Shown here one piece after another: positions 1 through 64,000 of a DNA stretch of 64,000 nt. The stretch's first letter is position 1. The number at the start of each line of letters is the position of its first letter. The stretch lies in the NCBI RefSeq assembly GCF_008014675.1, contig NZ_VOXD01000013.1, forward strand, positions 1 through 64,000, written 5' to 3'. The notes below the pieces were generated by a model, which was not told the DNA's origin, did not search any database, and saw nothing but the letters and a program-made list of their open reading frames with translations. A program made the translations under genes and the position numbers. This DNA is from Neolewinella aurantiaca (GTDB taxonomy: Bacteria; Bacteroidota; Bacteroidia; Chitinophagales; Saprospiraceae).

Positions 1-2
1 AA

Positions 3-101
3 GTGGATGGTGAACCAAACAAGCGTTTCTTGGGTCAGGAATCTGATCGACTCCAGGTAATGGATCAAGGGGGAGATTGGTCGTTTCCTTATTTTGCATG
101 A
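3..101 (+). CDS. Possible 3' end of an unknown CDS cut by the window edge
   Basis: An open frame enters from the left edge and stops with TGA at 99-101, encoding about 32 residues ending in WSFPYFA. The opposite strand is also open here (ATG at 99 reading leftward), so the coding strand is not settled. No family is recognised. Positions 102-200 hold nothing I can name. Confidence 0.25.
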   Translation: MDGEPNKRFLGQESDRLQVMDQGGDWSFPYFA

Positions 102-200
102 CTCAATAACGGAAAACAATCCCAGCTAGATTAATTTTATAGTATGCGTTAGCCCTGGGGACCGAGGGAGAGGGCAACGTTGTTTTCACACCCGGAGGGT

Positions 201-228
201 GCTCACCCCGCTCGTTTACGGAGTGAGC
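201..228 (-). terminator. Hairpin downstream of the purine nucleoside phosphorylase gene
   Basis: GCTCAC-CCG at 201-210 pairs with CGG-GTGAGC at 219-228, a GC-rich stem with one bulge. It lies just after the stop codon of the leftward gene. There is no clear U-run on the minus strand, so intrinsic termination is only suggested. Confidence 0.35.
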
Positions 229-238
229 ATCAGACCAA

Positions 239-1060
239 TTACCCCAGCCGTTCCACAACGTCCTTCATCAGCTTCCGCAGCTTCGGTTCAACGGCTTGCA
301 CAGTGGCAATCACGTCGTCTACGGTGGTGGGTTGAATCTCCACGATGGGGAAGCATTTATTGGATACGACGGAAACCACGAAGACGGGTAATCCGCAGTG
401 GCGGGCAACAAGCACTTCGGGTACGGTAGACATACCGATACAATCAGCCCCTATGATGTTGGCCATCTTATACTCGGCGGGTGTTTCGAGGTTGGGACCA
501 GGTAGGGCGAGGTAAACTCCTTCGTGGCCCTGAAGACCGTGCGTTTTAGCACGTTCTATGGCCCAGGCGTTGAGTTCGCGGTCGTACGTCTTGAGCATAT
601 CCGGGAAGCGGGGGCCGAGACGGGGATCGTTGGGGCCGCGCAGCGGATTTTCGGGCTGCATATTTATGTGGTCGCGCAAAAATATCAGGTCACCGGCTTC
701 AATGTCTGCATTTACCGAACCACTGGCGTTGGAGATGATGAGGTGCTCAATTCCCAACGCGTGAAGCACGCGAACGGGGAAGGTTAGTTCCTGCATGCTG
801 TAGCCCTCGTAATAGTGCAAACGGCCAGCCATGGCCACTACCGGAACGCCGTGTAGGGTCCCCAAAATGAGCTTTCCGCGATGAGTGTCAACCGTAGCAG
901 CACAGAAATAGGGCAGAAGGCCATACACGAATTCGTGCTCTACAACGATGTCTTCGGTCAGCGAACTCAGCCCGGTGCCGAGGATTATGCCGAGGCGCGG
1001 CTGAAGGTCGCAACGCTGGCGAATGAAAGCTAGGGTTTCCTGTATCTGATCGTAGAGCAT
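239..1060 (-). CDS. punA: Purine nucleoside phosphorylase (trimeric, inosine/guanosine type)
   Basis: Predicted to cleave purine nucleosides with phosphate to the free base and (deoxy)ribose-1-phosphate, a cytosolic salvage step. The 273 residues match the usual length of the trimeric PNP family. Visible motifs are the phosphate-binding loop LGTGLSSL near residue 28, the RLHYYEGY segment near residue 80, the substrate loop GPNLETPAEYK near residue 190, and GADCIGMSTVPE followed by SNKC in the base-binding region. Family assignment is secure; base preference cannot be read from sequence. It is divergent from the ECF sigma gene; the 371-bp gap holds an inverted pair of the dispersed repeat. Confidence 0.93.
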   Translation of the reverse strand: MLYDQIQETLAFIRQRCDLQPRLGIILGTGLSSLTEDIVVEHEFVYGLLPYFCAATVDTHRGKLILGTLHGVPVVAMAGRLHYYEGYSMQELTFPVRVLHALGIEHLIISNASGSVNADIEAGDLIFLRDHINMQPENPLRGPNDPRLGPRFPDMLKTYDRELNAWAIERAKTHGLQGHEGVYLALPGPNLETPAEYKMANIIGADCIGMSTVPEVLVARHCGLPVFVVSVVSNKCFPIVEIQPTTVDDVIATVQAVEPKLRKLMKDVVERLG

Positions 1061-1151
1061 GAGGGTGATTTTTGCTTGGTGAGATAATAAGGCTGAGACG
1101 GTGGAAAAGTTCGCTGGAACTTACCGCAGAATAACTCATGCCGACTAAAAT

Positions 1152-1301
1152 GGCGGGGCCGCGGGTGCAAGGAAAGTTGCGGAGCAGGGTAGGGGCTTGG
1201 GAAGTGAAGCTCTGCGTTGCGGCACGCCGCAACCGGCTGATGGTTGGTTATAACGGAAGACAACCTGGCCCTTACCTTTCTCTGCACCTGCGTCCGCGCC
1301 C
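1152..1301. repeat. Inward-facing pair of the GCAGGTGCA dispersed repeat, empty (1152-1170 and 1283-1301)
   Basis: A slightly degenerate G-rich copy (GGCGGGGCCGCGGGTGCAA, 1152-1170) faces a perfect C-rich copy (TGCACCTGCGTCCGCGCCC, 1283-1301) about 110 bp away. Purine-rich bases follow the GGTGCA end of each copy, inside the pair. The pair occupies most of the 371-bp gap between the divergent phosphorylase and sigma genes (1061-1431); no gene is supported between the copies and no target-site duplication is visible. Confidence 0.8.
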
Positions 1302-1431
1302 CCTGAATAAGGTGGAAAATGCGCAAAAAAAACGGGGATTGCGGATGCCGGACTCTTCCGGATGAAGGCCCCAAAAGCAACGCGGGAGAAAAAACATCGT
1401 CTCTCCCTGTAACAAACTACTCCGCCCAAAC

Positions 1432-1962
1432 GTGACCCGGGCAAACACAGCAATCATTTTGGACCATTACTCCAGCATTATAACATCCGTTCGTGACCGG
1501 CTTTACCGCCTGGCACTACGCGTCGTTAACGACGCCGATGATGCGGAAGATGTAGTGCAGGATGTACTGGTGAAAAGCTGGGGCCAACGCGAAAAAATTG
1601 TCTGTCTGGATAATCCACCCGCCTGGCTCCTCCGGATGACGAAGCACCAGGCGATCGACCGCCTGCGCTCGGCCAGGGTTCGCAGCGCCCGGGAAACCGA
1701 GGCTGCCATCCCCGACCACGAGGCACGGACGCCTTACCGGATTGCTGCCGCCAATGATACCCTCAGTCATGTCCATCGGCTCCTCCAGCAACTTCCGCCC
1801 GATCAGCGGATGGTGCTACATCTGCGCGAGGTGGAAGGAATGGAATACCAGGAAATTTCTGAGGCTACCGACCTGAGCATGCAGCAGGTGAAAACCTACC
1901 TGCACCGTGGCCGCCATAAAATCAGGGCACTTTTACTCAAAGAAAAAATCGTTCAACCATGA
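1432..1962 (+). CDS. ECF-type RNA polymerase sigma factor
   Basis: A 176-residue sigma-70 family protein of the extracytoplasmic-function class. Region 2 is seen around residues 18-60 (LYRLALRVVNDADDAEDVVQ, then WLLRMTKHQAIDRLR) and region 4 around 115-170 (LPPDQRMVLHLREVEGMEYQEI, then a helix-turn-helix ending in TYLHRGRHKIRALL). The start is GTG at 1432; no ATG fits region 2. It overlaps the next gene by 4 nt (ATGA), and two DUF4252 genes follow on the same strand. Such operons in Bacteroidota usually pair an ECF sigma with a membrane-anchored anti-sigma protein, so this sigma probably controls its own operon; the regulon is unknown. Confidence 0.92.
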   Translation: MTRANTAIILDHYSSIITSVRDRLYRLALRVVNDADDAEDVVQDVLVKSWGQREKIVCLDNPPAWLLRMTKHQAIDRLRSARVRSARETEAAIPDHEARTPYRIAAANDTLSHVHRLLQQLPPDQRMVLHLREVEGMEYQEISEATDLSMQQVKTYLHRGRHKIRALLLKEKIVQP

Positions 1963-2435
1963 TGACGCATTCCGAAGCTGAAATTCTGCTGTACCGTTAC
2001 TTCGAAGGTGAAACCTCGCTCGACGAAGAACTGCGCCTGCGGGAATACTTCAGGGCTGGCGACATCCGCTCTGATCTCGCCGAACTGGATCCCATGTTCG
2101 CCTACTGGGACGAAGCCGCCCAAATAGTGGCTCCTCCGGCAAAGCAAACGGCCATTCGCCGGAGAATTCCCGTGCGGCGCTTGTCTGCGGCCGCCGCCGC
2201 AGCGGTGCTCTTTTTTGCCGTCGGGTCCTGGTTCAACCAGCCTGCCGGCCTGACTAACTTCCCCATCGCCGAGGCGGAGTCTACAACCATAGACTGGAGC
2301 AAATACGAAGTTACTGATCCGGAGGAAGCCTACAAGGTCCTCCGCAATGCCCTCGGTACCGCGAGTGCCGAGATGAACCGCAGTGCCCGGATCACCGTCC
2401 GGGAAATCAGCGCAGCGCGCAATGCGCTGAAGTGA
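1959..2435 (+). CDS. Putative anti-sigma factor, single transmembrane segment
   Basis: A 158-residue protein translationally coupled to the ECF sigma gene (4-nt overlap). The N-terminal half, with LLYRYFEGETSLDEELRL near residue 10, resembles the cytosolic part of Bacteroidota anti-sigma-like proteins found beside ECF sigma factors. One hydrophobic segment (LSAAAAAAVLFFAVGSWF, about residues 75-92) should span the inner membrane, leaving an approximately 65-residue C-terminal domain outside. No zinc-binding HxxxCxxC motif is present. The anti-sigma role rests on topology and coupling, not on a recognised catalytic or binding motif. Confidence 0.65.
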   Translation: MMTHSEAEILLYRYFEGETSLDEELRLREYFRAGDIRSDLAELDPMFAYWDEAAQIVAPPAKQTAIRRRIPVRRLSAAAAAAVLFFAVGSWFNQPAGLTNFPIAEAESTTIDWSKYEVTDPEEAYKVLRNALGTASAEMNRSARITVREISAARNALK

Positions 2436-2499
2436 ATAAACGATGATCGGCAGGTTGCTGCTGGCTGTTTTTCACCATCGACTATCCTTTAACAAGAAC

Positions 2500-2516
2500 C
2501 CCGGGCGCAGCCCGGG
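2500..2516. other. Small GC hairpin before the first DUF4252 gene
   Basis: CCCGGG at 2500-2505 and CCCGGG at 2511-2516 can form a 6-bp hairpin with a 5-nt loop, 17 nt upstream of the ATG at 2534. It could attenuate read-through between the anti-sigma and DUF4252 genes or affect translation. No U-run follows. Confidence 0.35.
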
Positions 2517-2533
2517 AGCATAAAATAATACCA

Positions 2534-3037
2534 ATGAAATTTATTCTTCCCCTCCTCTTTCTGCTCCCTTTTACTTCTGCCTTTGGGCAGAAACTGCCGC
2601 AGGATGCCATCTCTACTTATTTCAGTGAATACGTAGACGATCCCGATTTCAGTGTGGTGTACGTCAGCGGTAAGGTGTTCAGTTTGTTCAAGGATGCTAA
2701 CCTTGATTTCGATGACCTGGACGAGGAAGAGGTGAAGGCCGTCTTTGAAGTAGTGAAAGACATCCAGGGCATCCGTGTCCTCCATACCGAGCGCGCCGCA
2801 ATGGCGCGCTGGAAAGAGGCGAAAAAACGTATCCCGACGGATCGCTACGAGCTGCTGTTCAAAGTTCGTACGGCGGATGGGGACAACGTAGAGGCTTTCA
2901 TCCAGGATGAAGAGGCTGTTATTTCCGAACTGTTTCTGCTCATCGGAGCTCAGGATAATTTTGCGATGCTCTCTTTTGTTGGCGCAGTAGATCTGACTAA
3001 GCTTTCGGACCTGCAAAGGGCAATTGAAAGCAACTGA
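2534..3037 (+). CDS. DUF4252 family exported protein (first copy)
   Basis: 167 residues with a clear signal peptide (MKFILPLLFLLPFTSAFGQ, cleavage after the ALA-like site near residue 18). The body fits DUF4252, a Bacteroidota family of small exported proteins of unknown function that often sits in ECF sigma operons. Visible features are the acidic DFDDLDEEEVKAVFEVV stretch near residue 60 and a conserved-looking FKVRTADGDNVEAFI strand near residue 110. It follows the anti-sigma gene by 98 bp and precedes a second, diverged DUF4252 gene, so the two probably arose by duplication. No catalytic residues can be proposed. Confidence 0.75.
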   Translation: MKFILPLLFLLPFTSAFGQKLPQDAISTYFSEYVDDPDFSVVYVSGKVFSLFKDANLDFDDLDEEEVKAVFEVVKDIQGIRVLHTERAAMARWKEAKKRIPTDRYELLFKVRTADGDNVEAFIQDEEAVISELFLLIGAQDNFAMLSFVGAVDLTKLSDLQRAIESN

Positions 3038-3098
3038 TCCTCTTTCCTGATTTACTCACCGACGACGGCACCTGCCGCCGATCACACCCACATCTATC

Positions 3099-3605
3099 AT
3101 GAAAAAAGTATTTACCCTTCTTGCCTTCACGCTGTTGACTACGGCTGCTTTTGCTCAAAATCCGATTAAGAAATTCATCCGTAAGCACAACAACGGGCCG
3201 GAAAATGTTTCGATCACGGTTCCTGGCTGGCTTATCGGGCTGGCGGGCGAAGTTGGTATGCTTGCCGCCGAAGACGAAGAAGAGCGGGTTGTGTTCTCTC
3301 TTGCGCAGTCTTTTGGCACCACGAAAATTCTGACCTTTGACAGCAACGATTTTGCTACGAAGAAAGACATTCGTGAATTACTCGGTGAGCTCGAAACTGA
3401 GCATGGCTACGAGCGCTGGGCAACCGTCCGGGCAGCATCTGGTGAACAGGTTGAGTTAACTGTTGAAATGAGAGGCGATGCGGTAAAAAGCATCGTTGCT
3501 CTGGTCCATGTGGAAGAAGAGCACCAGACTTTTTTTGCCCACGCAAAAACAGACTTTACGGCGCAGGAACTTGGCGATATTCTGAACCAGTTGATGGAGC
3601 AGTAG
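3099..3605 (+). CDS. DUF4252 family exported protein (second copy)
   Basis: 168 residues with a signal peptide (MKKVFTLLAFTLLTTAAFAQ). Length, signal, helix-strand order and the segment RWATVRAASGEQVELTVEM near residue 107 parallel the preceding gene, so this is a second DUF4252 protein, diverged in sequence. It lies 61 bp downstream of the first copy. The next gene is on the other strand, so this is the end of the sigma operon. Function is unknown; the operon context suggests an envelope protein under ECF sigma control. Confidence 0.75.
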   Translation: MKKVFTLLAFTLLTTAAFAQNPIKKFIRKHNNGPENVSITVPGWLIGLAGEVGMLAAEDEEERVVFSLAQSFGTTKILTFDSNDFATKKDIRELLGELETEHGYERWATVRAASGEQVELTVEMRGDAVKSIVALVHVEEEHQTFFAHAKTDFTAQELGDILNQLMEQ

Positions 3606-3637
3606 AGGCCGGCCAGCTAGAAAAAGCCGGGTCCGGA

Positions 3638-5218
3638 TCAGAACGATCTCACGTGCTCCTCCAGGTTTTCTTCAGCACTAAGCGAGAGTTTTTTGCGCAG
3701 CCGGTTGCGCGTTTTCTTAACACCGCTGGTGGAAATACCCAGGATGTTTGAAATCTCTTTGGAGGTAAGGTTCAGTTTAAGCAACAGGAACAGGCGTTCC
3801 TCGGCTTCAGTCATTGCCGGAAACGCCGAACGAAGCCGCTGGACGTACCCAGGGAAAGAACCATCGAAGTAAGCCTTGAATTCGGTCCAGTCGGTTTCGG
3901 TCAGGATAGACTGGTTAAAGAGGTTGATGTGTTCTGATGTGTCGGGTTTGGAAGCCCCTCCTTTCAACTGATTGTCGCTGGACGCATGTGGCGTTACGGT
4001 TTGTTGCAACCTCATCATGGCTTCGTTCTTTTCCTGAAGCAGCCTTGTTACCACCCCGAGGTTTTTTTTGCTCTCTTCAATCCTGGCTTTCTGCCTTTTG
4101 TTTTGCCGCCACCAGAAGATTACGGCGATTAGAGAAAGGGTAAGGAGGGCCAGCAAAATGGTTCCCTGCCGTTCGGTCTTTCGCCGCGATTCTATTAGAG
4201 CCCGTTCACTTTTTTCCAACTCAAGGGCTTGTTCACTTTCCATGAACCGGGTCTCCAGTTCTGCAATTTTCAACTTGGTTCTGCTGCCAATCAGACTATC
4301 CTGAAGGCTGTAGTACTTCTCCTGGTAGGCAATGGCTGATTTATAATCTCCAATTGCCTGGTAGCTCTGCCTGAGCCCGGCGTAATTTCTGACCACGCTC
4401 TGGTAATGACCGATTCGTTTGTTGTGTTCAATTGCTTCTTCAAAGCCAGCAATTGCTTTAGGGATGTTGCCAGCCATCCGGTACGCATTGGCCAGGTTGT
4501 TGATGGCCCTGCCTAAATTCACGTCGTTACCTATCTCCCTTGCCAGGTCTCGGGCTCTTTTCTGGTAGGCAATTGCCTTGAGGGGCTCGCCCTCACCAAT
4601 CAGTAAGTTTCCATAATTGGCCAATGCTGTTTGCAAATGCTTTTTCTCTCCGAATTTTTCCAGGAGAGGAAGGGCAAGCTCAAAGTAGTGATGAGCCAGA
4701 TCGAAACTATCCATATAGCCGTAAGCTGCGCTTATTGACTGATAGCTTTCGCCTACGCAAAGGCTGTCTCCGGCCAGGGCGCATAACCTGCTGGCTTCCT
4801 GAGCGGCATTCAACCATTTTTCAGGCTCTCTGAGGTAAGTGTGAAGGTGAGCTTTACGAAAGGCGACTCCTCCCTGCCAACCTTCGTTCCCTGACTTTGC
4901 GGCTAAGTGCTCTGCCTTGATGATGTGGGTGGAAGCCCCGGTCAGATCGTTCAGCCGCACATAATCGTAAAAAAGGTAGAGCTCCCCCAGAATTTGTAAC
5001 AAGGTATCTTCTTTGGCTATAGCTTCTTCGAGCCATTCCTGGTGAACTTTCACCCTTTCTTCTACTGGCAGGCCGGCAGAAGTAGGCACCGGGTTCTCAC
5101 GTTCGTAATCCTCACGAAAGTTGGCTTGTCCGGTCAGAACAGACACGAAGCAAAATGATAGCATCAGGGTGCAGGCAATGGATGCGCTGTAACTAAAGAT
5201 GCTAAGTGTAGATTTCAT
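3638..5218 (-). CDS. TPR sensor-like protein with transmembrane segment and C-terminal LuxR-type HTH
   Basis: 526 residues. A signal-type hydrophobic start (residues 1-30) is followed by about six tetratricopeptide repeats (roughly 70-310; for example ALANYGNLLIGEGEPLKAIA and AINNLANAYRMAGNIPKAI), a transmembrane helix (TILLALLTLSLIAVIFWW, about 355-372), a coiled coil, and a C-terminal helix-turn-helix with LLLKLNLTSKEISNILGIS then VKKTRNRLRKKL (about 470-515). This architecture is common in Bacteroidota: periplasmic TPRs joined through the membrane to a cytosolic DNA-binding domain, presumably a one-protein signal transducer. The signal and targets are unknown. It is convergent with the DUF4252 operon. 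Confidence 0.85.
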   Translation of the reverse strand: MKSTLSIFSYSASIACTLMLSFCFVSVLTGQANFREDYERENPVPTSAGLPVEERVKVHQEWLEEAIAKEDTLLQILGELYLFYDYVRLNDLTGASTHIIKAEHLAAKSGNEGWQGGVAFRKAHLHTYLREPEKWLNAAQEASRLCALAGDSLCVGESYQSISAAYGYMDSFDLAHHYFELALPLLEKFGEKKHLQTALANYGNLLIGEGEPLKAIAYQKRARDLAREIGNDVNLGRAINNLANAYRMAGNIPKAIAGFEEAIEHNKRIGHYQSVVRNYAGLRQSYQAIGDYKSAIAYQEKYYSLQDSLIGSRTKLKIAELETRFMESEQALELEKSERALIESRRKTERQGTILLALLTLSLIAVIFWWRQNKRQKARIEESKKNLGVVTRLLQEKNEAMMRLQQTVTPHASSDNQLKGGASKPDTSEHINLFNQSILTETDWTEFKAYFDGSFPGYVQRLRSAFPAMTEAEERLFLLLKLNLTSKEISNILGISTSGVKKTRNRLRKKLSLSAEENLEEHVRSF

Positions 5219-5434
5219 AGTGTGGTTGTTCTGCGGCGATGATACGGCGGGTAAAAAGAGGGAACAAATACATTCTGTTAAAAGGGCGGTTTTACTGGCT
5301 TTGATGTGTTGTCACCCCATCTGTCACCCCCTTTTTCTGCGATTTGGGCCTTTAAAAAAGCTTCTTTGTGCTTCTCTAGAAACCTTTTTCATCCTTCCAT
5401 TGCACACAGTGGAACAACTCAAATTCATTCTGAC

Positions 5435-8392
5435 ATGAACAATCGACTCAATTTCACTAATACGGGTCTGGTCTTATTTCTGTTTTTACTCCTTGCTTTT
5501 CTTGTCTTTCCTGCTGTGGGGCAGAGCCAGAATACTGAGCGGGGAGATAACAGTTGGACCAGCATTTACCGACTGAATGAAAACTCATCTTTCGAAGCCA
5601 TCCGGGAAGACTTTCGCTCTTATTGGGAGGGGCGGGAAATTGGAAAGGGGCACGGCTACAAACCCTTTAAGCGTTGGGAGGCCTACATGGCTCCACGAAT
5701 TTACCCGTCTAACGACATGAGTCTCGTGAATAACACCTACTTCAATTATATGAAATGGGTACATAAGCAAGAGCAATCAGGAGAGACCAAGTCTTTTGCC
5801 GGAAACTGGACTCCGATGGGTCCCTTCACGAAGGCCACGGGTGAAGATACGGGTGTTGGCCGGATAAACATGGTCCGCTTTGACCCTCTGAATAATCAGG
5901 TCATGTACGTTGGAGCAGCCAACGGTGGACTTTGGAAATCCACAGACGGAGGTGCGTCCTGGTCAACGAATACTGATTTTCTGGATATAATCGGTGTTGC
6001 TGATTTAGCTATTCATCCTACTGTTACCACTACCATGTACATGGCCACAGGCGATGCCGAAGGTGATCGTCGGAGTATCGGTGTACTTAAGACGACTGAT
6101 GGTGGAGCAACCTGGAATCCTACTGGCCTTAGCTGGACGGCAACGGACAATTTCTTCATCCGGAACCTGATTATGGACCCCACCAATTCTCAAGTCCTGT
6201 TGGCCTCGACCAATAACGGCGTCTACCGTACAACCAACGGAGGTGTCACTTGGGCGGCGCCTACGACAATAACAACCCAAAATGTTCAGGACATAGCTTT
6301 CAAACCCGGCAACCCGAACGTAGTCTACGCCTCGGGCAAATACCTCTGGAAATCAACAGATAACGGTATTACTTTCACTCGAATCACGAATGGCGTGCCT
6401 TCCGTAGATGTAGAGCGAATTGCAATCGCCGTTACGCCGAAGGAGCCCAATTGGGTTTATCTGATGGTGGGCAAGGCTTCCAACCAGGGGCTACTTGGTA
6501 TTTACAAGTCCACGAACAGCGGAACTTCCTTCAGCACTCAGCACGAACCCGATTATTCTCCTGGTGCTATGCCCGCCCTGGGTTATGGAAGTAATATAAA
6601 TATCCTCGGCAACGATGAGTACGGAGGAGATGCTGCCGGACAGGCGTTCTTTACTGCAGCCCTTGCTGCTTCTCCGACCGACGCTAACTTCTTGCTGGCT
6701 GGAGGGGTCAGCCAATGGGCTTCTACTGACGGTGGTGAAAACTGGTATATAAGCTCCTATTGGGCTCCTGACCCAAACTACTACTTTGTCCATGCTGATG
6801 CCCACGAAATTGTATTCAGCCCCGATGGTACCAAAGCCTATTCCAGCTGCGATGGTGGCCTGTCTATGTACACTGACAATGCTTCTGGCGATGGGGCATG
6901 GACAGATCTGAGCAACAATCTCAACATCTCTCAACAAGAAAGCATCGGGATGTCTGCAAACGACCCTAACCTGATTACCGCAGGTCTTCAGGACATCGGG
7001 ACGATTCTAAACACCGCCCCCAACACATGGAAAGTTATCGGTGGCGGAGACGGCGAATACAACTTTATTGATCGTACCAACAATTCTGTTATAGTAGAAA
7101 CGGGTACAAACGGGCAGCACTCCAGGTCTACGGATGGTGGACTGACCTTCACAGATATTCACACTGGTTTACCAACCGATGGAACAACGGGTGAGGTTCT
7201 GTTTAAGTCACCAATCAAGCAGGATCCCATCGTCGCAAATACTTACTACGCTGGTGGCCGTGCACACCTATACTACTCCTCTAACCAGGGAACAACCTGG
7301 ACTGCGCGCGGAATTCCCTTCCCCGATGGAGATGGCGGTGGCTCCAATATCACTGAATTTGAAATTGCACCGAGCAACAACAACATCATCTACGCCCTCG
7401 ATGGTTTCTACATGGCAAAATCAGTGGATGCAGGTGTGACCTGGACTGCAATCGCGGAGCCTACGGCCAGTGCTGCTATGTCCAAAATTGCTGTCTCCAA
7501 CGTAGATCCTAACAAAGTTTGGGTTTCATGCTCTGGCTACTTTGCTGATCAGAAAGTATTCAAATCTGTTGATGGTGGTGCTACCTGGACCAATCTTTCG
7601 TCTGGCTTACCTAACATCCCCTTCAATACCATCGTCTTTCAAAATGGTTCCAACGACCTGGTCTATGTCGGTGCAGACATCGGTGTATACCACCGCGATG
7701 CTTCCGCTTCTGAATGGACCCCCTTCTTCGATGACCTGCCCCGTACCCAAATCAAGGACCTGAAAATATTTTACTCTGCAGGGAGAAGCGGCGAAGCGCT
7801 GAAAGTGCGGGCCGCCACCTTCGGGCGGGGTACCTGGCAAAGCGATGCCGTCAGTTCAGTCCTGCCCGTCAATTTACGCTCTTTTACCGGAGTCAACGAA
7901 GGCAAAGTTAATCGCCTGAACTGGCTGACCACCGAGGAAATAGACCTGGCCTACTACGATGTACAGCGTAGCACAGACGGTATTTCTTACACGAGTATCG
8001 GCAGGGTGCTGCCATTGGAGGGCCGCGCCGGTGATCGTTCTTATGACTTCGACGACGAAAGCCCCGAAGTCGGTGCCAATTACTATCGTTTGAAGGTTAC
8101 AGACCTTGATGGCTCCTTTGAGTATTCCCGAATCATTACGCTCTTTGTTGATGATTCAAACAGTGAAATCAGCATATTCCCTAACCCGGCAATCAACGTA
8201 CTTAAGTTCAAGGGACTGAGTGAAACCAGTGCCACCGTACGGGTAATGGATGCTCTCGGGCGTACGCTCATTGTACAAACCGTTCCTACCGCCGAAGGCA
8301 TCAACATCAGCCGCCTGCCTAACGGAACTTACTACCTCGAGATTCGTACAGGAAGTAATGAGTCTGTTGTAAAACGTTTTGTGAAGAAATAA
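5435..8392 (+). CDS. T9SS-secreted BNR/sortilin-like repeat protein
   Basis: 985 residues from the ATG at 5435, chosen because it starts a good signal peptide (NTGLVLFLFLLLAFLVFPAVG); an in-frame start at 5306 would place 43 extra residues before it. The body carries many BNR/VPS10-type beta-propeller repeats, recognisable by recurring blocks such as GGLWKSTDGGASWS, VYRTTNGGVTWAAP and VFKSVDGGATWTNL. The C-terminus is a type IX secretion sorting domain (ISIFPNPAINVLKFKG ... LPNGTYYLEIRTG ... VKRFVKK). It should cross the outer membrane by T9SS and stay on the surface or be released. The ligand is unknown. A hairpin terminator follows at 8442. Confidence 0.9.
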   Translation: MNNRLNFTNTGLVLFLFLLLAFLVFPAVGQSQNTERGDNSWTSIYRLNENSSFEAIREDFRSYWEGREIGKGHGYKPFKRWEAYMAPRIYPSNDMSLVNNTYFNYMKWVHKQEQSGETKSFAGNWTPMGPFTKATGEDTGVGRINMVRFDPLNNQVMYVGAANGGLWKSTDGGASWSTNTDFLDIIGVADLAIHPTVTTTMYMATGDAEGDRRSIGVLKTTDGGATWNPTGLSWTATDNFFIRNLIMDPTNSQVLLASTNNGVYRTTNGGVTWAAPTTITTQNVQDIAFKPGNPNVVYASGKYLWKSTDNGITFTRITNGVPSVDVERIAIAVTPKEPNWVYLMVGKASNQGLLGIYKSTNSGTSFSTQHEPDYSPGAMPALGYGSNINILGNDEYGGDAAGQAFFTAALAASPTDANFLLAGGVSQWASTDGGENWYISSYWAPDPNYYFVHADAHEIVFSPDGTKAYSSCDGGLSMYTDNASGDGAWTDLSNNLNISQQESIGMSANDPNLITAGLQDIGTILNTAPNTWKVIGGGDGEYNFIDRTNNSVIVETGTNGQHSRSTDGGLTFTDIHTGLPTDGTTGEVLFKSPIKQDPIVANTYYAGGRAHLYYSSNQGTTWTARGIPFPDGDGGGSNITEFEIAPSNNNIIYALDGFYMAKSVDAGVTWTAIAEPTASAAMSKIAVSNVDPNKVWVSCSGYFADQKVFKSVDGGATWTNLSSGLPNIPFNTIVFQNGSNDLVYVGADIGVYHRDASASEWTPFFDDLPRTQIKDLKIFYSAGRSGEALKVRAATFGRGTWQSDAVSSVLPVNLRSFTGVNEGKVNRLNWLTTEEIDLAYYDVQRSTDGISYTSIGRVLPLEGRAGDRSYDFDDESPEVGANYYRLKVTDLDGSFEYSRIITLFVDDSNSEISIFPNPAINVLKFKGLSETSATVRVMDALGRTLIVQTVPTAEGINISRLPNGTYYLEIRTGSNESVVKRFVKK

Positions 8393-8441
8393 TTGAAATA
8401 TATAAATCAAGCCTTTCTGGCTGTCTAAACAACACTCTTGG

Positions 8442-8475
8442 TGGTAGCTCCGAATCAATCGGGGCTACCATTTTT
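8442..8475 (+). terminator. Rho-independent terminator after the T9SS propeller gene
   Basis: TGGTAGCTCCGA (8442-8453) pairs with TCGGGGCTACCA (8459-8470) with a 5-nt loop and one mismatch or wobble, followed directly by TTTTT at 8471-8475. Confidence 0.85.
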
Positions 8476-8505
8476 ATTTGGCGGGCAAGCGCGAGGGAGC
8501 GTTTA

Positions 8506-9819
8506 TCAGTCCCTGGCGTTTAGTGCTTTTAGCAAATCGGTTCCTTCGGGAGGCAGCGCCATACGCAAGGATTCATCGGGCAGCGCGCCAAGGTTGAAGT
8601 AGGTCAGTGAGTCGGTACTGTCGTCGCGGTAGAGTTTGAAGTCGCCATAGCGCACGGCGGAAGCGGCCCCTTCCGGGCCGCCGTAGGGCGCCGACCAGAA
8701 CAAAAACCGTGGCTTAGCGGATGCTCCCCGAAGCAAATGCAAAAAGCTCTGTCCGTCAGGACTGGCGGCATAGTCTCCCTGACTAAGAGCTTCGCCCACC
8801 GAGGGGAAAATGTCGGTTCCCATCACCTGCTCCAGGCTTGCAAACTGAGTGGTGGCGTAAGCCGGGTAATGAACGATAAACGGCACCCGGATACCTCCTT
8901 CGTAAAGGGTTCCTTTGCCACCCCGTAAGATGCCATTGTCGGTAGGTGGGGTATGCGGCAGCAGTTTTCCTTCGGCGGGCAGATCAAGGCCGCCGTTGTC
9001 TGAAGTGAAAATGATCAGCGTATTTTCCAGTTGTCCGTTTTCGCGTAATAAGTCTACAATTCTACCCACGTTTTCGTCGATGACGGAGATCATCGCTGCG
9101 TACTCCAGGGTTGGGAATTTACGCCAGTGGGTACTGTCAATCAGAGCGCGGTAGCCGGTAACCTGATCTTTGCGGCCTTCAAGCGGGACGTGAGGAGCGT
9201 AGTAGTTCAGAGACAATAGCCACGTGGAATCCCGCCATTTGTCCAGCAGGTCGAGGGCATGATCGGTAAGTTTATCGGTCAGGTAATCGCCAGGCTTTGT
9301 TTCTGCCAAAAGGTCGGCCTGAGGCTGAGTGGAGAAGAAAGGATGGTAGTAGCTGTCGGGGTAGCTTTCGTTGGCCGCGAACACGTGGTCGTATCCCTGG
9401 TTTCGGGGTGATTTGCTGCCGGTACCGAGCTGCCATTTTCCGATGTGGGCAGTAAGCAGCCCGGCCCGTTGGGCTAGTTCGCCCAGCGTTTCGTAATTAC
9501 CGGGCAGGGCACCATGATCGGTCCGGGAGGGGTGCAAACCGGTTTGCAGGGCGGCACGGGATGGCTTACCTGCGGGCGCGGCAGCGTAGGCTTGCATGAA
9601 CTGCACACCCCGGCGCGCCAGCGCATCCAGGTTGGGGCTTTTAACCAGGGGATTCCCGTAGCAGTTGAGGTCGGCCCAGCCGAGGTCGTCGGCCACGATC
9701 AGCAGAATGTTGGGCGGAGACGCAGGAGTTGTAGAAGGCGCGGCCGCAGGTGCAGAGGAAGAGTTGCAGGAAGCAAAGAGGGTAATTATCGGTATTAACC
9801 GCAAAAAACGTAGTATCAT
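8506..9819 (-). CDS. Sulfatase-fold lipoprotein lacking the formylglycine residue (probable pseudo-sulfatase)
   Basis: 437 residues from the ATG at 9819, which gives a lipoprotein signal (MILRFLRLIPIITLFASC, lipobox FASC); an upstream in-frame ATG adds 14 residues. The fold is clear: metal site DDLGWADLNCYG, second metal motif SDNGG, and GGKGTLYEGGIRVPFI. The active-site signature C/S-x-P-x-R reads G-K-P-S-R, so the residue converted to formylglycine is Gly (GGT codon near 9569), and the usual GKWHLG motif reads GKWQLG. Both changes affect catalysis in known sulfatases, so classical sulfate-ester hydrolysis is unlikely; binding or a different chemistry is possible. A copy of the dispersed repeat encodes APAAAP in the linker after the lipid-modified Cys. 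Confidence 0.85.
   Translation of the reverse strand: MILRFLRLIPIITLFASCNSSSAPAAAPSTTPASPPNILLIVADDLGWADLNCYGNPLVKSPNLDALARRGVQFMQAYAAAPAGKPSRAALQTGLHPSRTDHGALPGNYETLGELAQRAGLLTAHIGKWQLGTGSKSPRNQGYDHVFAANESYPDSYYHPFFSTQPQADLLAETKPGDYLTDKLTDHALDLLDKWRDSTWLLSLNYYAPHVPLEGRKDQVTGYRALIDSTHWRKFPTLEYAAMISVIDENVGRIVDLLRENGQLENTLIIFTSDNGGLDLPAEGKLLPHTPPTDNGILRGGKGTLYEGGIRVPFIVHYPAYATTQFASLEQVMGTDIFPSVGEALSQGDYAASPDGQSFLHLLRGASAKPRFLFWSAPYGGPEGAASAVRYGDFKLYRDDSTDSLTYFNLGALPDESLRMALPPEGTDLLKALNARD
9737..9754 (+). repeat. GCAGGTGCA dispersed repeat inside the sulfatase-like gene
   Basis: GGCGCGGCCGCAGGTGCA, a consensus G-rich copy followed by GAGGAAGAG. On the coding (minus) strand it reads in-frame as Ala-Pro-Ala-Ala-Ala-Pro in the linker between the lipidated Cys and the enzyme fold. 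Confidence 0.8.
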
Positions 9820-9991
9820 CTGGTGTGTGGAGTATAGGGGCAGAAAGGTGGAAACCTGCAAATATCTGGTAAAGTTGCGGTCTTATCCTAACGGATGCTC
9901 AACAGAACGATTGCCGGTAAAGAGAATTGCTGTTTAGTGTCAAAAAACGTTGCTCGTACCGTGAGGAGCCACCGGTGCAGCTGTGTATTCC

Positions 9992-9999
9992 TACCTTTG
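9992..9999 (+). promoter_or_regulatory. Bacteroidota -7 box (TACCTTTG) 5 nt before the aminotransferase start
   Basis: TACCTTTG matches the TAnnTTTG consensus exactly and lies 5 nt before the ATG at 10005, so the transcript would be leaderless or nearly so. No TTG at the usual -33 spacing is evident. Confidence 0.6.
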
Positions 10000-10004
10000 T
10001 GGCT

Positions 10005-11183
10005 ATGTCCCAACGATCAAATTTTTTGGCGCACGTTGCCCAAACCAGCCCGGCCCCCATGGGCCTCGAAATTGCTGGAGGCGAAGGCGTTTACCTGCAC
10101 GATGCTTCCGGAAAGCGTTATCTCGACCTCATCGCCGGCATCGGCGTTTCAGCTCTCGGCCACAACCATCCGGCTGTAGTGGAGGCTGTGCAAAAGCAAG
10201 CCGGAGCGTATATGCACACGCTCGTCTACGGTGAGTTCGTATTGGCCCCGCAGGCCGAGTTGGCCGCTTTGGTTACGGCACAGTTGCCTGAGGAACTGAA
10301 CAATGTTTACTTCGTTAACTCCGGCGCGGAAGCGACGGAGGGCGCCATGAAACTGGCCAAGCGCGCCACGGGGCGCGCCGGGTTCATCAGCGCCAGGCAC
10401 TCCTACCACGGCAGCACCCAGGGTGCTGCATCTTTGCAGTGGCCAAAAGATTTTACCCGGGCTTTTCACCCGCTTTTACCTGGTGTAAACCACCTGGAGT
10501 TCAACTCCGACGCCGATCTTGACCTGATTACCGAAAGAACTGCCGCCGTTATTCTGGAAACCGTTCAGGCCGAATGGGGCATCCGTAAGCCGCGTCCCGA
10601 ATGGCTGCGGGCCGTACGCCAACGCTGTAACGAGACCGGAGCCCTGTTGATTTTCGACGAAATACAGGCAGGAATGGGCCGCACGGGAACGCTCTTCGCC
10701 TTCGAGCAGTACGGAGTAGTACCCGATATCCTGCTGCTCGCCAAAGGCTTTGGCGGAGGAATGCCTCTGGGGGCATTCATCGCTAATAAAAAAGTGATGG
10801 ACCTCTTCACCGAGAATCCCGTTTTAGGGCACATCACTACCTTCGGAGGTCATCCGGTAAGCTGCGCAGCAGGCCTGGCTACTCTGAAAACCCTGCTCTC
10901 TGAAACCGAACTTATTTCCAGCGTCCGCGCCAAAGAAACACTCTTTCATCAGTTGTTGGTACATCCGAAAATCAGAGACGTTCGCTCGGCAGGGCTCTGG
11001 TTTGCGGTTGAGCTTGCCGATTTCGATGAAGTCCGCACTACCATCGCCAACTGCCTCGAGCACGGTCTCATCACCGACTGGTTCCTCTGGAACGAACGTA
11101 GTCTGCGCATCGCGCCGCCCCTCACCATCACGGAGGAGGAAATCAGGGAAGCCTGCCGGATTATTTTGGTGGCTTTGGGGTAG
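10005..11183 (+). CDS. Class III PLP-dependent aminotransferase (acetylornithine/ornithine-type)
   Basis: 392 residues from the ATG at 10005; 26 further in-frame residues upstream are not conserved-looking and would span the promoter. Visible motifs are NSGAEATEGAMKLAKRATG near residue 105 (PLP phosphate contact), FDEIQAGMGRTG near 218 (Asp to the PLP pyridine nitrogen), and LLAKGFGGGMPLGAF near 248 with the Schiff-base Lys. GHITTFGGHPVSCAAG near 280 completes the class III pattern. The closest named groups are acetylornithine, ornithine and 4-aminobutyrate aminotransferases; the substrate cannot be fixed from sequence, and no arginine-pathway genes are adjacent. The GNAT gene starts 18 bp downstream. 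Confidence 0.88.
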   Translation: MSQRSNFLAHVAQTSPAPMGLEIAGGEGVYLHDASGKRYLDLIAGIGVSALGHNHPAVVEAVQKQAGAYMHTLVYGEFVLAPQAELAALVTAQLPEELNNVYFVNSGAEATEGAMKLAKRATGRAGFISARHSYHGSTQGAASLQWPKDFTRAFHPLLPGVNHLEFNSDADLDLITERTAAVILETVQAEWGIRKPRPEWLRAVRQRCNETGALLIFDEIQAGMGRTGTLFAFEQYGVVPDILLLAKGFGGGMPLGAFIANKKVMDLFTENPVLGHITTFGGHPVSCAAGLATLKTLLSETELISSVRAKETLFHQLLVHPKIRDVRSAGLWFAVELADFDEVRTTIANCLEHGLITDWFLWNERSLRIAPPLTITEEEIREACRIILVALG

Positions 11184-11201
11184 AACGCTACTTTTAGGCC
11201 A

Positions 11202-11723
11202 ATGTCAGACACAATTACAACCATTCGCCCGGCAAGCCCCGCTGAGTACCCGACGATAGAACTGATCGCCCGTGCTACCTGGCCTTCCGCTTATGGAGAA
11301 ATCCTGACGCCGGAGCAGATCAGTTATATGCTGAATATGATGTACAGTCCCCGGGCAATCGCCGATCAGGTCGCTGCCGGTCAGGAGTTTTACCTCCTTG
11401 AAACCGCGAACATGAGAACGCACAGTAAACAGGTAGTAGGTTACGTCAGCCATCAGGTCGATTACCTGCCCGGAACGACCAAAATACACAAACTGTACGC
11501 TCTGCCCGGCGTGCAGGGCCAAGGCTTCGGCCGCAGAATGGTGGAGCACGTAAAGGAGTTTGCCGCCGCTGCCGGTCAGCAAAAACTTCGCCTCGATGTG
11601 AATTACAAAAACCGCGCGATCGGGTTCTATGAAAAGCTGGGCTTCGAAAGAAAAGAGCGCTGCAATACCGATATCGGCAACGGCTACCTGATGGAAGATT
11701 GGGTGATGGAAATGCCACTCTGA
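11202..11723 (+). CDS. GNAT family N-acetyltransferase
   Basis: 173 residues of the GCN5-related acetyltransferase fold. The acetyl-CoA binding motif A is seen as IHKLYALPGVQGQGFGRRM (about residues 87-105, Q/R-x-x-G-x-G/A pattern), followed by LRLDVNYKNRAIGFYEKLGF (about 128-147), the typical motif B. It transfers an acyl group from acyl-CoA to an amine; the acceptor is not predictable. It begins 18 bp after the aminotransferase and is followed 25 bp later by dtd, so the three genes may be co-transcribed, although a TACTTTTA box lies 5 nt before its own ATG (11189-11196). Confidence 0.88.
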   Translation: MSDTITTIRPASPAEYPTIELIARATWPSAYGEILTPEQISYMLNMMYSPRAIADQVAAGQEFYLLETANMRTHSKQVVGYVSHQVDYLPGTTKIHKLYALPGVQGQGFGRRMVEHVKEFAAAAGQQKLRLDVNYKNRAIGFYEKLGFERKERCNTDIGNGYLMEDWVMEMPL

Positions 11724-11748
11724 TCCTCAAAACAAATGTATTTAACCC

Positions 11749-12201
11749 ATGCGAACCTTAATCCAACGAGTATCCTCAGCCTCGGTAACCATTGGCGGGA
11801 AAGTGTCCGGTGAAATCGGTCCGGGGTTGCTCATCCTGCTCGGCATCGAAGATGCCGATACTTCCGAAGACATCGATTGGCTCTGCGGAAAAATAAGCCG
11901 TCTGCGCATCTTCAGCGACGAAAACGGCCTGATGAACCGCAGCGTGACGGATGTGGACGGTGGCCTCCTCGTCGTCTCGCAATTCACACTATACGGAAGC
12001 ACGAAAAAAGGAAACAGGCCGAGCTTTATCCGTAGCGCGAAACCAGACGTGGCCGTTCCTCTCTACGAGCAGTTCGTGAAAACCCTGGCTTTTACCGCTG
12101 TCCGGACCGTAGAAACGGGCGAGTTTGGCGCCGACATGCAGGTTGCTCTGGTAAACGACGGTCCGGTTACGATCTGGATAGACTCAAAGGCGCGGGAGTG
12201 A
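11749..12201 (+). CDS. dtd: D-aminoacyl-tRNA deacylase
   Basis: Hydrolyses D-aminoacyl-tRNAs, and Gly mischarged on tRNA-Ala, in the cytosol. The 150 residues match the family length. The diagnostic motifs are both present: [17 protein letters not shown] near residue 77 (SQ-T motif) and the cross-subunit NDGPVTIW near residue 137 (Gly-Pro motif). The start [13 protein letters not shown] is the canonical family N-terminus. It follows the GNAT gene by 25 bp and is convergent with the TonB-receptor-like gene, with a strong hairpin between them. Confidence 0.97.
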
Positions 12202-12216
12202 TGAGACCGCGGAATA

Positions 12217-12262
12217 CAGAGAGCAGATTTTACCCGATAGGTATGCTGCGTTCTGCTCTCTG
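12217..12262. terminator. Hairpin between convergent dtd and barrel genes
   Basis: CAGAGAGCAGA (12217-12227) and TCTGCTCTCTG (12252-12262) are perfect inverted copies around a 24-nt loop, in the gap between two converging stop codons. Only short T tracts flank it, so a bidirectional terminator is likely but not certain. Confidence 0.6.
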
Positions 12263-12276
12263 AATTTTGCAATCTG

Positions 12277-14817
12277 CTAGAACTCCTTATCTCCGAATTC
12301 ACTTTTAGGCAGTTTGGCTTTATTCGCCAGCTTGGTGAAGTGGTAGCCCACACCCAGGCGAAGAATGTCCGGCTCGTAAACATAGTTCGTTGTAGTGAAG
12401 AAGTTGGGCGTGGAGGTAGTGATGCGTTGCTGGTTATTGTCCCATAGCCCCAGGCTGATGTTTTGCCACTGGAAGGTAAGCGTAACCCGTTGTTCCGGGA
12501 ATTCACGGCGAAGACTGAGGTAAGGATTGAAGAAGCGGCCATCGCGCCCCTGCGCCGTTACCCGCTCGGAGAGATAGTTGACGCCGAGCTGCAGGTCGGC
12601 CAGGCCGAAGATCGGAACATCGGTGGTGGTGTTGATGCTGTAAACCCAGTTGCCCGTATCCACCTCGTCGCCGAAGACCTCGCCCTGGATCTGGTAATGG
12701 TACACGTTTCCGCCGAGAGAAACCCGCCAGTCGTTACCCACAGGGAATACTGTCAGGCCCAGCTCCAGGCCGAGAGCGTCGGCACTGCCGACATTCGTAT
12801 AAATCCGGTTTAGGATGGTGTCGTTGTAAATGGTATTAACCCGATTGATCACATCGCGTGTATGCCGGTAATAGATTGTGGCGAAGGCAGAATTATCACC
12901 GAAGTTGGAGGCTACGCCGAGTTCGACTAAGTCCGTCAGTTCAGGGAGAAGTTCCGCATCGCCCTGTTCCAGGGTTTCGTTGTGTTCACGCTCTGGGAAG
13001 GGAGTCATCTTGAAGGTTGTCGTCCGGTCGATGCGGCGACTGTAACCCGCTTTGAGGTTGAGCCCGTCGCCCAGACGGTAGCGCAGGTTGACGGAAGGAT
13101 AAAAGCCAATACGGTCAAGACGATAGGTGGTGTCCGGCTGGTTGAGTTTTACGGTCCTGTCAAAATATTCGAGGCGAAGGCCGGCGGCGTATTCGAGCTT
13201 CTCCGTCGCTCCGCTGATCTGACTGTAGGCAGCGTGCACATCGCGCCGTAACAAAATGCCGTTGGTGAACTCCGGGTTTTCCACAAAGCGGTTGTTCCCG
13301 AAATCACGATCGAGGTAAAGAAAGTCACCCGGGTGTTTGAGGTAACGAAACTGGTAGCCGCTCTCCCAGGTGGCCGCGCCGAGTTTGCCGGTGTAGTCCA
13401 GGTTGAAGCGGTAGCCGTCGAGCGGATTATCGTTGGTGTTAAATTGATACTGGAGGGAGTCCGTTGAGCCCCGCTCGGGGAGGATAGTGTTGTCCGTAGG
13501 GCCACCCAGGATGGTGCGTTCGTAGAGGCCGGAGATGGCTAGTTTACGGTCGTTGCCGAGGTCGCGTTCATAGTCGAGTGAAGCGATGAAGAAGTCACCT
13601 TTCCTGACGCGGAGGTTTTCGTTGTAAAAGGTGCGTTGATCTAAGACTTCCTCTCTCCGGGGTTGGTTCCCCCGGTCGAGGTAAGCCTGGTAATAGCCTT
13701 CAGGACTGAAGCGGGTACTACTTACTGCGGAAAGGAAAGAGCGGGTTTGGTCGAGGTAGAGAATGTCGGCGGTTCGCCAGACGGTTTTTTTCCCCGCGAG
13801 TAGTCCGGCGCGGAGGTTTTGCTTTTTGTCGGGGGTGTAGTTGACGGTTAACCGGCCGGAGTAGTTTTCGCGGTCGTGGCTGCGTTCGCCGTCGCTGGGG
13901 AATTCGGTGAGTTGATCACCTGCGGGGTTTCTACGTCTCAGGGTATTCACGTACCCTTCCCGCCGCCCGGAGTTGTCATCGCGGCGGTAATCGAGGCCGG
14001 CGGCGATGTCCCACTTTCCGGCGCGGTAGCCCGCGCTGAGGTCGGCAGCGTAGCGTTTCTGAGGGTCTTTGTTGTCGTAGTCTTCGAGGCTGGGCAGGCC
14101 GTAGTTCACGTTTCCGGCTAGGCTCCAGCCGTCGGTGCTGCCTTGTTTCGTGATGATGTTGACGATTCCTGCCTTGCCGTCGGGGTCGTATTTCGCACCG
14201 GGGGTAGTGATGATCTCTACGCTGGCAATGGCGTTGGCGGGTAACTGACTAAGAATGGTAGCGGGGTCGGATTGTACCGGCTGGCCGTCGATCAGAACAA
14301 GAAAGCCGGTCGCGCCGCGCACGGTGATTTCGCCCTGTGAATTAATGGCAACCGAGGGCAGGTTGGCGATTACGTCGGTACCCGTTCCGCCGGTGGCGTT
14401 GGTGAATTGATCGGCGTCGAACTCCTGGCGATCGAGGCGGTGGATATCGGTCAGTTTTTTGCCGGTCACTTCCACTTCCTTCAGGATTTGGGCGCCGGAG
14501 CGCAGGTACAAAGTAAGTTCTTCCGAAGATCGCTCCACGGTAAACACATCGGTAAAAACAGCATCGTAGCCAATAAAACTGGCTTGAAGGATGAACGATG
14601 CTTTCCGGGGTGCATTGATTTCCCAAGCGCCCCCTGCACCTGCGACCGCGCCCGTTATCAGACTGGAGTCGACGGCATTCAACAAACTTACGGTGGCAAA
14701 CTCCACAGGTTCGTTAGTGTCATGATCGAGGACTGTTCCCCGGAGCTTGAGGGTGCTTTGAGCAGAGAGAAAAAGGCAACACAGTAATAACTGCAGGGTC
14801 AGGCAAGATTTGAACAT
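12277..14817 (-). CDS. TonB-dependent receptor-like outer-membrane beta-barrel protein
   Basis: 846 residues: signal peptide (MFKSCLTLQLLLCCLFLSAQ), carboxypeptidase-regulatory-like domain (about 22-110), plug-like domain (about 125-225 with VRGATGFLVLIDGQPVQSDP and IEIITTPGAKYDPDGKAGIVN), then a long beta-barrel rich in alternating aromatic strands and ending near the family-typical LGVGYHF. It belongs to the Bacteroidota outer-membrane barrel group related to TonB receptors. The cargo is unknown and no SusD partner is adjacent, so glycan uptake is not indicated. A dispersed repeat copy encodes GAVAGAGG in a turn of the N-terminal domain. Confidence 0.88.
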   Translation of the reverse strand: MFKSCLTLQLLLCCLFLSAQSTLKLRGTVLDHDTNEPVEFATVSLLNAVDSSLITGAVAGAGGAWEINAPRKASFILQASFIGYDAVFTDVFTVERSSEELTLYLRSGAQILKEVEVTGKKLTDIHRLDRQEFDADQFTNATGGTGTDVIANLPSVAINSQGEITVRGATGFLVLIDGQPVQSDPATILSQLPANAIASVEIITTPGAKYDPDGKAGIVNIITKQGSTDGWSLAGNVNYGLPSLEDYDNKDPQKRYAADLSAGYRAGKWDIAAGLDYRRDDNSGRREGYVNTLRRRNPAGDQLTEFPSDGERSHDRENYSGRLTVNYTPDKKQNLRAGLLAGKKTVWRTADILYLDQTRSFLSAVSSTRFSPEGYYQAYLDRGNQPRREEVLDQRTFYNENLRVRKGDFFIASLDYERDLGNDRKLAISGLYERTILGGPTDNTILPERGSTDSLQYQFNTNDNPLDGYRFNLDYTGKLGAATWESGYQFRYLKHPGDFLYLDRDFGNNRFVENPEFTNGILLRRDVHAAYSQISGATEKLEYAAGLRLEYFDRTVKLNQPDTTYRLDRIGFYPSVNLRYRLGDGLNLKAGYSRRIDRTTTFKMTPFPEREHNETLEQGDAELLPELTDLVELGVASNFGDNSAFATIYYRHTRDVINRVNTIYNDTILNRIYTNVGSADALGLELGLTVFPVGNDWRVSLGGNVYHYQIQGEVFGDEVDTGNWVYSINTTTDVPIFGLADLQLGVNYLSERVTAQGRDGRFFNPYLSLRREFPEQRVTLTFQWQNISLGLWDNNQQRITTSTPNFFTTTNYVYEPDILRLGVGYHFTKLANKAKLPKSEFGDKEF
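14635..14653 (+). repeat. GCAGGTGCA dispersed repeat (C-rich copy) inside the barrel gene
   Basis: TGCACCTGCGACCGCGCCC. On the minus coding strand it reads Gly-Ala-Val-Ala-Gly-Ala in the turn of the carboxypeptidase-regulatory-like domain, where related proteins usually carry a D/N/G-rich turn. Confidence 0.75.
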
Positions 14818-14902
14818 TATGGGGCAAATTAAACTGCAAAATAATCGACTGCCACAAAGAAACTGTGTTCCTGAGTAATACTATGGAGCTAATGGGTTTT
14901 TA

Positions 14903-15721
14903 TCAGATACCCTCGGTTTCAGGAAGAATTTCAACCCACGCCTCCCGCCCACAAACCGGCAACACCGGCCCGGCATTAACGTACGGATACCGAACCCCCG
15001 TCAGGTAAAGCCCCTCCGGTGGGGCCAGGTGGAAACGCTCCAGGCGCTCTCCGGTACGAAGCGCCCGGGCAAAGTCTTCCACCGAAATTTCTCCCTTTCC
15101 GATCCGCATCAGATTGTCCACCAGCAGCCGGATCATACCCCGCAAAAAGCGGTTCGCCACGAACCGCAGCCGAAACCGATCCCCCGCCGCATTGCGGAAT
15201 ATGGTCGCCTCCCGGAAGTGAACGATGGTCGTATTGTGCCGGTCTGGCGCCTTACAGAAGGCCCGGAAATCTTCGTGCTCCAGTAAAAGGGGCAGTGCCC
15301 GGACAACCCGCCCGGGGTCAAATTCGCTGAGGTCGAACAATCCGCTTGCCCGGTCGAGCCAGGCATCTGGTTTGCTGTGCAGGAAATAATCGTAGGTCCG
15401 TTCCGTAGCGTCGAACCGGGCCTGGGCGTTGTCTGGCACCGGCAGGGCGGCGTAGAGCGAAATCCCCGCCGGCAGCCGTTTGTTGACGATGAAAGTATAG
15501 TGCTCCGGCAACGGCTGGTCGGTGCGGAGGTAGGCGTAGAACTGCGTAGCGTGCACACCCGCGTCTGTTCGGCCACAACCGCCCAGAATTACTTCCCTTC
15601 GGTGCACCTTGCTGAGTACTTCTTCCAGTGTTTGCTGTACGGTGATCACCCCGCCGGGCTGGCGCTGCCAGCCGCGATAATCGGTTCCGTCGTAGGCCAG
15701 GGAGAGAAAGTAATGGTGCAT
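14903..15721 (-). CDS. truA: tRNA pseudouridine(38-40) synthase TruA
   Basis: Isomerises U38-U40 in the tRNA anticodon arm. 272 residues, normal length. The catalytic Asp lies in GGCGRTDAGVHA (about residues 47-58), and the start MHHYFLSLAYDGTDYRGWQRQ is family-typical. The C-terminal half includes NRFLRGMIRLLVDNLM near residue 190, also characteristic. It lies 47 bp downstream of the 1187-residue exported-protein gene on the same strand, but a TACCTTCG box 4 nt before its own ATG suggests independent transcription. Confidence 0.96.
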   Translation of the reverse strand: MHHYFLSLAYDGTDYRGWQRQPGGVITVQQTLEEVLSKVHRREVILGGCGRTDAGVHATQFYAYLRTDQPLPEHYTFIVNKRLPAGISLYAALPVPDNAQARFDATERTYDYFLHSKPDAWLDRASGLFDLSEFDPGRVVRALPLLLEHEDFRAFCKAPDRHNTTIVHFREATIFRNAAGDRFRLRFVANRFLRGMIRLLVDNLMRIGKGEISVEDFARALRTGERLERFHLAPPEGLYLTGVRYPYVNAGPVLPVCGREAWVEILPETEGI

Positions 15722-15725
15722 TGGG

Positions 15726-15733
15726 CGAAGGTA
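15726..15733 (-). promoter_or_regulatory. -7-like box (TACCTTCG) 4 nt before truA
   Basis: On the minus strand TACCTTCG is followed by CCCA and the truA ATG. One mismatch to TAnnTTTG. The spacing implies a leaderless message. Confidence 0.5.
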
Positions 15734-15768
15734 CGGTGCAAAGCAAATTAAGCGCCCGGAGGGTTAGG

Positions 15769-18700
15769 CTAAAAGAAAGCCTGTACCTGCGCCCTCCCAA
15801 CGTGGACCGTTTTGGCTTCGCCGGTCTGGCGCCCTTCGTAGCTAAGCGTAAGTTGTAAATATTCACCGAGCTGTCTGGTAGCGCCTGTGTTCCACAAGAG
15901 ATTACGGCCAGGCTGCAAGCCCTGCAGGAGCGCGTAGCCTACGGGACTGCGGGAGTCGCCATCAAAGGCAATGTCGACCCAGCGGAAGCGGGCCGTGAGC
16001 CAGTTTTTGTAACTGCCCTCCATGTCGAACTCCAGCCGGTCGGTTTGTTCGCCTTCGCCTCCGGCGAGAATGTTTTTCTCTTGCCCGACGATGACCTTTG
16101 TCACGAGCCGGAGGTCTCCGGGCTGCCAGTTGATGCTCGGTTCGGCGCTTTGGGCTTCGATCCGGTAATCTTTGTTGTTGAAAAATTCTGAGTCGGCAGC
16201 CCGGGAACCGGTTACCGCAGCGGCCTCGAGGGATAGCTGGTCGTTCGGGCGGTAACGAAAGCGCAGGGTCCAGTCCTCGATCTGATTGGATTCGTACCCG
16301 GTGGTCAAGACCTGCCGGGTGCGCCGGTCGGAGTTGCTGAGCTGAATGTCGTACTTCGGGTCGGAACCGTTGAAGAACAGGCCGTGCCTGCGTTGTACGT
16401 TCAGGGCTACCAGGCTGGAGTCGGCAATACCGAGTTGGAGTGGATTCCACGCCTGAACGTCGGGGTGGTCTCTCGTTTTTCGGTCAATGATTACACTGGT
16501 GTTCAGGGCGAAGCGGCGCAAGAACTTTTTAACCCCTTTGGCGTCACGCCAAAGTTTTGCCGGGTCCCAACTCAGGGTCTGGTTAAGGGCGACGTTATCG
16601 GTCTGAATAAAGTCATCGCTGAACACAGAAACCCGGACGTAGTCACCGATGTCGGAAAACGGTGCAATTTCCATTTCGTTGGGCTGGATGCGGCCATCGT
16701 TGTTGTACAGGCTATCCTGCCAGATGTATTGCCCCTGACCCGGTCCGACGTAGAGGTACTGGAAATCCACCCGAGGCTCCTGACCGTTACCGACCTGATA
16801 GGTAGTTTGCGTCTTCAGGCTGCGCTCAAGAGCGTTGATGCGGAGGTCCAGCCTGCCCAGAATTGTTCGACTGGGCGTATCCTCCACGAGTTCCCGGTCA
16901 TTGACGATCAGATCCCGGAAAGTGAAGTTGCCACCGAATTGTACGTGCTCGCTGGCGGTGTAATTCCCCTCGGCGGTCAGCTCGCTGGATTCGGTAGAGA
17001 CGATGAGTTCGTCTCCCTTGGGCAGGTGGTCTGTTCGCTGGTTGGCACTGATGCTGAATTTATAGTTTTCGTTGGTAGGCAGGGCCATACCAACGGTGTA
17101 TTTGTCGAACTGAAAAGACAGGGGAGAGAGGGTGTCGATCCCGATAGCCTGCCGTATGGAGCGCTCCCCCTCGTAGGCCGACTGCAGGGTCCATCCTCCC
17201 ATTTTTTCGAATGTTTTACTGATCTTCAGTTTGGGTTGCCGAAAACTGCCATCAGCGACATCGTCTCTGCTTTGCAAGATGCTGATGTTGCCGTCTACCA
17301 GCCAGTTTTTTGCATCGACTTTTATCGAGGCAGCGTGGCGCTGCCCGTTGTAGCTCTGTCCCCTTACGAACTGTTCGTAGTCGTAATCGAATCGTCCCGT
17401 TTTACTTTTTACGAGGCCCAGACCCAAGCCCAGCACTTGCTCGTTTTCCCGCTCCGGCTGAACGGTGCCGAGGCGGTCACTGAGGTTCCAGTTCCGGAAG
17501 AATTCGGAGCTGCGGTAAGGGTTGATGGCATTGAAGCTTCGCTCTACGAATTCGTAGTGTCCGCGCCCGGCGAGGGCCCAGCCTACTGAGTCGGGGCCGA
17601 TGGAGAAGGTCCGGTCGGCGTCGAAGCGCAGCGCGCTTCCGTTGTCGTCCTCGGCATCTTCGCGGCTGAAGCGATTCAGGTCGAGCTTACTGCGGGAGCC
17701 TTCTATTCGTACACTTCCGTTTTTTTTGAACCGGTATTCTCCTCCGAGCGCGATGAGCTGTTGTTGGGTTGGGGCAACAAGCTCGATGACGGGCGAAAAA
17801 CTGCCCTGAGGCGTACAGGTCTCGGGGTTTGAGCCAACGTACCGGAAGACACGCTCGTTGGCCGAGTTTTCAGTATCCAGTTCATACTCTCCGAGGCCGG
17901 CACCGGTTTGGGTAAAAGTGGCAACGTAGCGGCCTGAAGTCGAACTCTTGAGATAAACGGTATCGATGTTGCGGGTTCCGCAGGTGTAGCTGGTGTCGCG
18001 GAGTTCATAGGTGGCGCGCTGTTCCGCGCGCCCGTCAAGGGTGTCGAGGCTCAGGATGGGGATGCCGCCTTCGGCGTCGCCGAATCCGGCGAGTTGAGAC
18101 CGCTGGTTGGCGGTAAGTTCCAGATCGCCGGTGGCGGTACGGCTGTCTTGCTGAGAGTAAGCATTGAGGTAAGCACTGAAGCGTTCAGTGTCGTAGCGTG
18201 TTCCTCCGGTGGCCAGGGTACGGAGGTAGCGTTGGTCGGCAAATTCGTATTCGGCCGTAATCCGGCTGTCGCGGGTAATCAGCCGGCGGGTGGTGAAGGT
18301 CAGCTCCGCGATGTTATAATCTATGATGTAGTCGCCGTCGAGCCCGCGCACGAGCAACTGCCCGTCGAGGTAAATACGTTCCGTGCCGGCAAGCACGATC
18401 AGAAACTGCTGGTTGCCGTTGCCCACGAGTTTGTAGGGCCCCTGATTGCCCTCTATTGGTTCAATTTGCTGCCGGACGAACTGTCCCCTGGCAACTGCTA
18501 TAGACGCTGAGTTGGTGAGCTGGCCCGGGGGCGAATCGTCTTCAGCTGAGCGCCCCGGGGGCGCTGCGCCTCGGACCGGACCCGCACCTGCGTCACCGCC
18601 CGAAACAGTGGTAAACGTCGCGCCTTCGAGTTTTTTGAAATAGCGCAAAAAGTAACCATCGGGGTTACGGAGTTCGTAGTCGCCAGCCGTGAGTGTACTG

Positions 18701-19332
18701 CGGTTCTTTTTCAGCTGGATGAATATTTTATCGAATTCGCGCAGCTGTTGGGTCGTGCCTTCAGGTTGTACAGGCAGGCTCTCGTCGGTGATGGCCGCGG
18801 CAACTTCTATGCCGTTGCCGAGTTCGCCGTTCATCTGCAGGTTGAAGGCCGAATTGAGAACGAGATCCTGACGATTACCGAAGCTGATGGCGCGGCTGAA
18901 GCTACCGTTGGTGCGGACTTTGCCATCGGTATCGAGCAAGCCCGACCGCACGTATTCATCGTACCCACCAATTACAAGGCCCGCTTCTTCCTGAATCAGT
19001 TGAGAGGAGTCCAGAATCCGGACGGTGGCATCGAGGGCGAAGGGAAGAACCCGGTACGTTGCCCGGACGGAATCCGGCAGGGCGGTGTTTTGCCAGGTAA
19101 GGAAACGGCCCTTCAGTTGGTAATCGGTGATGGGCAGTGGGGTAAATGACTCTGCGTCGTAGAGTCTGATACTGCCGGGAACTACCGTCAGGCTATCAAG
19201 TAATTGCCCGGCCGCATTGACGGTAACCACGGTGTCGCGGAGATTAGACAAGGGGTTGGTCTGGGCCATAAGCCCACCGGTTGCCGACAATAATGCCAGT
19301 AACAGCCATATCCGGTTTTTAAATTCGACCAC
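15769..19332 (-). CDS. Large exported protein, probable outer-membrane beta-barrel, function unknown
   Basis: 1187 residues with a signal peptide (about residues 4-24, LLLALLSATGGLMAQ). The rest is strand-rich, with alternating polar and aromatic residues and many R/Y/W-flanked strands in the C-terminal two thirds, ending in Phe-Phe as outer-membrane barrels often do. The N-terminal part (about 30-150) may be a small beta-sandwich. I do not recognise a named family; general resemblance to Bacteroidota cell-surface proteins such as SprA is possible but unproven. Residues about 244-270 are a low-complexity insert (GGDAGAGPVRGAAPPG) encoded by a dispersed-repeat copy, and the last residues (GRAQVQAFF) also resemble repeat-encoded sequence. 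truA follows 47 bp downstream. Confidence 0.75.
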   Translation of the reverse strand: MVEFKNRIWLLLALLSATGGLMAQTNPLSNLRDTVVTVNAAGQLLDSLTVVPGSIRLYDAESFTPLPITDYQLKGRFLTWQNTALPDSVRATYRVLPFALDATVRILDSSQLIQEEAGLVIGGYDEYVRSGLLDTDGKVRTNGSFSRAISFGNRQDLVLNSAFNLQMNGELGNGIEVAAAITDESLPVQPEGTTQQLREFDKIFIQLKKNRSTLTAGDYELRNPDGYFLRYFKKLEGATFTTVSGGDAGAGPVRGAAPPGRSAEDDSPPGQLTNSASIAVARGQFVRQQIEPIEGNQGPYKLVGNGNQQFLIVLAGTERIYLDGQLLVRGLDGDYIIDYNIAELTFTTRRLITRDSRITAEYEFADQRYLRTLATGGTRYDTERFSAYLNAYSQQDSRTATGDLELTANQRSQLAGFGDAEGGIPILSLDTLDGRAEQRATYELRDTSYTCGTRNIDTVYLKSSTSGRYVATFTQTGAGLGEYELDTENSANERVFRYVGSNPETCTPQGSFSPVIELVAPTQQQLIALGGEYRFKKNGSVRIEGSRSKLDLNRFSREDAEDDNGSALRFDADRTFSIGPDSVGWALAGRGHYEFVERSFNAINPYRSSEFFRNWNLSDRLGTVQPERENEQVLGLGLGLVKSKTGRFDYDYEQFVRGQSYNGQRHAASIKVDAKNWLVDGNISILQSRDDVADGSFRQPKLKISKTFEKMGGWTLQSAYEGERSIRQAIGIDTLSPLSFQFDKYTVGMALPTNENYKFSISANQRTDHLPKGDELIVSTESSELTAEGNYTASEHVQFGGNFTFRDLIVNDRELVEDTPSRTILGRLDLRINALERSLKTQTTYQVGNGQEPRVDFQYLYVGPGQGQYIWQDSLYNNDGRIQPNEMEIAPFSDIGDYVRVSVFSDDFIQTDNVALNQTLSWDPAKLWRDAKGVKKFLRRFALNTSVIIDRKTRDHPDVQAWNPLQLGIADSSLVALNVQRRHGLFFNGSDPKYDIQLSNSDRRTRQVLTTGYESNQIEDWTLRFRYRPNDQLSLEAAAVTGSRAADSEFFNNKDYRIEAQSAEPSINWQPGDLRLVTKVIVGQEKNILAGGEGEQTDRLEFDMEGSYKNWLTARFRWVDIAFDGDSRSPVGYALLQGLQPGRNLLWNTGATRQLGEYLQLTLSYEGRQTGEAKTVHVGRAQVQAFF
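15784..15798 (+). repeat. Degenerate dispersed-repeat core at the 3' end of the 1187-residue gene
   Basis: TACCTGCGCCCTCCC keeps the ACCTGCG core but not the CGCGCC arm. It encodes RAQVQ, like the Gln-Val-Gln reading of true copies. May be chance. Confidence 0.3.
18584..18601 (+). repeat. GCAGGTGCA dispersed repeat (C-rich copy) in a low-complexity insert
   Basis: GCACCTGCGTCACCGCCC, one base longer between core and arm than consensus. It sits in a GC-rich stretch (about 18525-18610) encoding a Gly/Ala/Pro-rich loop in the 1187-residue protein. Confidence 0.6.
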
Positions 19333-19407
19333 GGTAAAAGGAACGGTGTAAGGACGTGCTTTCGTTTGATACTAACAAAATAGGGTGCGTGGCCTGCTTT
19401 TTTTCGT

Positions 19408-19488
19408 GGGCGCGGACGCAGGTGCAGCGAAAGGTCGCTGTGAAGAGCACTCTCCTGAAAGCGTGCTTTGCACCTGCGATCCCGCCCC
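19408..19488. repeat. Inward-facing pair of the GCAGGTGCA dispersed repeat, empty (19408-19426 and 19469-19488)
   Basis: A perfect G-rich copy (GGGCGCGGACGCAGGTGCA) faces a C-rich copy (TGCACCTGCGATCCCGCCCC) with only 42 bp between them, in the 231-bp divergent gap between the 1187-residue gene and the toxin-antitoxin operon. Close enough to form a cruciform or RNA hairpin. Confidence 0.85.
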
Positions 19489-19563
19489 GAAACACCACCC
19501 CTGGCAAATCAATGCAGCTTTTGTACGTGTCTTTAAGTTGTTATACGTATAAAAGTAATTGCT

Positions 19564-19890
19564 ATGACTGCTGCTAAGCCATCAAAAAAGACCAAAGCGA
19601 AGAAGTCAAAGAAAAAGAAATTGACGCTGAGTATTGACCAGGAGGTAATCGAACAGGGGAAAGCCCTGGCTCGGGACCAAGGGATCAGTTTGTCTAAGTT
19701 GATAGAAAAATTTCTCAGTGAAACGGCCCCCATTGTTAAGAGAGAGCCGATTGTTATAGTCCCTGATCCAGACGTACTTGCATTGATGCTTCCCCGTAGA
19801 AATGGAGGCTCTTACGCAACTGACCCTGATGAAGCTACGGAGTATTACGATTACGTCAGCACCAACCATCTAAACTCCGAAGAAGAATGA
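19564..19890 (+). CDS. Antitoxin of a PIN-type toxin-antitoxin pair (DUF6364-like)
   Basis: 108 residues. A very basic Lys-rich start (about residues 5-19) is followed by a ribbon-helix-helix-like segment (LTLSIDQEVIEQGKALARDQ then GISLSKLIEKFLSE, about 20-54), as in the DUF6364 antitoxin family, and a C-terminal tail that would bind the toxin. It overlaps the PIN toxin gene by 4 nt (ATGA), typical of type II operons. The pair is more AT-rich than its surroundings, suggesting horizontal arrival. Confidence 0.78.
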   Translation: MTAAKPSKKTKAKKSKKKKLTLSIDQEVIEQGKALARDQGISLSKLIEKFLSETAPIVKREPIVIVPDPDVLALMLPRRNGGSYATDPDEATEYYDYVSTNHLNSEEE

Positions 19891-20312
19891 AAGTATTTCT
19901 CGATGTAAATGTAATTGTTGATTATGTAACCAGCGGCGAACGTTTTGGAGCTGAAGCAGCAGAGATTATCACACTGGCAAAACACGGTGAATTCGAAGCT
20001 GTAACCGATCCCAATACGTTTGTAATTGCTTTTTTCAGGATGAACAGATTGATCAAAGACCCTGCGCGGTGCAAAGAAATATTGATTGAAGTTCGGAAGA
20101 TTATTGGATGTGTTGATATGAACGCTAAGACGTTAGGTCTTGCGTTGACAAGAGAGAAGCCAAAGGATTTGGAAGATGGCGTTCAAATCGAAGCTGCATT
20201 AGCCTGTAAAGCCGATATGTTTTTAACTAATAACAAAAAATTACTCAAAACGAAAGAGTTCTCAGTGATGACAACTGAGCATTTTTTGAAACAGACGCCT
20301 TACAAAAGTTAA
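19887..20312 (+). CDS. PIN-domain toxin (VapC-like ribonuclease)
   Basis: 141 residues of the PIN fold. The acidic Mg-binding residues are visible: VFLDVNVIVDYV at the N-terminus (first Asp), a central acidic residue near DLEDGVQIEAAL (about 92-103), and ADMFLTNNKKLL near residue 110. Predicted to cleave RNA when freed from the upstream antitoxin. Start overlaps the antitoxin stop by 4 nt. Its 3' end converges on the helicase-nuclease gene with only 6 bp between stop codons. Confidence 0.85.
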   Translation: MKVFLDVNVIVDYVTSGERFGAEAAEIITLAKHGEFEAVTDPNTFVIAFFRMNRLIKDPARCKEILIEVRKIIGCVDMNAKTLGLALTREKPKDLEDGVQIEAALACKADMFLTNNKKLLKTKEFSVMTTEHFLKQTPYKS

Positions 20313-20318
20313 CGTACA

Positions 20319-23300
20319 CTACGTCCAGTCATCCACTTCGTCGACCCGCTCCAAAGGGACTTCCTCGCGTAGATCCGCCACAAAGCGGCACCAATCACAG
20401 TCTTCTTCTCCGCAGCCGGTGAAGTTCTGCGCCTGAATGCCATCCCAGGCTTCCCGCATAATCGCCCGCAGCGCATCCTGGTCTTTGGGGCCCATCGAGA
20501 CGGTAGCCTCGGGTTGCTTACCCTGAGAGTTGACAAGCAGAAAACTGATCTTTCCCTCCTTTACCCGGCGGATATTCCCCGGCCGGTTATCGTAGAGCAG
20601 TTTGTAGAAGTTGAGCTGCCGCCAGTAGTTTCCGCCGTGGGGTTTCGACTTAGTGGGGCCTTTTATTTTTGGCCCCAATGACCCTTTACCAGAGCCGCTG
20701 GTTTTGTAATCTACCACACGCACCCATGCGTCGCTTAGAATGTCTACGCGGTCAATCATCCCAACGAGCGGAATACCGTCGACTTCAGTATTGCGGATGA
20801 GCATTTCAACTTCCACGTCTGCGGTCCAGCCACTGCGGTAGGTGTCGTAGTAGCTCGCAAGCTCGAGGTTTCCCTGACGCAGGCGGTTACGAAAGCCCTC
20901 GGGGCTAAGGAGGCCCCGTCGCCTGTTTAGCGCGGATTCGAAGTTGAAGAGCAGCTCTTCCTTGCTGGGGAAAATTTTGGAGGTGTCCCTCTTCATCCGC
21001 AGGAAGTAGGTCTCTAGGGCATCGTGCAGGGCCGATCCGTAAAGGGTTTGCTCCCGCTCCAGGTCGGGTACGCCGAGGAGTTTTTCGTAAAAAAACGCGG
21101 TAGGGCACTTCAGGTAACTGTAAAGCGCACTTACGCTGAGGCGGAAGTCTTTCAACAGTTCCGCGATAGCGGAAGCTTCCAGACCGGGGAGTCGGCTTTG
21201 ATCGGTTGGCTGTAGTTGGAGAACGGCCGTTTCCATGGTGTCTTCGGCGGAGAGGCCCGCTTCTTCAATTTCAAGTCCGGTGTCGCTTACCAGTTCATCG
21301 ATGAAGGAAACCCGTTGCTGAGCTTTGCCTTTACCGTCGAGGTCGGCCACAGACATGATTACCTCAGTTTTTGCCCGGGTCATAGCCACGAAGAACAACC
21401 GGCGGCGTGCTTCCTCTTCGCTTTCTACGCCGGTGTAGGTGAGGGTGTCGGGCAGCTTGAACTGCGATTTTCGGCCACCATTGGGCTTACCCCATTTGGG
21501 CTCGGCGCAGTCGAGCATCCACACTTTATCGAATTCGAGTCCTTTGGCGCTGTGCGCCGTAACGAGCAGGACAGCCTCGGCCTGGTCAAGATGAGAACGC
21601 AGCGGTAGCTGGATGCGGTTTTCGTCCATCTGTTCGATGGTTTCCAGTAGTCCTCCGAGCATGATTCTTGGTCGGCGGGCGACTTCCGCAACGGTGAAGT
21701 CGGCGAAGGTTGCGAGGTGTTGGAGCAGTTCGGCCCGGTTGGGATGACGCAGGACATTGGGCAGTAGCCCGGAGCCGTTCATGGCGCGCTCGACGTACTC
21801 GGTGAGCGGGTAGAGGCCAATTTCGCCGATCATATCTTCGAGCCAGTCGGCGGCGACCTGGATGGCGTCGCCATCGCGCAGGTCTTCCGGCCAGCGCTGG
21901 GGCATTTGCAGGAAGTCGCGCCAGGTGGGGAAGAACCCCTCGGCGTCTTTGGCGGCCAGGCGTGCGCGGTTCAGCCGGGCCAGGTCGTGCGGCCAGAGGC
22001 CGAAACAGCGGAAGTGAAGGACGCGGAAGAGCAGGTATTCGCCGGTTCCCGGGCGATCGTATTCTGCCTGGAGGTAGTGCAGCAGGTCGAGCAGCTGCCG
22101 TACGGGGCGTCCGTTGAGGACGTTGGGCCTGCGCTTGCTCTGGTAGGGGATGTCCGCGCGTTCCAGCAGGTGGCGGAGCTCCTCGGCCTGGCCGTGCCGG
22201 GCGTAAATCACGGCCATCTCGGACCAGGGCGTGCCAGCGGCATGCCACTGCCGCAACTGGTTGATGAGGTAGCCGGTTTCCTGATGGGCATCGGGGAAGG
22301 TGAGGATGCGGACCGATTCTTGATTCTCGATTTGGCTGCCGCTTGTTGGAGATTCAGATACTCGCTCCAACGTCTCCCCTCTCCAAAGGAGAGGGGCTGG
22401 GGGAGAGGGATTATCAGACACAGTTGAAGCAGGATGGGGTGTTTCTGCTGTGCCCGGCTCTTCTGAAACTTTACCCTGCACCTGCGTTTGCGCCGAAAAG
22501 GCAGGGTTGCTGGCCACCAGTTTCTTCTCTACCGCCAGTTCCGGAAGCTTGTTCCCGATCCGGAGGTCGTTCTTCGCAATGAGCGTAGAGGCAACGTCAA
22601 GGATTTCCTGGCGGCTGCGGTAGTTCTCGGTCAGTGTGACCAGTTTCACGTCGTTGTACCGCTGAAAGAAATCGGTCATTGAGCGCAGGCGCGCGCCCTG
22701 AAATTCGTAGATCGCCTGGTCGTCATCGCCAACGATGAAGATGTTGGGGTTTTCCCAGTATTCTACGAGACTGCGGACGATGGCATCCTGGGCACCGTTG
22801 GTGTCCTGAAACTCATCCACCAACACGTATTGGTAGCGTTCCTGGTACGCTCGCAGCAGGGAAGGGAAATCGTTGAAGGCGCGCAGTACCCACCCGATCA
22901 TATCTCCGTAATCGTAGCGGCGCTCTTTACGCAACGCCTCCTGGTAGGCCGGAAACAGTTCTGCCGCGGCCCGGAGACGCTTCATGCGTAGAATCTCCTC
23001 GTCGATCTGGCCCTGCTTGGGGTCGCCTTTAGCTTTGTCTTTGTACTTCTTCTGGTAAACAAAATCCGGATGGGTCGGCAACTCAGCTACGTACCGGTCG
23101 ATCTTCTGTTCTATGTCGTCGAGTTCCCAGTTTTCGGCTTTAATGGCACCGAAGAGATGCTTCAGGTGAGGTTCGTAGAAGTAGGGGTCATGGTAGCCTT
23201 GGCGCAGGGGTGTGTCTTGTTCCAGCCCATCCAGCAAGCTGCGGATGATGCGGATTTGCTCCAGCTCACCGAGCGGCTCGAGGTCGGGCTTGCCGAAGTA

Positions 23301-23636
23301 CTGGAGGTTTTGCTGAATGAGGTTGCTGCAGAAGCCGTGGAAGGTGTAAATCCCGATGCGGTGCGCTTCCGGGCCGATGAACTTCAGGAGCCGTTCGCGC
23401 ATCGCTTTTACGCCCGCTTCGGTAAAGGTGAGGCAGAGGATGTTGTGCGCACCTGTGTCTGTTTCGCTGAGGATATTGCCGATGCGGGCGGCAAGGAGGT
23501 GGGTTTTACCCGTGCCGGGGCCAGCCAGTACCATCACCGGTCCGTCGATTTTTTCTACGGCGGCCCGTTGGGCCGGGTTCAGGCGGTCCAGTTCGGTTTG
23601 GAAAGTAGCGTTGTGTTGGTAGAGTGAGGTGCGCAA
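20319..23636 (-). CDS. UvrD/PcrA-type DNA helicase with C-terminal PD-(D/E)XK nuclease
   Basis: 1105 residues. Superfamily 1A helicase motifs: Walker A AGPGTGKTHLLAARI (about residue 37), VLVDEFQDTNGAQ (about 270), VGDDDQAIYEFQGA (about 302), TLTENYRSRQEIL (about 335), TAHSAKGLEFDKVWMLD (about 683) and RRLFFVAMTRAKTE (about 735). The C-terminus has an AddB/RecB-like nuclease core (VRVVDYKTSGSGKG, about 970) and cysteines (KCPTAF about 842; CGEEDCDWC about 1080) that could hold an iron-sulfur cluster. Likely role: strand separation and end processing in repair. Residues about 378-430 are an insertion built from two different dispersed repeats. PIN toxin-antitoxin pairs lie directly on both sides. 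Confidence 0.9.
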   Translation of the reverse strand: MRTSLYQHNATFQTELDRLNPAQRAAVEKIDGPVMVLAGPGTGKTHLLAARIGNILSETDTGAHNILCLTFTEAGVKAMRERLLKFIGPEAHRIGIYTFHGFCSNLIQQNLQYFGKPDLEPLGELEQIRIIRSLLDGLEQDTPLRQGYHDPYFYEPHLKHLFGAIKAENWELDDIEQKIDRYVAELPTHPDFVYQKKYKDKAKGDPKQGQIDEEILRMKRLRAAAELFPAYQEALRKERRYDYGDMIGWVLRAFNDFPSLLRAYQERYQYVLVDEFQDTNGAQDAIVRSLVEYWENPNIFIVGDDDQAIYEFQGARLRSMTDFFQRYNDVKLVTLTENYRSRQEILDVASTLIAKNDLRIGNKLPELAVEKKLVASNPAFSAQTQVQGKVSEEPGTAETPHPASTVSDNPSPPAPLLWRGETLERVSESPTSGSQIENQESVRILTFPDAHQETGYLINQLRQWHAAGTPWSEMAVIYARHGQAEELRHLLERADIPYQSKRRPNVLNGRPVRQLLDLLHYLQAEYDRPGTGEYLLFRVLHFRCFGLWPHDLARLNRARLAAKDAEGFFPTWRDFLQMPQRWPEDLRDGDAIQVAADWLEDMIGEIGLYPLTEYVERAMNGSGLLPNVLRHPNRAELLQHLATFADFTVAEVARRPRIMLGGLLETIEQMDENRIQLPLRSHLDQAEAVLLVTAHSAKGLEFDKVWMLDCAEPKWGKPNGGRKSQFKLPDTLTYTGVESEEEARRRLFFVAMTRAKTEVIMSVADLDGKGKAQQRVSFIDELVSDTGLEIEEAGLSAEDTMETAVLQLQPTDQSRLPGLEASAIAELLKDFRLSVSALYSYLKCPTAFFYEKLLGVPDLEREQTLYGSALHDALETYFLRMKRDTSKIFPSKEELLFNFESALNRRRGLLSPEGFRNRLRQGNLELASYYDTYRSGWTADVEVEMLIRNTEVDGIPLVGMIDRVDILSDAWVRVVDYKTSGSGKGSLGPKIKGPTKSKPHGGNYWRQLNFYKLLYDNRPGNIRRVKEGKISFLLVNSQGKQPEATVSMGPKDQDALRAIMREAWDGIQAQNFTGCGEEDCDWCRFVADLREEVPLERVDEVDDWT
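22376..22412 (+). repeat. CTCTCC-AAA-GGAGAG palindromic repeat inside the helicase gene
   Basis: CCCCTCTCCAAAGGAGAGG forms a perfect 9-bp hairpin (22376-22396, including two further G) and is followed by CTGGGGGAGAGGG. I recognise this as a dispersed intergenic repeat type common in Bacteroidota genomes; here it is in-frame in the coding sequence (minus-strand reading PSPPAPLLWRGE). Confidence 0.75.
22477..22494 (+). repeat. GCAGGTGCA dispersed repeat (C-rich copy) inside the helicase gene
   Basis: TGCACCTGCGTTTGCGCC. On the minus coding strand it reads Ala-Gln-Thr-Gln-Val-Gln near residue 383, beside the second repeat type at 22376. Confidence 0.8.
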
Positions 23637-23639
23637 GGA

Positions 23640-24029
23640 CTAAAGGCTGTGAAGATTAATGGTTTTTAGGCCATCAATATCTTTGAAGTCCTTTTCGTTT
23701 CTGGTAACAATAATTGAATTATGCGTGAGTGCAGTAGCTGCAATTACAGCATCGGGAAGCTTGATTTTTTTTTGACGCTTAATTACAATCGTGGTTGCAA
23801 TTACTTTCTCATCAATCGGTATAGATACAGAGCTATTGATGAATGCCGCGGCGAGTTTCATTTCATCTGGCTTACCGTCGTAACCCAAGACTCCAATTTG
23901 ATTGATTGGTGAAATACAGTGTTGTTGGTTATTCACTTTTTCAATCAACCATGAAGCACCATCTGATGGCAAGCTTCCGGCCCAAAAGTCAATAATCACG
24001 TTAGAGTCGATCAAAAACTGCGGTCCCAT
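23640..24029 (-). CDS. PIN-domain toxin (VapC-like ribonuclease)
   Basis: 129 residues. PIN motifs: FLIDSNVIIDFW at the N-terminus (first catalytic Asp), KLPDAVIAATALTH near residue 94 and a terminal Asp in TRNEKDFKDI near residue 112. The coding start lies inside the antitoxin gene, which it overlaps by 19 nt in another frame, a common arrangement in type II operons. It ends 4 bp from the start codon of the helicase-nuclease on the same strand, so read-through into the helicase gene is possible. AT-rich relative to neighbours. Confidence 0.87.
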   Translation of the reverse strand: MGPQFLIDSNVIIDFWAGSLPSDGASWLIEKVNNQQHCISPINQIGVLGYDGKPDEMKLAAAFINSSVSIPIDEKVIATTIVIKRQKKIKLPDAVIAATALTHNSIIVTRNEKDFKDIDGLKTINLHSL

Positions 24030-24220
24030 TCGTTTTTGCTGTTTTCAACGAATGATAACATGTCTTCGCCTGTTTCTTTCGATATTGACCCAATCCATGA
24101 TTGATCGATCTGAAGAGGAACTGTTGGTGTGCTTACCACACGGAAGAGTTGCAGAGCCTCAAGGCTACGAATAACCTTTAGCGTCTCCTCGTTGGCAACC
24201 TCAGTCATCATTCTGGTCAT
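24011..24220 (-). CDS. Small antitoxin partner of the PIN toxin
   Basis: 69 residues, no recognised DNA-binding fold by eye: an N-terminal helix (EETLKVIRSLEALQLFRVV) and an acidic, aromatic C-terminus (SFVENSKNEWDRSF) that could wrap a PIN toxin. Called an antitoxin because of its size and its 19-nt overlap with the PIN gene. The start could be either of two nearby Met codons (residue 1, 4 or 5). Confidence 0.65.
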   Translation of the reverse strand: MTRMMTEVANEETLKVIRSLEALQLFRVVSTPTVPLQIDQSWIGSISKETGEDMLSFVENSKNEWDRSF

Positions 24221-24274
24221 CGCAAAATGTTTGTTGCAATATAACGGTTTTCACTGATCAGTAGTTGCTAAACA

Positions 24275-25240
24275 CTACTTCCCGCCCACAAACAGTGCTG
24301 AAATCGATTCGTTGTCGTGCGTCTTCCGGATGCCTTTGGCAAACAGAGCCGCAGAACTCAGCACTTTGATCTTAGGGGAGATTTGCTTCAGCGGCACCGC
24401 ATCACAGACGATGAGGGTTTCTAGTTTTGATTTCTCGATCTTCTCGTAAGCATCTCCGCTCAGGATGGGGTGGGTAGCAATGGCACGAACAGATTTCGCT
24501 CCGCGCTCCATGATCAGGTCGGCGGCCCGGCACAGCGTGCCGGCGGTGTCTACGAGGTCATCCACGAGAATTACATCGGCTCCCTCTACGTCACCGATCA
24601 GGGTCATGCCGGCGATCTCACCGGCACGCTTACGGTATTTGTCGCAAATCACGACGTTACGCTCGTAGTACTTGGCGTAGTCCCTCGCCCGCTTTACGCC
24701 GCCCATGTCCGGGCTGGCGAAGGTGACGTTGCTCATGTCCTGACTGTCGAAGTACGGAATGTAGATAGCCTGGCTTTTGAGGTGATCCACGGGGATATCA
24801 AAAAAGCCCTGAATCTGATCAGCGTGCAGATCGAGCGTCATGATCCGGTCTGCGCCGGCTTCAACGAGGAGATTTGCGATCAGCTTGGCACTGATGGGAA
24901 CCCTCGGCTGGTCTTTGCGGTCCTGGCGGGCGTAGCCGAAGTAAGGCATCACACAGCAGATGTAACCTGCGCTGGCGCGGCGGGCTGCGTCGATGGTAAG
25001 CAGCATCTCCATCAGGTTTTCGTGCGGCTGGAAGGTGCTGCCGATGATGAATACGTACTCTCCGCGTACGCTCTGTTTAATGATGGGTTGCATTTCTCCA
25101 TCGTTGAACTTGGCTACTTCCAGTTCACCTAACGGTTTACCATAAGCAGTAGCGATTTTCGCAGAAAGGTACTGGCTACCTGTCGTGGAGAGTAGTGTGA
25201 CCTCGTCGGTCATCGGGGTGAGGCGGGGCTTGTGGGACAT
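24275..25240 (-). CDS. prs: Ribose-phosphate pyrophosphokinase
   Basis: Makes PRPP from ribose-5-phosphate and ATP. 321 residues, normal length. Visible are the ATP/flexible-loop region YFGYARQDRKDQPRVPIS (about 100-117), the Mg-binding TLDLHADQIQGFF (about 138-150), and the PRPP-binding VILVDDLVDTAGTL (about 225-238), the classical PRPP signature. Divergent from trkH; both have -7-like boxes within 5 nt of their ATGs. Confidence 0.96.
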   Translation of the reverse strand: MSHKPRLTPMTDEVTLLSTTGSQYLSAKIATAYGKPLGELEVAKFNDGEMQPIIKQSVRGEYVFIIGSTFQPHENLMEMLLTIDAARRASAGYICCVMPYFGYARQDRKDQPRVPISAKLIANLLVEAGADRIMTLDLHADQIQGFFDIPVDHLKSQAIYIPYFDSQDMSNVTFASPDMGGVKRARDYAKYYERNVVICDKYRKRAGEIAGMTLIGDVEGADVILVDDLVDTAGTLCRAADLIMERGAKSVRAIATHPILSGDAYEKIEKSKLETLIVCDAVPLKQISPKIKVLSSAALFAKGIRKTHDNESISALFVGGK

Positions 25241-25244
25241 ATGG

Positions 25245-25252
25245 CAAAGGTA
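25245..25252 (-). promoter_or_regulatory. -7 box (TACCTTTG) 4 nt before prs
   Basis: Exact TAnnTTTG match on the minus strand, followed by CCAT and the prs ATG (25240). Implies a leaderless prs message. Confidence 0.6.
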
Positions 25253-25320
25253 GCACGTTCGCCCATTAGTTCTCAGGTCCGAGACAGCTTTAAGGTTAAC
25301 AGCCTAAGCGGCTCTGTAAT

Positions 25321-25328
25321 TACCTTCG
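25321..25328 (+). promoter_or_regulatory. -7-like box (TACCTTCG) 5 nt before trkH
   Basis: One mismatch to TAnnTTTG; followed by CACTC and the ATG at 25334. Supports choosing 25334 over the in-frame ATG at 25232. Confidence 0.5.
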
Positions 25329-25333
25329 CACTC

Positions 25334-26782
25334 ATGATTAATTTTCGTCCTATCGCCAGGGTAATCAGTATTCTCTTCGGCCTCATTGGTTTGATGATCT
25401 GGACTGCCCTGCCGTTTACCTGGTTCTATGGAGAAAACGGCTGGCCCATCTTTCTCGCCGGACTAACTTCTATGGGTATGGGAGGCCTCTGCTCTTTGGT
25501 TGAAAACCAAAAGGGGGCTCCGATCAGAAAGCGGGAAGGCTACCTGATTGTAGTGCTCAGTTGGGTAGCGATGGTCACCGCCGGGATGCTCCCCTACCTC
25601 TACAGTGGGATGATCCCTTCCGTTCCCGATGCGCTGTTCGAGACGGTCTCGGGCATGACGACAACGGGAGCATCGGTTCTAACCGACATTGAAATACAGC
25701 CGCGCGGCCTGCTCTACTGGAGAAGCCTGACACAATGGATCGGAGGCATGGGCATCATCGTACTCACCGTCGCTATTTTTCCGCTCCTCGGGATCGGCGG
25801 TATCGAGTTGTTTGCCGCCGAAGCACCGGGGCCGACATCGGATAAACTGCACCCCCGCATCAGTGAAACGGCGAAGCGGCTATGGCTGCTTTACGTCGGC
25901 CTTACGGGGATTCTCGCCATTTTACTGACCGTCTTCGGGCTTTCCCCCTACGAGGCAATCAACCACGCTCTGACTACTATGGCAACGGGAGGCTTCAGTA
26001 CCCGCAATGCCAGCGCAGCGGCTTTTGCTCCTCACATTCAGTACCTGCTTATCGCGTTCATGTTTTTGGCCGGCGTCAACTACACCGTTCTGTACCTGAG
26101 CTGGAAGCGACGCTGGGCCGATGTCTGGCGCAGCGACGAACTGAAAGCTTATATCGGCCTGGTTGCGTTTCTGTGTGTTGTCTGTACTGCCGGCGTTTAC
26201 CTGTCGGGCAACGGAGGAGGGCTGGAACAGTCTTTCCGCGACAGCCTTTTCCAAATAGTAAGTCTCATCACTACTACCGGGTTTATTTCCGCTGACTACA
26301 CATCCTGGTCTACAAGCCTCACGCTGGTGTTTTTCGTTTTGTTATTCCTCGGAGCGTGTGCGGGGTCTACCGCAGGGGGGATTAAGTTGATCCGGCACCT
26401 GGTGTTCGTGAAGAACAGTTACCTGGAATTCAAACGCATCGTTCACCCGTCGGCCATCGTTCCGCTGCGCCTTAATGGCGAAGTAGTGCCGGGCAAGATC
26501 ATCACCCACGTTTTCAACTTCCTACTGCTGTACCTGCTCATATTTGTAGTTGGCTCCGTTCTTCTGGCGATGATGGGCCTCGATTTCGAAACCGCACTCG
26601 GCGCAATGGCAACCAGCTTGGGTAACGTTGGACCCGGTATCGGGAAGGTTGGCCCAGTAGACAATTTTGCCTGGCTTTCACCACAGATCAAGGTCTTCCT
26701 CAGTGTTGTAATGGTGATCGGGCGGCTCGAAATCTATACCGTGCTGGTCCTGTTTTCGCCCTTCTTCTGGCGGCTCAATTGA
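25334..26782 (+). CDS. trkH: Trk-type potassium uptake membrane subunit
   Basis: 482 residues from the ATG at 25334, chosen because the first membrane helix (VISILFGLIGLMIWTALPF) then starts normally. About ten transmembrane helices and four pore loops with selectivity glycines: GMTTTGASVL, MATGGFSTRN, ITTTGFISAD and TSLGNVGPGI. This is the K+-translocating subunit, gated by a TrkA-type RCK protein, encoded convergently at 27757-29097. Between the two lies one small gene flanked by inverted repeat copies, which suggests an insertion. Confidence 0.94.
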   Translation: MINFRPIARVISILFGLIGLMIWTALPFTWFYGENGWPIFLAGLTSMGMGGLCSLVENQKGAPIRKREGYLIVVLSWVAMVTAGMLPYLYSGMIPSVPDALFETVSGMTTTGASVLTDIEIQPRGLLYWRSLTQWIGGMGIIVLTVAIFPLLGIGGIELFAAEAPGPTSDKLHPRISETAKRLWLLYVGLTGILAILLTVFGLSPYEAINHALTTMATGGFSTRNASAAAFAPHIQYLLIAFMFLAGVNYTVLYLSWKRRWADVWRSDELKAYIGLVAFLCVVCTAGVYLSGNGGGLEQSFRDSLFQIVSLITTTGFISADYTSWSTSLTLVFFVLLFLGACAGSTAGGIKLIRHLVFVKNSYLEFKRIVHPSAIVPLRLNGEVVPGKIITHVFNFLLLYLLIFVVGSVLLAMMGLDFETALGAMATSLGNVGPGIGKVGPVDNFAWLSPQIKVFLSVVMVIGRLEIYTVLVLFSPFFWRLN

Positions 26783-26849
26783 TCAGGTAAGACTGCGGTA
26801 CAGTCGCTCGTTGCGACCAACAACAGAACTGAAACAAGAACGATTCTTT

Positions 26850-27725
26850 GGCGCGAACGCAGGATGCAATGCCGGGTTGTTGAAAATGGATTGGCGGCCT
26901 GCTAGTTCTCCAAACGGAAGGAAACGGGTACCCTCACTTCCCCTCCGGCAAGAGAACCATCGTGCCAGCGGTGTCCGTTGATGTCCATGTCACGGAGAAC
27001 GTCGAGCACGGCGATGCCGGCCTCATTGGCGCTTCCCTTGATATGGTGTACGAGCATGTTATCGGCCAAACGGCCTTCGCCGTCTACGTTGAAGCTGACC
27101 ACAAATGAGCCATTGAAACACTTTTTATCCCGGGCCCACACCTCTTCGGTGAAGGATTCGGCGAGTGCAACCTCGAGGCCGGACCGGAAGAGGTCGGTCG
27201 TCTCAATGCGGAGGTCTCCGAAGATGTGGGTTTTCAGGCGGTCGTTGTGGCCCTCCACATCGGGGTTGATGTTAACGACAAAACACGGAGTCGCGCTGCC
27301 GTAGTAAAATGCATCGTCGCCGGCATCCCGGAAGTTGGGCACATTGGCCCGGCTGCGCAGGTTTTCTTTTTCCTTCAGGGTTAGTTTTTGCAGGGTCCAC
27401 TGCGGGCGCTCGCGCGCTCCGCGCACGTTCTCCACTACGTACTCGCCAACCGGCCCGGAAGATGCTGAATGGACGGTGAAATCGAAAAATGTACTAACAG
27501 CTATGGAGATAACCGCAAAGCACATACCCGCTAATGCGTAAGGAGAATTGAAGCCGAGGTTTTTCATGATGCTGGCGTTTGGTAATGAAGGGGTTATACC
27601 CTCAACGCCTTAATGATCTACTTTCTTTCGAAGATGTTGGTTTGTGCCCCGACTTTAACATCAATGCCGCCACATCTGTCCTGTAACGCGTCCTTCAACC
27701 CTCATTGCACCTGCGGCCCCGCCCC
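26850..27725. mobile_element. Single-gene segment bounded by inverted copies of the dispersed repeat (26850-26868 and 27706-27725)
   Basis: GGCGCGAACGCAGGATGCA (one inserted A) at the left and TGCACCTGCGGCCCCGCCCC at the right face each other and enclose exactly one gene (26902-27567). The segment fills the space between the stop codons of trkH and trkA. No transposase and no target duplication are seen, so mobility is inferred only from this arrangement. Confidence 0.5.
26902..27567 (-). CDS. Membrane-anchored protein with TonB C-terminal-like domain
   Basis: 221 residues. One N-terminal membrane helix (YALAGMCFAVISIAVSTFF, about 10-28) should anchor it in the inner membrane. The C-terminal about 90 residues fit the TonB energy-transducer C-terminal pattern: FVVSFNVDGEGRLADNMLV, a central helix with small residues, a W-x-D/P-G turn (HRWHDGSLAGGEVRV) and a final VPVSFRLE strand. 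The middle (about 50-130) is unrecognised. Not a classical TonB, since the Pro-rich spanning segment and ExbBD neighbours are missing. Bounded by inverted repeat copies between trkH and trkA. Confidence 0.6.
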   Translation of the reverse strand: MKNLGFNSPYALAGMCFAVISIAVSTFFDFTVHSASSGPVGEYVVENVRGARERPQWTLQKLTLKEKENLRSRANVPNFRDAGDDAFYYGSATPCFVVNINPDVEGHNDRLKTHIFGDLRIETTDLFRSGLEVALAESFTEEVWARDKKCFNGSFVVSFNVDGEGRLADNMLVHHIKGSANEAGIAVLDVLRDMDINGHRWHDGSLAGGEVRVPVSFRLEN

Positions 27726-27756
27726 TGAATAGCGGAGCGACAACCGCACAGCTTGG

Positions 27757-29097
27757 TTAGCGGAAGAGTTCCTCGAGTCGTTTGATGGCCCGGGGCAGCG
27801 CAAATACGATCACCTTATCACCGATCTTGAGCTGCGTATTGCCGTTTGGAATCAGTGTTTCGTTACCACGGATAACCCCCCCGATCAGGGCGGTGTCGGG
27901 GAAATGAAGGTCTTTCACTTTTTTCTTCGTCAGCTGATTGCTCTTGGTAATGTGGTATTCGATCACTTCGGCGTCCACGCCGTGGAGGGTGGTAATGGCC
28001 TCGATGTTGCCCTTCCGCACGTGGCGGAAAATCTTGTTGGCCGCCAGCAGTTTTTTATTGATGAGCGTATCCACACCGATGTTCTGGCTGATGTGAATGT
28101 ATTCCTTGTTCTCTACCTGAGCGATGGTTTTATAAACACCATGGTTGCGGGCCGTCAAACAACTGATGATGTTGGTTTCGCTGTTTCCCGTGACGGCTAT
28201 AAAGGCATCCATGCCGTTGAGGCCTTCTTCCTTGAGCAAGTCGATGTTCGAATAATCTCCTTTGATGACGAGAACATTATTGAGTTGTTCGTTGATGTAC
28301 TGGCAACGGCTCTTTTTCTCTTCAACGATGGTGATGTTGTAGTCGTCCTGCAGCAAGCGGGCGGTGGCAATGCCGAGGTCAGTACCACCGAGGATCATGA
28401 TGCTCTTCACCTTGCGCTGCTTTTTACCAACGAAGGCTTCTACCAGGCTCTGCTTTTCGGGGCGGGTGATGAAGTAAATATGATCGGCCCGTTGGAGCTG
28501 GGTGAAGCCACGGGGGATGATGGTGGTGTGGCCCCGGAGAATAGCGATAGGGTGAAGATCGACCTTGGTTTCCAGGTGGCCGATGTCACTCAGGCGAACA
28601 CCAACCAGCGGAGAGTCGTCGTCCAGGGTAATGCCCAGCAGGGACAGCTTGCCTTCTTCGAACTCAAAAATGTCGGTAAAGGAGCATTGCTTAATGAGCC
28701 GGCTTATCTCCTGGCTGGCCAATTGACGTGGGCTGATGATCTGGTCGATACCCAGCGAGCAGATCGTCTCGTTATGCTCGCACTGCATGTACTCTTCGTT
28801 GTCTACCCGGGCAATCACACTGCGGCAACCAAGCTTCTTAGCTATGATGGCCGACATCATGTTCGTCTTCTCCGAAGTAGTAACCGCCAGAAAGAGATCG
28901 GCAGAGGGGACAAAAGCCTGATTCAGGGCCGACATGCTCGTAGCGTCTCCGCGCACGGTGAGTACATCCAGGTGGGTTCCTGCGTAGTCGAGTACATCCT
29001 GATCGTTATCGATAAGAATGATGTCCTGGTTTTCAGTGGCTAACAGGGTGGCGAGGTGAAAACCTACGTCTCCTGCACCGGCAATGACAATTTTCAT
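27757..29097 (-). CDS. trkA: Trk potassium transporter NAD-binding regulatory subunit
   Basis: 446 residues with two tandem RCK units. Rossmann motifs are MKIVIAGAGDVGFHLA at the start and IMILGGTDLGIATARLL near residue 232; each Rossmann domain is followed by a TrkA-C domain (about 140-220 and 365-445). It binds NAD(H)/ATP and gates TrkH at the cytosolic face of the inner membrane. A TACCTTTG box lies upstream at 29131-29138. Confidence 0.95.
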   Translation of the reverse strand: MKIVIAGAGDVGFHLATLLATENQDIILIDNDQDVLDYAGTHLDVLTVRGDATSMSALNQAFVPSADLFLAVTTSEKTNMMSAIIAKKLGCRSVIARVDNEEYMQCEHNETICSLGIDQIISPRQLASQEISRLIKQCSFTDIFEFEEGKLSLLGITLDDDSPLVGVRLSDIGHLETKVDLHPIAILRGHTTIIPRGFTQLQRADHIYFITRPEKQSLVEAFVGKKQRKVKSIMILGGTDLGIATARLLQDDYNITIVEEKKSRCQYINEQLNNVLVIKGDYSNIDLLKEEGLNGMDAFIAVTGNSETNIISCLTARNHGVYKTIAQVENKEYIHISQNIGVDTLINKKLLAANKIFRHVRKGNIEAITTLHGVDAEVIEYHITKSNQLTKKKVKDLHFPDTALIGGVIRGNETLIPNGNTQLKIGDKVIVFALPRAIKRLEELFR

Positions 29098-29130
29098 GCG
29101 CTAGAGGGGCTGATAATCAATTTAGAGGGG

Positions 29131-29138
29131 CAAAGGTA
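29131..29138 (-). promoter_or_regulatory. -7 box (TACCTTTG) upstream of trkA
   Basis: Exact TAnnTTTG match on the minus strand, 33 nt before the trkA ATG, giving a normal leader of about 27 nt. Confidence 0.55.
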
Positions 29139-29342
29139 CTGAAGGTAAATGTGATGTACATGATCAGTATGGTTCCTGAAAGACTGTAACTGCTTATTCG
29201 CCACTTCGTTGAACCCTGTGCGTAGGTGGGTTTAAATATTTAGCGGCTCAGCTTACGGTCATCGGGCGCCCCGGCCTGTTATAAACAGTAAATCTGTATT
29301 CTTAGAGTTAGGGAGTATCTTGCCCGTGCAAACCACACTACC

Positions 29343-30581
29343 ATGAAAAAGTCCCATAAAATACTGAACGACCCGGTTTACGGTTTCGTAAGCATACCCT
29401 ACGGGATTCTTTTCGATCTGGTAGAGCATCCTTATTTTCAGCGACTACGCAGTATAAAGCAGGTGAGCCTTACGCATTACGTCTATCCGGGAGCACTGCA
29501 CACCCGCTTTCATCATGCGCTCGGTGCGTTGCACCTGATGGGCAAGGCCGTAGACAGCCTCAAACGCAAAGGCGTAAAAATCAATAAAAGGGAGGCCGAA
29601 GCCGTAAAGATTGCAATCTTACTCCATGATATTGGCCATGGGCCGTTTTCCCATACTCTCGAAAACACTCTGATTGAAGCACATCACGAAGAGCTTTCGT
29701 TGTTGTTCATGGAGCGCCTCAACGATGAGTTTCAGGGCAAACTCGACCTGGCCATTAAAATATTTAAGGGCAAGTACAAAAAGCATTTTCTGCACCAACT
29801 GGTTACGGGGCAATTGGATATGGACCGGATGGACTACCTCAACCGCGACAGCTATTTTACCGGCGTGAGCGAAGGCGTGATCGGTTACGATCGAATCATC
29901 GAAATGCTCAACGTTGCGGACGATCGGCTGGTCGTTGAGCAGAAGGGCATTTACTCAGTTGAGCGTTTCCTTACCAGCCGGCGGATCATGTACTGGCAGG
30001 TTTACCTTCATAAAACGGTGGTAGCTGCCGAGCAGATGCTCATTCTTGTCCTTCAGCGTGCGCGCGACCTGAGTCGCGCAGGGCAGGAAGTATGGGCTCC
30101 GCCAGGGCTCAGGTACTTCCTGAAAAACAGAATTACCAGCGACGACTTCAAACTCCGCCGCAACGAACTGCTCGACTGCTTCGCTGCGCTCGACGATACC
30201 GACATCACTACCGCAGTAAAAGCCTGGCAGCAACACCCCGACCAACTCCTGGCTTACCTCAGCTACGGGCTTATCAACCGCCGGCTCTTTCGCCTCGAGT
30301 TCTCTAATGAGCCTTTCCCCGAAAGCTACCTCGTCGGATTGCAAAAGGCACTAAGCAAAAGCGACGACCTGCCACGGGGAGCCGAGGCCTTCCTCATTAG
30401 CGGAGAAGAAAGCAACAGCGCCTACACCCTGAATAAAGAAGAAATTATGGTGCTCACCAAAGACGGGGCCGTTGTGCCGATGTCAGGCGTCAGCGATTTT
30501 GGCATCGAACCACGTACTTTTCGTAAATACTTTCTTTGCTACCCGAAGGCAATAGGCAGCGCTGCCGCAGACAAGGAATAA
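29343..30581 (+). CDS. HD-domain phosphohydrolase (SAMHD1/dGTPase-like superfamily)
   Basis: 412 residues. The metal-binding HD set is complete: HTRFHHALG near residue 54, LLHDIGHGPFSH near residue 98 (His-Asp) and LDMDRMDYLNRDS near residue 160 (final Asp region). The start LNDPVYGFVSIP is typical of the widespread bacterial group resembling SAMHD1. The usual reaction is hydrolysis of dNTPs or related phosphoesters; the substrate here is unproven. It converges, with a 20-bp gap, on a PycTM-domain gene whose own HD-like domain is degenerate, a pairing worth noting. The upstream 245-bp gap holds only the promoters. Confidence 0.88.
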   Translation: MKKSHKILNDPVYGFVSIPYGILFDLVEHPYFQRLRSIKQVSLTHYVYPGALHTRFHHALGALHLMGKAVDSLKRKGVKINKREAEAVKIAILLHDIGHGPFSHTLENTLIEAHHEELSLLFMERLNDEFQGKLDLAIKIFKGKYKKHFLHQLVTGQLDMDRMDYLNRDSYFTGVSEGVIGYDRIIEMLNVADDRLVVEQKGIYSVERFLTSRRIMYWQVYLHKTVVAAEQMLILVLQRARDLSRAGQEVWAPPGLRYFLKNRITSDDFKLRRNELLDCFAALDDTDITTAVKAWQQHPDQLLAYLSYGLINRRLFRLEFSNEPFPESYLVGLQKALSKSDDLPRGAEAFLISGEESNSAYTLNKEEIMVLTKDGAVVPMSGVSDFGIEPRTFRKYFLCYPKAIGSAAADKE

Positions 30582-30601
30582 TCAAGTGCCGGCAAAGTGT
30601 T

Positions 30602-31855
30602 CTATAAAAACATAACTCCCACCAGTACCAGTACGCTGAGGACCAGGCCCGCCAGAAAAATGGTGTAAGCCATGCGCAGCAACTGGTATTTTCTCTCCAG
30701 CGATTTTCCCAAGCCGTGCAAATCATTGACGAGGGTGCCGTACAGGGCGTTGGGGTCTTTGAGGCGATCCTCCATCTTTTCTGCAAATTCGGCGCGGGAG
30801 AGCTGGCTGAAGGAACCAAAGAAGGCCAGGTTTTCTTCAGGCTGTTCTTTGCCCGAAGGCCGGGCGGAAAGAGCCGCGTAAACAAGGCTCACAAGGCCAC
30901 AGATGGAGAATAACCCGAGGGGAAGCAGAATTTCCGGTCGGGTTTCAGCCCAGTTCCGATAGCTCGTGAAAGTAACGAGAGCACCGATCAGGAGAGCGTT
31001 CACACTTATCATGATCGCGGCTTTTTGGTCTGCCATCGCGCTCAGATTGATGTGGTTGCGGAAAACGGTGCGGAAGTAAGTTTGAGCGGCCTGACGGGTC
31101 GGTCCGCTCTCCAGACTGGAAAGCCCCTGAAATTCATAGGGCTCGTCGAACTCCTGATAGCCAACACCTTTATTGATACGGGGGCGACGGCGCGCAGGTG
31201 CAAGGTGAGTTGCCGGAGATTGACGCGAGGTAAGCTTGTCTACCAACCGCTGCAAATCCAACAGCACCGCACTGTGTGTGGCTTGATACTGACGGCGGAG
31301 TTCTCCGTTGCGGAACCGCGCCGCGCGGAGTTCATTGAGGTAGGTTCGGAGCACCTCCAGGCGGGAGGTCGTCTCCTCCGCATCGGTCGGTTGTGAGTAG
31401 CGTGCTTCGAGCCACGAGAGCTCGGCGCCTTCTGCTCCGGAGAGTAGCCGCTGTGCAAGCTGAGCGTCGTGGAGCACATCCGCCAGTTCGGCTCTTTGCG
31501 GACCACTACCGCCGGGCAACGCCGCCTTAAGCGCCATTTGAGGGTTGAGGTAATCTGGGCCCGTCCATTGTGTAAACTCACTGGCAACCTCGGTCATGTC
31601 TCTGATTCCCGAGCCAACGCCCCAGTAGCGACAAGACTCTAGCAAGGCACAGGTTCTGGCCAGCGGAGCCAGGTCTGGCGAAGCACCGGGACGGCGCAGG
31701 GCAATCTCCCGGGCATGGCCGGCAAGGGCCAGTGCCCAGCTGTCGTTGTGCAACACGTGTGCCCGCGGTTGGCGCTCGTAAGTCATGAGCATAAAACGCT
31801 CCGCCTGGTCGGCGAGGTCGGACAGCTGGTGGTTGGAGAATAGAGGTGATTGCAT
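30602..31855 (-). CDS. PycTM (Pycsar effector, former DUF5706) protein with degenerate N-terminal HD-like domain
   Basis: 417 residues. The C-terminal part carries the PycTM signature NHINLSAMADQKAAIMISVN (about 265-285) and three membrane helices (about 277-299, 308-330, 397-417). In Pycsar anti-phage systems such proteins damage the membrane when a cyclic pyrimidine nucleotide is sensed. Residues 1-200 are helical and align by eye with HD domains fused to PycTM in other Bacteroidota, but the ligands are lost: the H-N-x-x-H position reads LHNDSWA and the HD position reads LLESC. No pyrimidine cyclase lies nearby. A repeat copy encodes APARRRP in the linker near residue 221. Confidence 0.75.
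   Translation of the reverse strand: MQSPLFSNHQLSDLADQAERFMLMTYERQPRAHVLHNDSWALALAGHAREIALRRPGASPDLAPLARTCALLESCRYWGVGSGIRDMTEVASEFTQWTGPDYLNPQMALKAALPGGSGPQRAELADVLHDAQLAQRLLSGAEGAELSWLEARYSQPTDAEETTSRLEVLRTYLNELRAARFRNGELRRQYQATHSAVLLDLQRLVDKLTSRQSPATHLAPARRRPRINKGVGYQEFDEPYEFQGLSSLESGPTRQAAQTYFRTVFRNHINLSAMADQKAAIMISVNALLIGALVTFTSYRNWAETRPEILLPLGLFSICGLVSLVYAALSARPSGKEQPEENLAFFGSFSQLSRAEFAEKMEDRLKDPNALYGTLVNDLHGLGKSLERKYQLLRMAYTIFLAGLVLSVLVLVGVMFL
31183..31202 (+). repeat. GCAGGTGCA dispersed repeat inside the PycTM gene
   Basis: GGCGACGGCGCGCAGGTGCA, core intact and arm slightly changed, followed by purine-rich AGGTGAG. It encodes Ala-Pro-Ala-Arg-Arg-Arg-Pro in the linker between the HD-like and PycTM parts. 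Confidence 0.65.
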
Positions 31856-32020
31856 TTACAGTAGTGAGCTTCGTGCAAAGTACGGGATTTGGACTGGGAA
31901 GTCAAGGTTTTTTGAATGAGAATCGCTCCGAAAATAACTTCAGGTTCGTTTATCCCTACTGCAACTGCCGCATTCTCTCTCGGTTACGCGGAATCAGGAC
32001 CGAATTCACGCTTCGTCTCT

Positions 32021-33205
32021 CTAAACCCAAAACCCATCTCCCCCAACCCCATCAGCGCGCATTATCCCCGCCCGGCTCAAACGGTAAATGCCCTCGGAGC
32101 TGTCTTGGAATAAACCCGCGTCAACATTCCCTTGCTGGCTATCTACAAAGTAGCGGGCCTTCTCTTTACCAAATAAACGCTCCAGGTCGGAGACGGATAC
32201 CCCAATGTCCCGCCGCAGCCCGGTCATAATGTATTCGTTGTAGCGGTCATGGTCGGTCAAGGATTCGGAATCGTAAAGGAAACCGTCTGCAGCGGCGTAG
32301 TCTTCGGGGGAATGGATTTCAGCCCAGGCTTTTGCGTAAGCCGCGTTGTTGGAAACGTTCCACTTGCGGGTCCGGAGGCCGTCGAAACCATGTGCTCCGG
32401 GGCCAATGCCCAGGTAAGGTTGTCCGCTCCAATAACCGGAGTTATGGCGGCTTTCATGGCCGGGTAAGCAGAAGTTGGATACTTCGTAGTGGCGGTAGCC
32501 GTGGGCCGTCAGGTGGTCAACGAGCATGTTGAAGTGGCGATCAAATTTGGCGTCGTCGGTGTCAGCTACTTTGCCTTTGGCTACCCTTACCCCGAGAGCA
32601 GTTCGGGGCTCCACGGTTAGCGCATAAGCGGAAATATGGTTGACCCCGAGGTCTGTGGCTATGCGCAGGTTTTCTGCCCACATTTCGTCACTCGTCGTCT
32701 GCCCGCCGTAGATGAGGTCGATGCTGACATCGTCGAAACCGGCCCGCCCGACTTTTTCGACGGCCGCGCGGGCTTCGTCCGCGCTGTGGGCCCGGTTCAT
32801 GAAGCGGAGGTCTTCCTCGAAGAAGGACTGAATGCCGATGCTCAGGCGGTTAACGGGAGAGTTGGCGAGAACCTGTATGTTGGCTTCGCTGAGATCGTCG
32901 GGGTTGGCCTCAAGGGTGATTTCCGGAAAGTTGGGCGTGTCTTTATGGGGAGGCGTATCTGCCAGGTAGCCTTCGTTGCGTAACACGGTGAAAATCCTTT
33001 CCAGTTCCTCTGCGGTTAGTAAGGATGGGGTGCCCCCTCCAAAATAAACCGAAGAAACCGGACCGGAAGGTAACTCCGGTCTCCGCATTTGCAATTCTTT
33101 ACGGATGCCATCAATCACCGCATCCCGTGTCTTCATGCTGGTGCTGAAGTGGAAGTTGCAGTAGCTACATGCTTGTTTACAAAACGGAATGTGGAGGTAG
33201 AGCAT
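32021..33205 (-). CDS. hemW: Radical SAM heme chaperone HemW
   Basis: 394 residues. The radical SAM cluster motif CKQACSYCNF (Cys at about 8, 12 and 15, with MLYLHIPF before it) is at the very start, as in HemW and HemN. YFGGGTPSLL near residue 54 and EANPDDL near 96 are family-typical, and the C-terminal HemN domain is present. HemW inserts heme into respiratory enzymes; lack of the HemN N-terminal extension and the CxxxCxxCNF form favour HemW over coproporphyrinogen dehydrogenase. Convergence or overlap with the PycTM gene is absent; the 165-bp gap at 31856-32020 holds nothing recognised. Confidence 0.92.
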   Translation of the reverse strand: MLYLHIPFCKQACSYCNFHFSTSMKTRDAVIDGIRKELQMRRPELPSGPVSSVYFGGGTPSLLTAEELERIFTVLRNEGYLADTPPHKDTPNFPEITLEANPDDLSEANIQVLANSPVNRLSIGIQSFFEEDLRFMNRAHSADEARAAVEKVGRAGFDDVSIDLIYGGQTTSDEMWAENLRIATDLGVNHISAYALTVEPRTALGVRVAKGKVADTDDAKFDRHFNMLVDHLTAHGYRHYEVSNFCLPGHESRHNSGYWSGQPYLGIGPGAHGFDGLRTRKWNVSNNAAYAKAWAEIHSPEDYAAADGFLYDSESLTDHDRYNEYIMTGLRRDIGVSVSDLERLFGKEKARYFVDSQQGNVDAGLFQDSSEGIYRLSRAGIMRADGVGGDGFWV

Positions 33206-33297
33206 CGGAAGAAGTCATGGTAAGACTGTCTGGTAACAGCTCATTGTTTCAATAGTTACCTTTTTGCGCGTATCCCGTAGTAGACAGCATAACTTTT

Positions 33298-33316
33298 GGG
33301 CGGCACGCGCAGGTGC
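33298..33316 (+). repeat. GCAGGTGCA dispersed repeat in the hemW-desaturase intergenic region
   Basis: GGGCGGCACGCGCAGGTGCA-type copy (one base shift in the arm) followed by AGGTAGGAGG. It lies in the divergent gap between hemW and the desaturase gene, which has its own internal facing copy at 34641. Confidence 0.65.
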
Positions 33317-33435
33317 AAGGTAGGAGGTTGAAGGGGCAATGTTCTGTAAATTGCTCGCTTCCGGCTCCTGACGACGAACCTTTCCTGTATAATTCTCTTC
33401 CCCTACCGGAAAGCTAACACAAAAACAGAATTCTT

Positions 33436-34971
33436 ATGTCTACAATCGTCATCGGAGCAGGAATAGCTGGTTTGGCTGCTGCAGTAAGGCTTGCTGCTGC
33501 CGGCCACGACGTGACGGTGTTTGAGGCAAACGAGGGCCCGGGGGGGAAACTCAGCCAGTTCAGCCTGGGTAAATATCGCTTCGATTTTGGCCCTTCTCTG
33601 TTTACGATGCCCCAGTATGTCGATGAACTCTTCCGCCTGGCCGGCGAGGAACCGACCGATCACTTCAACTATGTCCGCCTTCCGGAAGTGTGCCACTACT
33701 GGTGGCCCGACGGAACCCGCTTTTCCGCCCCCGGAAATACGGAAGACCTGGCCAGCGCCGCCGCCGAAACGTTTGATGTGCCAGAAGAACGCGTCGCCGA
33801 ATTTATGGCCGCCGCCGCTAGAAAATATGAACTGACGGGACGTACGTTTCTGGAGAAACCGTTGCAAAAAGCAGATACCTGGCTCAACTGGCAGGTCCTC
33901 GGCGCGATGCTTCGCATCCCGACCCTGGATCTGTTTTCCACCATGAATGCTGTCCATGAACGCGACCTCCAGCATCCTAAGTTGGTGCAGTTGTTCAATC
34001 GCTTTGCCACTTATAATGGTTCTAACCCGTACAAAGCACCGGGCCTGCTGACGATGATCCCCCACTTCGAGCATCATTTTGGCGCTTACCTGCCGGTAGG
34101 AGGAATGTACGACATCAGCCAATCGGTGTACGACCTGGGGAAAAGATTAGGCGTGAGCTTCCGTTTCAATCAGCGGGTAGATGAGATCGTCCGCGAAAAG
34201 AGCAAAGTGACGGGAGTGAAAGTGAACGGCGATTTCCATCCTGCCGATACCGTCGTCTGCAATATGGACGTTTGGCTCGCCTACGAAAAACTCCTGCCCG
34301 AAGCTAAAAAACCAAAGCGAACCCTGAGTCAGCAAAAAAGCACCAGTGCGGTGATTTTCTATTGGGGAATCAGGCAGGAGTTCCCGGAACTGGGGGTACA
34401 TAATATCTTCTTTAGCGAAGATTACCAAGAGGAGTTTACCCGCCTCGAAGCCGGAGAACTCGCGGAAGAAGTAACGGTCTACGTCAATATTAGCAGCAAG
34501 GTAGTAAGAGAGGACGCACCTGCGGGCGGAGAAAACTGGTTCGTAATGGTCAATGCCCCGGCACATACTGGCCAGAATTGGGAGGCAATGATCCCGGGAC
34601 TTCGTAAACGGGTTATTGCAAAACTCAAAAAACATCTCTCTGCACCTGCGTCCGCGCCCGAAGAAAGTGAAGGGCCCGGGTCTGCCCCCGCAAGCGAGAA
34701 AGGGAAGGTTGAACCAGCTGGCTTCAATGAAGACCTTATTGTAGAAGAACGAATTATTACCCCCCCCGAGCTTGAGCGCTTAACGGGCTCGCACCAGGGT
34801 GCGCTATACGGCACGAGCAGTAACAATACCATGGCTGCTTTTTTGCGCCACCCTAATTTCAGCAGCCAGATTGACGGGCTGTATTTTCTGGGAGGAAGTG
34901 TGCATCCTGGCGGTGGGGTTCCGCTCTGCCTGCTCTCGGCAAAAATTGTTGCGGGGCTTGCCGAAAAATGA
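33436..34971 (+). CDS. Phytoene desaturase family FAD oxidoreductase (CrtI/CrtD-like)
   Basis: 511 residues. FAD-binding VIGAGIAGLAAAVRLAAAGHD at residues about 4-24 and a C-terminal FLGGSVHPGGGVPLCLLSAK (about 480-500), the classical bacterial-type phytoene dehydrogenase signature. It acts in carotenoid synthesis, removing hydrogens from phytoene or a hydroxylated carotenoid; which one cannot be told because no other crt genes are present. Residues about 400-432 are a Ser/Ala/Pro/Glu-rich insertion starting with SAPASAP, encoded by a dispersed-repeat copy; family members join these flanking segments directly. The reading frame is intact. Confidence 0.9.
   Translation: MSTIVIGAGIAGLAAAVRLAAAGHDVTVFEANEGPGGKLSQFSLGKYRFDFGPSLFTMPQYVDELFRLAGEEPTDHFNYVRLPEVCHYWWPDGTRFSAPGNTEDLASAAAETFDVPEERVAEFMAAAARKYELTGRTFLEKPLQKADTWLNWQVLGAMLRIPTLDLFSTMNAVHERDLQHPKLVQLFNRFATYNGSNPYKAPGLLTMIPHFEHHFGAYLPVGGMYDISQSVYDLGKRLGVSFRFNQRVDEIVREKSKVTGVKVNGDFHPADTVVCNMDVWLAYEKLLPEAKKPKRTLSQQKSTSAVIFYWGIRQEFPELGVHNIFFSEDYQEEFTRLEAGELAEEVTVYVNISSKVVREDAPAGGENWFVMVNAPAHTGQNWEAMIPGLRKRVIAKLKKHLSAPASAPEESEGPGSAPASEKGKVEPAGFNEDLIVEERIITPPELERLTGSHQGALYGTSSNNTMAAFLRHPNFSSQIDGLYFLGGSVHPGGGVPLCLLSAKIVAGLAEK
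34515..34528 (+). repeat. Partial repeat core in the desaturase gene
   Basis: GCACCTGCGGGCGG has the 9-bp core but lacks the CGCGCC arm. It encodes APAGG in a position that could be ordinary protein sequence. Confidence 0.3.
34641..34659 (+). repeat. GCAGGTGCA dispersed repeat (C-rich copy) inside the desaturase gene
   Basis: TGCACCTGCGTCCGCGCCC, identical to the copy at 1283, with CTCTC before it. It reads in-frame as Ser-Ala-Pro-Ala-Ser-Ala-Pro. Confidence 0.85.
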
Positions 34972-34974
34972 AAA

Positions 34975-35005
34975 ACCCGCGCCTTCTGAAGCCGAAGACG
35001 CGGGT
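34975..35005. terminator. Hairpin between the convergent desaturase and M4 peptidase genes
   Basis: ACCCGCG (34975-34981) pairs with CGCGGGT (34999-35005), with inner CTTC/GAAG pairing possible. An A-run precedes it (a U-run on the minus strand transcript), so it mainly suits termination of the leftward peptidase gene. Confidence 0.65.
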
Positions 35006-35039
35006 AAACACTTGTTATGAAGCACTAAGGGGATTTATT

Positions 35040-38000
35040 CTACTGCTTAAGTAAGCGGTGGGCAGAGGTCGTACCGTCTGCTTTGCGCACTCTAATGAAG
35101 TAGAGCCCGGACGGACGACCGGAGAGGTCCATCTCCTGCCCTTCAATAGCCGTTTGGGTCTCGAGGGTTTTGCCCGTTGCGTCGATCAGCGAAAGGGTAG
35201 TACCCTCCAGTTGGTCGGTACCACTCCAGCTTACCCTTATTTTATTTGAGGTAGGGTTGGGGAAGATGGAGACAGATTCTGTTCCTGCCGCAAGGGTCAC
35301 CTGCCGGATATCGGAATAGGTAAAGGTTCCGTCGAGGTCTTGTTGCTTCAGGCGGTAGTGGTAGCTCTGGCCGGGCTGCGCCGTTGGGTCAGTAAACTGA
35401 TAGCTGCCGGCACCACTGCGCCCAGAAGCAGCAGGTACCCAGCCAAGAGAACTAAAGGTGTTGTTTCCAACCATAGCCCGTTCTACCGAGAAGCCGTCGT
35501 TGTTTTCTTCCCGTGCGGTGGCCCAGTCAAGGATCACTACTTTACCGACAGCCTGGGCATTGAAGGAGAGCAGGTCTGTAGGCAGTGCCGATGAGGCTGG
35601 TTTGCCGAAAGCGAAACTCGAGAATCCTGAAGAGAAGTCAGCAGAGAAGTATACGCCTCCCGGAACGGTTGTCTGTGTCAGGTTTTCACCTGTTTCTACA
35701 TCTCCTGGCATCGCATCGGCGAGCGGTCCGGCTGTTTTAAAGAGAACGAGGTCGCCCAACTCGTTATCCGATTCTGCCAGGTAGGCAGCAATTTCTGCGT
35801 CGGTGAAGTAGAGGGAGATAGCGTAGGTTCCGGATGGATCGTTGGTAGTTGGTGTGACGGAGATGGTTTTCGAGAAGTAGTCCCCATCGGGGAACATGGC
35901 GGTATGTCCGCCTCCGTCAGTTGTAATCTCTACTGTGGTACAGCCGAAGTCGCTCGCGCCGGTATTTTCGATGCGTGCAATTACTTCGTCTCCGGTAGGA
36001 GTAAGGAAAAAGATTTCGTCGCCGCCTTTGAAGTCATCTTCGATCGAAGTCGTAGTAGTTGCAATACCGGTTCCCGTAGCCGTGATCAGAGGATCGGTGA
36101 AAGAGAAGCTGTACAAGCCTCCGACGAGTGGGTCGTTGCGCCAGCGGAACCCAAGGTAAAACTGGGTTCCCTGAAGGAAATCGGGAAGTTGTTCGTCGAA
36201 ACTACCGGTAGCGATGGTAAGAAGGATACCGTTGAAGGTCTGGAATTCCGTGAAGTCCGTCCAGGTCGTACCGTCGAAGGAGTAAGCCAGGTTGCCGTAA
36301 TCTAAAGGGGTGGCGACCGGAACAGGTATTCCGTTGGGCCCGGCCTGAACGTCGGAAGGTACGTCAGTTTCTCCACCTGCGGTCCAGTCAAAACTAACGT
36401 TCAGTTGCCGTAATCCCCGGGCATCGATGAGCGGGGTTGACAGGATCAGATCGTCTGCTGCAGAGTTGCCATTGTAAACGGGAGCCACGCCTCCGGTTCC
36501 ATCGATGCCGACGGTTCCGCCGTCGGCTGTTTTGAAGAAGTCGTTAGGACCTTCCAGCAGGGCGATGGTGGTCCAGTCCTCGTTGGGGGTAGATCCGTCC
36601 AGTAGGGTGACTTCTCCGTTGCCAACGCTGAGTTGAATATCGTTATCAATGAGAGTTATGGTATGCGTCAGGGAGCCGATGCTGAGGATGATGGTTTCAT
36701 CGCCTTCAATTCTGGCGTCATCGATGATGTTGACGATGAATTCATGGCTGCCGAATCCGCTGGGGCCAACGGTGTAGTTGGGGTTGGAAATGGTGAAGTC
36801 TTCCCCTTCGGTAGCTGTTCCACTTACGGCTACTGTTCCGCTGGCGTTAATGGCTGCTTCAACGGTGAATGCTTTGCTGGCATCGCAGTCGTTGTTGTCC
36901 GATACGAGTTCGCCGACGGAGCTTTCGTCGAGAGTAAATCCGGCTGTAACGCCACAAACAAAAGCAGGGCCCACTCCTACGCCGTACCATGAGTTGGTAA
37001 CCTGTTCTTCGAGGTTGCCACAGGCTCCGCCGCCTTCGCCAGAGGGCAGCGTGCGTACGTAAGCGATGGATGCAGCGCGTGCTTCGGCAAAAGTCGCGTT
37101 GGGCGTCAGCATCAACTCTGTACCATAAGCGATTTTTTCGGAGACTTCAAAGTCTACACCCACAACGCTGTAGGCGTCGCCTTTGTCGTTAGTTGCGCTT
37201 TCGCCGTTGGTGAGGATGTAGTACCATTTGTTCAGGACGCCGGAGTTGGTGTGTACGCCACACTGATCGTTGGCGAGACTGGGCTCACAATCCGGGTTTT
37301 GCCAGTTGGCTCCCCCGTAGGTGTCGGGGTCACCGGCTTTGTTTGGGTCGTCCATGTAGCGGAGCGCCTGCCAGCCGGCATCGGGGTACTGAATGCCGTT
37401 ATCACGCTCGTCGATCTGTTCGCCAATTCCGTAAGGAGCCATCCGGTTGGCCAGGGTGGCGTCTACTTCACGGAAAACATACGCTTCAATGGCTGCTCCC
37501 CAAATATCGGAGAAGCCTTCGTTCATCGCCCCCGACTCGCTGGCGTAGACCAGATCGGCGGTAAAGGTACAAATGGCGTGGCCGATTTCGTGGCCACAAA
37601 CGTCAAGACTCATCAGTGGCGCGAAGCCTGCCTGAGTACCTCCCTGAGAGCTGCCGTCGCCGTAGGTCATTGCGGTACCATTCCAGAAGGCATTGTCGTA
37701 AGCGACGCCATAGTGCAGGAAACTTTTGATGGCAATGTCGTTGTCGTCGTAGCTGGCCCGGCCGTGGACATCCAGCCAGTAGTCATAAACCATCTGGGTA
37801 CCCCAGTGGGCGTCCCAGGCGACATCGTCGTTTTCGGCCTCGTTGACCGTACCACCCCGTTTGTGCTCTGCGAGGGTCCAGTTGGTATCGTCATCGGTAA
37901 AAGCTTTAGACTGGGTGTAGAGGGCTGCCAACGAAATTGGTGCGCCGCCCAGGCCATTCATGTCGTAGGTTTCAAGCCCGTCTCCACGGGTATCGTCTCG

Positions 38001-38897
38001 CAGTACGTACATCGGGCCTGATGCGAGAAGAAGTCCACCTCCTGCTGAGCGGCTGTCCGTAAGCGGCAGGCCACTGTTGGGGTCAAGGCCACTGCTTTCG
38101 AGGTCAATCATTATTGAGCGATCACCGGCGTACCGGGTAGTTACGGTAGTTGGCTGCGAAGCATGCTTGATGATGCGATCGTAGAGCATGATCTCGCCGG
38201 TGTGAGCGTTGACGTAAACCCAGGCACGGCTGAGTGGCTTTGAGGCATAGAGGTTGAACTTCCAGGCCAGGTCGGGGTCGTAGTTGTCGGTAGAGTAATT
38301 GTCCACGATGGTCAACTCACCACCGGGCCGGACTTCTTCCAGCTCTGCGGAAATCTGTTCCATGATGGGAGGAGCCCATACGTGACGGAGGTAATCTTCT
38401 TCGACTTGCTCCCAGGCGTACTGCTCGGCGCCAACGTAGTTTTTGGCGGAGAGCAGAGCCTCGTCGATGCTGAGGGTTGGCCTAACGTTGAGCGGTTCCA
38501 GAATTTTGTGGTGCTCCGCCGTGATGGCTTGCGGCCCCTGAGGGCCGGAAAGCAGGTTGTACCGGTCGTGTTCGACCTGCACCCCCTGGTGGAAGCGGCG
38601 GAAGAGTTGGAAGGTGATCCCTTCTTTGTTGGTCGTTGCCCGGTCGGCCCGGATTTCGTCAGCCCCCTTCTGAAGGTCGAAGTAGCCCGTAACAAGGGCC
38701 GCAGCATCCGTTGCTGCAGTTTTTTCAGGAACGAGTTCGATGACGTAGGGGGTGCCGCGCTCAGGACTCATCTCCACTTTGGAAATGTCTGGGCGGGCAG
38801 TGAGTGCTGACTTGGTGAATTGCGCAAATGCGCTGAGAGGAAGGAGAAGGCATAGCAAGGCCAGGCTTCTCCGGGAGAGGAGTAGATTAAGAGACAT
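35040..38897 (-). CDS. T9SS-secreted M4 (thermolysin-like) zinc metallopeptidase
   Basis: 1285 residues: signal peptide (about 9-25), FTP/PepSY-like propeptide region (about 30-250), then an M4 catalytic domain with the zinc motif HEIGHAICTFTADLVY (about 437) and third ligand in SGAMNEGFSDIWGAA (about 462); the catalytic His lies in CGVHTNSGVLNKWYY (about 560). A Calx-beta-like module follows (TATEGEDFTISNPNYTVG ... IEGDETIILSI, about 690-750), then further beta domains and a T9SS sorting domain (VSIFPNPTSNKIRVSW ... RPSGLYFIRVRK). All catalytic residues are present, so an active secreted endopeptidase is expected. Confidence 0.93.
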   Translation of the reverse strand: MSLNLLLSRRSLALLCLLLPLSAFAQFTKSALTARPDISKVEMSPERGTPYVIELVPEKTAATDAAALVTGYFDLQKGADEIRADRATTNKEGITFQLFRRFHQGVQVEHDRYNLLSGPQGPQAITAEHHKILEPLNVRPTLSIDEALLSAKNYVGAEQYAWEQVEEDYLRHVWAPPIMEQISAELEEVRPGGELTIVDNYSTDNYDPDLAWKFNLYASKPLSRAWVYVNAHTGEIMLYDRIIKHASQPTTVTTRYAGDRSIMIDLESSGLDPNSGLPLTDSRSAGGGLLLASGPMYVLRDDTRGDGLETYDMNGLGGAPISLAALYTQSKAFTDDDTNWTLAEHKRGGTVNEAENDDVAWDAHWGTQMVYDYWLDVHGRASYDDNDIAIKSFLHYGVAYDNAFWNGTAMTYGDGSSQGGTQAGFAPLMSLDVCGHEIGHAICTFTADLVYASESGAMNEGFSDIWGAAIEAYVFREVDATLANRMAPYGIGEQIDERDNGIQYPDAGWQALRYMDDPNKAGDPDTYGGANWQNPDCEPSLANDQCGVHTNSGVLNKWYYILTNGESATNDKGDAYSVVGVDFEVSEKIAYGTELMLTPNATFAEARAASIAYVRTLPSGEGGGACGNLEEQVTNSWYGVGVGPAFVCGVTAGFTLDESSVGELVSDNNDCDASKAFTVEAAINASGTVAVSGTATEGEDFTISNPNYTVGPSGFGSHEFIVNIIDDARIEGDETIILSIGSLTHTITLIDNDIQLSVGNGEVTLLDGSTPNEDWTTIALLEGPNDFFKTADGGTVGIDGTGGVAPVYNGNSAADDLILSTPLIDARGLRQLNVSFDWTAGGETDVPSDVQAGPNGIPVPVATPLDYGNLAYSFDGTTWTDFTEFQTFNGILLTIATGSFDEQLPDFLQGTQFYLGFRWRNDPLVGGLYSFSFTDPLITATGTGIATTTTSIEDDFKGGDEIFFLTPTGDEVIARIENTGASDFGCTTVEITTDGGGHTAMFPDGDYFSKTISVTPTTNDPSGTYAISLYFTDAEIAAYLAESDNELGDLVLFKTAGPLADAMPGDVETGENLTQTTVPGGVYFSADFSSGFSSFAFGKPASSALPTDLLSFNAQAVGKVVILDWATAREENNDGFSVERAMVGNNTFSSLGWVPAASGRSGAGSYQFTDPTAQPGQSYHYRLKQQDLDGTFTYSDIRQVTLAAGTESVSIFPNPTSNKIRVSWSGTDQLEGTTLSLIDATGKTLETQTAIEGQEMDLSGRPSGLYFIRVRKADGTTSAHRLLKQ

Positions 38898-39251
38898 GTT
38901 TAAAAGGATGTTGATTTGTGTATTAACTAAAAACTAAGGCTTAAATATCGTTAAAATGTACGATGGCGGTAGTCTGTTTGGGTTTATATCGATTGCTTAG
39001 AATAAAAATAATCGACTTTTGCGTTGATTGTTGATGTTTAAAGTTATGTGTTAAGCCGTGTTTTTTAGAAGTTTATCACCTGCGATGTTTGCCTTGTATT
39101 TTTTTTGAAAAAAAAGTGCTTCAGGCGTATAAAATTTTGTCTTGAGGTAGGCAGAAGTGTGTTTTTTTGCCACGGCTTTATCCTTCCTGTGGCGAACACA
39201 GCAATTTATTTCCCCGTTTTAGTAGCCTGATCGCTACTAAATTATTGCATT
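38898..39251. other. AT-rich divergent intergenic region
   Basis: This 354-bp gap separates the M4 peptidase gene from the OmpA-like gene. It is markedly AT-rich with several long T and A tracts (for example around 39100 and 39165) and should hold both promoters. No open frame, RNA gene or repeat copy was recognised apart from the palindrome at 39219. Confidence 0.6.
39219..39240. promoter_or_regulatory. Perfect palindrome just upstream of the OmpA-like gene
   Basis: TTAGTAGC (39219-39226), 6-nt loop, GCTACTAA (39233-39240), ending 11 nt before the ATG at 39252. It could be an operator or a 5' UTR hairpin that controls translation or stability of an abundant outer-membrane protein message. 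Confidence 0.45.
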
Positions 39252-39968
39252 ATGAAAACTATCAATAGACTTTCTTTCCCCCTTTTTGTCATCATAGTCT
39301 TGCTTTTGGGCACAGGCTGTGCCGTAAGTAACACCGCCAAAGGCGGTGCAATCGGTGGTGCCGCCGGTGGCGTCGTTGGCGGAGCTATAGGTAAAAAGGG
39401 TGGAGATGGAACCAAAGGGGCCATCATCGGGGCCGTCGTAGGTGGTACGGCAGGCGCTATTCTTGGTAAATACATGGATAAACAGGCCGAAGAAATCGAG
39501 GAAGAGGTGCCCGGGGCCACCGTCGAAAAAGTAGAAACCGTAGATCCTGAAACCGGAGAGACAGTGACTGAAAGCGTGGTTATTACTTTCGACAGCGGAA
39601 TCCTTTTCGAATTCAACAGCTATAAGCTGACGGTTGCGAGCCAACAGGAACTCAACCGGATGGCGGGCGTCATGAACCGTTATCCCGATACTGACTTGAG
39701 CATTGAAGGACACACCGACAGCAAGGGAACCGAGGAGTACAACCAGAAACTGAGCGAGCAGCGTGCATCGGCAGTAGCGGATTATTTTGCAACGTCAGGC
39801 ATCAACCGCCAACGAATGACAATTCGCGGATTTGGGGAAATGTCGCCGGTCGCATCTAACGAGACCGACGCCGGCCGTGCAGCAAACCGCCGCGTGGAAA
39901 TCAAAATACGTGGCAACGAGACCCTGAAGCAGAAGGCAAACGACGGTACACTCGTTACGCCCGAATAG
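39252..39968 (+). CDS. OmpA-family lipoprotein with glycine-zipper region
   Basis: 238 residues. Lipoprotein signal (FVIIVLLLGTGC, Cys about 23), a glycine-zipper segment (about 30-75, repeated GGxxGG such as AIGGAAGGVVGGAIG) that may insert in or pack against a membrane, an acidic linker, then an OmpA peptidoglycan-binding domain with FEFNSYKLTV, LSIEGHTDSKGTEEYNQKLS and NRRVEIKI (about 115-220). It should tether the outer membrane to peptidoglycan. The palindrome upstream suggests post-transcriptional or repressor control. Confidence 0.92.
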   Translation: MKTINRLSFPLFVIIVLLLGTGCAVSNTAKGGAIGGAAGGVVGGAIGKKGGDGTKGAIIGAVVGGTAGAILGKYMDKQAEEIEEEVPGATVEKVETVDPETGETVTESVVITFDSGILFEFNSYKLTVASQQELNRMAGVMNRYPDTDLSIEGHTDSKGTEEYNQKLSEQRASAVADYFATSGINRQRMTIRGFGEMSPVASNETDAGRAANRRVEIKIRGNETLKQKANDGTLVTPE

Positions 39969-40058
39969 GCCTTCCTCCCCGATTCCGAATCGTAATTCTT
40001 AAACTACAGCCCAATGATAGCAGCTTCGGATTCTCTCCGTTGCTGCTATTTTTATGCC

Positions 40059-40433
40059 ATGAAATCCCTTGCTCCCACAACCCATCTTCGCGCTTTCGTG
40101 CCCGCCAAAGACTTTTCAGTCTCCCGCTCTTTCTACAAAGACCTGGGCGCTGAAGAACTCTGGTCTTCTGAAAACATGGTCTTACTTAAACTAGGCGATT
40201 CGTTCTTTTACCTACAGGATGCCTACGTAAAGGAATGGGCTGAAAACACCATGCTTTTTCTTTTCGTCCCTGACCTCGAATTGTGCTGGAGAGAACTTCA
40301 GGACCTTGACCTGGTAAACCGCTACGAAGGCATTCGTTGGAAGGAACCGACGGATTACCCGTGGGGGCTACGGGAAATTCACCTGATTGATCCGGCCGGA
40401 GTGCTTTGGCACTTCGCTACAGAGATCAGGTGA
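40059..40433 (+). CDS. VOC (glyoxalase/bleomycin-resistance-like) family protein
   Basis: 124 residues from the ATG at 40059; an in-frame start at 40014 adds 15 residues without support, and a TATTTTTA box ends 4 nt before 40059. The fold is vicinal oxygen chelate: THLRAFVPAKDFSVSRSFYKDLGAEEL at the start and EIHLIDPAGVLWHFATE at the end. The metal positions are not all conserved by eye, so enzymatic activity is uncertain; such proteins also include antibiotic-binding members. Confidence 0.8.
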   Translation: MKSLAPTTHLRAFVPAKDFSVSRSFYKDLGAEELWSSENMVLLKLGDSFFYLQDAYVKEWAENTMLFLFVPDLELCWRELQDLDLVNRYEGIRWKEPTDYPWGLREIHLIDPAGVLWHFATEIR

Positions 40434-40467
40434 CAAAATCAGGCCTCAGGGAGGCTGTCTCAAAAAA

Positions 40468-40504
40468 ATACAGGCTGTCCTGCGCTTTGCAGGACAGCCT
40501 GTAT
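40468..40504 (-). terminator. Strong intrinsic terminator of tatA
   Basis: ATACAGGCTGTCCTGC (40468-40483) pairs perfectly with GCAGGACAGCCTGTAT (40489-40504), a 16-bp stem with a 5-nt loop. A run of seven A at 40462-40468 becomes a U-run for the leftward transcript. It sits between converging VOC and tatA stop codons and may act both ways. Confidence 0.88.
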
Positions 40505-40527
40505 GCTGTATACCGGTAAAGAGAAGC

Positions 40528-40824
40528 TTACTTCCCCTCCCGGGTAATGAATTGTTCCTCGCGCTGGCGCTTGGCTTCGCGTTCGCGAAGCTCCCGGAGT
40601 TCGCGCGCATCTTTTTCGCGTTGCTCACGCTCTTCTTCTTCTTTCATACCAGCCTTGAGTTCTTGCTCGAGCGTACCCTTGGCAGTGTTAAATTCACGAA
40701 TACCCTTGCCGATGCCTTTCATCAGTTCCGGGATTTTTTTACCGCCGAAGAGCAGCAAAATCGCAAAGAAAATGACGATCATCTCGGGGCCGAGGAAGTT
40801 GAAAAGGAAAGTGGAATTAAACAT
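40528..40824 (-). CDS. tatA: Sec-independent protein translocase subunit TatA/E
   Basis: 98 residues. One N-terminal membrane helix ([20 protein letters not shown], with the FGxxKxPEL motif) followed by an amphipathic helix ([14 protein letters not shown]) and a long charged, Glu/Arg-rich tail. It forms the Tat pore with TatC, which is not in the window. No tatB-like gene is nearby. Confidence 0.93.
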
Positions 40825-40983
40825 TCGCTTTTATTGTTGGTCGATGCGCTGCCGTAGAATCTCGGTAGTGATCGGAATGATTATGGAGAATATGTGCAAA
40901 AATAACGCCTTTTCGTGGCATTGTGTTTCACAGGGCTGAGTTGGTAGTTGCGCAGCAACTCAGTGACTTGTCGGTTCAGCAAC

Positions 40984-41928
40984 TTACTTCTTCAAGCCGA
41001 TCTGCCGCAGCCGCTCATCGAGGTATTCACCGGCGGTGGTCGGCGGATAGTGTTGAGGGTTAGAAGGGGAGACGCAGCTTTCGAGCACGTTCAGACTCAT
41101 TTCCGGACGGGGGTGCAGAAAGAAAGGAATGCTGAGACGCGGTTTGTGCCACTCCGAACGGGGTGGATTGACCACCCGGTGGGTGGTGGATTTGAGGTGG
41201 TTGTTGGTCAGTCGTTGCAGCATATCACCTACGTTGATCACGATTTCGTCGTTCTCAGGCACGATCTCCTGCCATTCTCCGGCTGCATTTTGTAGCTGAA
41301 GGCCACCAGCACTTGCACCCACCAGAAGGGTGATCAGGTTAATGTCTTCGTGCTGCTCGGCGCGGATGGCGCTGGCCGGCTCGTTCGTGATCGGGGGGTA
41401 GTGGATAGCGCGGAGGATGGAAACTCCATCTTTGGTGTACTCTCCGAAGTAGTTTTCGGGAAGGTTAAGCCCAAGAGCGATGGCCCGCAAGAGGCTGTTG
41501 CCCTTTTGCTCAAACTGACGGTAGAGTTTCATTCCCAGGTCCATGAATTCCGGAACCTCAGCTACGCGTGGGTTACGCTCTTCATCAGACATTCCTTCGG
41601 TTTCCTGGCCGATCTGAAAGAACTCCTTCAGGTCAGCAACTTTGCTCTGTTTCGCCTTCTCTTTCCCAAACGCAGTGTAGCCGCGCTGGCCCGCAGCTCC
41701 GGGAATTTCCTGCTTGCGCTTCACGTCTTCGGGCAAAGCGAAGAACTTCTTGGCCGCGACGAAGAAATCGTCGATCAGTGATTTGGGAATACCGTGACCG
41801 GTAACGCCCACGAAGCCAATGTCGTGAAAGGCTGTTCCCAGCTGTTTGATGAAGGCCTGGCGTGTGGCCTCGTCGCCGTTCTCAAAATCGGAAAGGTTGA
41901 CGAGAGGGATGGTTCTGTTGGCAGACAT
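40984..41928 (-). CDS. 2-oxoglutarate/Fe(II)-dependent dioxygenase, isopenicillin-N-synthase-like
   Basis: 314 residues. N-terminal DIOX_N segment (IPLVNLSDFENGDEATRQAF, then GFVGVTGHGIP, about 6-45). The Fe(II) triad is visible: H-x-D in EQHEDINLITLL (about 196) and the distal His in LKSTTHRVVNPP (about 250); the 2OG-binding Arg is in KPRLSIPFFLHP (about 264). A complete active site is therefore predicted. The substrate is unknown; bacterial members of this class hydroxylate amino acids, ethylene precursors or small metabolites. It stands alone, with an empty repeat pair on its upstream side. Confidence 0.88.
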   Translation of the reverse strand: MSANRTIPLVNLSDFENGDEATRQAFIKQLGTAFHDIGFVGVTGHGIPKSLIDDFFVAAKKFFALPEDVKRKQEIPGAAGQRGYTAFGKEKAKQSKVADLKEFFQIGQETEGMSDEERNPRVAEVPEFMDLGMKLYRQFEQKGNSLLRAIALGLNLPENYFGEYTKDGVSILRAIHYPPITNEPASAIRAEQHEDINLITLLVGASAGGLQLQNAAGEWQEIVPENDEIVINVGDMLQRLTNNHLKSTTHRVVNPPRSEWHKPRLSIPFFLHPRPEMSLNVLESCVSPSNPQHYPPTTAGEYLDERLRQIGLKK

Positions 41929-42006
41929 ATTGATTCGTTGTTATATAATTACGGGTAAGGTACGGGTTTGGTTGGATTGCAAACCTCTTGCTTACGTCAA
42001 AATTAC

Positions 42007-42130
42007 GGGCGCGGCCGCAGGTGCAAAGTAAAGGTCTGGGCAAACAAGGCTCCTGAACTTAGGCTCGCCGAAGCACTTTTACGGGCGCTTTCCGTCTCTA
42101 TGTAACGCCCCCTGCACCTGCGTTCGCGCC
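42007..42130. repeat. Inward-facing pair of the GCAGGTGCA dispersed repeat, empty (42007-42025 and 42113-42130)
   Basis: GGGCGCGGCCGCAGGTGCA faces TGCACCTGCGTTCGCGCC with 87 bp between, in the 252-bp gap between the dioxygenase start and the esterase stop. No gene and no flanking duplication are seen. The pair has the form of a small terminal-inverted-repeat element of about 124 bp. Confidence 0.85.
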
Positions 42131-42180
42131 AGCAAGGGCAACATAAATTCGATCCAACAAGGTTTTTGCAGAGAGGCGCT

Positions 42181-43254
42181 CTAAAACAGCCATTCTACAG
42201 CCTTAGGAAATTCTTTGCCCCACCGTGCCTCGTTATGCTGGCCGTTGGGGTCTACTTCCGTTCTGAACTCCAGGTTGCCATGGTTACTGACGCGCGTTAT
42301 CTCGCTCAGGAAACGAAGCATGTTCGGAACCATCGTTTTGCTTTCCGACTCGCCACCGTAGAGATAAACCTTACCGCTGAAATGCTTGGCCAGGTGCATC
42401 AGCTCGCCGGCCAGTTCGGGCGCAACCCAGAACGAGGGGCTGAAGATCATCAGCCGCTCGTAAACGTCGGGGAAATGAATCCCCGCCAGCACGCTCACGA
42501 GCCCTCCCAGCGAGCTACCTCCAATTCCGGTGTGCTGCGGTCCGGGCAGGGTCCGGAAGTTCTCATCGATGTATGGCTTAAGGGTCTTCGCCAGGAAATC
42601 GGAATACTTCTTCCCTTCACCAACGCCAAGCTTGTTCTGAAACGAAGGGGTAAACTCACTCACCCGCTGATGGTTGGCGTGGTCGATTGCGACAACGATA
42701 ATATCACCAGTTCCGCGCTCGCTCATGGCGGCCAGTTGTTTGTCTACTCCCCAACTGCCGTACGGAGCGTAATCGTCGTAGAGGTTTTGTCCGTCCTGAA
42801 GATATAGCACGGGATACCTTTTGTCCGTTTCGTAGTAATCATGGGGCAGCAGAGCGGCTACCCTGCGCGTACGGATAAGCTGAGGGATCTCGAAGGCTTC
42901 ATCAATAATCTCGATGCGGGGAAGAAACGCTTCGTTGTAGTGCAGGCCTGCTCCCGCCCAGTTCGTCACCCGATCGGGTAAGGTCCAGCGCTTGCTGACG
43001 TAGCGGCTGTGGTTCAGGGCGTTTTCGCCGTGCTGTCCCAGTTCCACGCATTCCCATCCGCCGCGGGTGTATTTGTACTCTACGTGGTCGATGTCATCGG
43101 GCAGGTCAAGGTATATTTCCCACTGGCCGGCCTTGGAGCCGGGCTGTAGCCGGTATGCTTCCTCTGCCACGCGCCAGTCATTAAATGAGCCTGCCACATA
43201 GATTGGCCGGTCGTCATCGGTTCCCGTTATCAGTTGTAGTTTCTTGCGACGCAT
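42181..43254 (-). CDS. Alpha/beta-hydrolase esterase with N-terminal glycogen-binding-like domain
   Basis: 357 residues. Residues about 12-90 resemble a CBM48/AMPK-type carbohydrate-binding beta-sandwich (PIYVAGSFNDWRVAEE ... HVEYKYTRGGWECVE). The rest is a putative esterase of the Fes/EsterD type: PVLYLQDGQNLYD (oxyanion region, about 140), nucleophile elbow GIGGSSLGGLVSVL (about 237-250, Ser in GGSSLGG) and a C-terminal GQHNEARWGKEFP with the catalytic His. Related enzymes cleave ferulate, enterobactin or other esters; the CBM-like part hints at a glycan-linked substrate. Confidence 0.85.
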   Translation of the reverse strand: MRRKKLQLITGTDDDRPIYVAGSFNDWRVAEEAYRLQPGSKAGQWEIYLDLPDDIDHVEYKYTRGGWECVELGQHGENALNHSRYVSKRWTLPDRVTNWAGAGLHYNEAFLPRIEIIDEAFEIPQLIRTRRVAALLPHDYYETDKRYPVLYLQDGQNLYDDYAPYGSWGVDKQLAAMSERGTGDIIVVAIDHANHQRVSEFTPSFQNKLGVGEGKKYSDFLAKTLKPYIDENFRTLPGPQHTGIGGSSLGGLVSVLAGIHFPDVYERLMIFSPSFWVAPELAGELMHLAKHFSGKVYLYGGESESKTMVPNMLRFLSEITRVSNHGNLEFRTEVDPNGQHNEARWGKEFPKAVEWLF

Positions 43255-43294
43255 GTAGTAGAGCGTGAATTGTAGCCGTATAAATTAAGGGGCA

Positions 43295-43302
43295 CAAAAT
43301 TA
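43295..43302 (-). promoter_or_regulatory. -7 box (TAATTTTG) upstream of the esterase gene
   Basis: Exact TAnnTTTG match on the minus strand, about 40 nt before the ATG. Confidence 0.5.
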
Positions 43303-43457
43303 CGATTCTCAAATCAAGTACACGTTTCGAATCATGTTTGAACTTAAAAATAAAGTCTTCGGATTCGTAACGCCCGCCCATCCTGGCGCATAAAGAGGCG
43401 ATACGGGAGGCCCCTCTGCTTCCCTCTAACCCGCTTTTGCTCTCAAACAACACCATC

Positions 43458-45263
43458 ATGAAACACCACCAGTTTCTCCTCTGCCTTGCTCTGCTCGGCG
43501 TCATTCTTTTGTGGTCCGGCTGCGACGACGAAGATCTCACCGATCCCGATTGCACCGTCGACATTCCGGTCATCTCCACCAACGTGTTGTGCGGCAACGA
43601 GCCTTACTACTTCGAAAACCTGGACGAACCTCAGGCGGGCAATCTGCCGTCGTTGCCGTTCAATTGCACCACCTCCGGGATGGAGCGCATTGTACGGATC
43701 GATGAGCCAGCCGACGGAGATTTCTACCTCCAGCTCTATGTCGGCGTTGCCGCTACCGTTCACTTTCAGGTGTTTGGTGCCAACTGCGAAGACAACGTGG
43801 TCCCCATCACGGGCTGCCTGCAGTCCGACGCAGTCGCGGTTTCGGAGAGAATCGTTTCTGCAAACGATTTCGAAGATGTCTACGTCGTTATCGATTACAC
43901 CCTCTTTACCTCAGCTAACCACCTGGCCGATTATGTACTGGGCCCTGATGAATTCATTGGCGTAGCCGCGATCGATGAACTGCCGCAAACCGATGCTATT
44001 GATTACCGCGACCAGTCTTCCACTTATGAAGGCCCCGGACGATTGGCTTTCTCCTGCGACGGAGGAACCTTTCAGCGCGTGATCATCGGTAGCTGCAACA
44101 ACAAAGCCGATGTTTACGCCTGGGCCCGGGAAATGGGGCTGCCCATCAGCGAAGCCTACCAGGGCGAAGGTGGTACCACCGTTGCGCTTGACATCCCGGA
44201 AGGGATGTCTCCCAATGCCGTAGGTGGCATGGGCGATAAGCCCCTCACTAAGCCCCGCCGGCCCAAGGCAGATTCCTCCGACTTTTTCATCGAAGAAGAT
44301 TACATCATTGAGGTGTCCACGCTCGGCAATGGCTTATTTGATGGCAATGACATCTCCATCCCTGAGGAGGCCCTTCCGTGTCTTGCTTATCAGCCCCGCA
44401 ACGGGTCGCGTCCGGGAGGAGGCAACGTGATCGTAAATATGATTGACAGCGGAATCGAAATCGGCGGCGCCTTCAACGACGACTTTCAGGGTTTTATCTA
44501 TCAGGATGAGTACGAATCGGCTTTTGCTCAGCCAGGGCTGTTCGGTTTCGACTATTTGCGGGGCGATTTCGAGCCAAATGATGAGATTGGTCATGGCACT
44601 GCAACCGCTGGCACGGTGATAGGCGACTATCGGGGTGATGCTCCGCTTACCGTCTTCCACAGCAAGATTTTTGGAATCAATGGCCTGGCGAGTTATTTCG
44701 GCGCTGTCGTTGCGACCAACGAGGCCGTAGATATGAAAAGTACGATCATCAACATGAGTTGGGGCATACCGCTGGAAGAAGCTCCGCAAGCCCTGACCTG
44801 TGCTGTTCAGCGGGCTGCCAGTCAGGGTGTCGTAATCGTTACTACTGCCGGAAACGAAAACGCCAACATCGATGCTGCACCTCAATGGCCGGGAGCTTTT
44901 GGCCTTCAAAATGGTTTCGAGAATGTAATTACTGTAGCCTCGATGCAGTACCCCAATAATAATATTGATGAAGATCCGGTAAAGGCTTCTTTCTCGAATT
45001 TTAGCAACCAACGCGTTAACGTTGCAGCCTACCTGACCTCACAGTCTCCCGCGTTCATGGCAACTGACCTGGATGATTTCGATTACATCGGGGGCACTTC
45101 CATCTCCGCACCGCTCATCACGCGTAGTCTCGCCGCCTATCTTGGTCCTAACGGAGGCGGTTTGGCGTTGTGGACAGCGGAGAGACTGGAAAGGTCTTCC
45201 CAACTCAATAGCCTGGGGCAGGTGTACGAAGGCCTTTATTTACCCGTTTGTTCAGGCTTCTGA
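43458..45263 (+). CDS. S8 (subtilisin-like) peptidase lipoprotein
   Basis: 601 residues from the ATG at 43458 (an in-frame TTG 21 nt upstream is less likely). Lipoprotein signal MKHHQFLLCLALLGVILLWSGC. The catalytic triad is complete: Asp in VIVNMIDSGIEIGG (about 335), His in GHGTATAGTVIGD (about 380), Ser in GGTSISAPLITRS (about 545), with the oxyanion Asn in TTAGNENAN (about 470). The N-terminal approximately 300 residues include Cys pairs and may be a substrate-binding or inhibitory region. No T9SS tail is present, so it is probably held in the periplasm or at the outer membrane by lipid. Confidence 0.92.
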   Translation: MKHHQFLLCLALLGVILLWSGCDDEDLTDPDCTVDIPVISTNVLCGNEPYYFENLDEPQAGNLPSLPFNCTTSGMERIVRIDEPADGDFYLQLYVGVAATVHFQVFGANCEDNVVPITGCLQSDAVAVSERIVSANDFEDVYVVIDYTLFTSANHLADYVLGPDEFIGVAAIDELPQTDAIDYRDQSSTYEGPGRLAFSCDGGTFQRVIIGSCNNKADVYAWAREMGLPISEAYQGEGGTTVALDIPEGMSPNAVGGMGDKPLTKPRRPKADSSDFFIEEDYIIEVSTLGNGLFDGNDISIPEEALPCLAYQPRNGSRPGGGNVIVNMIDSGIEIGGAFNDDFQGFIYQDEYESAFAQPGLFGFDYLRGDFEPNDEIGHGTATAGTVIGDYRGDAPLTVFHSKIFGINGLASYFGAVVATNEAVDMKSTIINMSWGIPLEEAPQALTCAVQRAASQGVVIVTTAGNENANIDAAPQWPGAFGLQNGFENVITVASMQYPNNNIDEDPVKASFSNFSNQRVNVAAYLTSQSPAFMATDLDDFDYIGGTSISAPLITRSLAAYLGPNGGGLALWTAERLERSSQLNSLGQVYEGLYLPVCSGF

Positions 45264-45289
45264 ACTCTTCACTATTAGTTGTTAAGCTG

Positions 45290-45333
45290 GCACGCTCTGT
45301 TCGCATGAATTTGCGGTCAGAGCGTGCTTGTTT
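45290..45333 (+). terminator. Terminator after the subtilase gene
   Basis: GCACGCTCTG (45290-45299) pairs perfectly with CAGAGCGTGC (45318-45327), followed by TTGTTT. A repeat copy starts 3 nt later at 45336. Confidence 0.75.
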
Positions 45334-45411
45334 CCGGGCGCGGCCGCAGGTGCAGAGAAGGGTAGGGGAGCAGGCAAGGTTATTTAACCTGCTATTCACA
45401 ACGATTAACAG

Positions 45412-45439
45412 TTGGCGGTATTCGTAGTGCTTAATTTAG
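45412..45439 (+). promoter_or_regulatory. Promoter (TTG, 17 bp, TAATTTAG) 4 nt before the unknown lipoprotein gene
   Basis: TTG at 45412-45414 and TAATTTAG at 45432-45439 give normal -33/-7 spacing for Bacteroidota. The ATG follows after CGGT, so the message would be leaderless. Confidence 0.6.
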
Positions 45440-45443
45440 CGGT

Positions 45444-46352
45444 ATGCACCATTACTTCCTGTTATTCTGTCTGGTTTTTCTCTCTGCCTGCTTTAATGAC
45501 TCCGCCGACGGAAGCCGCTTGATTCCGCTGTCTGATGTGGTCTCTTCTCCCGCACCGGACCCGTACCAGCCGTTGGACAAAATCATCCGCAGAGGAGATT
45601 TCGTCAAGGAAAAGAGCGGACTTAGTGAGGCGTACCTCGACGAAGTGCTTCATAACCGTATTCGCCGCCCTGCTGCCAACCTTGTTCTTAACGGAGACTC
45701 GTTACAGGTCTGTATTTCTTCGGTCGGGGCTCCCGGCGAAGAATGGGCGGCATCCCACGACTTGATATACCTCAACGCGTGGGGAGATACGTTGAGTCCT
45801 CTGGCGATGAGTTTGGGTCCGGATCATCTTGGGATGGTGAGCCCACAGACTATTCTGAAGATAAACCGCCGTACTTACCTGCTCAATATGCTCGACGAAA
45901 GCCGGTCACACATCGGAATCTCGGAGTTGGAAGATGCCCGGGATTTGCCCGTTGCAGCAAGCCTTACGACCCGGTACAAAAAATTATCGGTGCTGGATAC
46001 TAACGACGAACCAACCCGTATTTCCCGGATGCCGGATAAAGAGCTCTTTGTGCTCTTCATGAATTTCCCCGAGGGGGCAGAAGAAATCCTGACTGCTTAC
46101 CGGAAATTCACCGAGCTACCGATCAGGAAGCAAGAAAAAACCCAGGTCGCCGTAGTCAATCGCTACACCCGTGCACCGGCAGAAATTAAGGCTTTCTTCC
46201 TCGACAACGAAATCGGTTTCCCGCTTTACTTCGAAGGACCAGTCACCTGCGCTAACCTTCCCTGCCACGAGCGCTTTCCGTATTTCCTGAAAGTAAATAC
46301 CGCTGGCAGAATCACAGATTATTACGGTTGGATGGAGGAGCTCGGTTGGTAG
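45444..46352 (+). CDS. Unknown lipoprotein, possibly thioredoxin-fold C-terminus
   Basis: 302 residues. Lipoprotein signal MHHYFLLFCLVFLSAC. I do not recognise the family. The C-terminal third (about 210-300) has strand-helix order and a final FPYFLKVNTAGRITDYYGW block reminiscent of thioredoxin-like folds, but the two Cys there (CANLPC) are not in a CxxC position. It is the only gene inside a segment bounded by facing repeat copies, and it has its own promoter. Confidence 0.7.
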   Translation: MHHYFLLFCLVFLSACFNDSADGSRLIPLSDVVSSPAPDPYQPLDKIIRRGDFVKEKSGLSEAYLDEVLHNRIRRPAANLVLNGDSLQVCISSVGAPGEEWAASHDLIYLNAWGDTLSPLAMSLGPDHLGMVSPQTILKINRRTYLLNMLDESRSHIGISELEDARDLPVAASLTTRYKKLSVLDTNDEPTRISRMPDKELFVLFMNFPEGAEEILTAYRKFTELPIRKQEKTQVAVVNRYTRAPAEIKAFFLDNEIGFPLYFEGPVTCANLPCHERFPYFLKVNTAGRITDYYGWMEELGW

Positions 46353-46424
46353 AAACTTATCCCTGCACCTGCGTTCGCGCCTTCTGATTGTTGCAGGGCC
46401 ACAAATAGGTCATTAAAAGCATCT

Positions 46425-46432
46425 TATCTTTG
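46425..46432 (+). promoter_or_regulatory. -7 box (TATCTTTG) of the UDP-glucose dehydrogenase gene
   Basis: Exact TAnnTTTG match, 20 nt before the ATG at 46453. It starts 43 nt after the right-hand repeat copy ends at 46381. Confidence 0.6.
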
Positions 46433-46452
46433 CCCGCCAAAAAGAACCACAT

Positions 46453-47766
46453 ATGAAAATTGCAGTAGTAGGAACCGGCTATGTCGGCCTCGTAACCGGA
46501 ACGTGCTTTGCCGAAACCGGCAATGACGTTATTTGTGTAGACATCGATGCCGCGAAGGTTGAGAAAATGCGCAACGGTGAAGTACCAATTTATGAGCCTG
46601 ATCTCGATGTTTTGTTCGAGCGAAACCAGCGCCAGGGGCGGTTGAAATTCACAACTGACCTCAAATCCGCCGTCGATCATGCCGACGTGATCTTCCTCGC
46701 ACTGCCTACACCACCCGGAGCCGATGGCTCCGCAGATCTGAGGTTTATCCTCGGAGTCGCAAAAGACCTTAGCGGAATGATCAGCCACTACACCGTAGTG
46801 GTCGATAAAAGCACCGTCCCCGTAGGTACCGCCGAGCGCGTACACGAAGCCCTGGCTAAAAACCTGGACGAAAGCCTGTTCGACGTTGTATCCAATCCTG
46901 AGTTTCTCCGGGAAGGAGTGGCCGTCGATGATTTCCTGAAGCCCGACCGCGTCGTGATCGGCACTAACAGTGAAAAGGCCGAAGAAGTGATGCGCCGCCT
47001 CTACGAACCTTTCGTTCGCTCGGGTAACCCGATCATTTTCATGGACATCCGCTCCGCCGAAATGACAAAATACGCTGCCAATTCCTACCTCGCTACACGG
47101 ATCAGTTTCATGAACGAAATCGCTAACCTTTGCGAGGAAGTTGGCGCTGATGTAGACGCAGTGCGCAAGGGGATGGGCAGTGACAGCCGTATCGGAAAGC
47201 GATTCCTCTTCCCCGGCGTCGGTTACGGAGGCAGCTGCTTTCCGAAAGACGTGCAGGCCCTGGCCCGCACCGCGGGGCAAAACGACTACGATTTCCAGAT
47301 CCTCAACGCCGTTATGGCGGTCAACGATCGCCAGCGGTTGCGTATCGCGGATAAGATCGAAGCCTACTACGGAGACGACCTGAAGGGTAAAACCATTGCG
47401 CTGTGGGGCCTCGCCTTTAAGCCCAATACGGACGATATCCGGGAAGCTCCCGCGCTTTACACCATCGATCGCCTCCTTGCGGCCGGAGCCAATGTACGCG
47501 CCTACGACCCCGAAGCGATGGACAACGTAAAGGAACTCTACGGCGATAAAATTACTTTCTGTGAAGACCAGTACGCTGCGTTGGAAGGTGCAGACGCCCT
47601 GGCCATCGTCACCGAATGGTCGGCCTTCCGGACGCCCGATTTTGGCCGGATGCAGGAAGCACTCAATCACAGCGTTATCTTCGACGGACGTAACCTCTAC
47701 GATCTTCGCCGGATGGTGGAAGCCGGATTTTACTACGATTCTATTGGACGGGGGGTGGTTAAATAG
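46453..47766 (+). CDS. ugd: UDP-glucose 6-dehydrogenase
   Basis: 437 residues. NAD-binding MKIAVVGTGYVGLVTGTCFA at the start; catalytic Cys in FLFPGVGYGGSCFPKDV (about 255-271); NAD(P)-sugar domain AEMTKYAANSYLATRISFMNE (about 217). Oxidises UDP-glucose twice to UDP-glucuronate, feeding exopolysaccharide or capsule. A glycosyltransferase gene follows 147 bp downstream, which supports a polysaccharide role. The UDP-glucose/UDP-mannuronate distinction within the family rests on overall similarity. Confidence 0.92.
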   Translation: MKIAVVGTGYVGLVTGTCFAETGNDVICVDIDAAKVEKMRNGEVPIYEPDLDVLFERNQRQGRLKFTTDLKSAVDHADVIFLALPTPPGADGSADLRFILGVAKDLSGMISHYTVVVDKSTVPVGTAERVHEALAKNLDESLFDVVSNPEFLREGVAVDDFLKPDRVVIGTNSEKAEEVMRRLYEPFVRSGNPIIFMDIRSAEMTKYAANSYLATRISFMNEIANLCEEVGADVDAVRKGMGSDSRIGKRFLFPGVGYGGSCFPKDVQALARTAGQNDYDFQILNAVMAVNDRQRLRIADKIEAYYGDDLKGKTIALWGLAFKPNTDDIREAPALYTIDRLLAAGANVRAYDPEAMDNVKELYGDKITFCEDQYAALEGADALAIVTEWSAFRTPDFGRMQEALNHSVIFDGRNLYDLRRMVEAGFYYDSIGRGVVK

Positions 47767-47908
47767 TCAGATGTCCGGGTAGTCAGATAGTGGCTGCCGA
47801 GCCTTCTGCAGACAGCGCCAGATTTGTTTACGTTCAAAAGCAAGCATAGCGCAGGAAGTGAGCTCAATCTCAGTACTATTTGATTACCTGGCTACCTTGA
47901 TTATCTTA
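47764..47908. repeat. Imperfect inverted repeat of AGTCAGATAGT type between ugd and the glycosyltransferase gene
   Basis: The left arm (47764-47791) carries two AGTCAGAT units; the right arm (47875-47908) is an imperfect inverse (ACTATTTGATTAC, GGCTACC, GATTATCTTACT). It nearly fills the 147-bp gap and ends at the next start codon. Low-complexity intergenic repeats of this style are common in Bacteroidota. Confidence 0.5.
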
Positions 47909-47913
47909 CTACT

Positions 47914-49050
47914 ATGAAAATAGCCATCATCGGAACCGCTTACCCTTACCGGGGAGGGCTTGCTGCCTTCAACGAACGGTTGGCGGTTGAGCTGGCAAAA
48001 AATCATGAAGTAGCCATCTTTACTTTCACGCTGCAGTATCCGGGGTTTCTCTTCCCGGGGAAGTCGCAGTACACCGATGGCCCGGCTCCGGAGGGATTAA
48101 AGATCGTGCGGAACATCAACTCGGTAAACCCGCTGAGTTGGTACTCCGCCGGCCGGCAGATCAAAAGAGAAGGATTTGACCTCGCCATCATTGGCTTCTG
48201 GCTTCCGTTCATGGGCCCTGCTCTCGGTACCGTAGGGCGGCTGACCGGCTGCCCGGTGATTTCGGTAGTGCACAACATCATCCCGCACGAGCCGCGGCCG
48301 GGAGATGTGGCCTTTGCCCGGTATTACTGTGGCGCATCGGATGGTTTCCTTTCGTTGACAGATTCGGTGGCGGAAGATCTGAAGCGATTCATTGGGGATA
48401 AGCCCTCGGTAGTTTCCCCGCACCCGGTGTACGACCACTTTGGGGAAAGGACCGCCAGAGAAACGGCGCTCGGGAAATTGGACTTACCGACCGATAAAGA
48501 ATACTTGCTCTTCTTCGGTCTGATCCGGGACTATAAAGGGCTCGATCTTCTGTTGGAGGCTTTAGGCGATGAACGCTTCGAAAACCGGAACCTGCATTTA
48601 CTGGTGGCGGGAGAATTCTATACCGAGCGTTCGGTCTATGACAGCATCATCGAAAAGCACGGGCTGGGCGATCGTGTAACCATTATTGCTCAATTCATCC
48701 CGGACGAGGAAGTTGCCGACTATTTCAACGCTGCAGACTTGTTGGTGCAGCCTTACAAAACCGCAACCCAAAGCGGCGTAACTCAAATCGCTTACCACTT
48801 CGAAAAGCCGATGATCGTGACCGATGTAGGCGGTTTGGCCGAAATGTGCCCGGACGGTCGGGTAGGCTACGTTGTGGATCCTCAGCCCGCGGCGATTGCG
48901 GATGCCATTGTGCGTTACTTCGACGCTACCGACCGGGAAGCCATGCAGGAAATGATCCGGAAAGAAAAACGGAGGTACGACTGGGGCACAATGGCAGACG
49001 CCGTGCTGCAGCTTGCCGCTGATGTTGCTCGCCGGCGCGAAAGAGGGTAG
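47914..49050 (+). CDS. Glycosyltransferase family 4 (GT-B fold)
   Basis: 378 residues. N-terminal acceptor domain with YPYRGGLAAFNERLAVELA near residue 12; C-terminal donor domain with LLFFGLIRDYKGLDLLLEAL (about 190), ADLLVQPYKTATQSGV (about 275) and MIVTDVGGLAEMCPDGRVGYVV (about 300-320), the EX7E-like donor region. It transfers a sugar from a nucleotide sugar onto a glycan or lipid. Neighbouring ugd suggests cell-surface polysaccharide synthesis. Specificity is unknown. The 295-bp gap after it (49051-49345) holds only promoter-like boxes. Confidence 0.9.
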   Translation: MKIAIIGTAYPYRGGLAAFNERLAVELAKNHEVAIFTFTLQYPGFLFPGKSQYTDGPAPEGLKIVRNINSVNPLSWYSAGRQIKREGFDLAIIGFWLPFMGPALGTVGRLTGCPVISVVHNIIPHEPRPGDVAFARYYCGASDGFLSLTDSVAEDLKRFIGDKPSVVSPHPVYDHFGERTARETALGKLDLPTDKEYLLFFGLIRDYKGLDLLLEALGDERFENRNLHLLVAGEFYTERSVYDSIIEKHGLGDRVTIIAQFIPDEEVADYFNAADLLVQPYKTATQSGVTQIAYHFEKPMIVTDVGGLAEMCPDGRVGYVVDPQPAAIADAIVRYFDATDREAMQEMIRKEKRRYDWGTMADAVLQLAADVARRRERG

Positions 49051-49286
49051 TAGAAAGCACAAACCATCGTCTGATCATTGTTGTCCGCGACGTTTTGAGG
49101 TCGTTAACAATTGATGAGATTTGAAGCTCAACCTCAGTAGATTACTGGTTTTGCAGGGTAGAAAATCAGCCCGCCTCTCTCGACAATGACTGAGCAGGGG
49201 CTGAACTGAAAAAAAGAAATATTACATTTGTAGTATTGAGCGCGTTATCTAAAACTAAGTAAACTGCAGTACCGTTTACTTTCCTA

Positions 49287-49320
49287 TTGGCAAAGAAGCC
49301 CTTGCCGCGCCGTACTTTTG
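49287..49320 (+). promoter_or_regulatory. Promoter of the dsbD-like gene (TTG, 23 bp, TACTTTTG)
   Basis: TTG at 49287 and TACTTTTG at 49313-49320, 25 nt before the ATG. A second exact -7 box, TACATTTG, lies at 49223-49230. Confidence 0.55.
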
Positions 49321-49345
49321 CCCCGTTTCGCTAATTCCTCTGCCT

Positions 49346-52063
49346 ATGTTACGTCATTCTCTAACGCTGATCATCGCCCTTTTTGCCCTGACGCTGTCTG
49401 CTCAGTTTGGCAACCCCATCAGCTGGGACTTTTCCTTCAAACAGGTGGAAGGAGATGAGTTTGAGCTTATTGCTACTTCTTATGCAGAGGATGGTTACAT
49501 GATTTACAGTCAGTTTACCCCCGAAGGTGGCCCGATACCAACGGTATTTACGTGGGAGCCGGGCGAGCACTATGAACTGATTGGCAGAACGGAAGAAGAA
49601 GGTCACCTCAAATCAGGTATGGACGAGATGTTTGGCATCGAGGTCAACAAATTCTTGCCGGACCGCCCCGTGACCTGGACGCAGCGCGTAAAGGTGAAAG
49701 ATTACGGCACGCCGATTGAAATGATGGTAGAGTGGATGTGCTGCGACGACGAGGAATGCCTGCCACCTACCGATGAGATTCACAGCTTCGTACTGCCCGC
49801 TCCGGCACCAGCCCCGGACCCTGCACCTGAAAATAAGCCAGCACCGGAGAACGAAGGAACAGACGGTGATGAAGCCGGGCAAGAGGATGTTGCCCAGGTC
49901 TCAAAACCATCCCCTGCACCTGCGGCCCCCCGCCCGGAACCACAAACGGCACAGCCCGCACCCGCAAAAGAAACGACCCCGGTAAAGCCCGAAGCAGAAT
50001 CGGTCGAACCCGAAACACCAGCCTCCACTGATTTGCCAGTAAAGGGCACTTACGAAGTCAAAGGCCCTGCCCCCAGCGAACGCGCACCCGTAAGCTGGGA
50101 TGCGAAAGCAGAAGACCTCGGCAACGGCACTTACCGCATTTCTATGACCGGAACGATGTTGCCGGAATGGACGATTTACAGCAAAGATGTGGATCCGGAC
50201 GTAGGTCCCATCCCCACTACTTTCGTTGTTCAGAACAACGACAAGGCAAAGACGGTGGGTGAAGTCTCGGAAAAAAGTGCTACACTAATCGAAAAATTTG
50301 ATAAAGCCTGGGACACGGTCGTCGCCAAAATAGATGGCGGAACAGTGGTGTATAGCCAACTGGTTGAAGTGCCGGCGGGCAGTAAAATAAGCGGCTACCT
50401 CGAGTATCAAACGTGTGATGGCGAGATGTGCCTGCCCCCGACTGAAGTCCCCTTCTCGCTGGACCTCGCCGAAAAGACACCTGTACTGATGCTGGACGGC
50501 CTCACCGCTTCGGATGCACCGGTTGCTCCCGCAGCTCCTGCTGGCGAAGTGAACACTGCCCTGCCCAACGAACTCGGCATCAGCGTTCCTTTCAACCCCG
50601 AACCCGTAGGTGATTGCAGCGTGGGCGCCAAAGAAACTGCCGGTAAAAGCCTGTGGGCCATCTTCGGTCTCGGCCTCCTCGGTGGCCTTTTCGCCATGCT
50701 GATGCCCTGCATCTTCCCGATGATTCCGCTGACGGTGAGCTTCTTCACCAAAAGCGGCGGTAGTAGAGGCGAAGGCATCCGCAAGGCGGGCCTCTACGGC
50801 TTCTTCATTTTCCTGATCTACGTACTGCTGAGTGCGCCCTTTCACCTGCTGGACGGCTTAGACCCCAGCATCCTCAACAACATCGCGAGTAGCGTTACCC
50901 TCAACGTTATTTTCTTTGTTGTCTTCATCTTTTTTGCCGGTAGCTTTTTCGGCTTTTACGAACTCACGCTGCCCGAAAGCTGGAGCAACCGCGCAAGCCG
51001 GGCCGAAGGCACCGGCGGCATCGCCGGTATTTTCTTCATGGCGCTCACTCTGGCTTTGGTTTCTTTCAGCTGTACTGGTCCTATCCTGGGTAGTCTTTTG
51101 GTGGAAGCCGTAAGTGGTGGCGCGTGGCCGCTGACCGCAGGGATGGCCGGCTTCGGCGTGGCGCTCGGTCTGCCGTTCGCGCTTTTCGCAGCCTTCCCCG
51201 GCTTCCTGAACAGTATGCCGAAGAGCGGCGGCTGGCTGAACAGCGTAAAGGTGGTGCTTGGTTTTGTGGAGGTCGCACTGGCTTTCAAATTCCTGAGTAC
51301 GGCCGATCTGGTTGGTAATTGGGACCTGCTGCGCATCGAGCCTTTCCTCGTCGTCTGGATTCTCTGCGCACTTGGCATCGCAGCCTACTTACTTGGCTTT
51401 ATCAACTTCCCTCTGGACAGCAAAAACAGAAAGAGGAGTACCCTGGGTGTAGCGCTGGCAGTTGGAGCTCTCGTGCTTACCGGTTACCTCGCAATCGGCC
51501 TTACGGCAGACAGCGATACCGGAACGTACACCGGCCGCAAACTGATGAGTGGTATCGCTCCTCCGGTTTGTTACAATTACTTCTTGCCTTGCGATGAGGA
51601 CAAAAACATAACTCCTTTCAAAGATCTGGAAGAAGGATTGGCTTACGCCCGTGAAGTAAATAAGCCGGTAATGCTGGACTTCACCGGCTACTCCTGTGTC
51701 AACTGCCGTAAAATGGAAGAGCACGTATGGACAGAGCAAAAGATCAAGCGTTATCTGACCGATGAGTATGTTATCATCAGTCTCTACGTCGACGAGCGCA
51801 AGCCGTTACCCGAAGAGCAACACATCGAGGTTGACCGAATGGATGGGTCGGGCCGCAAGAGACTGATCAATACCGTTGGTAAGAAGTGGCAATACCTGCA
51901 GCAGTCTGTCTATTCCAAGTTGTCGCAGCCGTATTACGTTCTGGTCGATCCGGACGGTACCACCCTGAATCCGCCCGTTGCCTACACGGCCGATGTGGAT
52001 ACTTATGAGGACTTCCTGGAGTGTGGCCTGGCTACCTACCGGAAACTGGAGAGTAGTAAGTAG
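49346..52063 (+). CDS. dsbD: DsbD-type thiol:disulfide interchange protein with two tandem N-terminal domains
   Basis: 905 residues. Signal peptide, then two similar DsbD-alpha-like domains: one at about 22-150 with CCDDEECLPPT, another at about 245-375 with TCDGEMCLPPT, both keeping a redox-type Cys pair. Between them is an Ala/Pro/Glu-rich linker (about 150-235) containing a dispersed-repeat copy. The membrane part (about 430-720) has the reactive Cys in LLMPCIFPMIP (about 454) and SFSCTGPILG (about 576). The C-terminal thioredoxin domain has CVNC (about 784). It moves electrons from cytosolic thioredoxin across the membrane to periplasmic thiols. Confidence 0.92.
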   Translation: MLRHSLTLIIALFALTLSAQFGNPISWDFSFKQVEGDEFELIATSYAEDGYMIYSQFTPEGGPIPTVFTWEPGEHYELIGRTEEEGHLKSGMDEMFGIEVNKFLPDRPVTWTQRVKVKDYGTPIEMMVEWMCCDDEECLPPTDEIHSFVLPAPAPAPDPAPENKPAPENEGTDGDEAGQEDVAQVSKPSPAPAAPRPEPQTAQPAPAKETTPVKPEAESVEPETPASTDLPVKGTYEVKGPAPSERAPVSWDAKAEDLGNGTYRISMTGTMLPEWTIYSKDVDPDVGPIPTTFVVQNNDKAKTVGEVSEKSATLIEKFDKAWDTVVAKIDGGTVVYSQLVEVPAGSKISGYLEYQTCDGEMCLPPTEVPFSLDLAEKTPVLMLDGLTASDAPVAPAAPAGEVNTALPNELGISVPFNPEPVGDCSVGAKETAGKSLWAIFGLGLLGGLFAMLMPCIFPMIPLTVSFFTKSGGSRGEGIRKAGLYGFFIFLIYVLLSAPFHLLDGLDPSILNNIASSVTLNVIFFVVFIFFAGSFFGFYELTLPESWSNRASRAEGTGGIAGIFFMALTLALVSFSCTGPILGSLLVEAVSGGAWPLTAGMAGFGVALGLPFALFAAFPGFLNSMPKSGGWLNSVKVVLGFVEVALAFKFLSTADLVGNWDLLRIEPFLVVWILCALGIAAYLLGFINFPLDSKNRKRSTLGVALAVGALVLTGYLAIGLTADSDTGTYTGRKLMSGIAPPVCYNYFLPCDEDKNITPFKDLEEGLAYAREVNKPVMLDFTGYSCVNCRKMEEHVWTEQKIKRYLTDEYVIISLYVDERKPLPEEQHIEVDRMDGSGRKRLINTVGKKWQYLQQSVYSKLSQPYYVLVDPDGTTLNPPVAYTADVDTYEDFLECGLATYRKLESSK
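49915..49935 (+). repeat. GCAGGTGCA dispersed repeat (C-rich copy) in the DsbD linker
   Basis: TGCACCTGCGGCCCCCCGCCC, two bases longer in the arm than consensus. It reads PAPAAPRP in the linker between the two N-terminal domains. Confidence 0.65.
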
Positions 52064-52261
52064 AGGGTATAGTTGCCGAACTCACGAAGTGGGTGTTTCC
52101 CTGCAGGAGCACTACTCCCCATCTTCTACACACTCAAAAAGGGCGCGGTCGCAGGTGCACAGTAGGTTAAAGTCAGTTTTAACAGGCAAAGCACGGTGAC
52201 AAAGGCAACCTCTCCTCCCGAAATACGTACTATTCACACATAACCAAAAGATTCTACATCC

Positions 52262-52906
52262 ATGCAAAAGTTATTTCTCTTCCTCTGTCTCGCTTCTATG
52301 CTTGCAGTTACAAGTTGCTCCAAGAAAACAACCGCAGGTGCGGTTGCGGGCGGAACCGATTATGCGGCCCTGGCTGCCAGCTACAAACAAAACCCCGACG
52401 CACTCCGCCAAATGGTAGAAAACTGCGAAGCGAACGAAGCAGCGCTAGTTGCTGCCCGCCAGGACATCAGTCGCCTGCAAAACCAAAGCAGTACGACCAG
52501 TCAGGACGTTACAGCACTGCGAACTAATCTTTCCAACGCACAAATGGAGAACGATCAGCTTCGTCAGCAACTCGCTCAGGCGCAGGCTGCTGCTGCCAAC
52601 GCAACCAGCGACCGCCTGGACACAGACCAGCAAACGATCGTGGCCGGAGTTATCTTCCAGGTTCAACTGGGAGCTTACGCACAGAATACTGTCAATTCCG
52701 ACCTGTCCACCGGAGATGCGCTGGAACTGCAGGAACAAAACGGTGTGCAAAAAGTAGTCGTGAGCCAATTCCGGACCTACGCCAGTGCCGCTACACTTCG
52801 TGACCGGCTGAAGCAAATGGGCGTTAACGGAGCCTTCGTGGTCGCTAAAAACAACGGCGTTCGGATTACCGTGCCGGAAGCACTGAAAATGACGGGGCAG
52901 GGGTAA
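52262..52906 (+). CDS. Coiled-coil lipoprotein with SPOR-like C-terminal domain
   Basis: 214 residues. Lipoprotein signal MQKLFLFLCLASMLAVTSC. Residues about 40-120 form a Gln/Ala/Asn-rich coiled coil (DISRLQNQSSTTSQDVTALR, NAQMENDQLRQQLAQAQ). The last about 75 residues resemble a SPOR domain (VIFQVQLGAYAQNTV, then VVSQFRTYASAATLRDRLKQ), which binds denuded peptidoglycan at division sites. Likely an envelope protein linked to cell-wall remodelling. It is the only gene in a repeat-bounded segment. AACCGCA-GG-TGCGGTT at 52330-52345 is a small palindrome in the coding region. Confidence 0.72.
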   Translation: MQKLFLFLCLASMLAVTSCSKKTTAGAVAGGTDYAALAASYKQNPDALRQMVENCEANEAALVAARQDISRLQNQSSTTSQDVTALRTNLSNAQMENDQLRQQLAQAQAAAANATSDRLDTDQQTIVAGVIFQVQLGAYAQNTVNSDLSTGDALELQEQNGVQKVVVSQFRTYASAATLRDRLKQMGVNGAFVVAKNNGVRITVPEALKMTGQG

Positions 52907-52962
52907 TTGCAGCCGTCAGGATGTTACAACCGGAGATTCCGAAAAGTCTCCGTGTCATACGA

Positions 52963-52999
52963 TGGGTTGACCCAAATGCCGAAGGCACGGGTCAGCCCA
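52963..52999 (+). terminator. Hairpin after the SPOR-like lipoprotein gene
   Basis: TGGGTTGACCC (52963-52973) pairs with GGGTCAGCCCA (52989-52999) with one mismatch, followed by TTGTGT. Probable terminator. Confidence 0.6.
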
Positions 53000-53284
53000 T
53001 TGTGTTTGAAGAAGGTGGTTCAGATGCATTGATATTAGCCGCACATTGTATAGAGTAATTTATTTTAAAACAATAAGTAGTATCAATAAATTTTTCTATC
53101 TTCGCCACTGCGGTTGCGCCGGGAATAGAAACCTCTCTCTGCTCTCTTGAGAGTTTGACTTTGCACCTGCGCCCGCGCCGCCGCTTGCTCCTTGACTAAG
53201 GGGGAGAGTGAGATGTATTCCGGCTCGGGATATTAAGTATGACATACAGCAGAGCAAATAACAGCTACGAAAAGATACCGAAAC

Positions 53285-55927
53285 ATGAGTGATAAGGCCC
53301 AGGAGCCCCAGGGGGAACACGCCTCCGACAACGAAGAACAAATCACTACCCTCAAGGGAATGTATGAGGATTACTTCCTCGATTACGCCAGTTATGTTAT
53401 TCTGGAGCGGGCTGTGCCTACCATAGAGGATGGCCTGAAGCCGGTACAACGCCGAATTCTGCACGCGCTCAACGAGATGCACGACGGTCGTTACCACAAA
53501 GTTGCCAACGTGATTGGCCAGACGATGCAGTACCACCCCCACGGTGATGCTGCTATCGGTGATGCCCTCGTAAACATGGGCCAGAAAGACCTGATGATCG
53601 ATCCGCAGGGAAACTGGGGTAATACCCTCACCGGAGATTCTGCGGCTGCCAGCCGCTACATCGAGGCCCGGCTTACCAAGTTTGCGACCGAGGTGATCTT
53701 CAATCCCCAAACCACCGAGTGGCAGGTGAGCTACGATGGCCGCAAGAAGGAACCCGTTAACCTGCCCGCTAAGTTCCCCCTCGTACTTGCCCAGGGAGCG
53801 GAAGGTATTGCCGTTGGTTTGAGCACCAAAATTATGCCGCACAACTTCATCGAGTTGTGTAAGGAAAGCATCAAAATACTGCAGGGAAAAAAACCGAAAA
53901 TTTATCCGGACTTCCCCACCGGCGGAAGCATCGATGTATCGGATTACCAGTGGGGAAAACGTGGTGGAAAGATCAAGATCAGAGCAAAGATCGAGAAGAT
54001 CGATAACCACTTTGTCGCCATCCGTGAGTTGCCTTATGGTATGACGACAAGCAGCCTCATCGACAGTATCCTCAAGGCGGTCGATAAAGGCAAAATCCGC
54101 ATCAAAAAAGTTCAGGACAACACCGCGGCGGAGGTGGAAATTCTGATTGAACTTGCCTCCGGTATCAGTCCGGACGTAACGATCGACGCGCTCTACGCTT
54201 TCACGAATTGCGAACTTTCCGTTTCTCCCAATGCCTGTGTCATCATTGGAGGGGATAAGCCTCACTTCATTTCAGTACTCGACATTCTCGAGCACACTAC
54301 GCACCAGACGAAGGCGCTGCTGAAGATGGAGTTGTTGATCAAGCAGAAGGAACTGGAGGAAAAACTCCACTTCGCCAGCCTTGAAAAAATATTCATTCAG
54401 GAACGCATCTACCGTGATATCGAGGAAGCCGAAGACTTCCCCGAAGTGATCGACATCATCCGTGCTGGTCTGGAAAAGTATTTCCGGGAACCACTGGATA
54501 AACCGAAAGCCGGAGATAAACGCATTCTTTTACTGCGTGCTATCTCAGAAGAGGACATTGTACGGCTCACAGAAATCCGGATCAAGCGGATCTCGAAGTA
54601 CAATAAATTCAAGGCCGATGAGCGGATGGCGGCCCTCGAGGAAGAACTCAGGCAGGTTAAACACGATCTGGAGCACCTCACCGAATACGCCATTGCCTGG
54701 TACGAAATGCTGTTGAGCAAATACGGCAAAGGGCGGGAGCGAAAAACAACTTTCGACAGTTTCGAAAAAGTGAAAGTAGCTATCGTTGCGGCCAACAACG
54801 CCAAACTGTACGTTGACCGGAAGGAAGGCTTTGTGGGAACCGGATTGAAGAAGGAAGAATTCGTAAAGGAATGCTCGGATTTAGATGACATCATCGTCGT
54901 GCTGAAAGACGGAACAATGATGGTTACCCGGGTAGACGACAAGACCTTTGTCGGCAAAAATATCATTCACGTCGATGTCTGGCGTAAAGGTGATGAACGG
55001 ACGACGTATAACATGATCTACCTGGACGGAAAAACAGGACGGGCAATGGGTAAGCGGTTCAACGTGAAAGCCATCACCCGCGACCGTGCCTACCAGTTAC
55101 ACAAGGGAGCAAAAGGATCGAAGCTTCTTTACTTCAGCGCAAACCCCAACGGAGAAGCAGAAATCGTCAATATTCTCCTGAGCCCGGCATCCAAGGCCAG
55201 GGTAAAGGATTTCGACTTCGACTTTGCCGAGCTGGCGATTAAAGGACGGGCCTCCGGGGGAAACATTGTAACCCGCTATCCCGTCCGTAAAGTAACCATG
55301 AAGGAAGCTGGCAAGAGTACGCTCGGGGCCCTGAAGGTATGGATGGACGAAGTGAGCGGTCGCCTCAATCTCGAGGAAAGAGGCTTGCTCCTGGGCGGCT
55401 TCGATACCGGAGACAAGTTGCTTGTCCTTAACTACGATGGCACCTACGAACTGGAAGAACTCGACATGACCCGTCGCTACGATCCCAAACAGGTATTCTA
55501 CATCGGCAAGTACTACGACGACATGATCGTGAGCGCGGTGTATTACGAAGGAGAGCGCGGTTACACGCTGGTAAAACGCTTTGAAATAGAAACCAGTGCC
55601 ACCGGACAGAAATTCAACTTCATCACGGATCACCGGCAATCAAAACTATACCTGGCGACCGTGCACCCGAAACCGGAAGCGGAGATTTCCTTCAGGGTGA
55701 AGCGGGAGACCCAGAAGAAAATAGTTCAGCTCGCGGACTTTATCGACGTTAAAGGCTGGAAGTCGTTGGGCAACAAACTCCACGATGGTAAGCTCACCGC
55801 TGTGAAGGAACTCAACGAAGCTTACGTACCGCCGGTAGAAGAAGCCGAGGTTAAGGCTGCTCCTAAAAAGAGGCCAATGGATACTCCCGGAATCAAACCG
55901 GGTGATACGATTGAGTTGGAATTCTAG
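53285..55927 (+). CDS. parC: Type IIA topoisomerase subunit A (topoisomerase IV/gyrase A)
   Basis: 880 residues. The DNA-cleavage domain begins with YASYVILERAVPTIEDGLKP (about 32); the catalytic Tyr lies in AAASRYIEARLTKFA (about 124). A coiled-coil gate (about 330-470) and a C-terminal beta-pinwheel region follow. Called topoisomerase IV-type rather than gyrase because the GyrA-box is not evident; Bacteroidota ParC proteins of this length and C-terminus are usual. The partner parE is not in the window. A strong hairpin terminator follows. Confidence 0.85.
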   Translation: MSDKAQEPQGEHASDNEEQITTLKGMYEDYFLDYASYVILERAVPTIEDGLKPVQRRILHALNEMHDGRYHKVANVIGQTMQYHPHGDAAIGDALVNMGQKDLMIDPQGNWGNTLTGDSAAASRYIEARLTKFATEVIFNPQTTEWQVSYDGRKKEPVNLPAKFPLVLAQGAEGIAVGLSTKIMPHNFIELCKESIKILQGKKPKIYPDFPTGGSIDVSDYQWGKRGGKIKIRAKIEKIDNHFVAIRELPYGMTTSSLIDSILKAVDKGKIRIKKVQDNTAAEVEILIELASGISPDVTIDALYAFTNCELSVSPNACVIIGGDKPHFISVLDILEHTTHQTKALLKMELLIKQKELEEKLHFASLEKIFIQERIYRDIEEAEDFPEVIDIIRAGLEKYFREPLDKPKAGDKRILLLRAISEEDIVRLTEIRIKRISKYNKFKADERMAALEEELRQVKHDLEHLTEYAIAWYEMLLSKYGKGRERKTTFDSFEKVKVAIVAANNAKLYVDRKEGFVGTGLKKEEFVKECSDLDDIIVVLKDGTMMVTRVDDKTFVGKNIIHVDVWRKGDERTTYNMIYLDGKTGRAMGKRFNVKAITRDRAYQLHKGAKGSKLLYFSANPNGEAEIVNILLSPASKARVKDFDFDFAELAIKGRASGGNIVTRYPVRKVTMKEAGKSTLGALKVWMDEVSGRLNLEERGLLLGGFDTGDKLLVLNYDGTYELEELDMTRRYDPKQVFYIGKYYDDMIVSAVYYEGERGYTLVKRFEIETSATGQKFNFITDHRQSKLYLATVHPKPEAEISFRVKRETQKKIVQLADFIDVKGWKSLGNKLHDGKLTAVKELNEAYVPPVEEAEVKAAPKKRPMDTPGIKPGDTIELEF

Positions 55928-55947
55928 TCGGTTCAGATCACGAAAAG

Positions 55948-55990
55948 AAAGCGCGCGCTCGGATGTTACCGGGCGCGCGCTTTGCTTTTG
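55948..55990. terminator. GC-rich terminator between convergent parC and dapD
   Basis: AAAGCGCGCGC (55948-55958) pairs with GCGCGCGCTTT (55973-55983), an 11-bp stem, with GCTTTT after it and an A-rich stretch before it, fitting bidirectional use. Confidence 0.85.
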
Positions 55991-56012
55991 GCGTCAGAAT
56001 TTGCGAAGATGA

Positions 56013-56828
56013 TTATACCGCAACATCGTGTTCACGGAGAGCAGAGTTCAGGCTGGTCTTTTTGTCGGTACTCTCTTTACGCTGTCCGATGATGAGGGCA
56101 CAGGGAACCTGGTACTCGCCGGCGGGGAATTGCTTGGCGTAAGTACCCGGAATGACGACCGAACGTGGCGGTACGTAACCTTTGTGAGTGACCGGCTCGC
56201 TACCGGTAACATCGATGATGTGGGTGCTCTTGGTAAGAACAACGTTGGCCCCCAGTACCGCCTCTTTGCCGACGCGGACGCCTTCAACAACGATACAACG
56301 TGACCCGATAAAACAGTCGTCTTCGATGATGGTTGGGGTAGCTTGCAGCGGTTCGAGGACGCCCCCGATACCTACGCCGCCGCTAAGGTGAACGTTGCGC
56401 CCGATTTGTCCGCAACTGCCAACAGTAGCCCAGGTGTCAACCATGGTGCCGCTGCCGACCCAGGCTCCGATATTAACGTAGCTGGGCATCATGATCACAC
56501 CTTTTTCAAGGTACGCACCGTAGCGGGCGATGGCGTGGGGGACAACCCGTACGCCCTGAGCGGCGTAATCCTTCTTAAGCGCCATCTTGTCGTGGAACTC
56601 AAAGGGGCCTACTTCGATAGTTTCCATCTGGCGGATGGGGAAGTAGAGTACTACCGCTTTTTTTACCCACTCGTTGGCCTGCCAGCCGTCGGCTACGGGC
56701 TCCGCTACGCGGAGACGGCCTTTGTCGAGTTCTTCGATAACGGCATTGATGGCCTCTTGTGTCTTCGCTTCTTTCAGTAGCTCGCGCTGGTCCCAGGCGG
56801 CTTCGATGATTGCTCTTGCGTCTTGCAT
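56013..56828 (-). CDS. dapD: 2,3,4,5-tetrahydropyridine-2,6-dicarboxylate N-succinyltransferase
   Basis: 271 residues, normal length. Lysine/diaminopimelate pathway: transfers succinyl from succinyl-CoA to tetrahydrodipicolinate. A left-handed beta-helix of hexapeptide repeats is clear: VIMMPSYVNIGAWVGSGTMV, TWATVGSCGQIGRNVHLSGG and VLEPLQATPTIIEDDCFIGS (about 115-190). The C-terminal region KRTGEYQVPCALIIGQRKES-like segment (EYQVPCALIIGQRKEST) is family-typical. Divergent from the TPR-CHAT gene. Confidence 0.96.
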   Translation of the reverse strand: MQDARAIIEAAWDQRELLKEAKTQEAINAVIEELDKGRLRVAEPVADGWQANEWVKKAVVLYFPIRQMETIEVGPFEFHDKMALKKDYAAQGVRVVPHAIARYGAYLEKGVIMMPSYVNIGAWVGSGTMVDTWATVGSCGQIGRNVHLSGGVGIGGVLEPLQATPTIIEDDCFIGSRCIVVEGVRVGKEAVLGANVVLTKSTHIIDVTGSEPVTHKGYVPPRSVVIPGTYAKQFPAGEYQVPCALIIGQRKESTDKKTSLNSALREHDVAV

Positions 56829-57030
56829 AATATCTTGTTTTTTGAGACGGCAAAGATGGGGAATTTCGGGCGACTGAGAGGAAACCTTCAGGCTGTTGTT
56901 TTACGGCCTGAAGGGAACGGGCTATTCGTTAAAGCGCTGCTTTACTGATGTATGGCAGTGCGGTGCCTTGGTGGCGTCGGCTAAACCCGTACCTTAGCAG
57001 TCCTCTGTTTTTCTTACTTATCCCATCCCG

Positions 57031-59940
57031 ATGATTATTAACCGTCCTGTTACAGGCTGGCTCTTCCTTGTGTTTCTTACGGTCAGCCTTTTGGCCGGAG
57101 GAGATTCTTTTGGTCAGACCCCTCAGCAGTTGGAAGATCAGGGGAAGTATGATGAGGCCGCGCAAGCATTCGTTGCGGCCGGAGGGAGAATGAATTACTT
57201 CCGGGCCGGAGAAGCATGGTATGAGCCAGACAGCCTCCTGAAGGCAGCGGCGGCTTTCCTTAATGCAACGCAAGGAGAAAACGGTGCCTTGGTTGAAGAC
57301 AGCCTTACGGGACTGGCCCTCCATAAAACAGGTCTGTGCTTTTATCGTCTTGAAGACGATGAGCAGGCGATCAAATATTACCGACAGGCCGTACAAATCC
57401 GCGATAAAATTTTTCCCGGGCCGCACAACGACCGGGCAAAGAGCCGGAAAAACCTGGCAACCTCAATGCGATTTCTGGGCAACCTCGATTCTGCCGCGGT
57501 TCTCACCCGCGAAGCTATCGCTATTTACGAGCACCTGCCCAGTCCTGATACCACCAACTGGCTAAGGGGGCTGAACGAACTTGGAGACATTTCACTTGAG
57601 TTGCAAGACATGCAGGTTGCGCTTAGCTCCTTCCTGGCTGCCCGTCCTCTGGTAACAAAGGTGTCGGCCGAGGATGCCTTCAATTACTACTATCTGGGCG
57701 CACGCATTTACCTCGGGTTTGAGGATTTTGACGTCGCGATCAGGCACGCGCAGCGTGCCGTTGCACTGGCAGAACAAGAAGAGGAGCCTTACTGGCTGGC
57801 GGATGTCCTCACCGTCCTGGCGGGGGGGCAAAGACAAAGCAAGCGGCCGGAAGCTGCCAAACGATCTTACCTGCAAGCCGCGGAAATCCTGGAAGGAGAC
57901 CCGTACGAAACAGAATCGCTGCGGCTGGTATACCTCAACCTGGCGAGCCTTTTGGGTGGCGCAGAACACGAAAAAGAAGCGCTGCGCTATCTTGAACTCG
58001 CCAACACCGGTTACGCTGAGGATCCCACACTTTTGCTTCTGGAGGTTACAAAGCGTAAGGGGATTGTTCAGATTGACGCAGGGAAGCCTGAAGAGGCTTT
58101 GGTTACCTACGAGGAAGGGCTGCTGAAGCTCGGAGGTAAACGGGGGGGACCCGGGAACCTGGTACAGATTTCACCAGACAGCATATCACCAATTTACTAC
58201 GAAGAGGTGGCTCAGTTACTGGGGGATCAGGCACTGGCCCTTACCCATGTCGGCAGATTTGAAGACGCACTCAGCTCGTATGATGCCTATTTTAATTGGC
58301 TCGATATCCTGCGGAACAGGGTGAATTCCGACGCCAGTCGTCGCTTCCTGAGCCAGAACCTCCGGCCGGTCTTCGACCGGGCCATCGGAGTGTTGATAGA
58401 CCGGTTTTTAAACGAAAGTAATGATGAGGATTACCTCTGGCGCGCCCTGGCCCTGAGTGAACGCGCTAAGGCCTATAGCCTTCTGACCAGCATTCAGCGG
58501 GACCGGAGAAACATGCCAAAACGGGAAAGCGAATTGCGCGCGCGGATCGCTACGCTGGAGCGCAGCGCCTCAAAACCAGCACCGCTGGAGGCCGCAAGGT
58601 TGGAACTGGACCGCTTACTGCAACAACGAAAAACGGAACTGCCAGAGACCGAAGATTTTACCTTCCGGGAAGACGACTTACTGGAAATGCTGCGCGGGCG
58701 GGGCAGCGACCTGATGGCTTTTCATCTGGGGGCGGAAAGGGGACACCTGTTCGTCGTGAATCACCGCACTGGCGGAATCGGCTACGCTTCCATCGAAGGG
58801 GTAGACAGTCTCACAACTGAAGTAGAAGCCTGGCGGGAAGCAATCGATGCCAGCGCGTATCAACGCAAAAGCCTGCGCCCGGAAGCCGAGCAGGCTGCTC
58901 TCGACGAAGCGTTCCAGAACGAAGGGCTTGCCCTCGTCAGCCGCTTGTTTTACGGGAAGCATCGCTACAGTACGATTCCCGCCGGAAACGTGCTGATCGT
59001 ACCCGATGGAGCGTTATGTTTTTTACCTTTCAGTTGCCTGCCGGTAACACCAGCGAAGCCTCCGCTTAACTATGGTGCCTACCATTACTTCGCCAAAGAT
59101 CGCAATGTTTCTTACGCTTACTCCACAAGTGTTCTACTGGCGCAAAGCAAGGTGAAAGCCATTGACTACGATAATAACCTGCTTGCCTTTGCCCCCTCCT
59201 TCGGCGGAGATGCCGGATCAGGAAAAAGAGCCATCAGGCAAACCGATCTGCGTGCCCTGAAAGGACTGGAGCCACTGCAGCACAATCGGGAGGAGGTAGA
59301 ATCCATCAGCACTTTCGTGCCAGGCAGCCTGTCGTTTTACGGCGTTGAGGCCAGTCGCAAGCGCTTTCTGGAGACTGCGGGCTCGGCCCGCATTGTCCAC
59401 CTGTCCAGCCACGGAACGGTAAATGCCGCCGACCCCCGCCTGAGCTTTATCGCCTTTTCACAGCTCGGAGACAGCCTTGAATTGGAGGAGTTGCTGTACT
59501 TCAACGACCTTTCTTCGGTCGCTATGGAGGCCGAACTGGTGGTGCTTTCCGCCTGCGAAACCAGCCTGGGTGAATATGTGCCGGGCGAGACCGCCCTCAG
59601 CTTGGCCAGCGCATTTACGGCCTCCGGTGCCCGGAGCACCCTTACTACCCTTTGGGCTGTCGATGATGCGGCCACGAAGGAGTTAATGGTCAATTTTTAC
59701 CACCACCTTACTGCTGGGAATAGCCGGGCCGAAGCGCTGGCTATTGCCCAGCGTACGCACCGGGAAGGAGAAGACTACGCCCACCCTTATTACTGGTCTG
59801 CAATGACGCTGTACGGTGCCGGAGGACCGGTCATATTGAAAGCCAGGTCTCCTTTTCCCTGGATGATCGCCGCCGGAGGGGGCGTCCTTGTAGCTTTGCT
59901 TTCGGTGTTTTTCTTGCGCGGTAACAGAAAAAAGAGGTGA
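57031..59940 (+). CDS. Exported TPR-CHAT protein (caspase-like peptidase domain), C-terminal membrane anchor
   Basis: 969 residues. Signal peptide (WLFLVFLTVSLLAGGDSFGQ, about 10-30), tetratricopeptide repeats (about 30-450), a helical linker, then a CHAT domain (about 640-930) with the expected dyad: His in IVHLSSHGTVNAADP (about 793) and Cys in LVVLSACETSLGEY (about 841). A final helix (WMIAAGGGVLVALLSVFFL) and a basic tail (RGNRKKR) anchor it with the TPR and CHAT parts outside the cytosol. CHAT proteases are related to caspases/separases; cytosolic members work in defence. An envelope location makes such a role less obvious. No partner gene is identified. Confidence 0.9.
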   Translation: MIINRPVTGWLFLVFLTVSLLAGGDSFGQTPQQLEDQGKYDEAAQAFVAAGGRMNYFRAGEAWYEPDSLLKAAAAFLNATQGENGALVEDSLTGLALHKTGLCFYRLEDDEQAIKYYRQAVQIRDKIFPGPHNDRAKSRKNLATSMRFLGNLDSAAVLTREAIAIYEHLPSPDTTNWLRGLNELGDISLELQDMQVALSSFLAARPLVTKVSAEDAFNYYYLGARIYLGFEDFDVAIRHAQRAVALAEQEEEPYWLADVLTVLAGGQRQSKRPEAAKRSYLQAAEILEGDPYETESLRLVYLNLASLLGGAEHEKEALRYLELANTGYAEDPTLLLLEVTKRKGIVQIDAGKPEEALVTYEEGLLKLGGKRGGPGNLVQISPDSISPIYYEEVAQLLGDQALALTHVGRFEDALSSYDAYFNWLDILRNRVNSDASRRFLSQNLRPVFDRAIGVLIDRFLNESNDEDYLWRALALSERAKAYSLLTSIQRDRRNMPKRESELRARIATLERSASKPAPLEAARLELDRLLQQRKTELPETEDFTFREDDLLEMLRGRGSDLMAFHLGAERGHLFVVNHRTGGIGYASIEGVDSLTTEVEAWREAIDASAYQRKSLRPEAEQAALDEAFQNEGLALVSRLFYGKHRYSTIPAGNVLIVPDGALCFLPFSCLPVTPAKPPLNYGAYHYFAKDRNVSYAYSTSVLLAQSKVKAIDYDNNLLAFAPSFGGDAGSGKRAIRQTDLRALKGLEPLQHNREEVESISTFVPGSLSFYGVEASRKRFLETAGSARIVHLSSHGTVNAADPRLSFIAFSQLGDSLELEELLYFNDLSSVAMEAELVVLSACETSLGEYVPGETALSLASAFTASGARSTLTTLWAVDDAATKELMVNFYHHLTAGNSRAEALAIAQRTHREGEDYAHPYYWSAMTLYGAGGPVILKARSPFPWMIAAGGGVLVALLSVFFLRGNRKKR

Positions 59941-59991
59941 CGACGGGCCAAACCCGCATGACGGACCAGAGGTTATAGTAATCAAAAGCCC

Positions 59992-60426
59992 ATGCCAAGT
60001 ATCCCGTATTACCACGTCTACACCGATGAGGATGGCGTAAGCCGTCAGAAACTGCGTCACCTCACAGACTTTGAAGAAGAATCCATGGGAGGGGATTCCG
60101 GTAGTCAGTGGAACAATAAGCTCATGAAAGGAGCAACGCAGATTATCTTCAGCGAACTGCCCGCCGATTTCGATGGCGACTGGCATGAAAATCCTCAGCC
60201 CCAGTGGATCGTACCGCTCTCCGGAGGTTGGTGGGTGGAAACGATGGATGGCGAACGCGTGGAAATGCGAACGGGTGACCTCTCCTTCGGAGCCGACCAG
60301 GGAACCAACGGGGAAAAAGGACACCGCTCAGGAGTACTCGACGGAAAACCCTGCCAAATGATGATCATACAGGTTACCGACAATGAGCAACTCAAAGGCG
60401 GTAAAGTCGCACCGGACGAATTGTAA
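59992..60426 (+). CDS. Cupin-fold protein
   Basis: 144 residues. A double-stranded beta-helix is suggested by WHENPQPQWIVPLSGGWWVETMDG (split: WHENPQPQWIVPL, GGWWVETMDG, about 63-86) and MRTGDLSFGADQ then KGHRSGVLDGKPC (about 92-122). The His residues at about 64 and 108 could be metal ligands, so a small cupin enzyme or sensor is possible, but no substrate can be named. It starts 52 bp after the TPR-CHAT gene on the same strand and may be co-transcribed with it. Confidence 0.75.
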   Translation: MPSIPYYHVYTDEDGVSRQKLRHLTDFEEESMGGDSGSQWNNKLMKGATQIIFSELPADFDGDWHENPQPQWIVPLSGGWWVETMDGERVEMRTGDLSFGADQGTNGEKGHRSGVLDGKPCQMMIIQVTDNEQLKGGKVAPDEL

Positions 60427-60491
60427 GCCACGTCGTTTCAGGGGGTGACCCGGACCCCGCCGGCATAGATTAACAGTCTCTTATACATCCT

Positions 60492-60519
60492 TTGGCTCGT
60501 TGCTACGTTCTTATCTTTG
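60492..60519 (+). promoter_or_regulatory. Promoter (TTG, 17 bp, TATCTTTG) of the DUF3299-like gene
   Basis: TTG at 60492-60494, spacer of 17, TATCTTTG at 60512-60519, then 20 nt to the ATG at 60540. The best complete -33/-7 promoter in the window. Confidence 0.75.
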
Positions 60520-60539
60520 CTAAACCAAACCACTACGTT

Positions 60540-60995
60540 ATGCGCGCCTTACTTCTTTTTAGTGCTCTTTTCATTTTCTCGGGTTCTGCCATTCAGGCAC
60601 AGGATACCAACCTTTGGAAGACACTTTCTAAGATTACCTACGAGAAAAAATTCGATGAACTGCTCGGTTTTAAAGTCGACGTACCCGTTTTCGGAGATGA
60701 TATCAAAGCACTGGAAGGCGAAATCGTGGAAGTAAGTGGCTACATCGTTCCGGTGGAGGGCTACAAAAGCCACACCGAGTTTGTGTTCAGTGCCTACCCT
60801 TACAACATGTGCTTCTTTTGCGGAGGTGCGGGTCCCGAAACGGTAATGGAGGTAACCAGCAAAGAGCCCGTGAAATACAGCACCGACCGGGTTAAGCTCC
60901 GTGGTAAACTCTTGCTGAACAGCGATGACATCAACCGCCTGATGTACGTATTAGTCGACGCTGAATTGGTGAAAGGAGGAATGGACGGGAAATAG
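60540..60995 (+). CDS. Small exported protein of the DUF3299-like type
   Basis: 151 residues from the ATG at 60540, which gives a signal peptide (MRALLLFSALFIFSGSAIQA); an in-frame start at 60492 would overlap the promoter. The mature part is a small beta-rich domain with SGYIVPVEGYKSHTEFVFSA and the striking PYNMCFFCGGAGPETVMEV (about 92-110), a motif I associate with DUF3299-type proteins. The CFFC pair could bind metal or be redox active. Function is unknown. Confidence 0.65.
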   Translation: MRALLLFSALFIFSGSAIQAQDTNLWKTLSKITYEKKFDELLGFKVDVPVFGDDIKALEGEIVEVSGYIVPVEGYKSHTEFVFSAYPYNMCFFCGGAGPETVMEVTSKEPVKYSTDRVKLRGKLLLNSDDINRLMYVLVDAELVKGGMDGK

Positions 60996-61095
60996 ATTGA
61001 ATCGTTGGCGGGTGGCAAACCAGCTGTGTCCCTCAGTACCCGGAATGTCAACGAACTGAGCTGTCAATGAATAAGTTTATTCAGCGAATCAATAC

Positions 61096-61114
61096 GGGCG
61101 CAACCGCAGGTGCA
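61096..61114 (+). repeat. GCAGGTGCA dispersed repeat upstream of the M28 gene
   Basis: GGGCGCAACCGCAGGTGCA, followed by AAGAAGG. It faces a C-rich copy inside the M28 gene at 61297, about 180 bp away, so this pair straddles the gene's promoter and signal peptide. Confidence 0.75.
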
Positions 61115-61144
61115 AAGAAGGTCTCTTTGGAAGCAGGGAACCAT

Positions 61145-61152
61145 TACCTTTG
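61145..61152 (+). promoter_or_regulatory. -7 box (TACCTTTG) of the M28 peptidase gene
   Basis: Exact TAnnTTTG match, 33 nt before the proposed GTG start at 61186; TTTG at 61126-61129 may serve as the -33 element. Confidence 0.55.
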
Positions 61153-61185
61153 TCCCTCCGGACCCATAAAAAACAAACTGATCCC

Positions 61186-62205
61186 GTGCGTATAATCCAT
61201 TCACCTTTCCTTGCCTTCCTGATCGTACTTGCCGGTATGCTGGCGTTCTCTTCCTGTGGAGACGATGCCAAAGACCCTGCTAATTCAACCACCACCGCAC
61301 CTGCGGCCCCGCCAAAAAGAGAAGTGGATCCTAACGCAAAACCCGTCCCCCGCTTTGATGCAGACAGCGCTTATGCTTACGTCGCGAAGCAAGTCTCCTT
61401 CGGCCCCCGGGTTATGAACACCCCCGCTCACGATGCTGCCGGAGAATGGCTTTCGTCAAAGCTGAACTCCCTCGGCGCCGAAGTAGAGGAGCAAGAGTTT
61501 ACGGCTATGGCCTATGATGGTACGCCGCTGAAAGGCACCAACATTATTGGTCGTTACAATCCGGAAATGGAGTATCGTATCGCGCTTGCCGCACACTGGG
61601 ATACGCGCCATGTAGCGGATAGCGATAAAGAAACCGATCCTGCCGCAGTAGTGGAAGGGGCCGATGACGGCGCCAGTGGGGTGGGCGTCCTGCTTGAAAT
61701 AGCCCGCCAACTTGGCCAGTCAACCCCTGGTGTGGGCGTGGATATCATTTTCTTCGACGCCGAGGACTACGGAGAACCTAATAACTCCGACAGCTACGGG
61801 TTAGGATCACAGTATTATGCTAAAAACCTCAAAGACCCTAAACCAACCTACGGTATCCTGCTGGATATGGTTGGTGCCAAGAACGCCCGCTTCTCTAAGG
61901 AAGGATACTCTGTCCGCGAGGCTCCGGTTTTGGTAGAAAAAGTATGGCGTCTGGCCAAGGGGCTTCCGATGTCGAATGCTTATTTCCTAGATAAAAATGT
62001 CGGGTACATAACCGATGATCACTTCTTCGTGATGCGGGATGGCGGAGTTCCCATGATAGATATTATCAACTTTGGCGACGAAGGCTTCGGAGACCATTGG
62101 CACACCGGCAACGACGGTATGAACATCATCGACAAGAACACCCTCCGCGCCGTAGGCCAGGTGGTCGCCGCCGTGGTGTACCGGGATGCAGCCGGAACGT
62201 TCTAG
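61186..62205 (+). CDS. M28-family metallopeptidase / glutaminyl-peptide cyclotransferase-like lipoprotein
   Basis: 339 residues with a GTG start at 61186, preferred because it begins a lipoprotein signal (RIIHSPFLAFLIVLAG, then FSSC); a TTG at 61150 would overlap the promoter box. Zinc-site motifs of the M28/QC fold: LAAHWDTRHVADS (about 137), EGADDGASGVGVL (about 158), FFDAEDYGEPNN (about 195) and GFGDHWHTGNDGMN (about 305). Glutaminyl cyclases share this pattern and turn N-terminal Gln into pyroglutamate, which is common on T9SS-exported Bacteroidota proteins; an aminopeptidase is the alternative. A repeat copy encodes TTAPAAPPK in the linker after the lipidated Cys. Confidence 0.85.
   Translation: MRIIHSPFLAFLIVLAGMLAFSSCGDDAKDPANSTTTAPAAPPKREVDPNAKPVPRFDADSAYAYVAKQVSFGPRVMNTPAHDAAGEWLSSKLNSLGAEVEEQEFTAMAYDGTPLKGTNIIGRYNPEMEYRIALAAHWDTRHVADSDKETDPAAVVEGADDGASGVGVLLEIARQLGQSTPGVGVDIIFFDAEDYGEPNNSDSYGLGSQYYAKNLKDPKPTYGILLDMVGAKNARFSKEGYSVREAPVLVEKVWRLAKGLPMSNAYFLDKNVGYITDDHFFVMRDGGVPMIDIINFGDEGFGDHWHTGNDGMNIIDKNTLRAVGQVVAAVVYRDAAGTF
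61297..61313 (+). repeat. GCAGGTGCA dispersed repeat (C-rich copy) in the M28 gene
   Basis: GCACCTGCGGCCCCGCC, encoding Ala-Pro-Ala-Ala-Pro in the linker between lipid anchor and enzyme fold; same position type as in the sulfatase-like gene. Confidence 0.65.
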
Positions 62206-62208
62206 TTT

Positions 62209-62301
62209 GTTGGATCGTTGGTTCGTTAGAGTTTGACGCCTAAACGTAACAATGCTCCAAATTACCGAAGACCAACGCTCTAACGAATCAACCCCTCCAA
62301 C
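62209..62301. repeat. Imperfect inverted repeat of TTCGTTAGAG type
   Basis: TTCGTTAGAG (62222-62231) and CTCTAACGAA (62278-62287) are perfect inverted arms, extended with mismatches to 62209-62231 and 62278-62301. The element lies between the M28 gene and the next promoter; GTTCGTTRGA-type intergenic repeats of this kind are common in Bacteroidota. Confidence 0.6.
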
Positions 62302-62319
62302 GAACCAAATTACCAACCA

Positions 62320-62327
62320 TACCTTTG
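62320..62327 (+). promoter_or_regulatory. -7 box (TACCTTTG) 4 nt before the small DUF4834-like gene
   Basis: Exact TAnnTTTG match followed by TACG and the ATG at 62332. Implies a leaderless message. Confidence 0.6.
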
Positions 62328-62331
62328 TACG

Positions 62332-62520
62332 ATGGACATCCTCATCACCATAGCACTCGTTTACCTCGCTTACCGAGGATACCAGTGGTATAACAACATC
62401 CAGAATCAGGTGAACGGAGCCGACCGGCCCCGGGAAGTGAACGAGGAAGACCTTGCCGCCAATCCGCCGCCGCAGCCCGGCAGCGAAGACGACTACATCG
62501 ACTACGAAGAAATCAATTAA
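62332..62520 (+). CDS. Small membrane protein, DUF4834-like
   Basis: 62 residues. One N-terminal membrane helix (MDILITIALVYLAYRGYQW) followed by a polar, acidic tail ending in DYIDYEEIN, as in the small Bacteroidota proteins grouped as DUF4834. It is probably co-transcribed with the RluA-type gene 114 bp downstream. Function unknown. Confidence 0.65.
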   Translation: MDILITIALVYLAYRGYQWYNNIQNQVNGADRPREVNEEDLAANPPPQPGSEDDYIDYEEIN

Positions 62521-62634
62521 TTGCACTTTGTGACCTCGTTAGGCCTGTTAAATGGCTTTAACGCATCGCAACTTAAGTTCAGCAAACTCCGGTATAAGCC
62601 AGAGGATATTACGCAGCATATACATCAACTTACT

Positions 62635-63318
62635 ATGGCGGATCCCACCCGTTTCAACGGTCGCATCAGCGACTGGATCCTGCATAAGGATAACCAACTC
62701 ATCGTTTTCAATAAGCCAGCCGGGCTGAGTGTTCAGCCCGATAAAACAGGTGATCCCAGCTTGCTGGGGATGGGCGCAGCCTACGTCCGCCACGACCTTT
62801 ACCTGATCCACCGGCTCGATCGTCCGGTTTCCGGTGTAGTTGTGATGGGCCAGAAGCCATCGGCTCAAACTGCCCTGACAAAACAGCTCCAGGCCGGAAC
62901 CATCGGTAAGCACTACCTGGCCATCGTGGCCAATCGTCCCGAGAAGGATGAGGATACGCTGAAGCACTACCTCAAAAATGCTGCCGGCAATCGCTCTGCG
63001 ATCGATGAAAACCCCAGCCCCGGCTCCAAACTGGCTGAGCTGAGCTACAAATACATCGGTTCCAGCGATCGTTACCACCTGCTGGCGGTAAGCCTCAAAA
63101 CCGGACGAAAGCACCAGATCCGTTGCCAGCTGGCAGCCATCGGCTGCCCGTTAAGAGGAGACACCAAGTATGGCTTCAAGCGTGCAAACCCCGACAACAA
63201 TATAGATCTGCACAGCTACAAAGTCGCCTATGATCACCCCGTTACCGGAGAGCGTACAGAGCACGTTGCACCGCTGCCCGAAGGAGCAGTATGGGATGCC
63301 TTTCGGGAAATGGTATAG
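62635..63318 (+). CDS. RluA-family RNA pseudouridine synthase
   Basis: 227 residues from the ATG at 62635; an in-frame TTG at 62521 would add 38 residues that do not look conserved. The catalytic Asp is in LYLIHRLDRPVSGVVVM (about 59, HRLD motif). ILHKDNQLIVFNKPAGL near residue 15 and TGRKHQIRCQLAAIGCPLRGD near residue 160 are family-typical. It modifies uridines in rRNA or tRNA; which site cannot be told. There is no S4 domain. Confidence 0.9.
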   Translation: MADPTRFNGRISDWILHKDNQLIVFNKPAGLSVQPDKTGDPSLLGMGAAYVRHDLYLIHRLDRPVSGVVVMGQKPSAQTALTKQLQAGTIGKHYLAIVANRPEKDEDTLKHYLKNAAGNRSAIDENPSPGSKLAELSYKYIGSSDRYHLLAVSLKTGRKHQIRCQLAAIGCPLRGDTKYGFKRANPDNNIDLHSYKVAYDHPVTGERTEHVAPLPEGAVWDAFREMV

Positions 63319-63373
63319 CCCTGAACGGATATTCCGAATCATAAGCCTGCTCCCAGCCGGAACAAACAAACCG

Positions 63374-63381
63374 TACCTTCG
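63374..63381 (+). promoter_or_regulatory. -7-like box (TACCTTCG) upstream of rsmG
   Basis: One mismatch to TAnnTTTG, 20 nt before the ATG at 63402. Confidence 0.45.
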
Positions 63382-63401
63382 CCGTTCAAACGAATTCCAT
63401 A

Positions 63402-64000
63402 ATGACCGCCGACCTGATCTTCGAGCACTTCCCTCATCTGACCGACAAACAAAAAGAGCAGTTCAATGCGCTTGATGCGTTGTACCGCGACTGGAACGCA
63501 AAAATTAATGTCATCAGCCGTAAGGACATTGATAACCTCTACGTAAACCATGTTCTCCACAGTCTGGCAATCGCTAAAGTGGTAAACTTTCTCCCCGGTG
63601 CGCGTATTCTCGATCTCGGGTGTGGCGGAGGCTTTCCCGGTATCCCGTTGGCTATTTTGTTTCCGGAAACAGAGTTTCATCTGGTAGATGGGATCGCGAA
63701 GAAAATCCGCGTCTGCAACGAAGTGATCGAGGGCATTGGCCTCACAAACTGCAAAGCGGAACAGAAGCGGGCTGAAGAGATTAAAAAGCCGGTCTATGAC
63801 TTCGTCGTTACCCGCGCTGTTGCGAAGATGGAAAAGCTTGCGGAATGGAGCATGCGCCTGATCACCAAGAAGCAACGCCATGCCCTGCCGAACGGAATTC
63901 TTGCCCTCAAGGGCATTGGCCTGGAGGAAGAGATGGCTGCCTTCCCCAAAGGAGCAGTAGAAGAGTTTCCGATTGCTAAAATGTTTCCCGGTCATCCCTT
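63402..64000 (+). CDS. rsmG: 16S rRNA (guanine-N7) methyltransferase RsmG, 3' end outside the window
   Basis: The first about 199 residues are present. The SAM-binding motif ARILDLGCGGGFPGIPLAIL (about 66-85), the N-terminal helix NALDALYRDWNAKINVISRK (about 24-43) and FVVTRAVAKMEKLAEW (about 128-143) are diagnostic of RsmG (GidB), which methylates G527 of 16S rRNA. The start MTADLIFEHFP follows a TACCTTCG box by 20 nt. Truncation is due only to the window edge. Confidence 0.93.
   Translation, partial: MTADLIFEHFPHLTDKQKEQFNALDALYRDWNAKINVISRKDIDNLYVNHVLHSLAIAKVVNFLPGARILDLGCGGGFPGIPLAILFPETEFHLVDGIAKKIRVCNEVIEGIGLTNCKAEQKRAEEIKKPVYDFVVTRAVAKMEKLAEWSMRLITKKQRHALPNGILALKGIGLEEEMAAFPKGAVEEFPIAKMFPGHP

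Follow-up and report, generated by a model that had tools for sequence, protein, structure and literature searches.

A long polar motif with species dialects in Neolewinella, a candidate DNA self-recognition signal

A 64-kb window of the Neolewinella aurantiaca genome (the whole stretch of DNA first annotated) is dotted with copies of one short repeat, in both orientations, between genes and inside them. What is this repeat, and what might read it? An initial annotation had described a 19-bp unit and compared it with REP/BIME elements, MITEs, Rickettsia palindromic elements and DNA-uptake sequences, choosing none.

Structure and abundance of the motif

We used a 40-column position weight matrix (PWM) on 464 kb of the source genome (G000, window included), the matrix being trained on the same DNA that was scanned. 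All 22 copies first listed were recovered within 0–2 bp as sites of at least 12 bits, the one at 26850 being weak, and one further copy was added (Table 1). Conservation extends over about 40 bp rather than 19 bp, with the consensus TTnnGGGCGCGGnCGCAGGTGCARRGnnnGGTT followed by purines. It is polar, carries 31 bits over the 40 columns, and its logo has no palindrome over the unit and a graded, gapped information content. Two core bases had been thought to vary freely; one, the N before CGCAGGTGCA (A 0.39, C 0.35), is close to free, but its preceding base is G in 0.67 of copies. The roughly ten purine-rich bases said to follow GGTGCA are likewise present, but the tail is also structured: RRG, a few bases on G-G/T-T-T, then purines, with AGGAGCA in some copies.

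The scan gave 176 sites (about 1 per 2.6 kb), 155 of them scoring at least 20 bits in a nearly bimodal distribution, where one third-order Markov simulation yielded 5 and the reversed sequence 2; the abundance thus exceeds the Markov background that had been proposed as a check. Within the window, GCAGGTGCA occurs 18 times (0.48 expected; maximum of 2 over 100 shuffles), and the 19-mer with up to 3 mismatches 19 times (0.12 expected). Across the whole 6.0-Mb genome, the strict form GCNNNCGCAGGTGCA was found 405 times forward and 411 times in reverse (816 in all; reversed control 0/0), figures that are strand totals over a 104-contig assembly with origin and terminus unplaced and say nothing on replichore polarity. 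We estimate a genome total of about 2,000–2,300 sites. Over-representation is strong on both strands, as expected of the DUS/USS class of uptake sequences. We found no existing name for the motif.

Table 1 Motif cores in the 64-kb window, with their surroundings and their presence in related genomes (G005 and G006 are probably N. persica and N. lacunae).
Position	Strand	Context	Tail-to-tail with	In relatives
1152..1169	+	18-bp core (PWM)	1283	
1283..1300	-	Core (PWM)	1152	
9737..9754	+	Just upstream of called start of sulfatase gene		In aligned stretches of G003, G005, G008
14493..14510	+	Alternative spacing GGGCGCCGGAGCGCAGGTACA, within outer-membrane beta-barrel/TonB-type gene; absent from initial annotation	14635	
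14635..14652	-	Same beta-barrel/TonB-type gene	14493	
18583..18600	-	Inside gene		G003, G005, G008, G018
19409..19426	+		19469	
19469..19486	-		19409	
22477..22494	-	In UvrD/PDDEXK gene		Matching interval: opposite-strand site G003, G008; same-strand G005, G018
26850..26867	+	Weak copy, 12.8 bits		
27706..27723	-	Intergenic		Present G008; not found G003, G005 (one flank only)
31185..31202	+	Alternative spacing, in PycTM gene		
33300..33317	+	Intergenic		
34641..34658	-	In amine oxidase gene		
42008..42025	+		42113	
42113..42130	-		42008	Not found
45337..45354	+	Intergenic		Orthologous stretch not found
46364..46381	-	Upstream of UDP-sugar dehydrogenase gene		Site close to the dehydrogenase gene in G003, G006, G018 (one flank only); not seen in G008, G005
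49915..49932	-	In low-complexity linker of DsbD-like gene		Kept G002, G003, G005, G018; not G008
52142..52159	+	Intergenic		One-extra-base variant GCAGGATGCA in G003, G005, G008
53162..53179	-	Upstream of topoisomerase A-subunit gene (53285-55927), between promoter-like stretch (by eye) and start		
61097..61114	+	Downstream of gene ending at 60995	61296	
61296..61313	-	Near start of gene called 61237-62205	61097	G003, G005, G008, G018

Dialects, orthologous positions and viral carriage

Of 40 genomes searched, only those of the Neolewinella/Lewinella genus have the motif in abundance; three other genera of the family (51–98 kb each, by k-mers; a fourth, G024, yielded 8.6 kb and was left out) gave other repeats and no related word. 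Several species of the genus, including a probable N. xylanilytica (G007), carry related yet distinct words, as found from de novo k-mers and PWMs. The word of G001 occurs 427 times there and 0–18 times in each of 20 other genomes (reversed control 0), and upstream of one gene at least three different motif forms stand at the same place among five species (by eye). For G002, G004, G009, G012, G013, G016, G017, G019 and G020, one or more runs of PWM refinement produced at least 3 reversed hits, and those of their dialects that come from refinement alone are tentative; the G014 word, which refinement missed, comes from a separate analysis.

Sites are also kept in place. We made 68 orthologue comparisons, of which 15 aligned straight through, 28 gave an interval between alignments and 25 had one flank only, the last being left out of the headline count. 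After dropping 5 intervals over 900 bp, 23 diverged intervals of at most 623 bp were kept, which are non-independent (one interval enters twice, once for each of two sites): 14 keep the site in orientation, 3 have an opposite-strand site and 6 have none. One opposite-strand call, 61097 in G018, is a neighbouring site picked up and no flip. All 15 straight-through alignments hold the site, a figure that is biased because the site itself helps alignment. Among the nearest relatives, 81–82% identical at one gene, we saw no clean empty sites; site-less stretches were decayed or replaced.

Viral contigs carry the motif as well, with 28 sites in 124 kb (13 non-redundant groups; reversed control 0) alongside genes that include terminase, portal, protease, tape-measure and integrase, the host of these contigs being assigned through the motif itself and a single integrase being seen (L306). 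A scan of them with the dialect of G001 returned a single stretch; a plasmid search and a phage-collection search returned nothing. USS accumulate in temperate phages of USS hosts, as described in part of PMC6776037, and phage HP1 has 17 USS in 32 kb (0.3 expected).

Uptake-like signal or another kind of site

Taken with the dialects and the viral carriage, the inverted pairs and the gene-end orientation bias described below make it, in our judgement, somewhat better than an even chance that the motif is a genus-specific DNA self-recognition signal of the DUS/USS kind. Of the four classes offered initially, DNA-uptake sequences fit best: the motif has dialects, is equally frequent on both strands, recurs at orthologous positions, shows an orientation bias at gene ends and is present in viral contigs. 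An uptake-like signal also ranks above REP/MITE elements, an E. coli-like Chi and RNA or terminator roles, all of which fit worse.

One challenge comes from spacing. Same-strand gaps in G000 (n=170, mean 5.3 kb) have a CV of 0.45, against 0.80±0.06 with orientations shuffled and 0.81±0.06 with gene context kept, and only 7 are under 2 kb where the two nulls predict 37.8 and 37.6, respectively. The two strands' series are nearly independent of each other, and since same-strand neighbours within 2 kb are rare, orientations alternate: all 26 neighbour pairs closer than 400 bp in the sample are inverted, with tail-to-tail pairs 44–390 bp apart. Tandem neighbours make up 25/78 at 2–5 kb and 4/21 beyond 5 kb in G000, and 20/46 and 12/24 in nine relatives pooled, in which neighbours alternate clearly only below 2 kb. 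In the second dialect (G001), per-strand regularity and alternation are weaker, and the close pairs comprise 2 tail-to-tail and 2 head-to-head. Deletion between direct repeats was considered as the cause of the missing tandem pairs and was argued against, the intervals of 0.4–2.5 kb being mostly coding DNA. No lattice signal was seen in the viral contigs (7/15 neighbours equal) or for the USS of HP1 (P=0.29), where 17 sites are too small a sample to judge.

Such a lattice would suit a polar site inside the cell, Chi-like or chromosome-organising, that serves a DNA machine (a helicase-nuclease, translocase or loop-forming protein) acting in one direction over about 5 kb, which would require a separate regular series on each strand. 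The presence of the motif in viral contigs agrees with this too. We nonetheless consider such a site unlikely, if well worth weighing. Known Chi sites are far shorter than 40 bp, and the motif spends 31 bits on a word with AT-rich and purine flanks. E. coli Chi is also polar with a mean same-strand gap of about 5 kb, but it has 8 bp and, taken as a yardstick (41 sites in 200 kb of K-12, 37+/4−, CV 1.07), it fails on polarity and regularity, being strand-polar and irregular whereas the motif's strand totals, counted with replichores unmapped, are equal. The gene-end orientation bias would also be left unexplained.

That bias and the gene context bear on a transcriptional element as well, such as a terminator, a 5'UTR RNA element or a promoter insulator with its tail toward promoter regions, a candidate that arose from the surroundings of the topoisomerase gene and from the tail-to-promoter geometry. 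In the G000 sample, intergenic DNA, about 15% of the total, holds 100 of the 175 classified sites; near gene starts the reverse complement prevails (15 vs 4) and near gene ends the motif (6 vs 1). In N. persica, read by eye, tail-to-tail pairs can flank what looks like a promoter. Against this, the 49 mid-gene copies are unbiased (25 same, 24 opposite orientation), 33 of the 100 intergenic copies lie between divergent genes, and the lattice is independent of gene context under the context-preserving null. Copies within genes use five of the six frames, and the motif therefore acts as DNA rather than as RNA or protein, a frame-independent word inside and between genes as expected of the DUS/USS class. 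Rfam gave no match in the window at the gathering threshold, and we regard a transcriptional role as very improbable.

A REP/BIME-like or MITE-like element spread by a transposase is, in our view, very improbable. The motif's copy number, in the hundreds to thousands, its preference for intergenic DNA and its wholly inverted close pairs recall BIMEs, whose close copies are inverted. REP, however, are hairpins with a GTAG-type foot, whereas our graded, gapped unit is without a palindrome; its sites sit at orthologous places and form species-specific dialects, and its alternation extends to kilobases. REP/BIME, MITE and Rickettsia palindromic elements thus fit badly, because the motif is non-palindromic, has same-place copies in diverged relatives and an abundance independent of Y1 (RAYT-type) transposase genes. 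PF01797 is present in 20 of 21 genomes whatever the motif number, and its absence from G018 (441 strict copies) is weak evidence because that assembly is fragmented. A compositional or annotation artefact, for which only the GC-rich core in a genome of about 53% GC speaks, has a negligible probability given the Markov, shuffled and reversed controls and the orthologous conservation, and was already refuted by the counts.

A proposed DNA self-recognition signal among known systems

The uptake-like signal we favour would work through a receptor that binds the ~40-bp double-stranded word in fixed polarity during uptake of close relatives' DNA. Uptake and recombination would favour motif-carrying fragments, and copies could build up at places of low constraint (intergenic regions, linkers, signal peptides), persist at orthologous positions and change their sequence in concert once the receptor changes, giving dialects. 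We infer that the reader is an uptake machine and that a change of dialect follows receptor change; the ~5-kb same-strand spacing probably reflects a one-directional process starting from the motif, for which a nearby same-facing copy would be redundant.

Two proteobacterial families are known to have uptake sequences with dialects, and ComP, which binds those of Neisseriaceae, is a minor pilin; HIP1 of cyanobacteria, a very abundant GC-rich 8-bp palindrome, shares abundance and GC-richness with the motif but not its 40-bp length or polarity. Like the motif, DUS occur in thousands of copies and form dialects that differ between species of one family around a common core (PMC3630211, in part), but they are about 12 bp, ComP-bound and experimentally shown to act in uptake. 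The motif resembles USS (Pasteurellaceae, Haemophilus influenzae) in its long core with flanks, its occurrence on both strands, its excess between genes, its inverted pairs and its gene-end bias, and its presence in viral contigs recalls the carriage of USS by temperate phages; the sequences are unrelated, and according to passages of PMC7811141 USS occur about once per kb in a relatively even distribution and form overlapping terminator dyads, whereas the motif occurs once per 2.6 kb, is regular per strand and has close pairs tens to hundreds of bp apart. Sections of PMC2346458 describe a similar gene-end bias of USS in several Pasteurellaceae, one that fails in Neisseria and differs in A. 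pleuropneumoniae. In H. influenzae, USS orientation has no effect on uptake and spacing is less even than a compaction role needs (PMC1939737, in part). We found no description of a same-strand lattice for DUS/USS in the literature.

Several observations count against uptake. PilQ was found in 0 of 21 genomes, and the type IV pilus/secretin apparatus carried by known DUS/USS hosts was not recovered. The best PF00437 (pilus/T2SS ATPase) match reached 24.9 bits (25.5 with neighbours) over at most 84 of 370 positions; 11 of 21 genomes counted over the 24.9-bit cut-off, and these matches are probably other ATPases, leaving no convincing pilus ATPase in the 21 genomes. On the side of uptake, inner-membrane and periplasmic competence proteins are present, with ComEC in 21/21 genomes and HHH_3 (ComEA-like) domains in 20/21, but they say little because they also occur in species without a clear motif. 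Also in favour, Riemerella, another member of the Bacteroidota, is reported to have pilus-independent competence with own-DNA preference (PMC8459023, PMC7965970, both in part), for which the portion of PMC7965970 on Riemerella columbina gives only A-rich k-mers as candidate signals; its DUF5689 (PF18942), tried as a receptor, is absent in 20 of 21 genomes, the sole carrier (G011) having 3 strict motif copies. No candidate receptor emerged. The strand lattice also counts against uptake, as do the mixed close pairs of G001 and its absent gene-end bias (starts 3/3, ends 4/4), and near-matches are scarcer among the nearly bimodal scores than might be expected of a word in slow decay.

We tentatively propose, as a possibility short of an even chance, a genome-wide self-mark: a long polar word standing about once per 5 kb on each strand independently, its same-facing copies excluding each other over about 2 kb, read one-directionally by something other than a type IV pilus. 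It would give Bacteroidota a means of self-recognition, with coevolving dialects and phages imitating the host word; our literature search found no report of an uptake-type DNA self-recognition tag in this phylum. The motif bears on the route of DNA across the outer membrane in pilus-less Bacteroidota; with its 31 bits and its dialects in named species, it can serve directly as bait for a receptor and in uptake assays. For the mechanism, the per-strand lattice offers a quantitative lead and, if absent from classical DUS/USS genomes, would point to a different kind of process.

Number and anatomy of the repeat

The initial annotation described an abundant dispersed repeat with a 19-bp consensus and 22 copies in the window, and this description was borne out: the window has 18 matches to GCAGGTGCA (0.48 expected) and, with at most three mismatches, 19 to the 19-mer (0.12 expected), and a position weight matrix (PWM) trained on the N. 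aurantiaca genome recovered 22/22 copies at ≥12 bits, along with one further copy (see table). Genome-wide, GCNNNCGCAGGTGCA was found 405 times on the forward and 411 times on the reverse strand, and the reversed control (the same pattern read backwards) gave 0. A 464-kb sample of the genome (the window, 300 kb of contig C1 and 100 kb of C2) yielded 176 sites by PWM versus 71 by the strict pattern, one fixed form of the motif; extrapolation from this sample gives an estimated total of about 2,000–2,300 motif sites.

The motif is a 40-bp polar word with 31 bits of total information (logo and PWM), in which A/T-rich bases are followed by GGGCGCGGnCGCAGGTGCA, RRG, a gap, G-G/T-T-T and a purine tail. 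Nine core columns are invariant in the logo because its alignment, built on 115 cores, was anchored on exact GCAGGTGCA. PWM scores are nearly bimodal (155 sites at ≥20 bits, 194 at ≥6; reversed control, 16 at ≥6). Some copies carry AGGAGCA after the motif at a variable distance, and an alternative-spacing variant, GGGCGnCGGnGCGCAGGTGCA, is present within genes.

Placement and conservation

Using gene calls from a home-made caller, 175 of the 176 sample sites could be classified, and 100/175 were intergenic, although coding sequence makes up some 85% of this DNA. Most of the 75 genic sites lay mid-gene (49), with orientation balanced relative to the gene (25 same, 24 opposite); within 60 codons of the start, orientation was mostly opposite (15 versus 4 same), and within 60 codons of the stop mostly the same (6 versus 1 opposite). 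As genic copies use 5/6 reading frames and mid-gene orientations are balanced, the word is kept as DNA, wherever the protein tolerates a copy. At sites less than about 60 bp from gene starts, the reverse complement of the motif, translated in one of these five frames, seems by eye to form a signal-peptide end (CTCVRAQ-like, or CTCxRAQ-like), and here the repeat seems to have been recruited as protein-coding sequence. In G001, a congener with another form of the motif, 24/58 sites were intergenic and mid-gene sites were again split (11 same, 9 opposite); the gene-end bias was absent among these 58 sites (starts 3/3, ends 4/4).

Window sites were compared with congeners G003, G005, G008 and G018, and partly also with G002 and G006; the topoisomerase gene of G003 and G008 is 82% and 81% identical in nucleotides to that of N. 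aurantiaca. Across 23 diverged intervals of at most 623 bp bracketed by alignments (from G002, G003, G005, G008 and G018), a site was present in the same orientation in 14, in the opposite orientation in 3 and absent in 6, compared with a chance expectation from mean density of about 3/23 by our own arithmetic. Judged from these alignments, the motif looks like one kept with slow turnover, not recently inserted.

Features with coordinates in the window and in topoisomerase-gene loci of relatives
Sequence	Position	Feature	Observation
Window	14493	Motif copy	Beyond the 22 described earlier; PWM ≥12 bits
Window	22477	Motif copy	Opposite-strand copy in the same gene stretch in two relatives
Window	29343-31855	PycTM (Pycsar effector) domain gene adjoining HD-domain gene	Possibly a cyclic-nucleotide defence neighbourhood
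L043, N. antarctica	~9620-9900	Upstream of topoisomerase gene	Species-specific short tandem repeats
L050, Lewinella sp. JB7	~9730-9960	Upstream of topoisomerase gene	Filled by species-specific short tandem repeats

Dialects and viral carriage

The strict pattern occurs in 214–816 copies in 9/21 Neolewinella/Lewinella genomes (including G010, 55% complete), in 2–127 copies in the other 12 and in 0–6 copies in each of 19 genomes outside the genus. Low counts can mean a different dialect, i.e. a related but distinct form, rather than no motif. G001 has GGCGGCGGAGCGCAGGTA-type words, one pattern of which matches 427 times versus 0–18 elsewhere. Both k-mers and PWM refinement gave GGGCGGGGCCGCAGGTGC in G009 and G012, GGGCGCGGnCGCGGGTGC in G019 and the GCGCAGGAG form in G007; GGGCGCTGCCGCGGGTGC of G014 came from k-mers, without recovery by PWM refinement, and no convincing dialect word was obtained in G004, G011, G017 or G020. 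Upstream of the topoisomerase gene, at least three different motif forms, read by eye, stand in the same place among five species, where a promoter-like stretch precedes the motif and the start codon follows it. Other enriched words were TAGTACGGTAG (G001), TTAGATTTTAG (G014), TAGGCGGTAGG (G019) and, from other genera of the family, AGGTTACAGGT (G021) and GTTGCGGGTTG (G023).

Scanning viral contigs with GGCGCGGNCGCAGGTGCAR returned 56 stretches, versus 17 (all single) with the reversed pattern. A site of ≥26 bits was present in 29/56, which form 13 groups; their representatives, 124 kb in all, carry 28 sites at ≥14 bits (none in the reversed control), a density of 1 per 8.3 kb once the site that recruited each representative is subtracted, and some single-site groups may be chance matches. 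Between them, four protein-scanned loci (L304, L306, L307, L320) carry phage genes: terminase, head protease, endolysin, portal (weak), tape measure, tail fibre and integrase. One group of related motif-bearing stretches comprises 11 loci (L307, L300, L321, L326, L341 and others), and nothing close to L307 turned up in the phage collection. By way of reference, 17 Pasteurellaceae uptake sequences (USS) lie within 32 kb of Haemophilus phage HP1 versus 0.3 expected, and USS are reported to build up in the temperate phages of their hosts (PMC6776037).

A strand lattice and the uptake reading

Neighbouring sites in N. aurantiaca alternate in orientation (same-orientation neighbours, 33/173) because each strand bears its own fairly regular series. 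Same-strand gaps (n = 170) average 5,308 bp with a CV of 0.45, versus 0.80 ± 0.06 (minimum 0.637 in 2,000 runs) when orientations were shuffled among observed positions, and 7 gaps are below 2 kb versus 37.8 ± 4.1. A null preserving the gene context of each site gave a CV of 0.81 ± 0.06 and 85.9 ± 6.6 equal-orientation neighbours versus the observed 33. The strands are nearly independent, as sliding one along the other predicts an equal-neighbour fraction of 0.242 ± 0.026 (observed, 0.191); the residue is an excess of tail-to-tail pairs below 400 bp (23 versus about 7), a range in which three pairs are head-to-head and none is tandem. At 400–2,000 bp, the counts are 22 tail-to-tail, 22 head-to-head and 4 tandem. 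Pooling short stretches of nine relatives (N. aurantiaca PWM), tandem neighbours were 7/57 below 2 kb (expectation, one half), 20/46 at 2–5 kb and 12/24 beyond. The effect is weaker for the G001 dialect (400 kb, 58 sites; CV 0.63 versus 0.82 ± 0.10, P = 0.015; equal-orientation neighbours 19/57, P = 0.006), and on viral contigs 7/15 neighbours were equal. This lattice suggests a one-way process that would start at the motif and run for several kb.

A role in RNA or protein is improbable, which leaves a polar word in DNA that a machine of some kind would read, and a role resembling the DNA uptake sequences of Neisseriaceae (DUS) and Pasteurellaceae (USS) is our best reading, one we hold to be moderately probable. 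It is favoured since the motif shares their dialects, strand equality, low-constraint placement, gene-end bias, inverted pairs and, probably, phage carriage, and since Riemerella, also of the Bacteroidota, has documented competence without pili (PMC8459023). ComEC is present in 21/21 genus genomes and HHH_3 in 20/21, among them species that show no clear motif. The gene-end bias matches that reported for USS in several Pasteurellaceae; Neisseria does not share it, and A. pleuropneumoniae differs (PMC2346458). The main rival, a Chi-like or architectural site, would fit a one-way multi-kb process too, but E. coli Chi is neither strand-equal nor regular, whereas the motif is strand-equal and regular on each strand, and we rate this rival as rather doubtful.

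Against the uptake reading, PilQ was found in 0/21 genus genomes searched, PF00437 matches were weak and partial (11/21 genomes just above cut-off by tool count) and the Riemerella DUF5689 domain was in 1/21; any outer-membrane reader is putative. Riemerella competence requires, among other genes, those for ComEC, for a helix-hairpin-helix protein and for a predicted barrel of the outer membrane (PMC8459023), and R. columbina is reported to favour its own DNA (PMC7965970). The literature available, mostly titles and abstracts with few subscription papers, held no report of a Bacteroidota uptake sequence or of this repeat. Because it appears to work like an uptake sequence, fails in the pilus feature and adds a strand lattice, the motif may be a new form of uptake sequence, with putative membership of that class.
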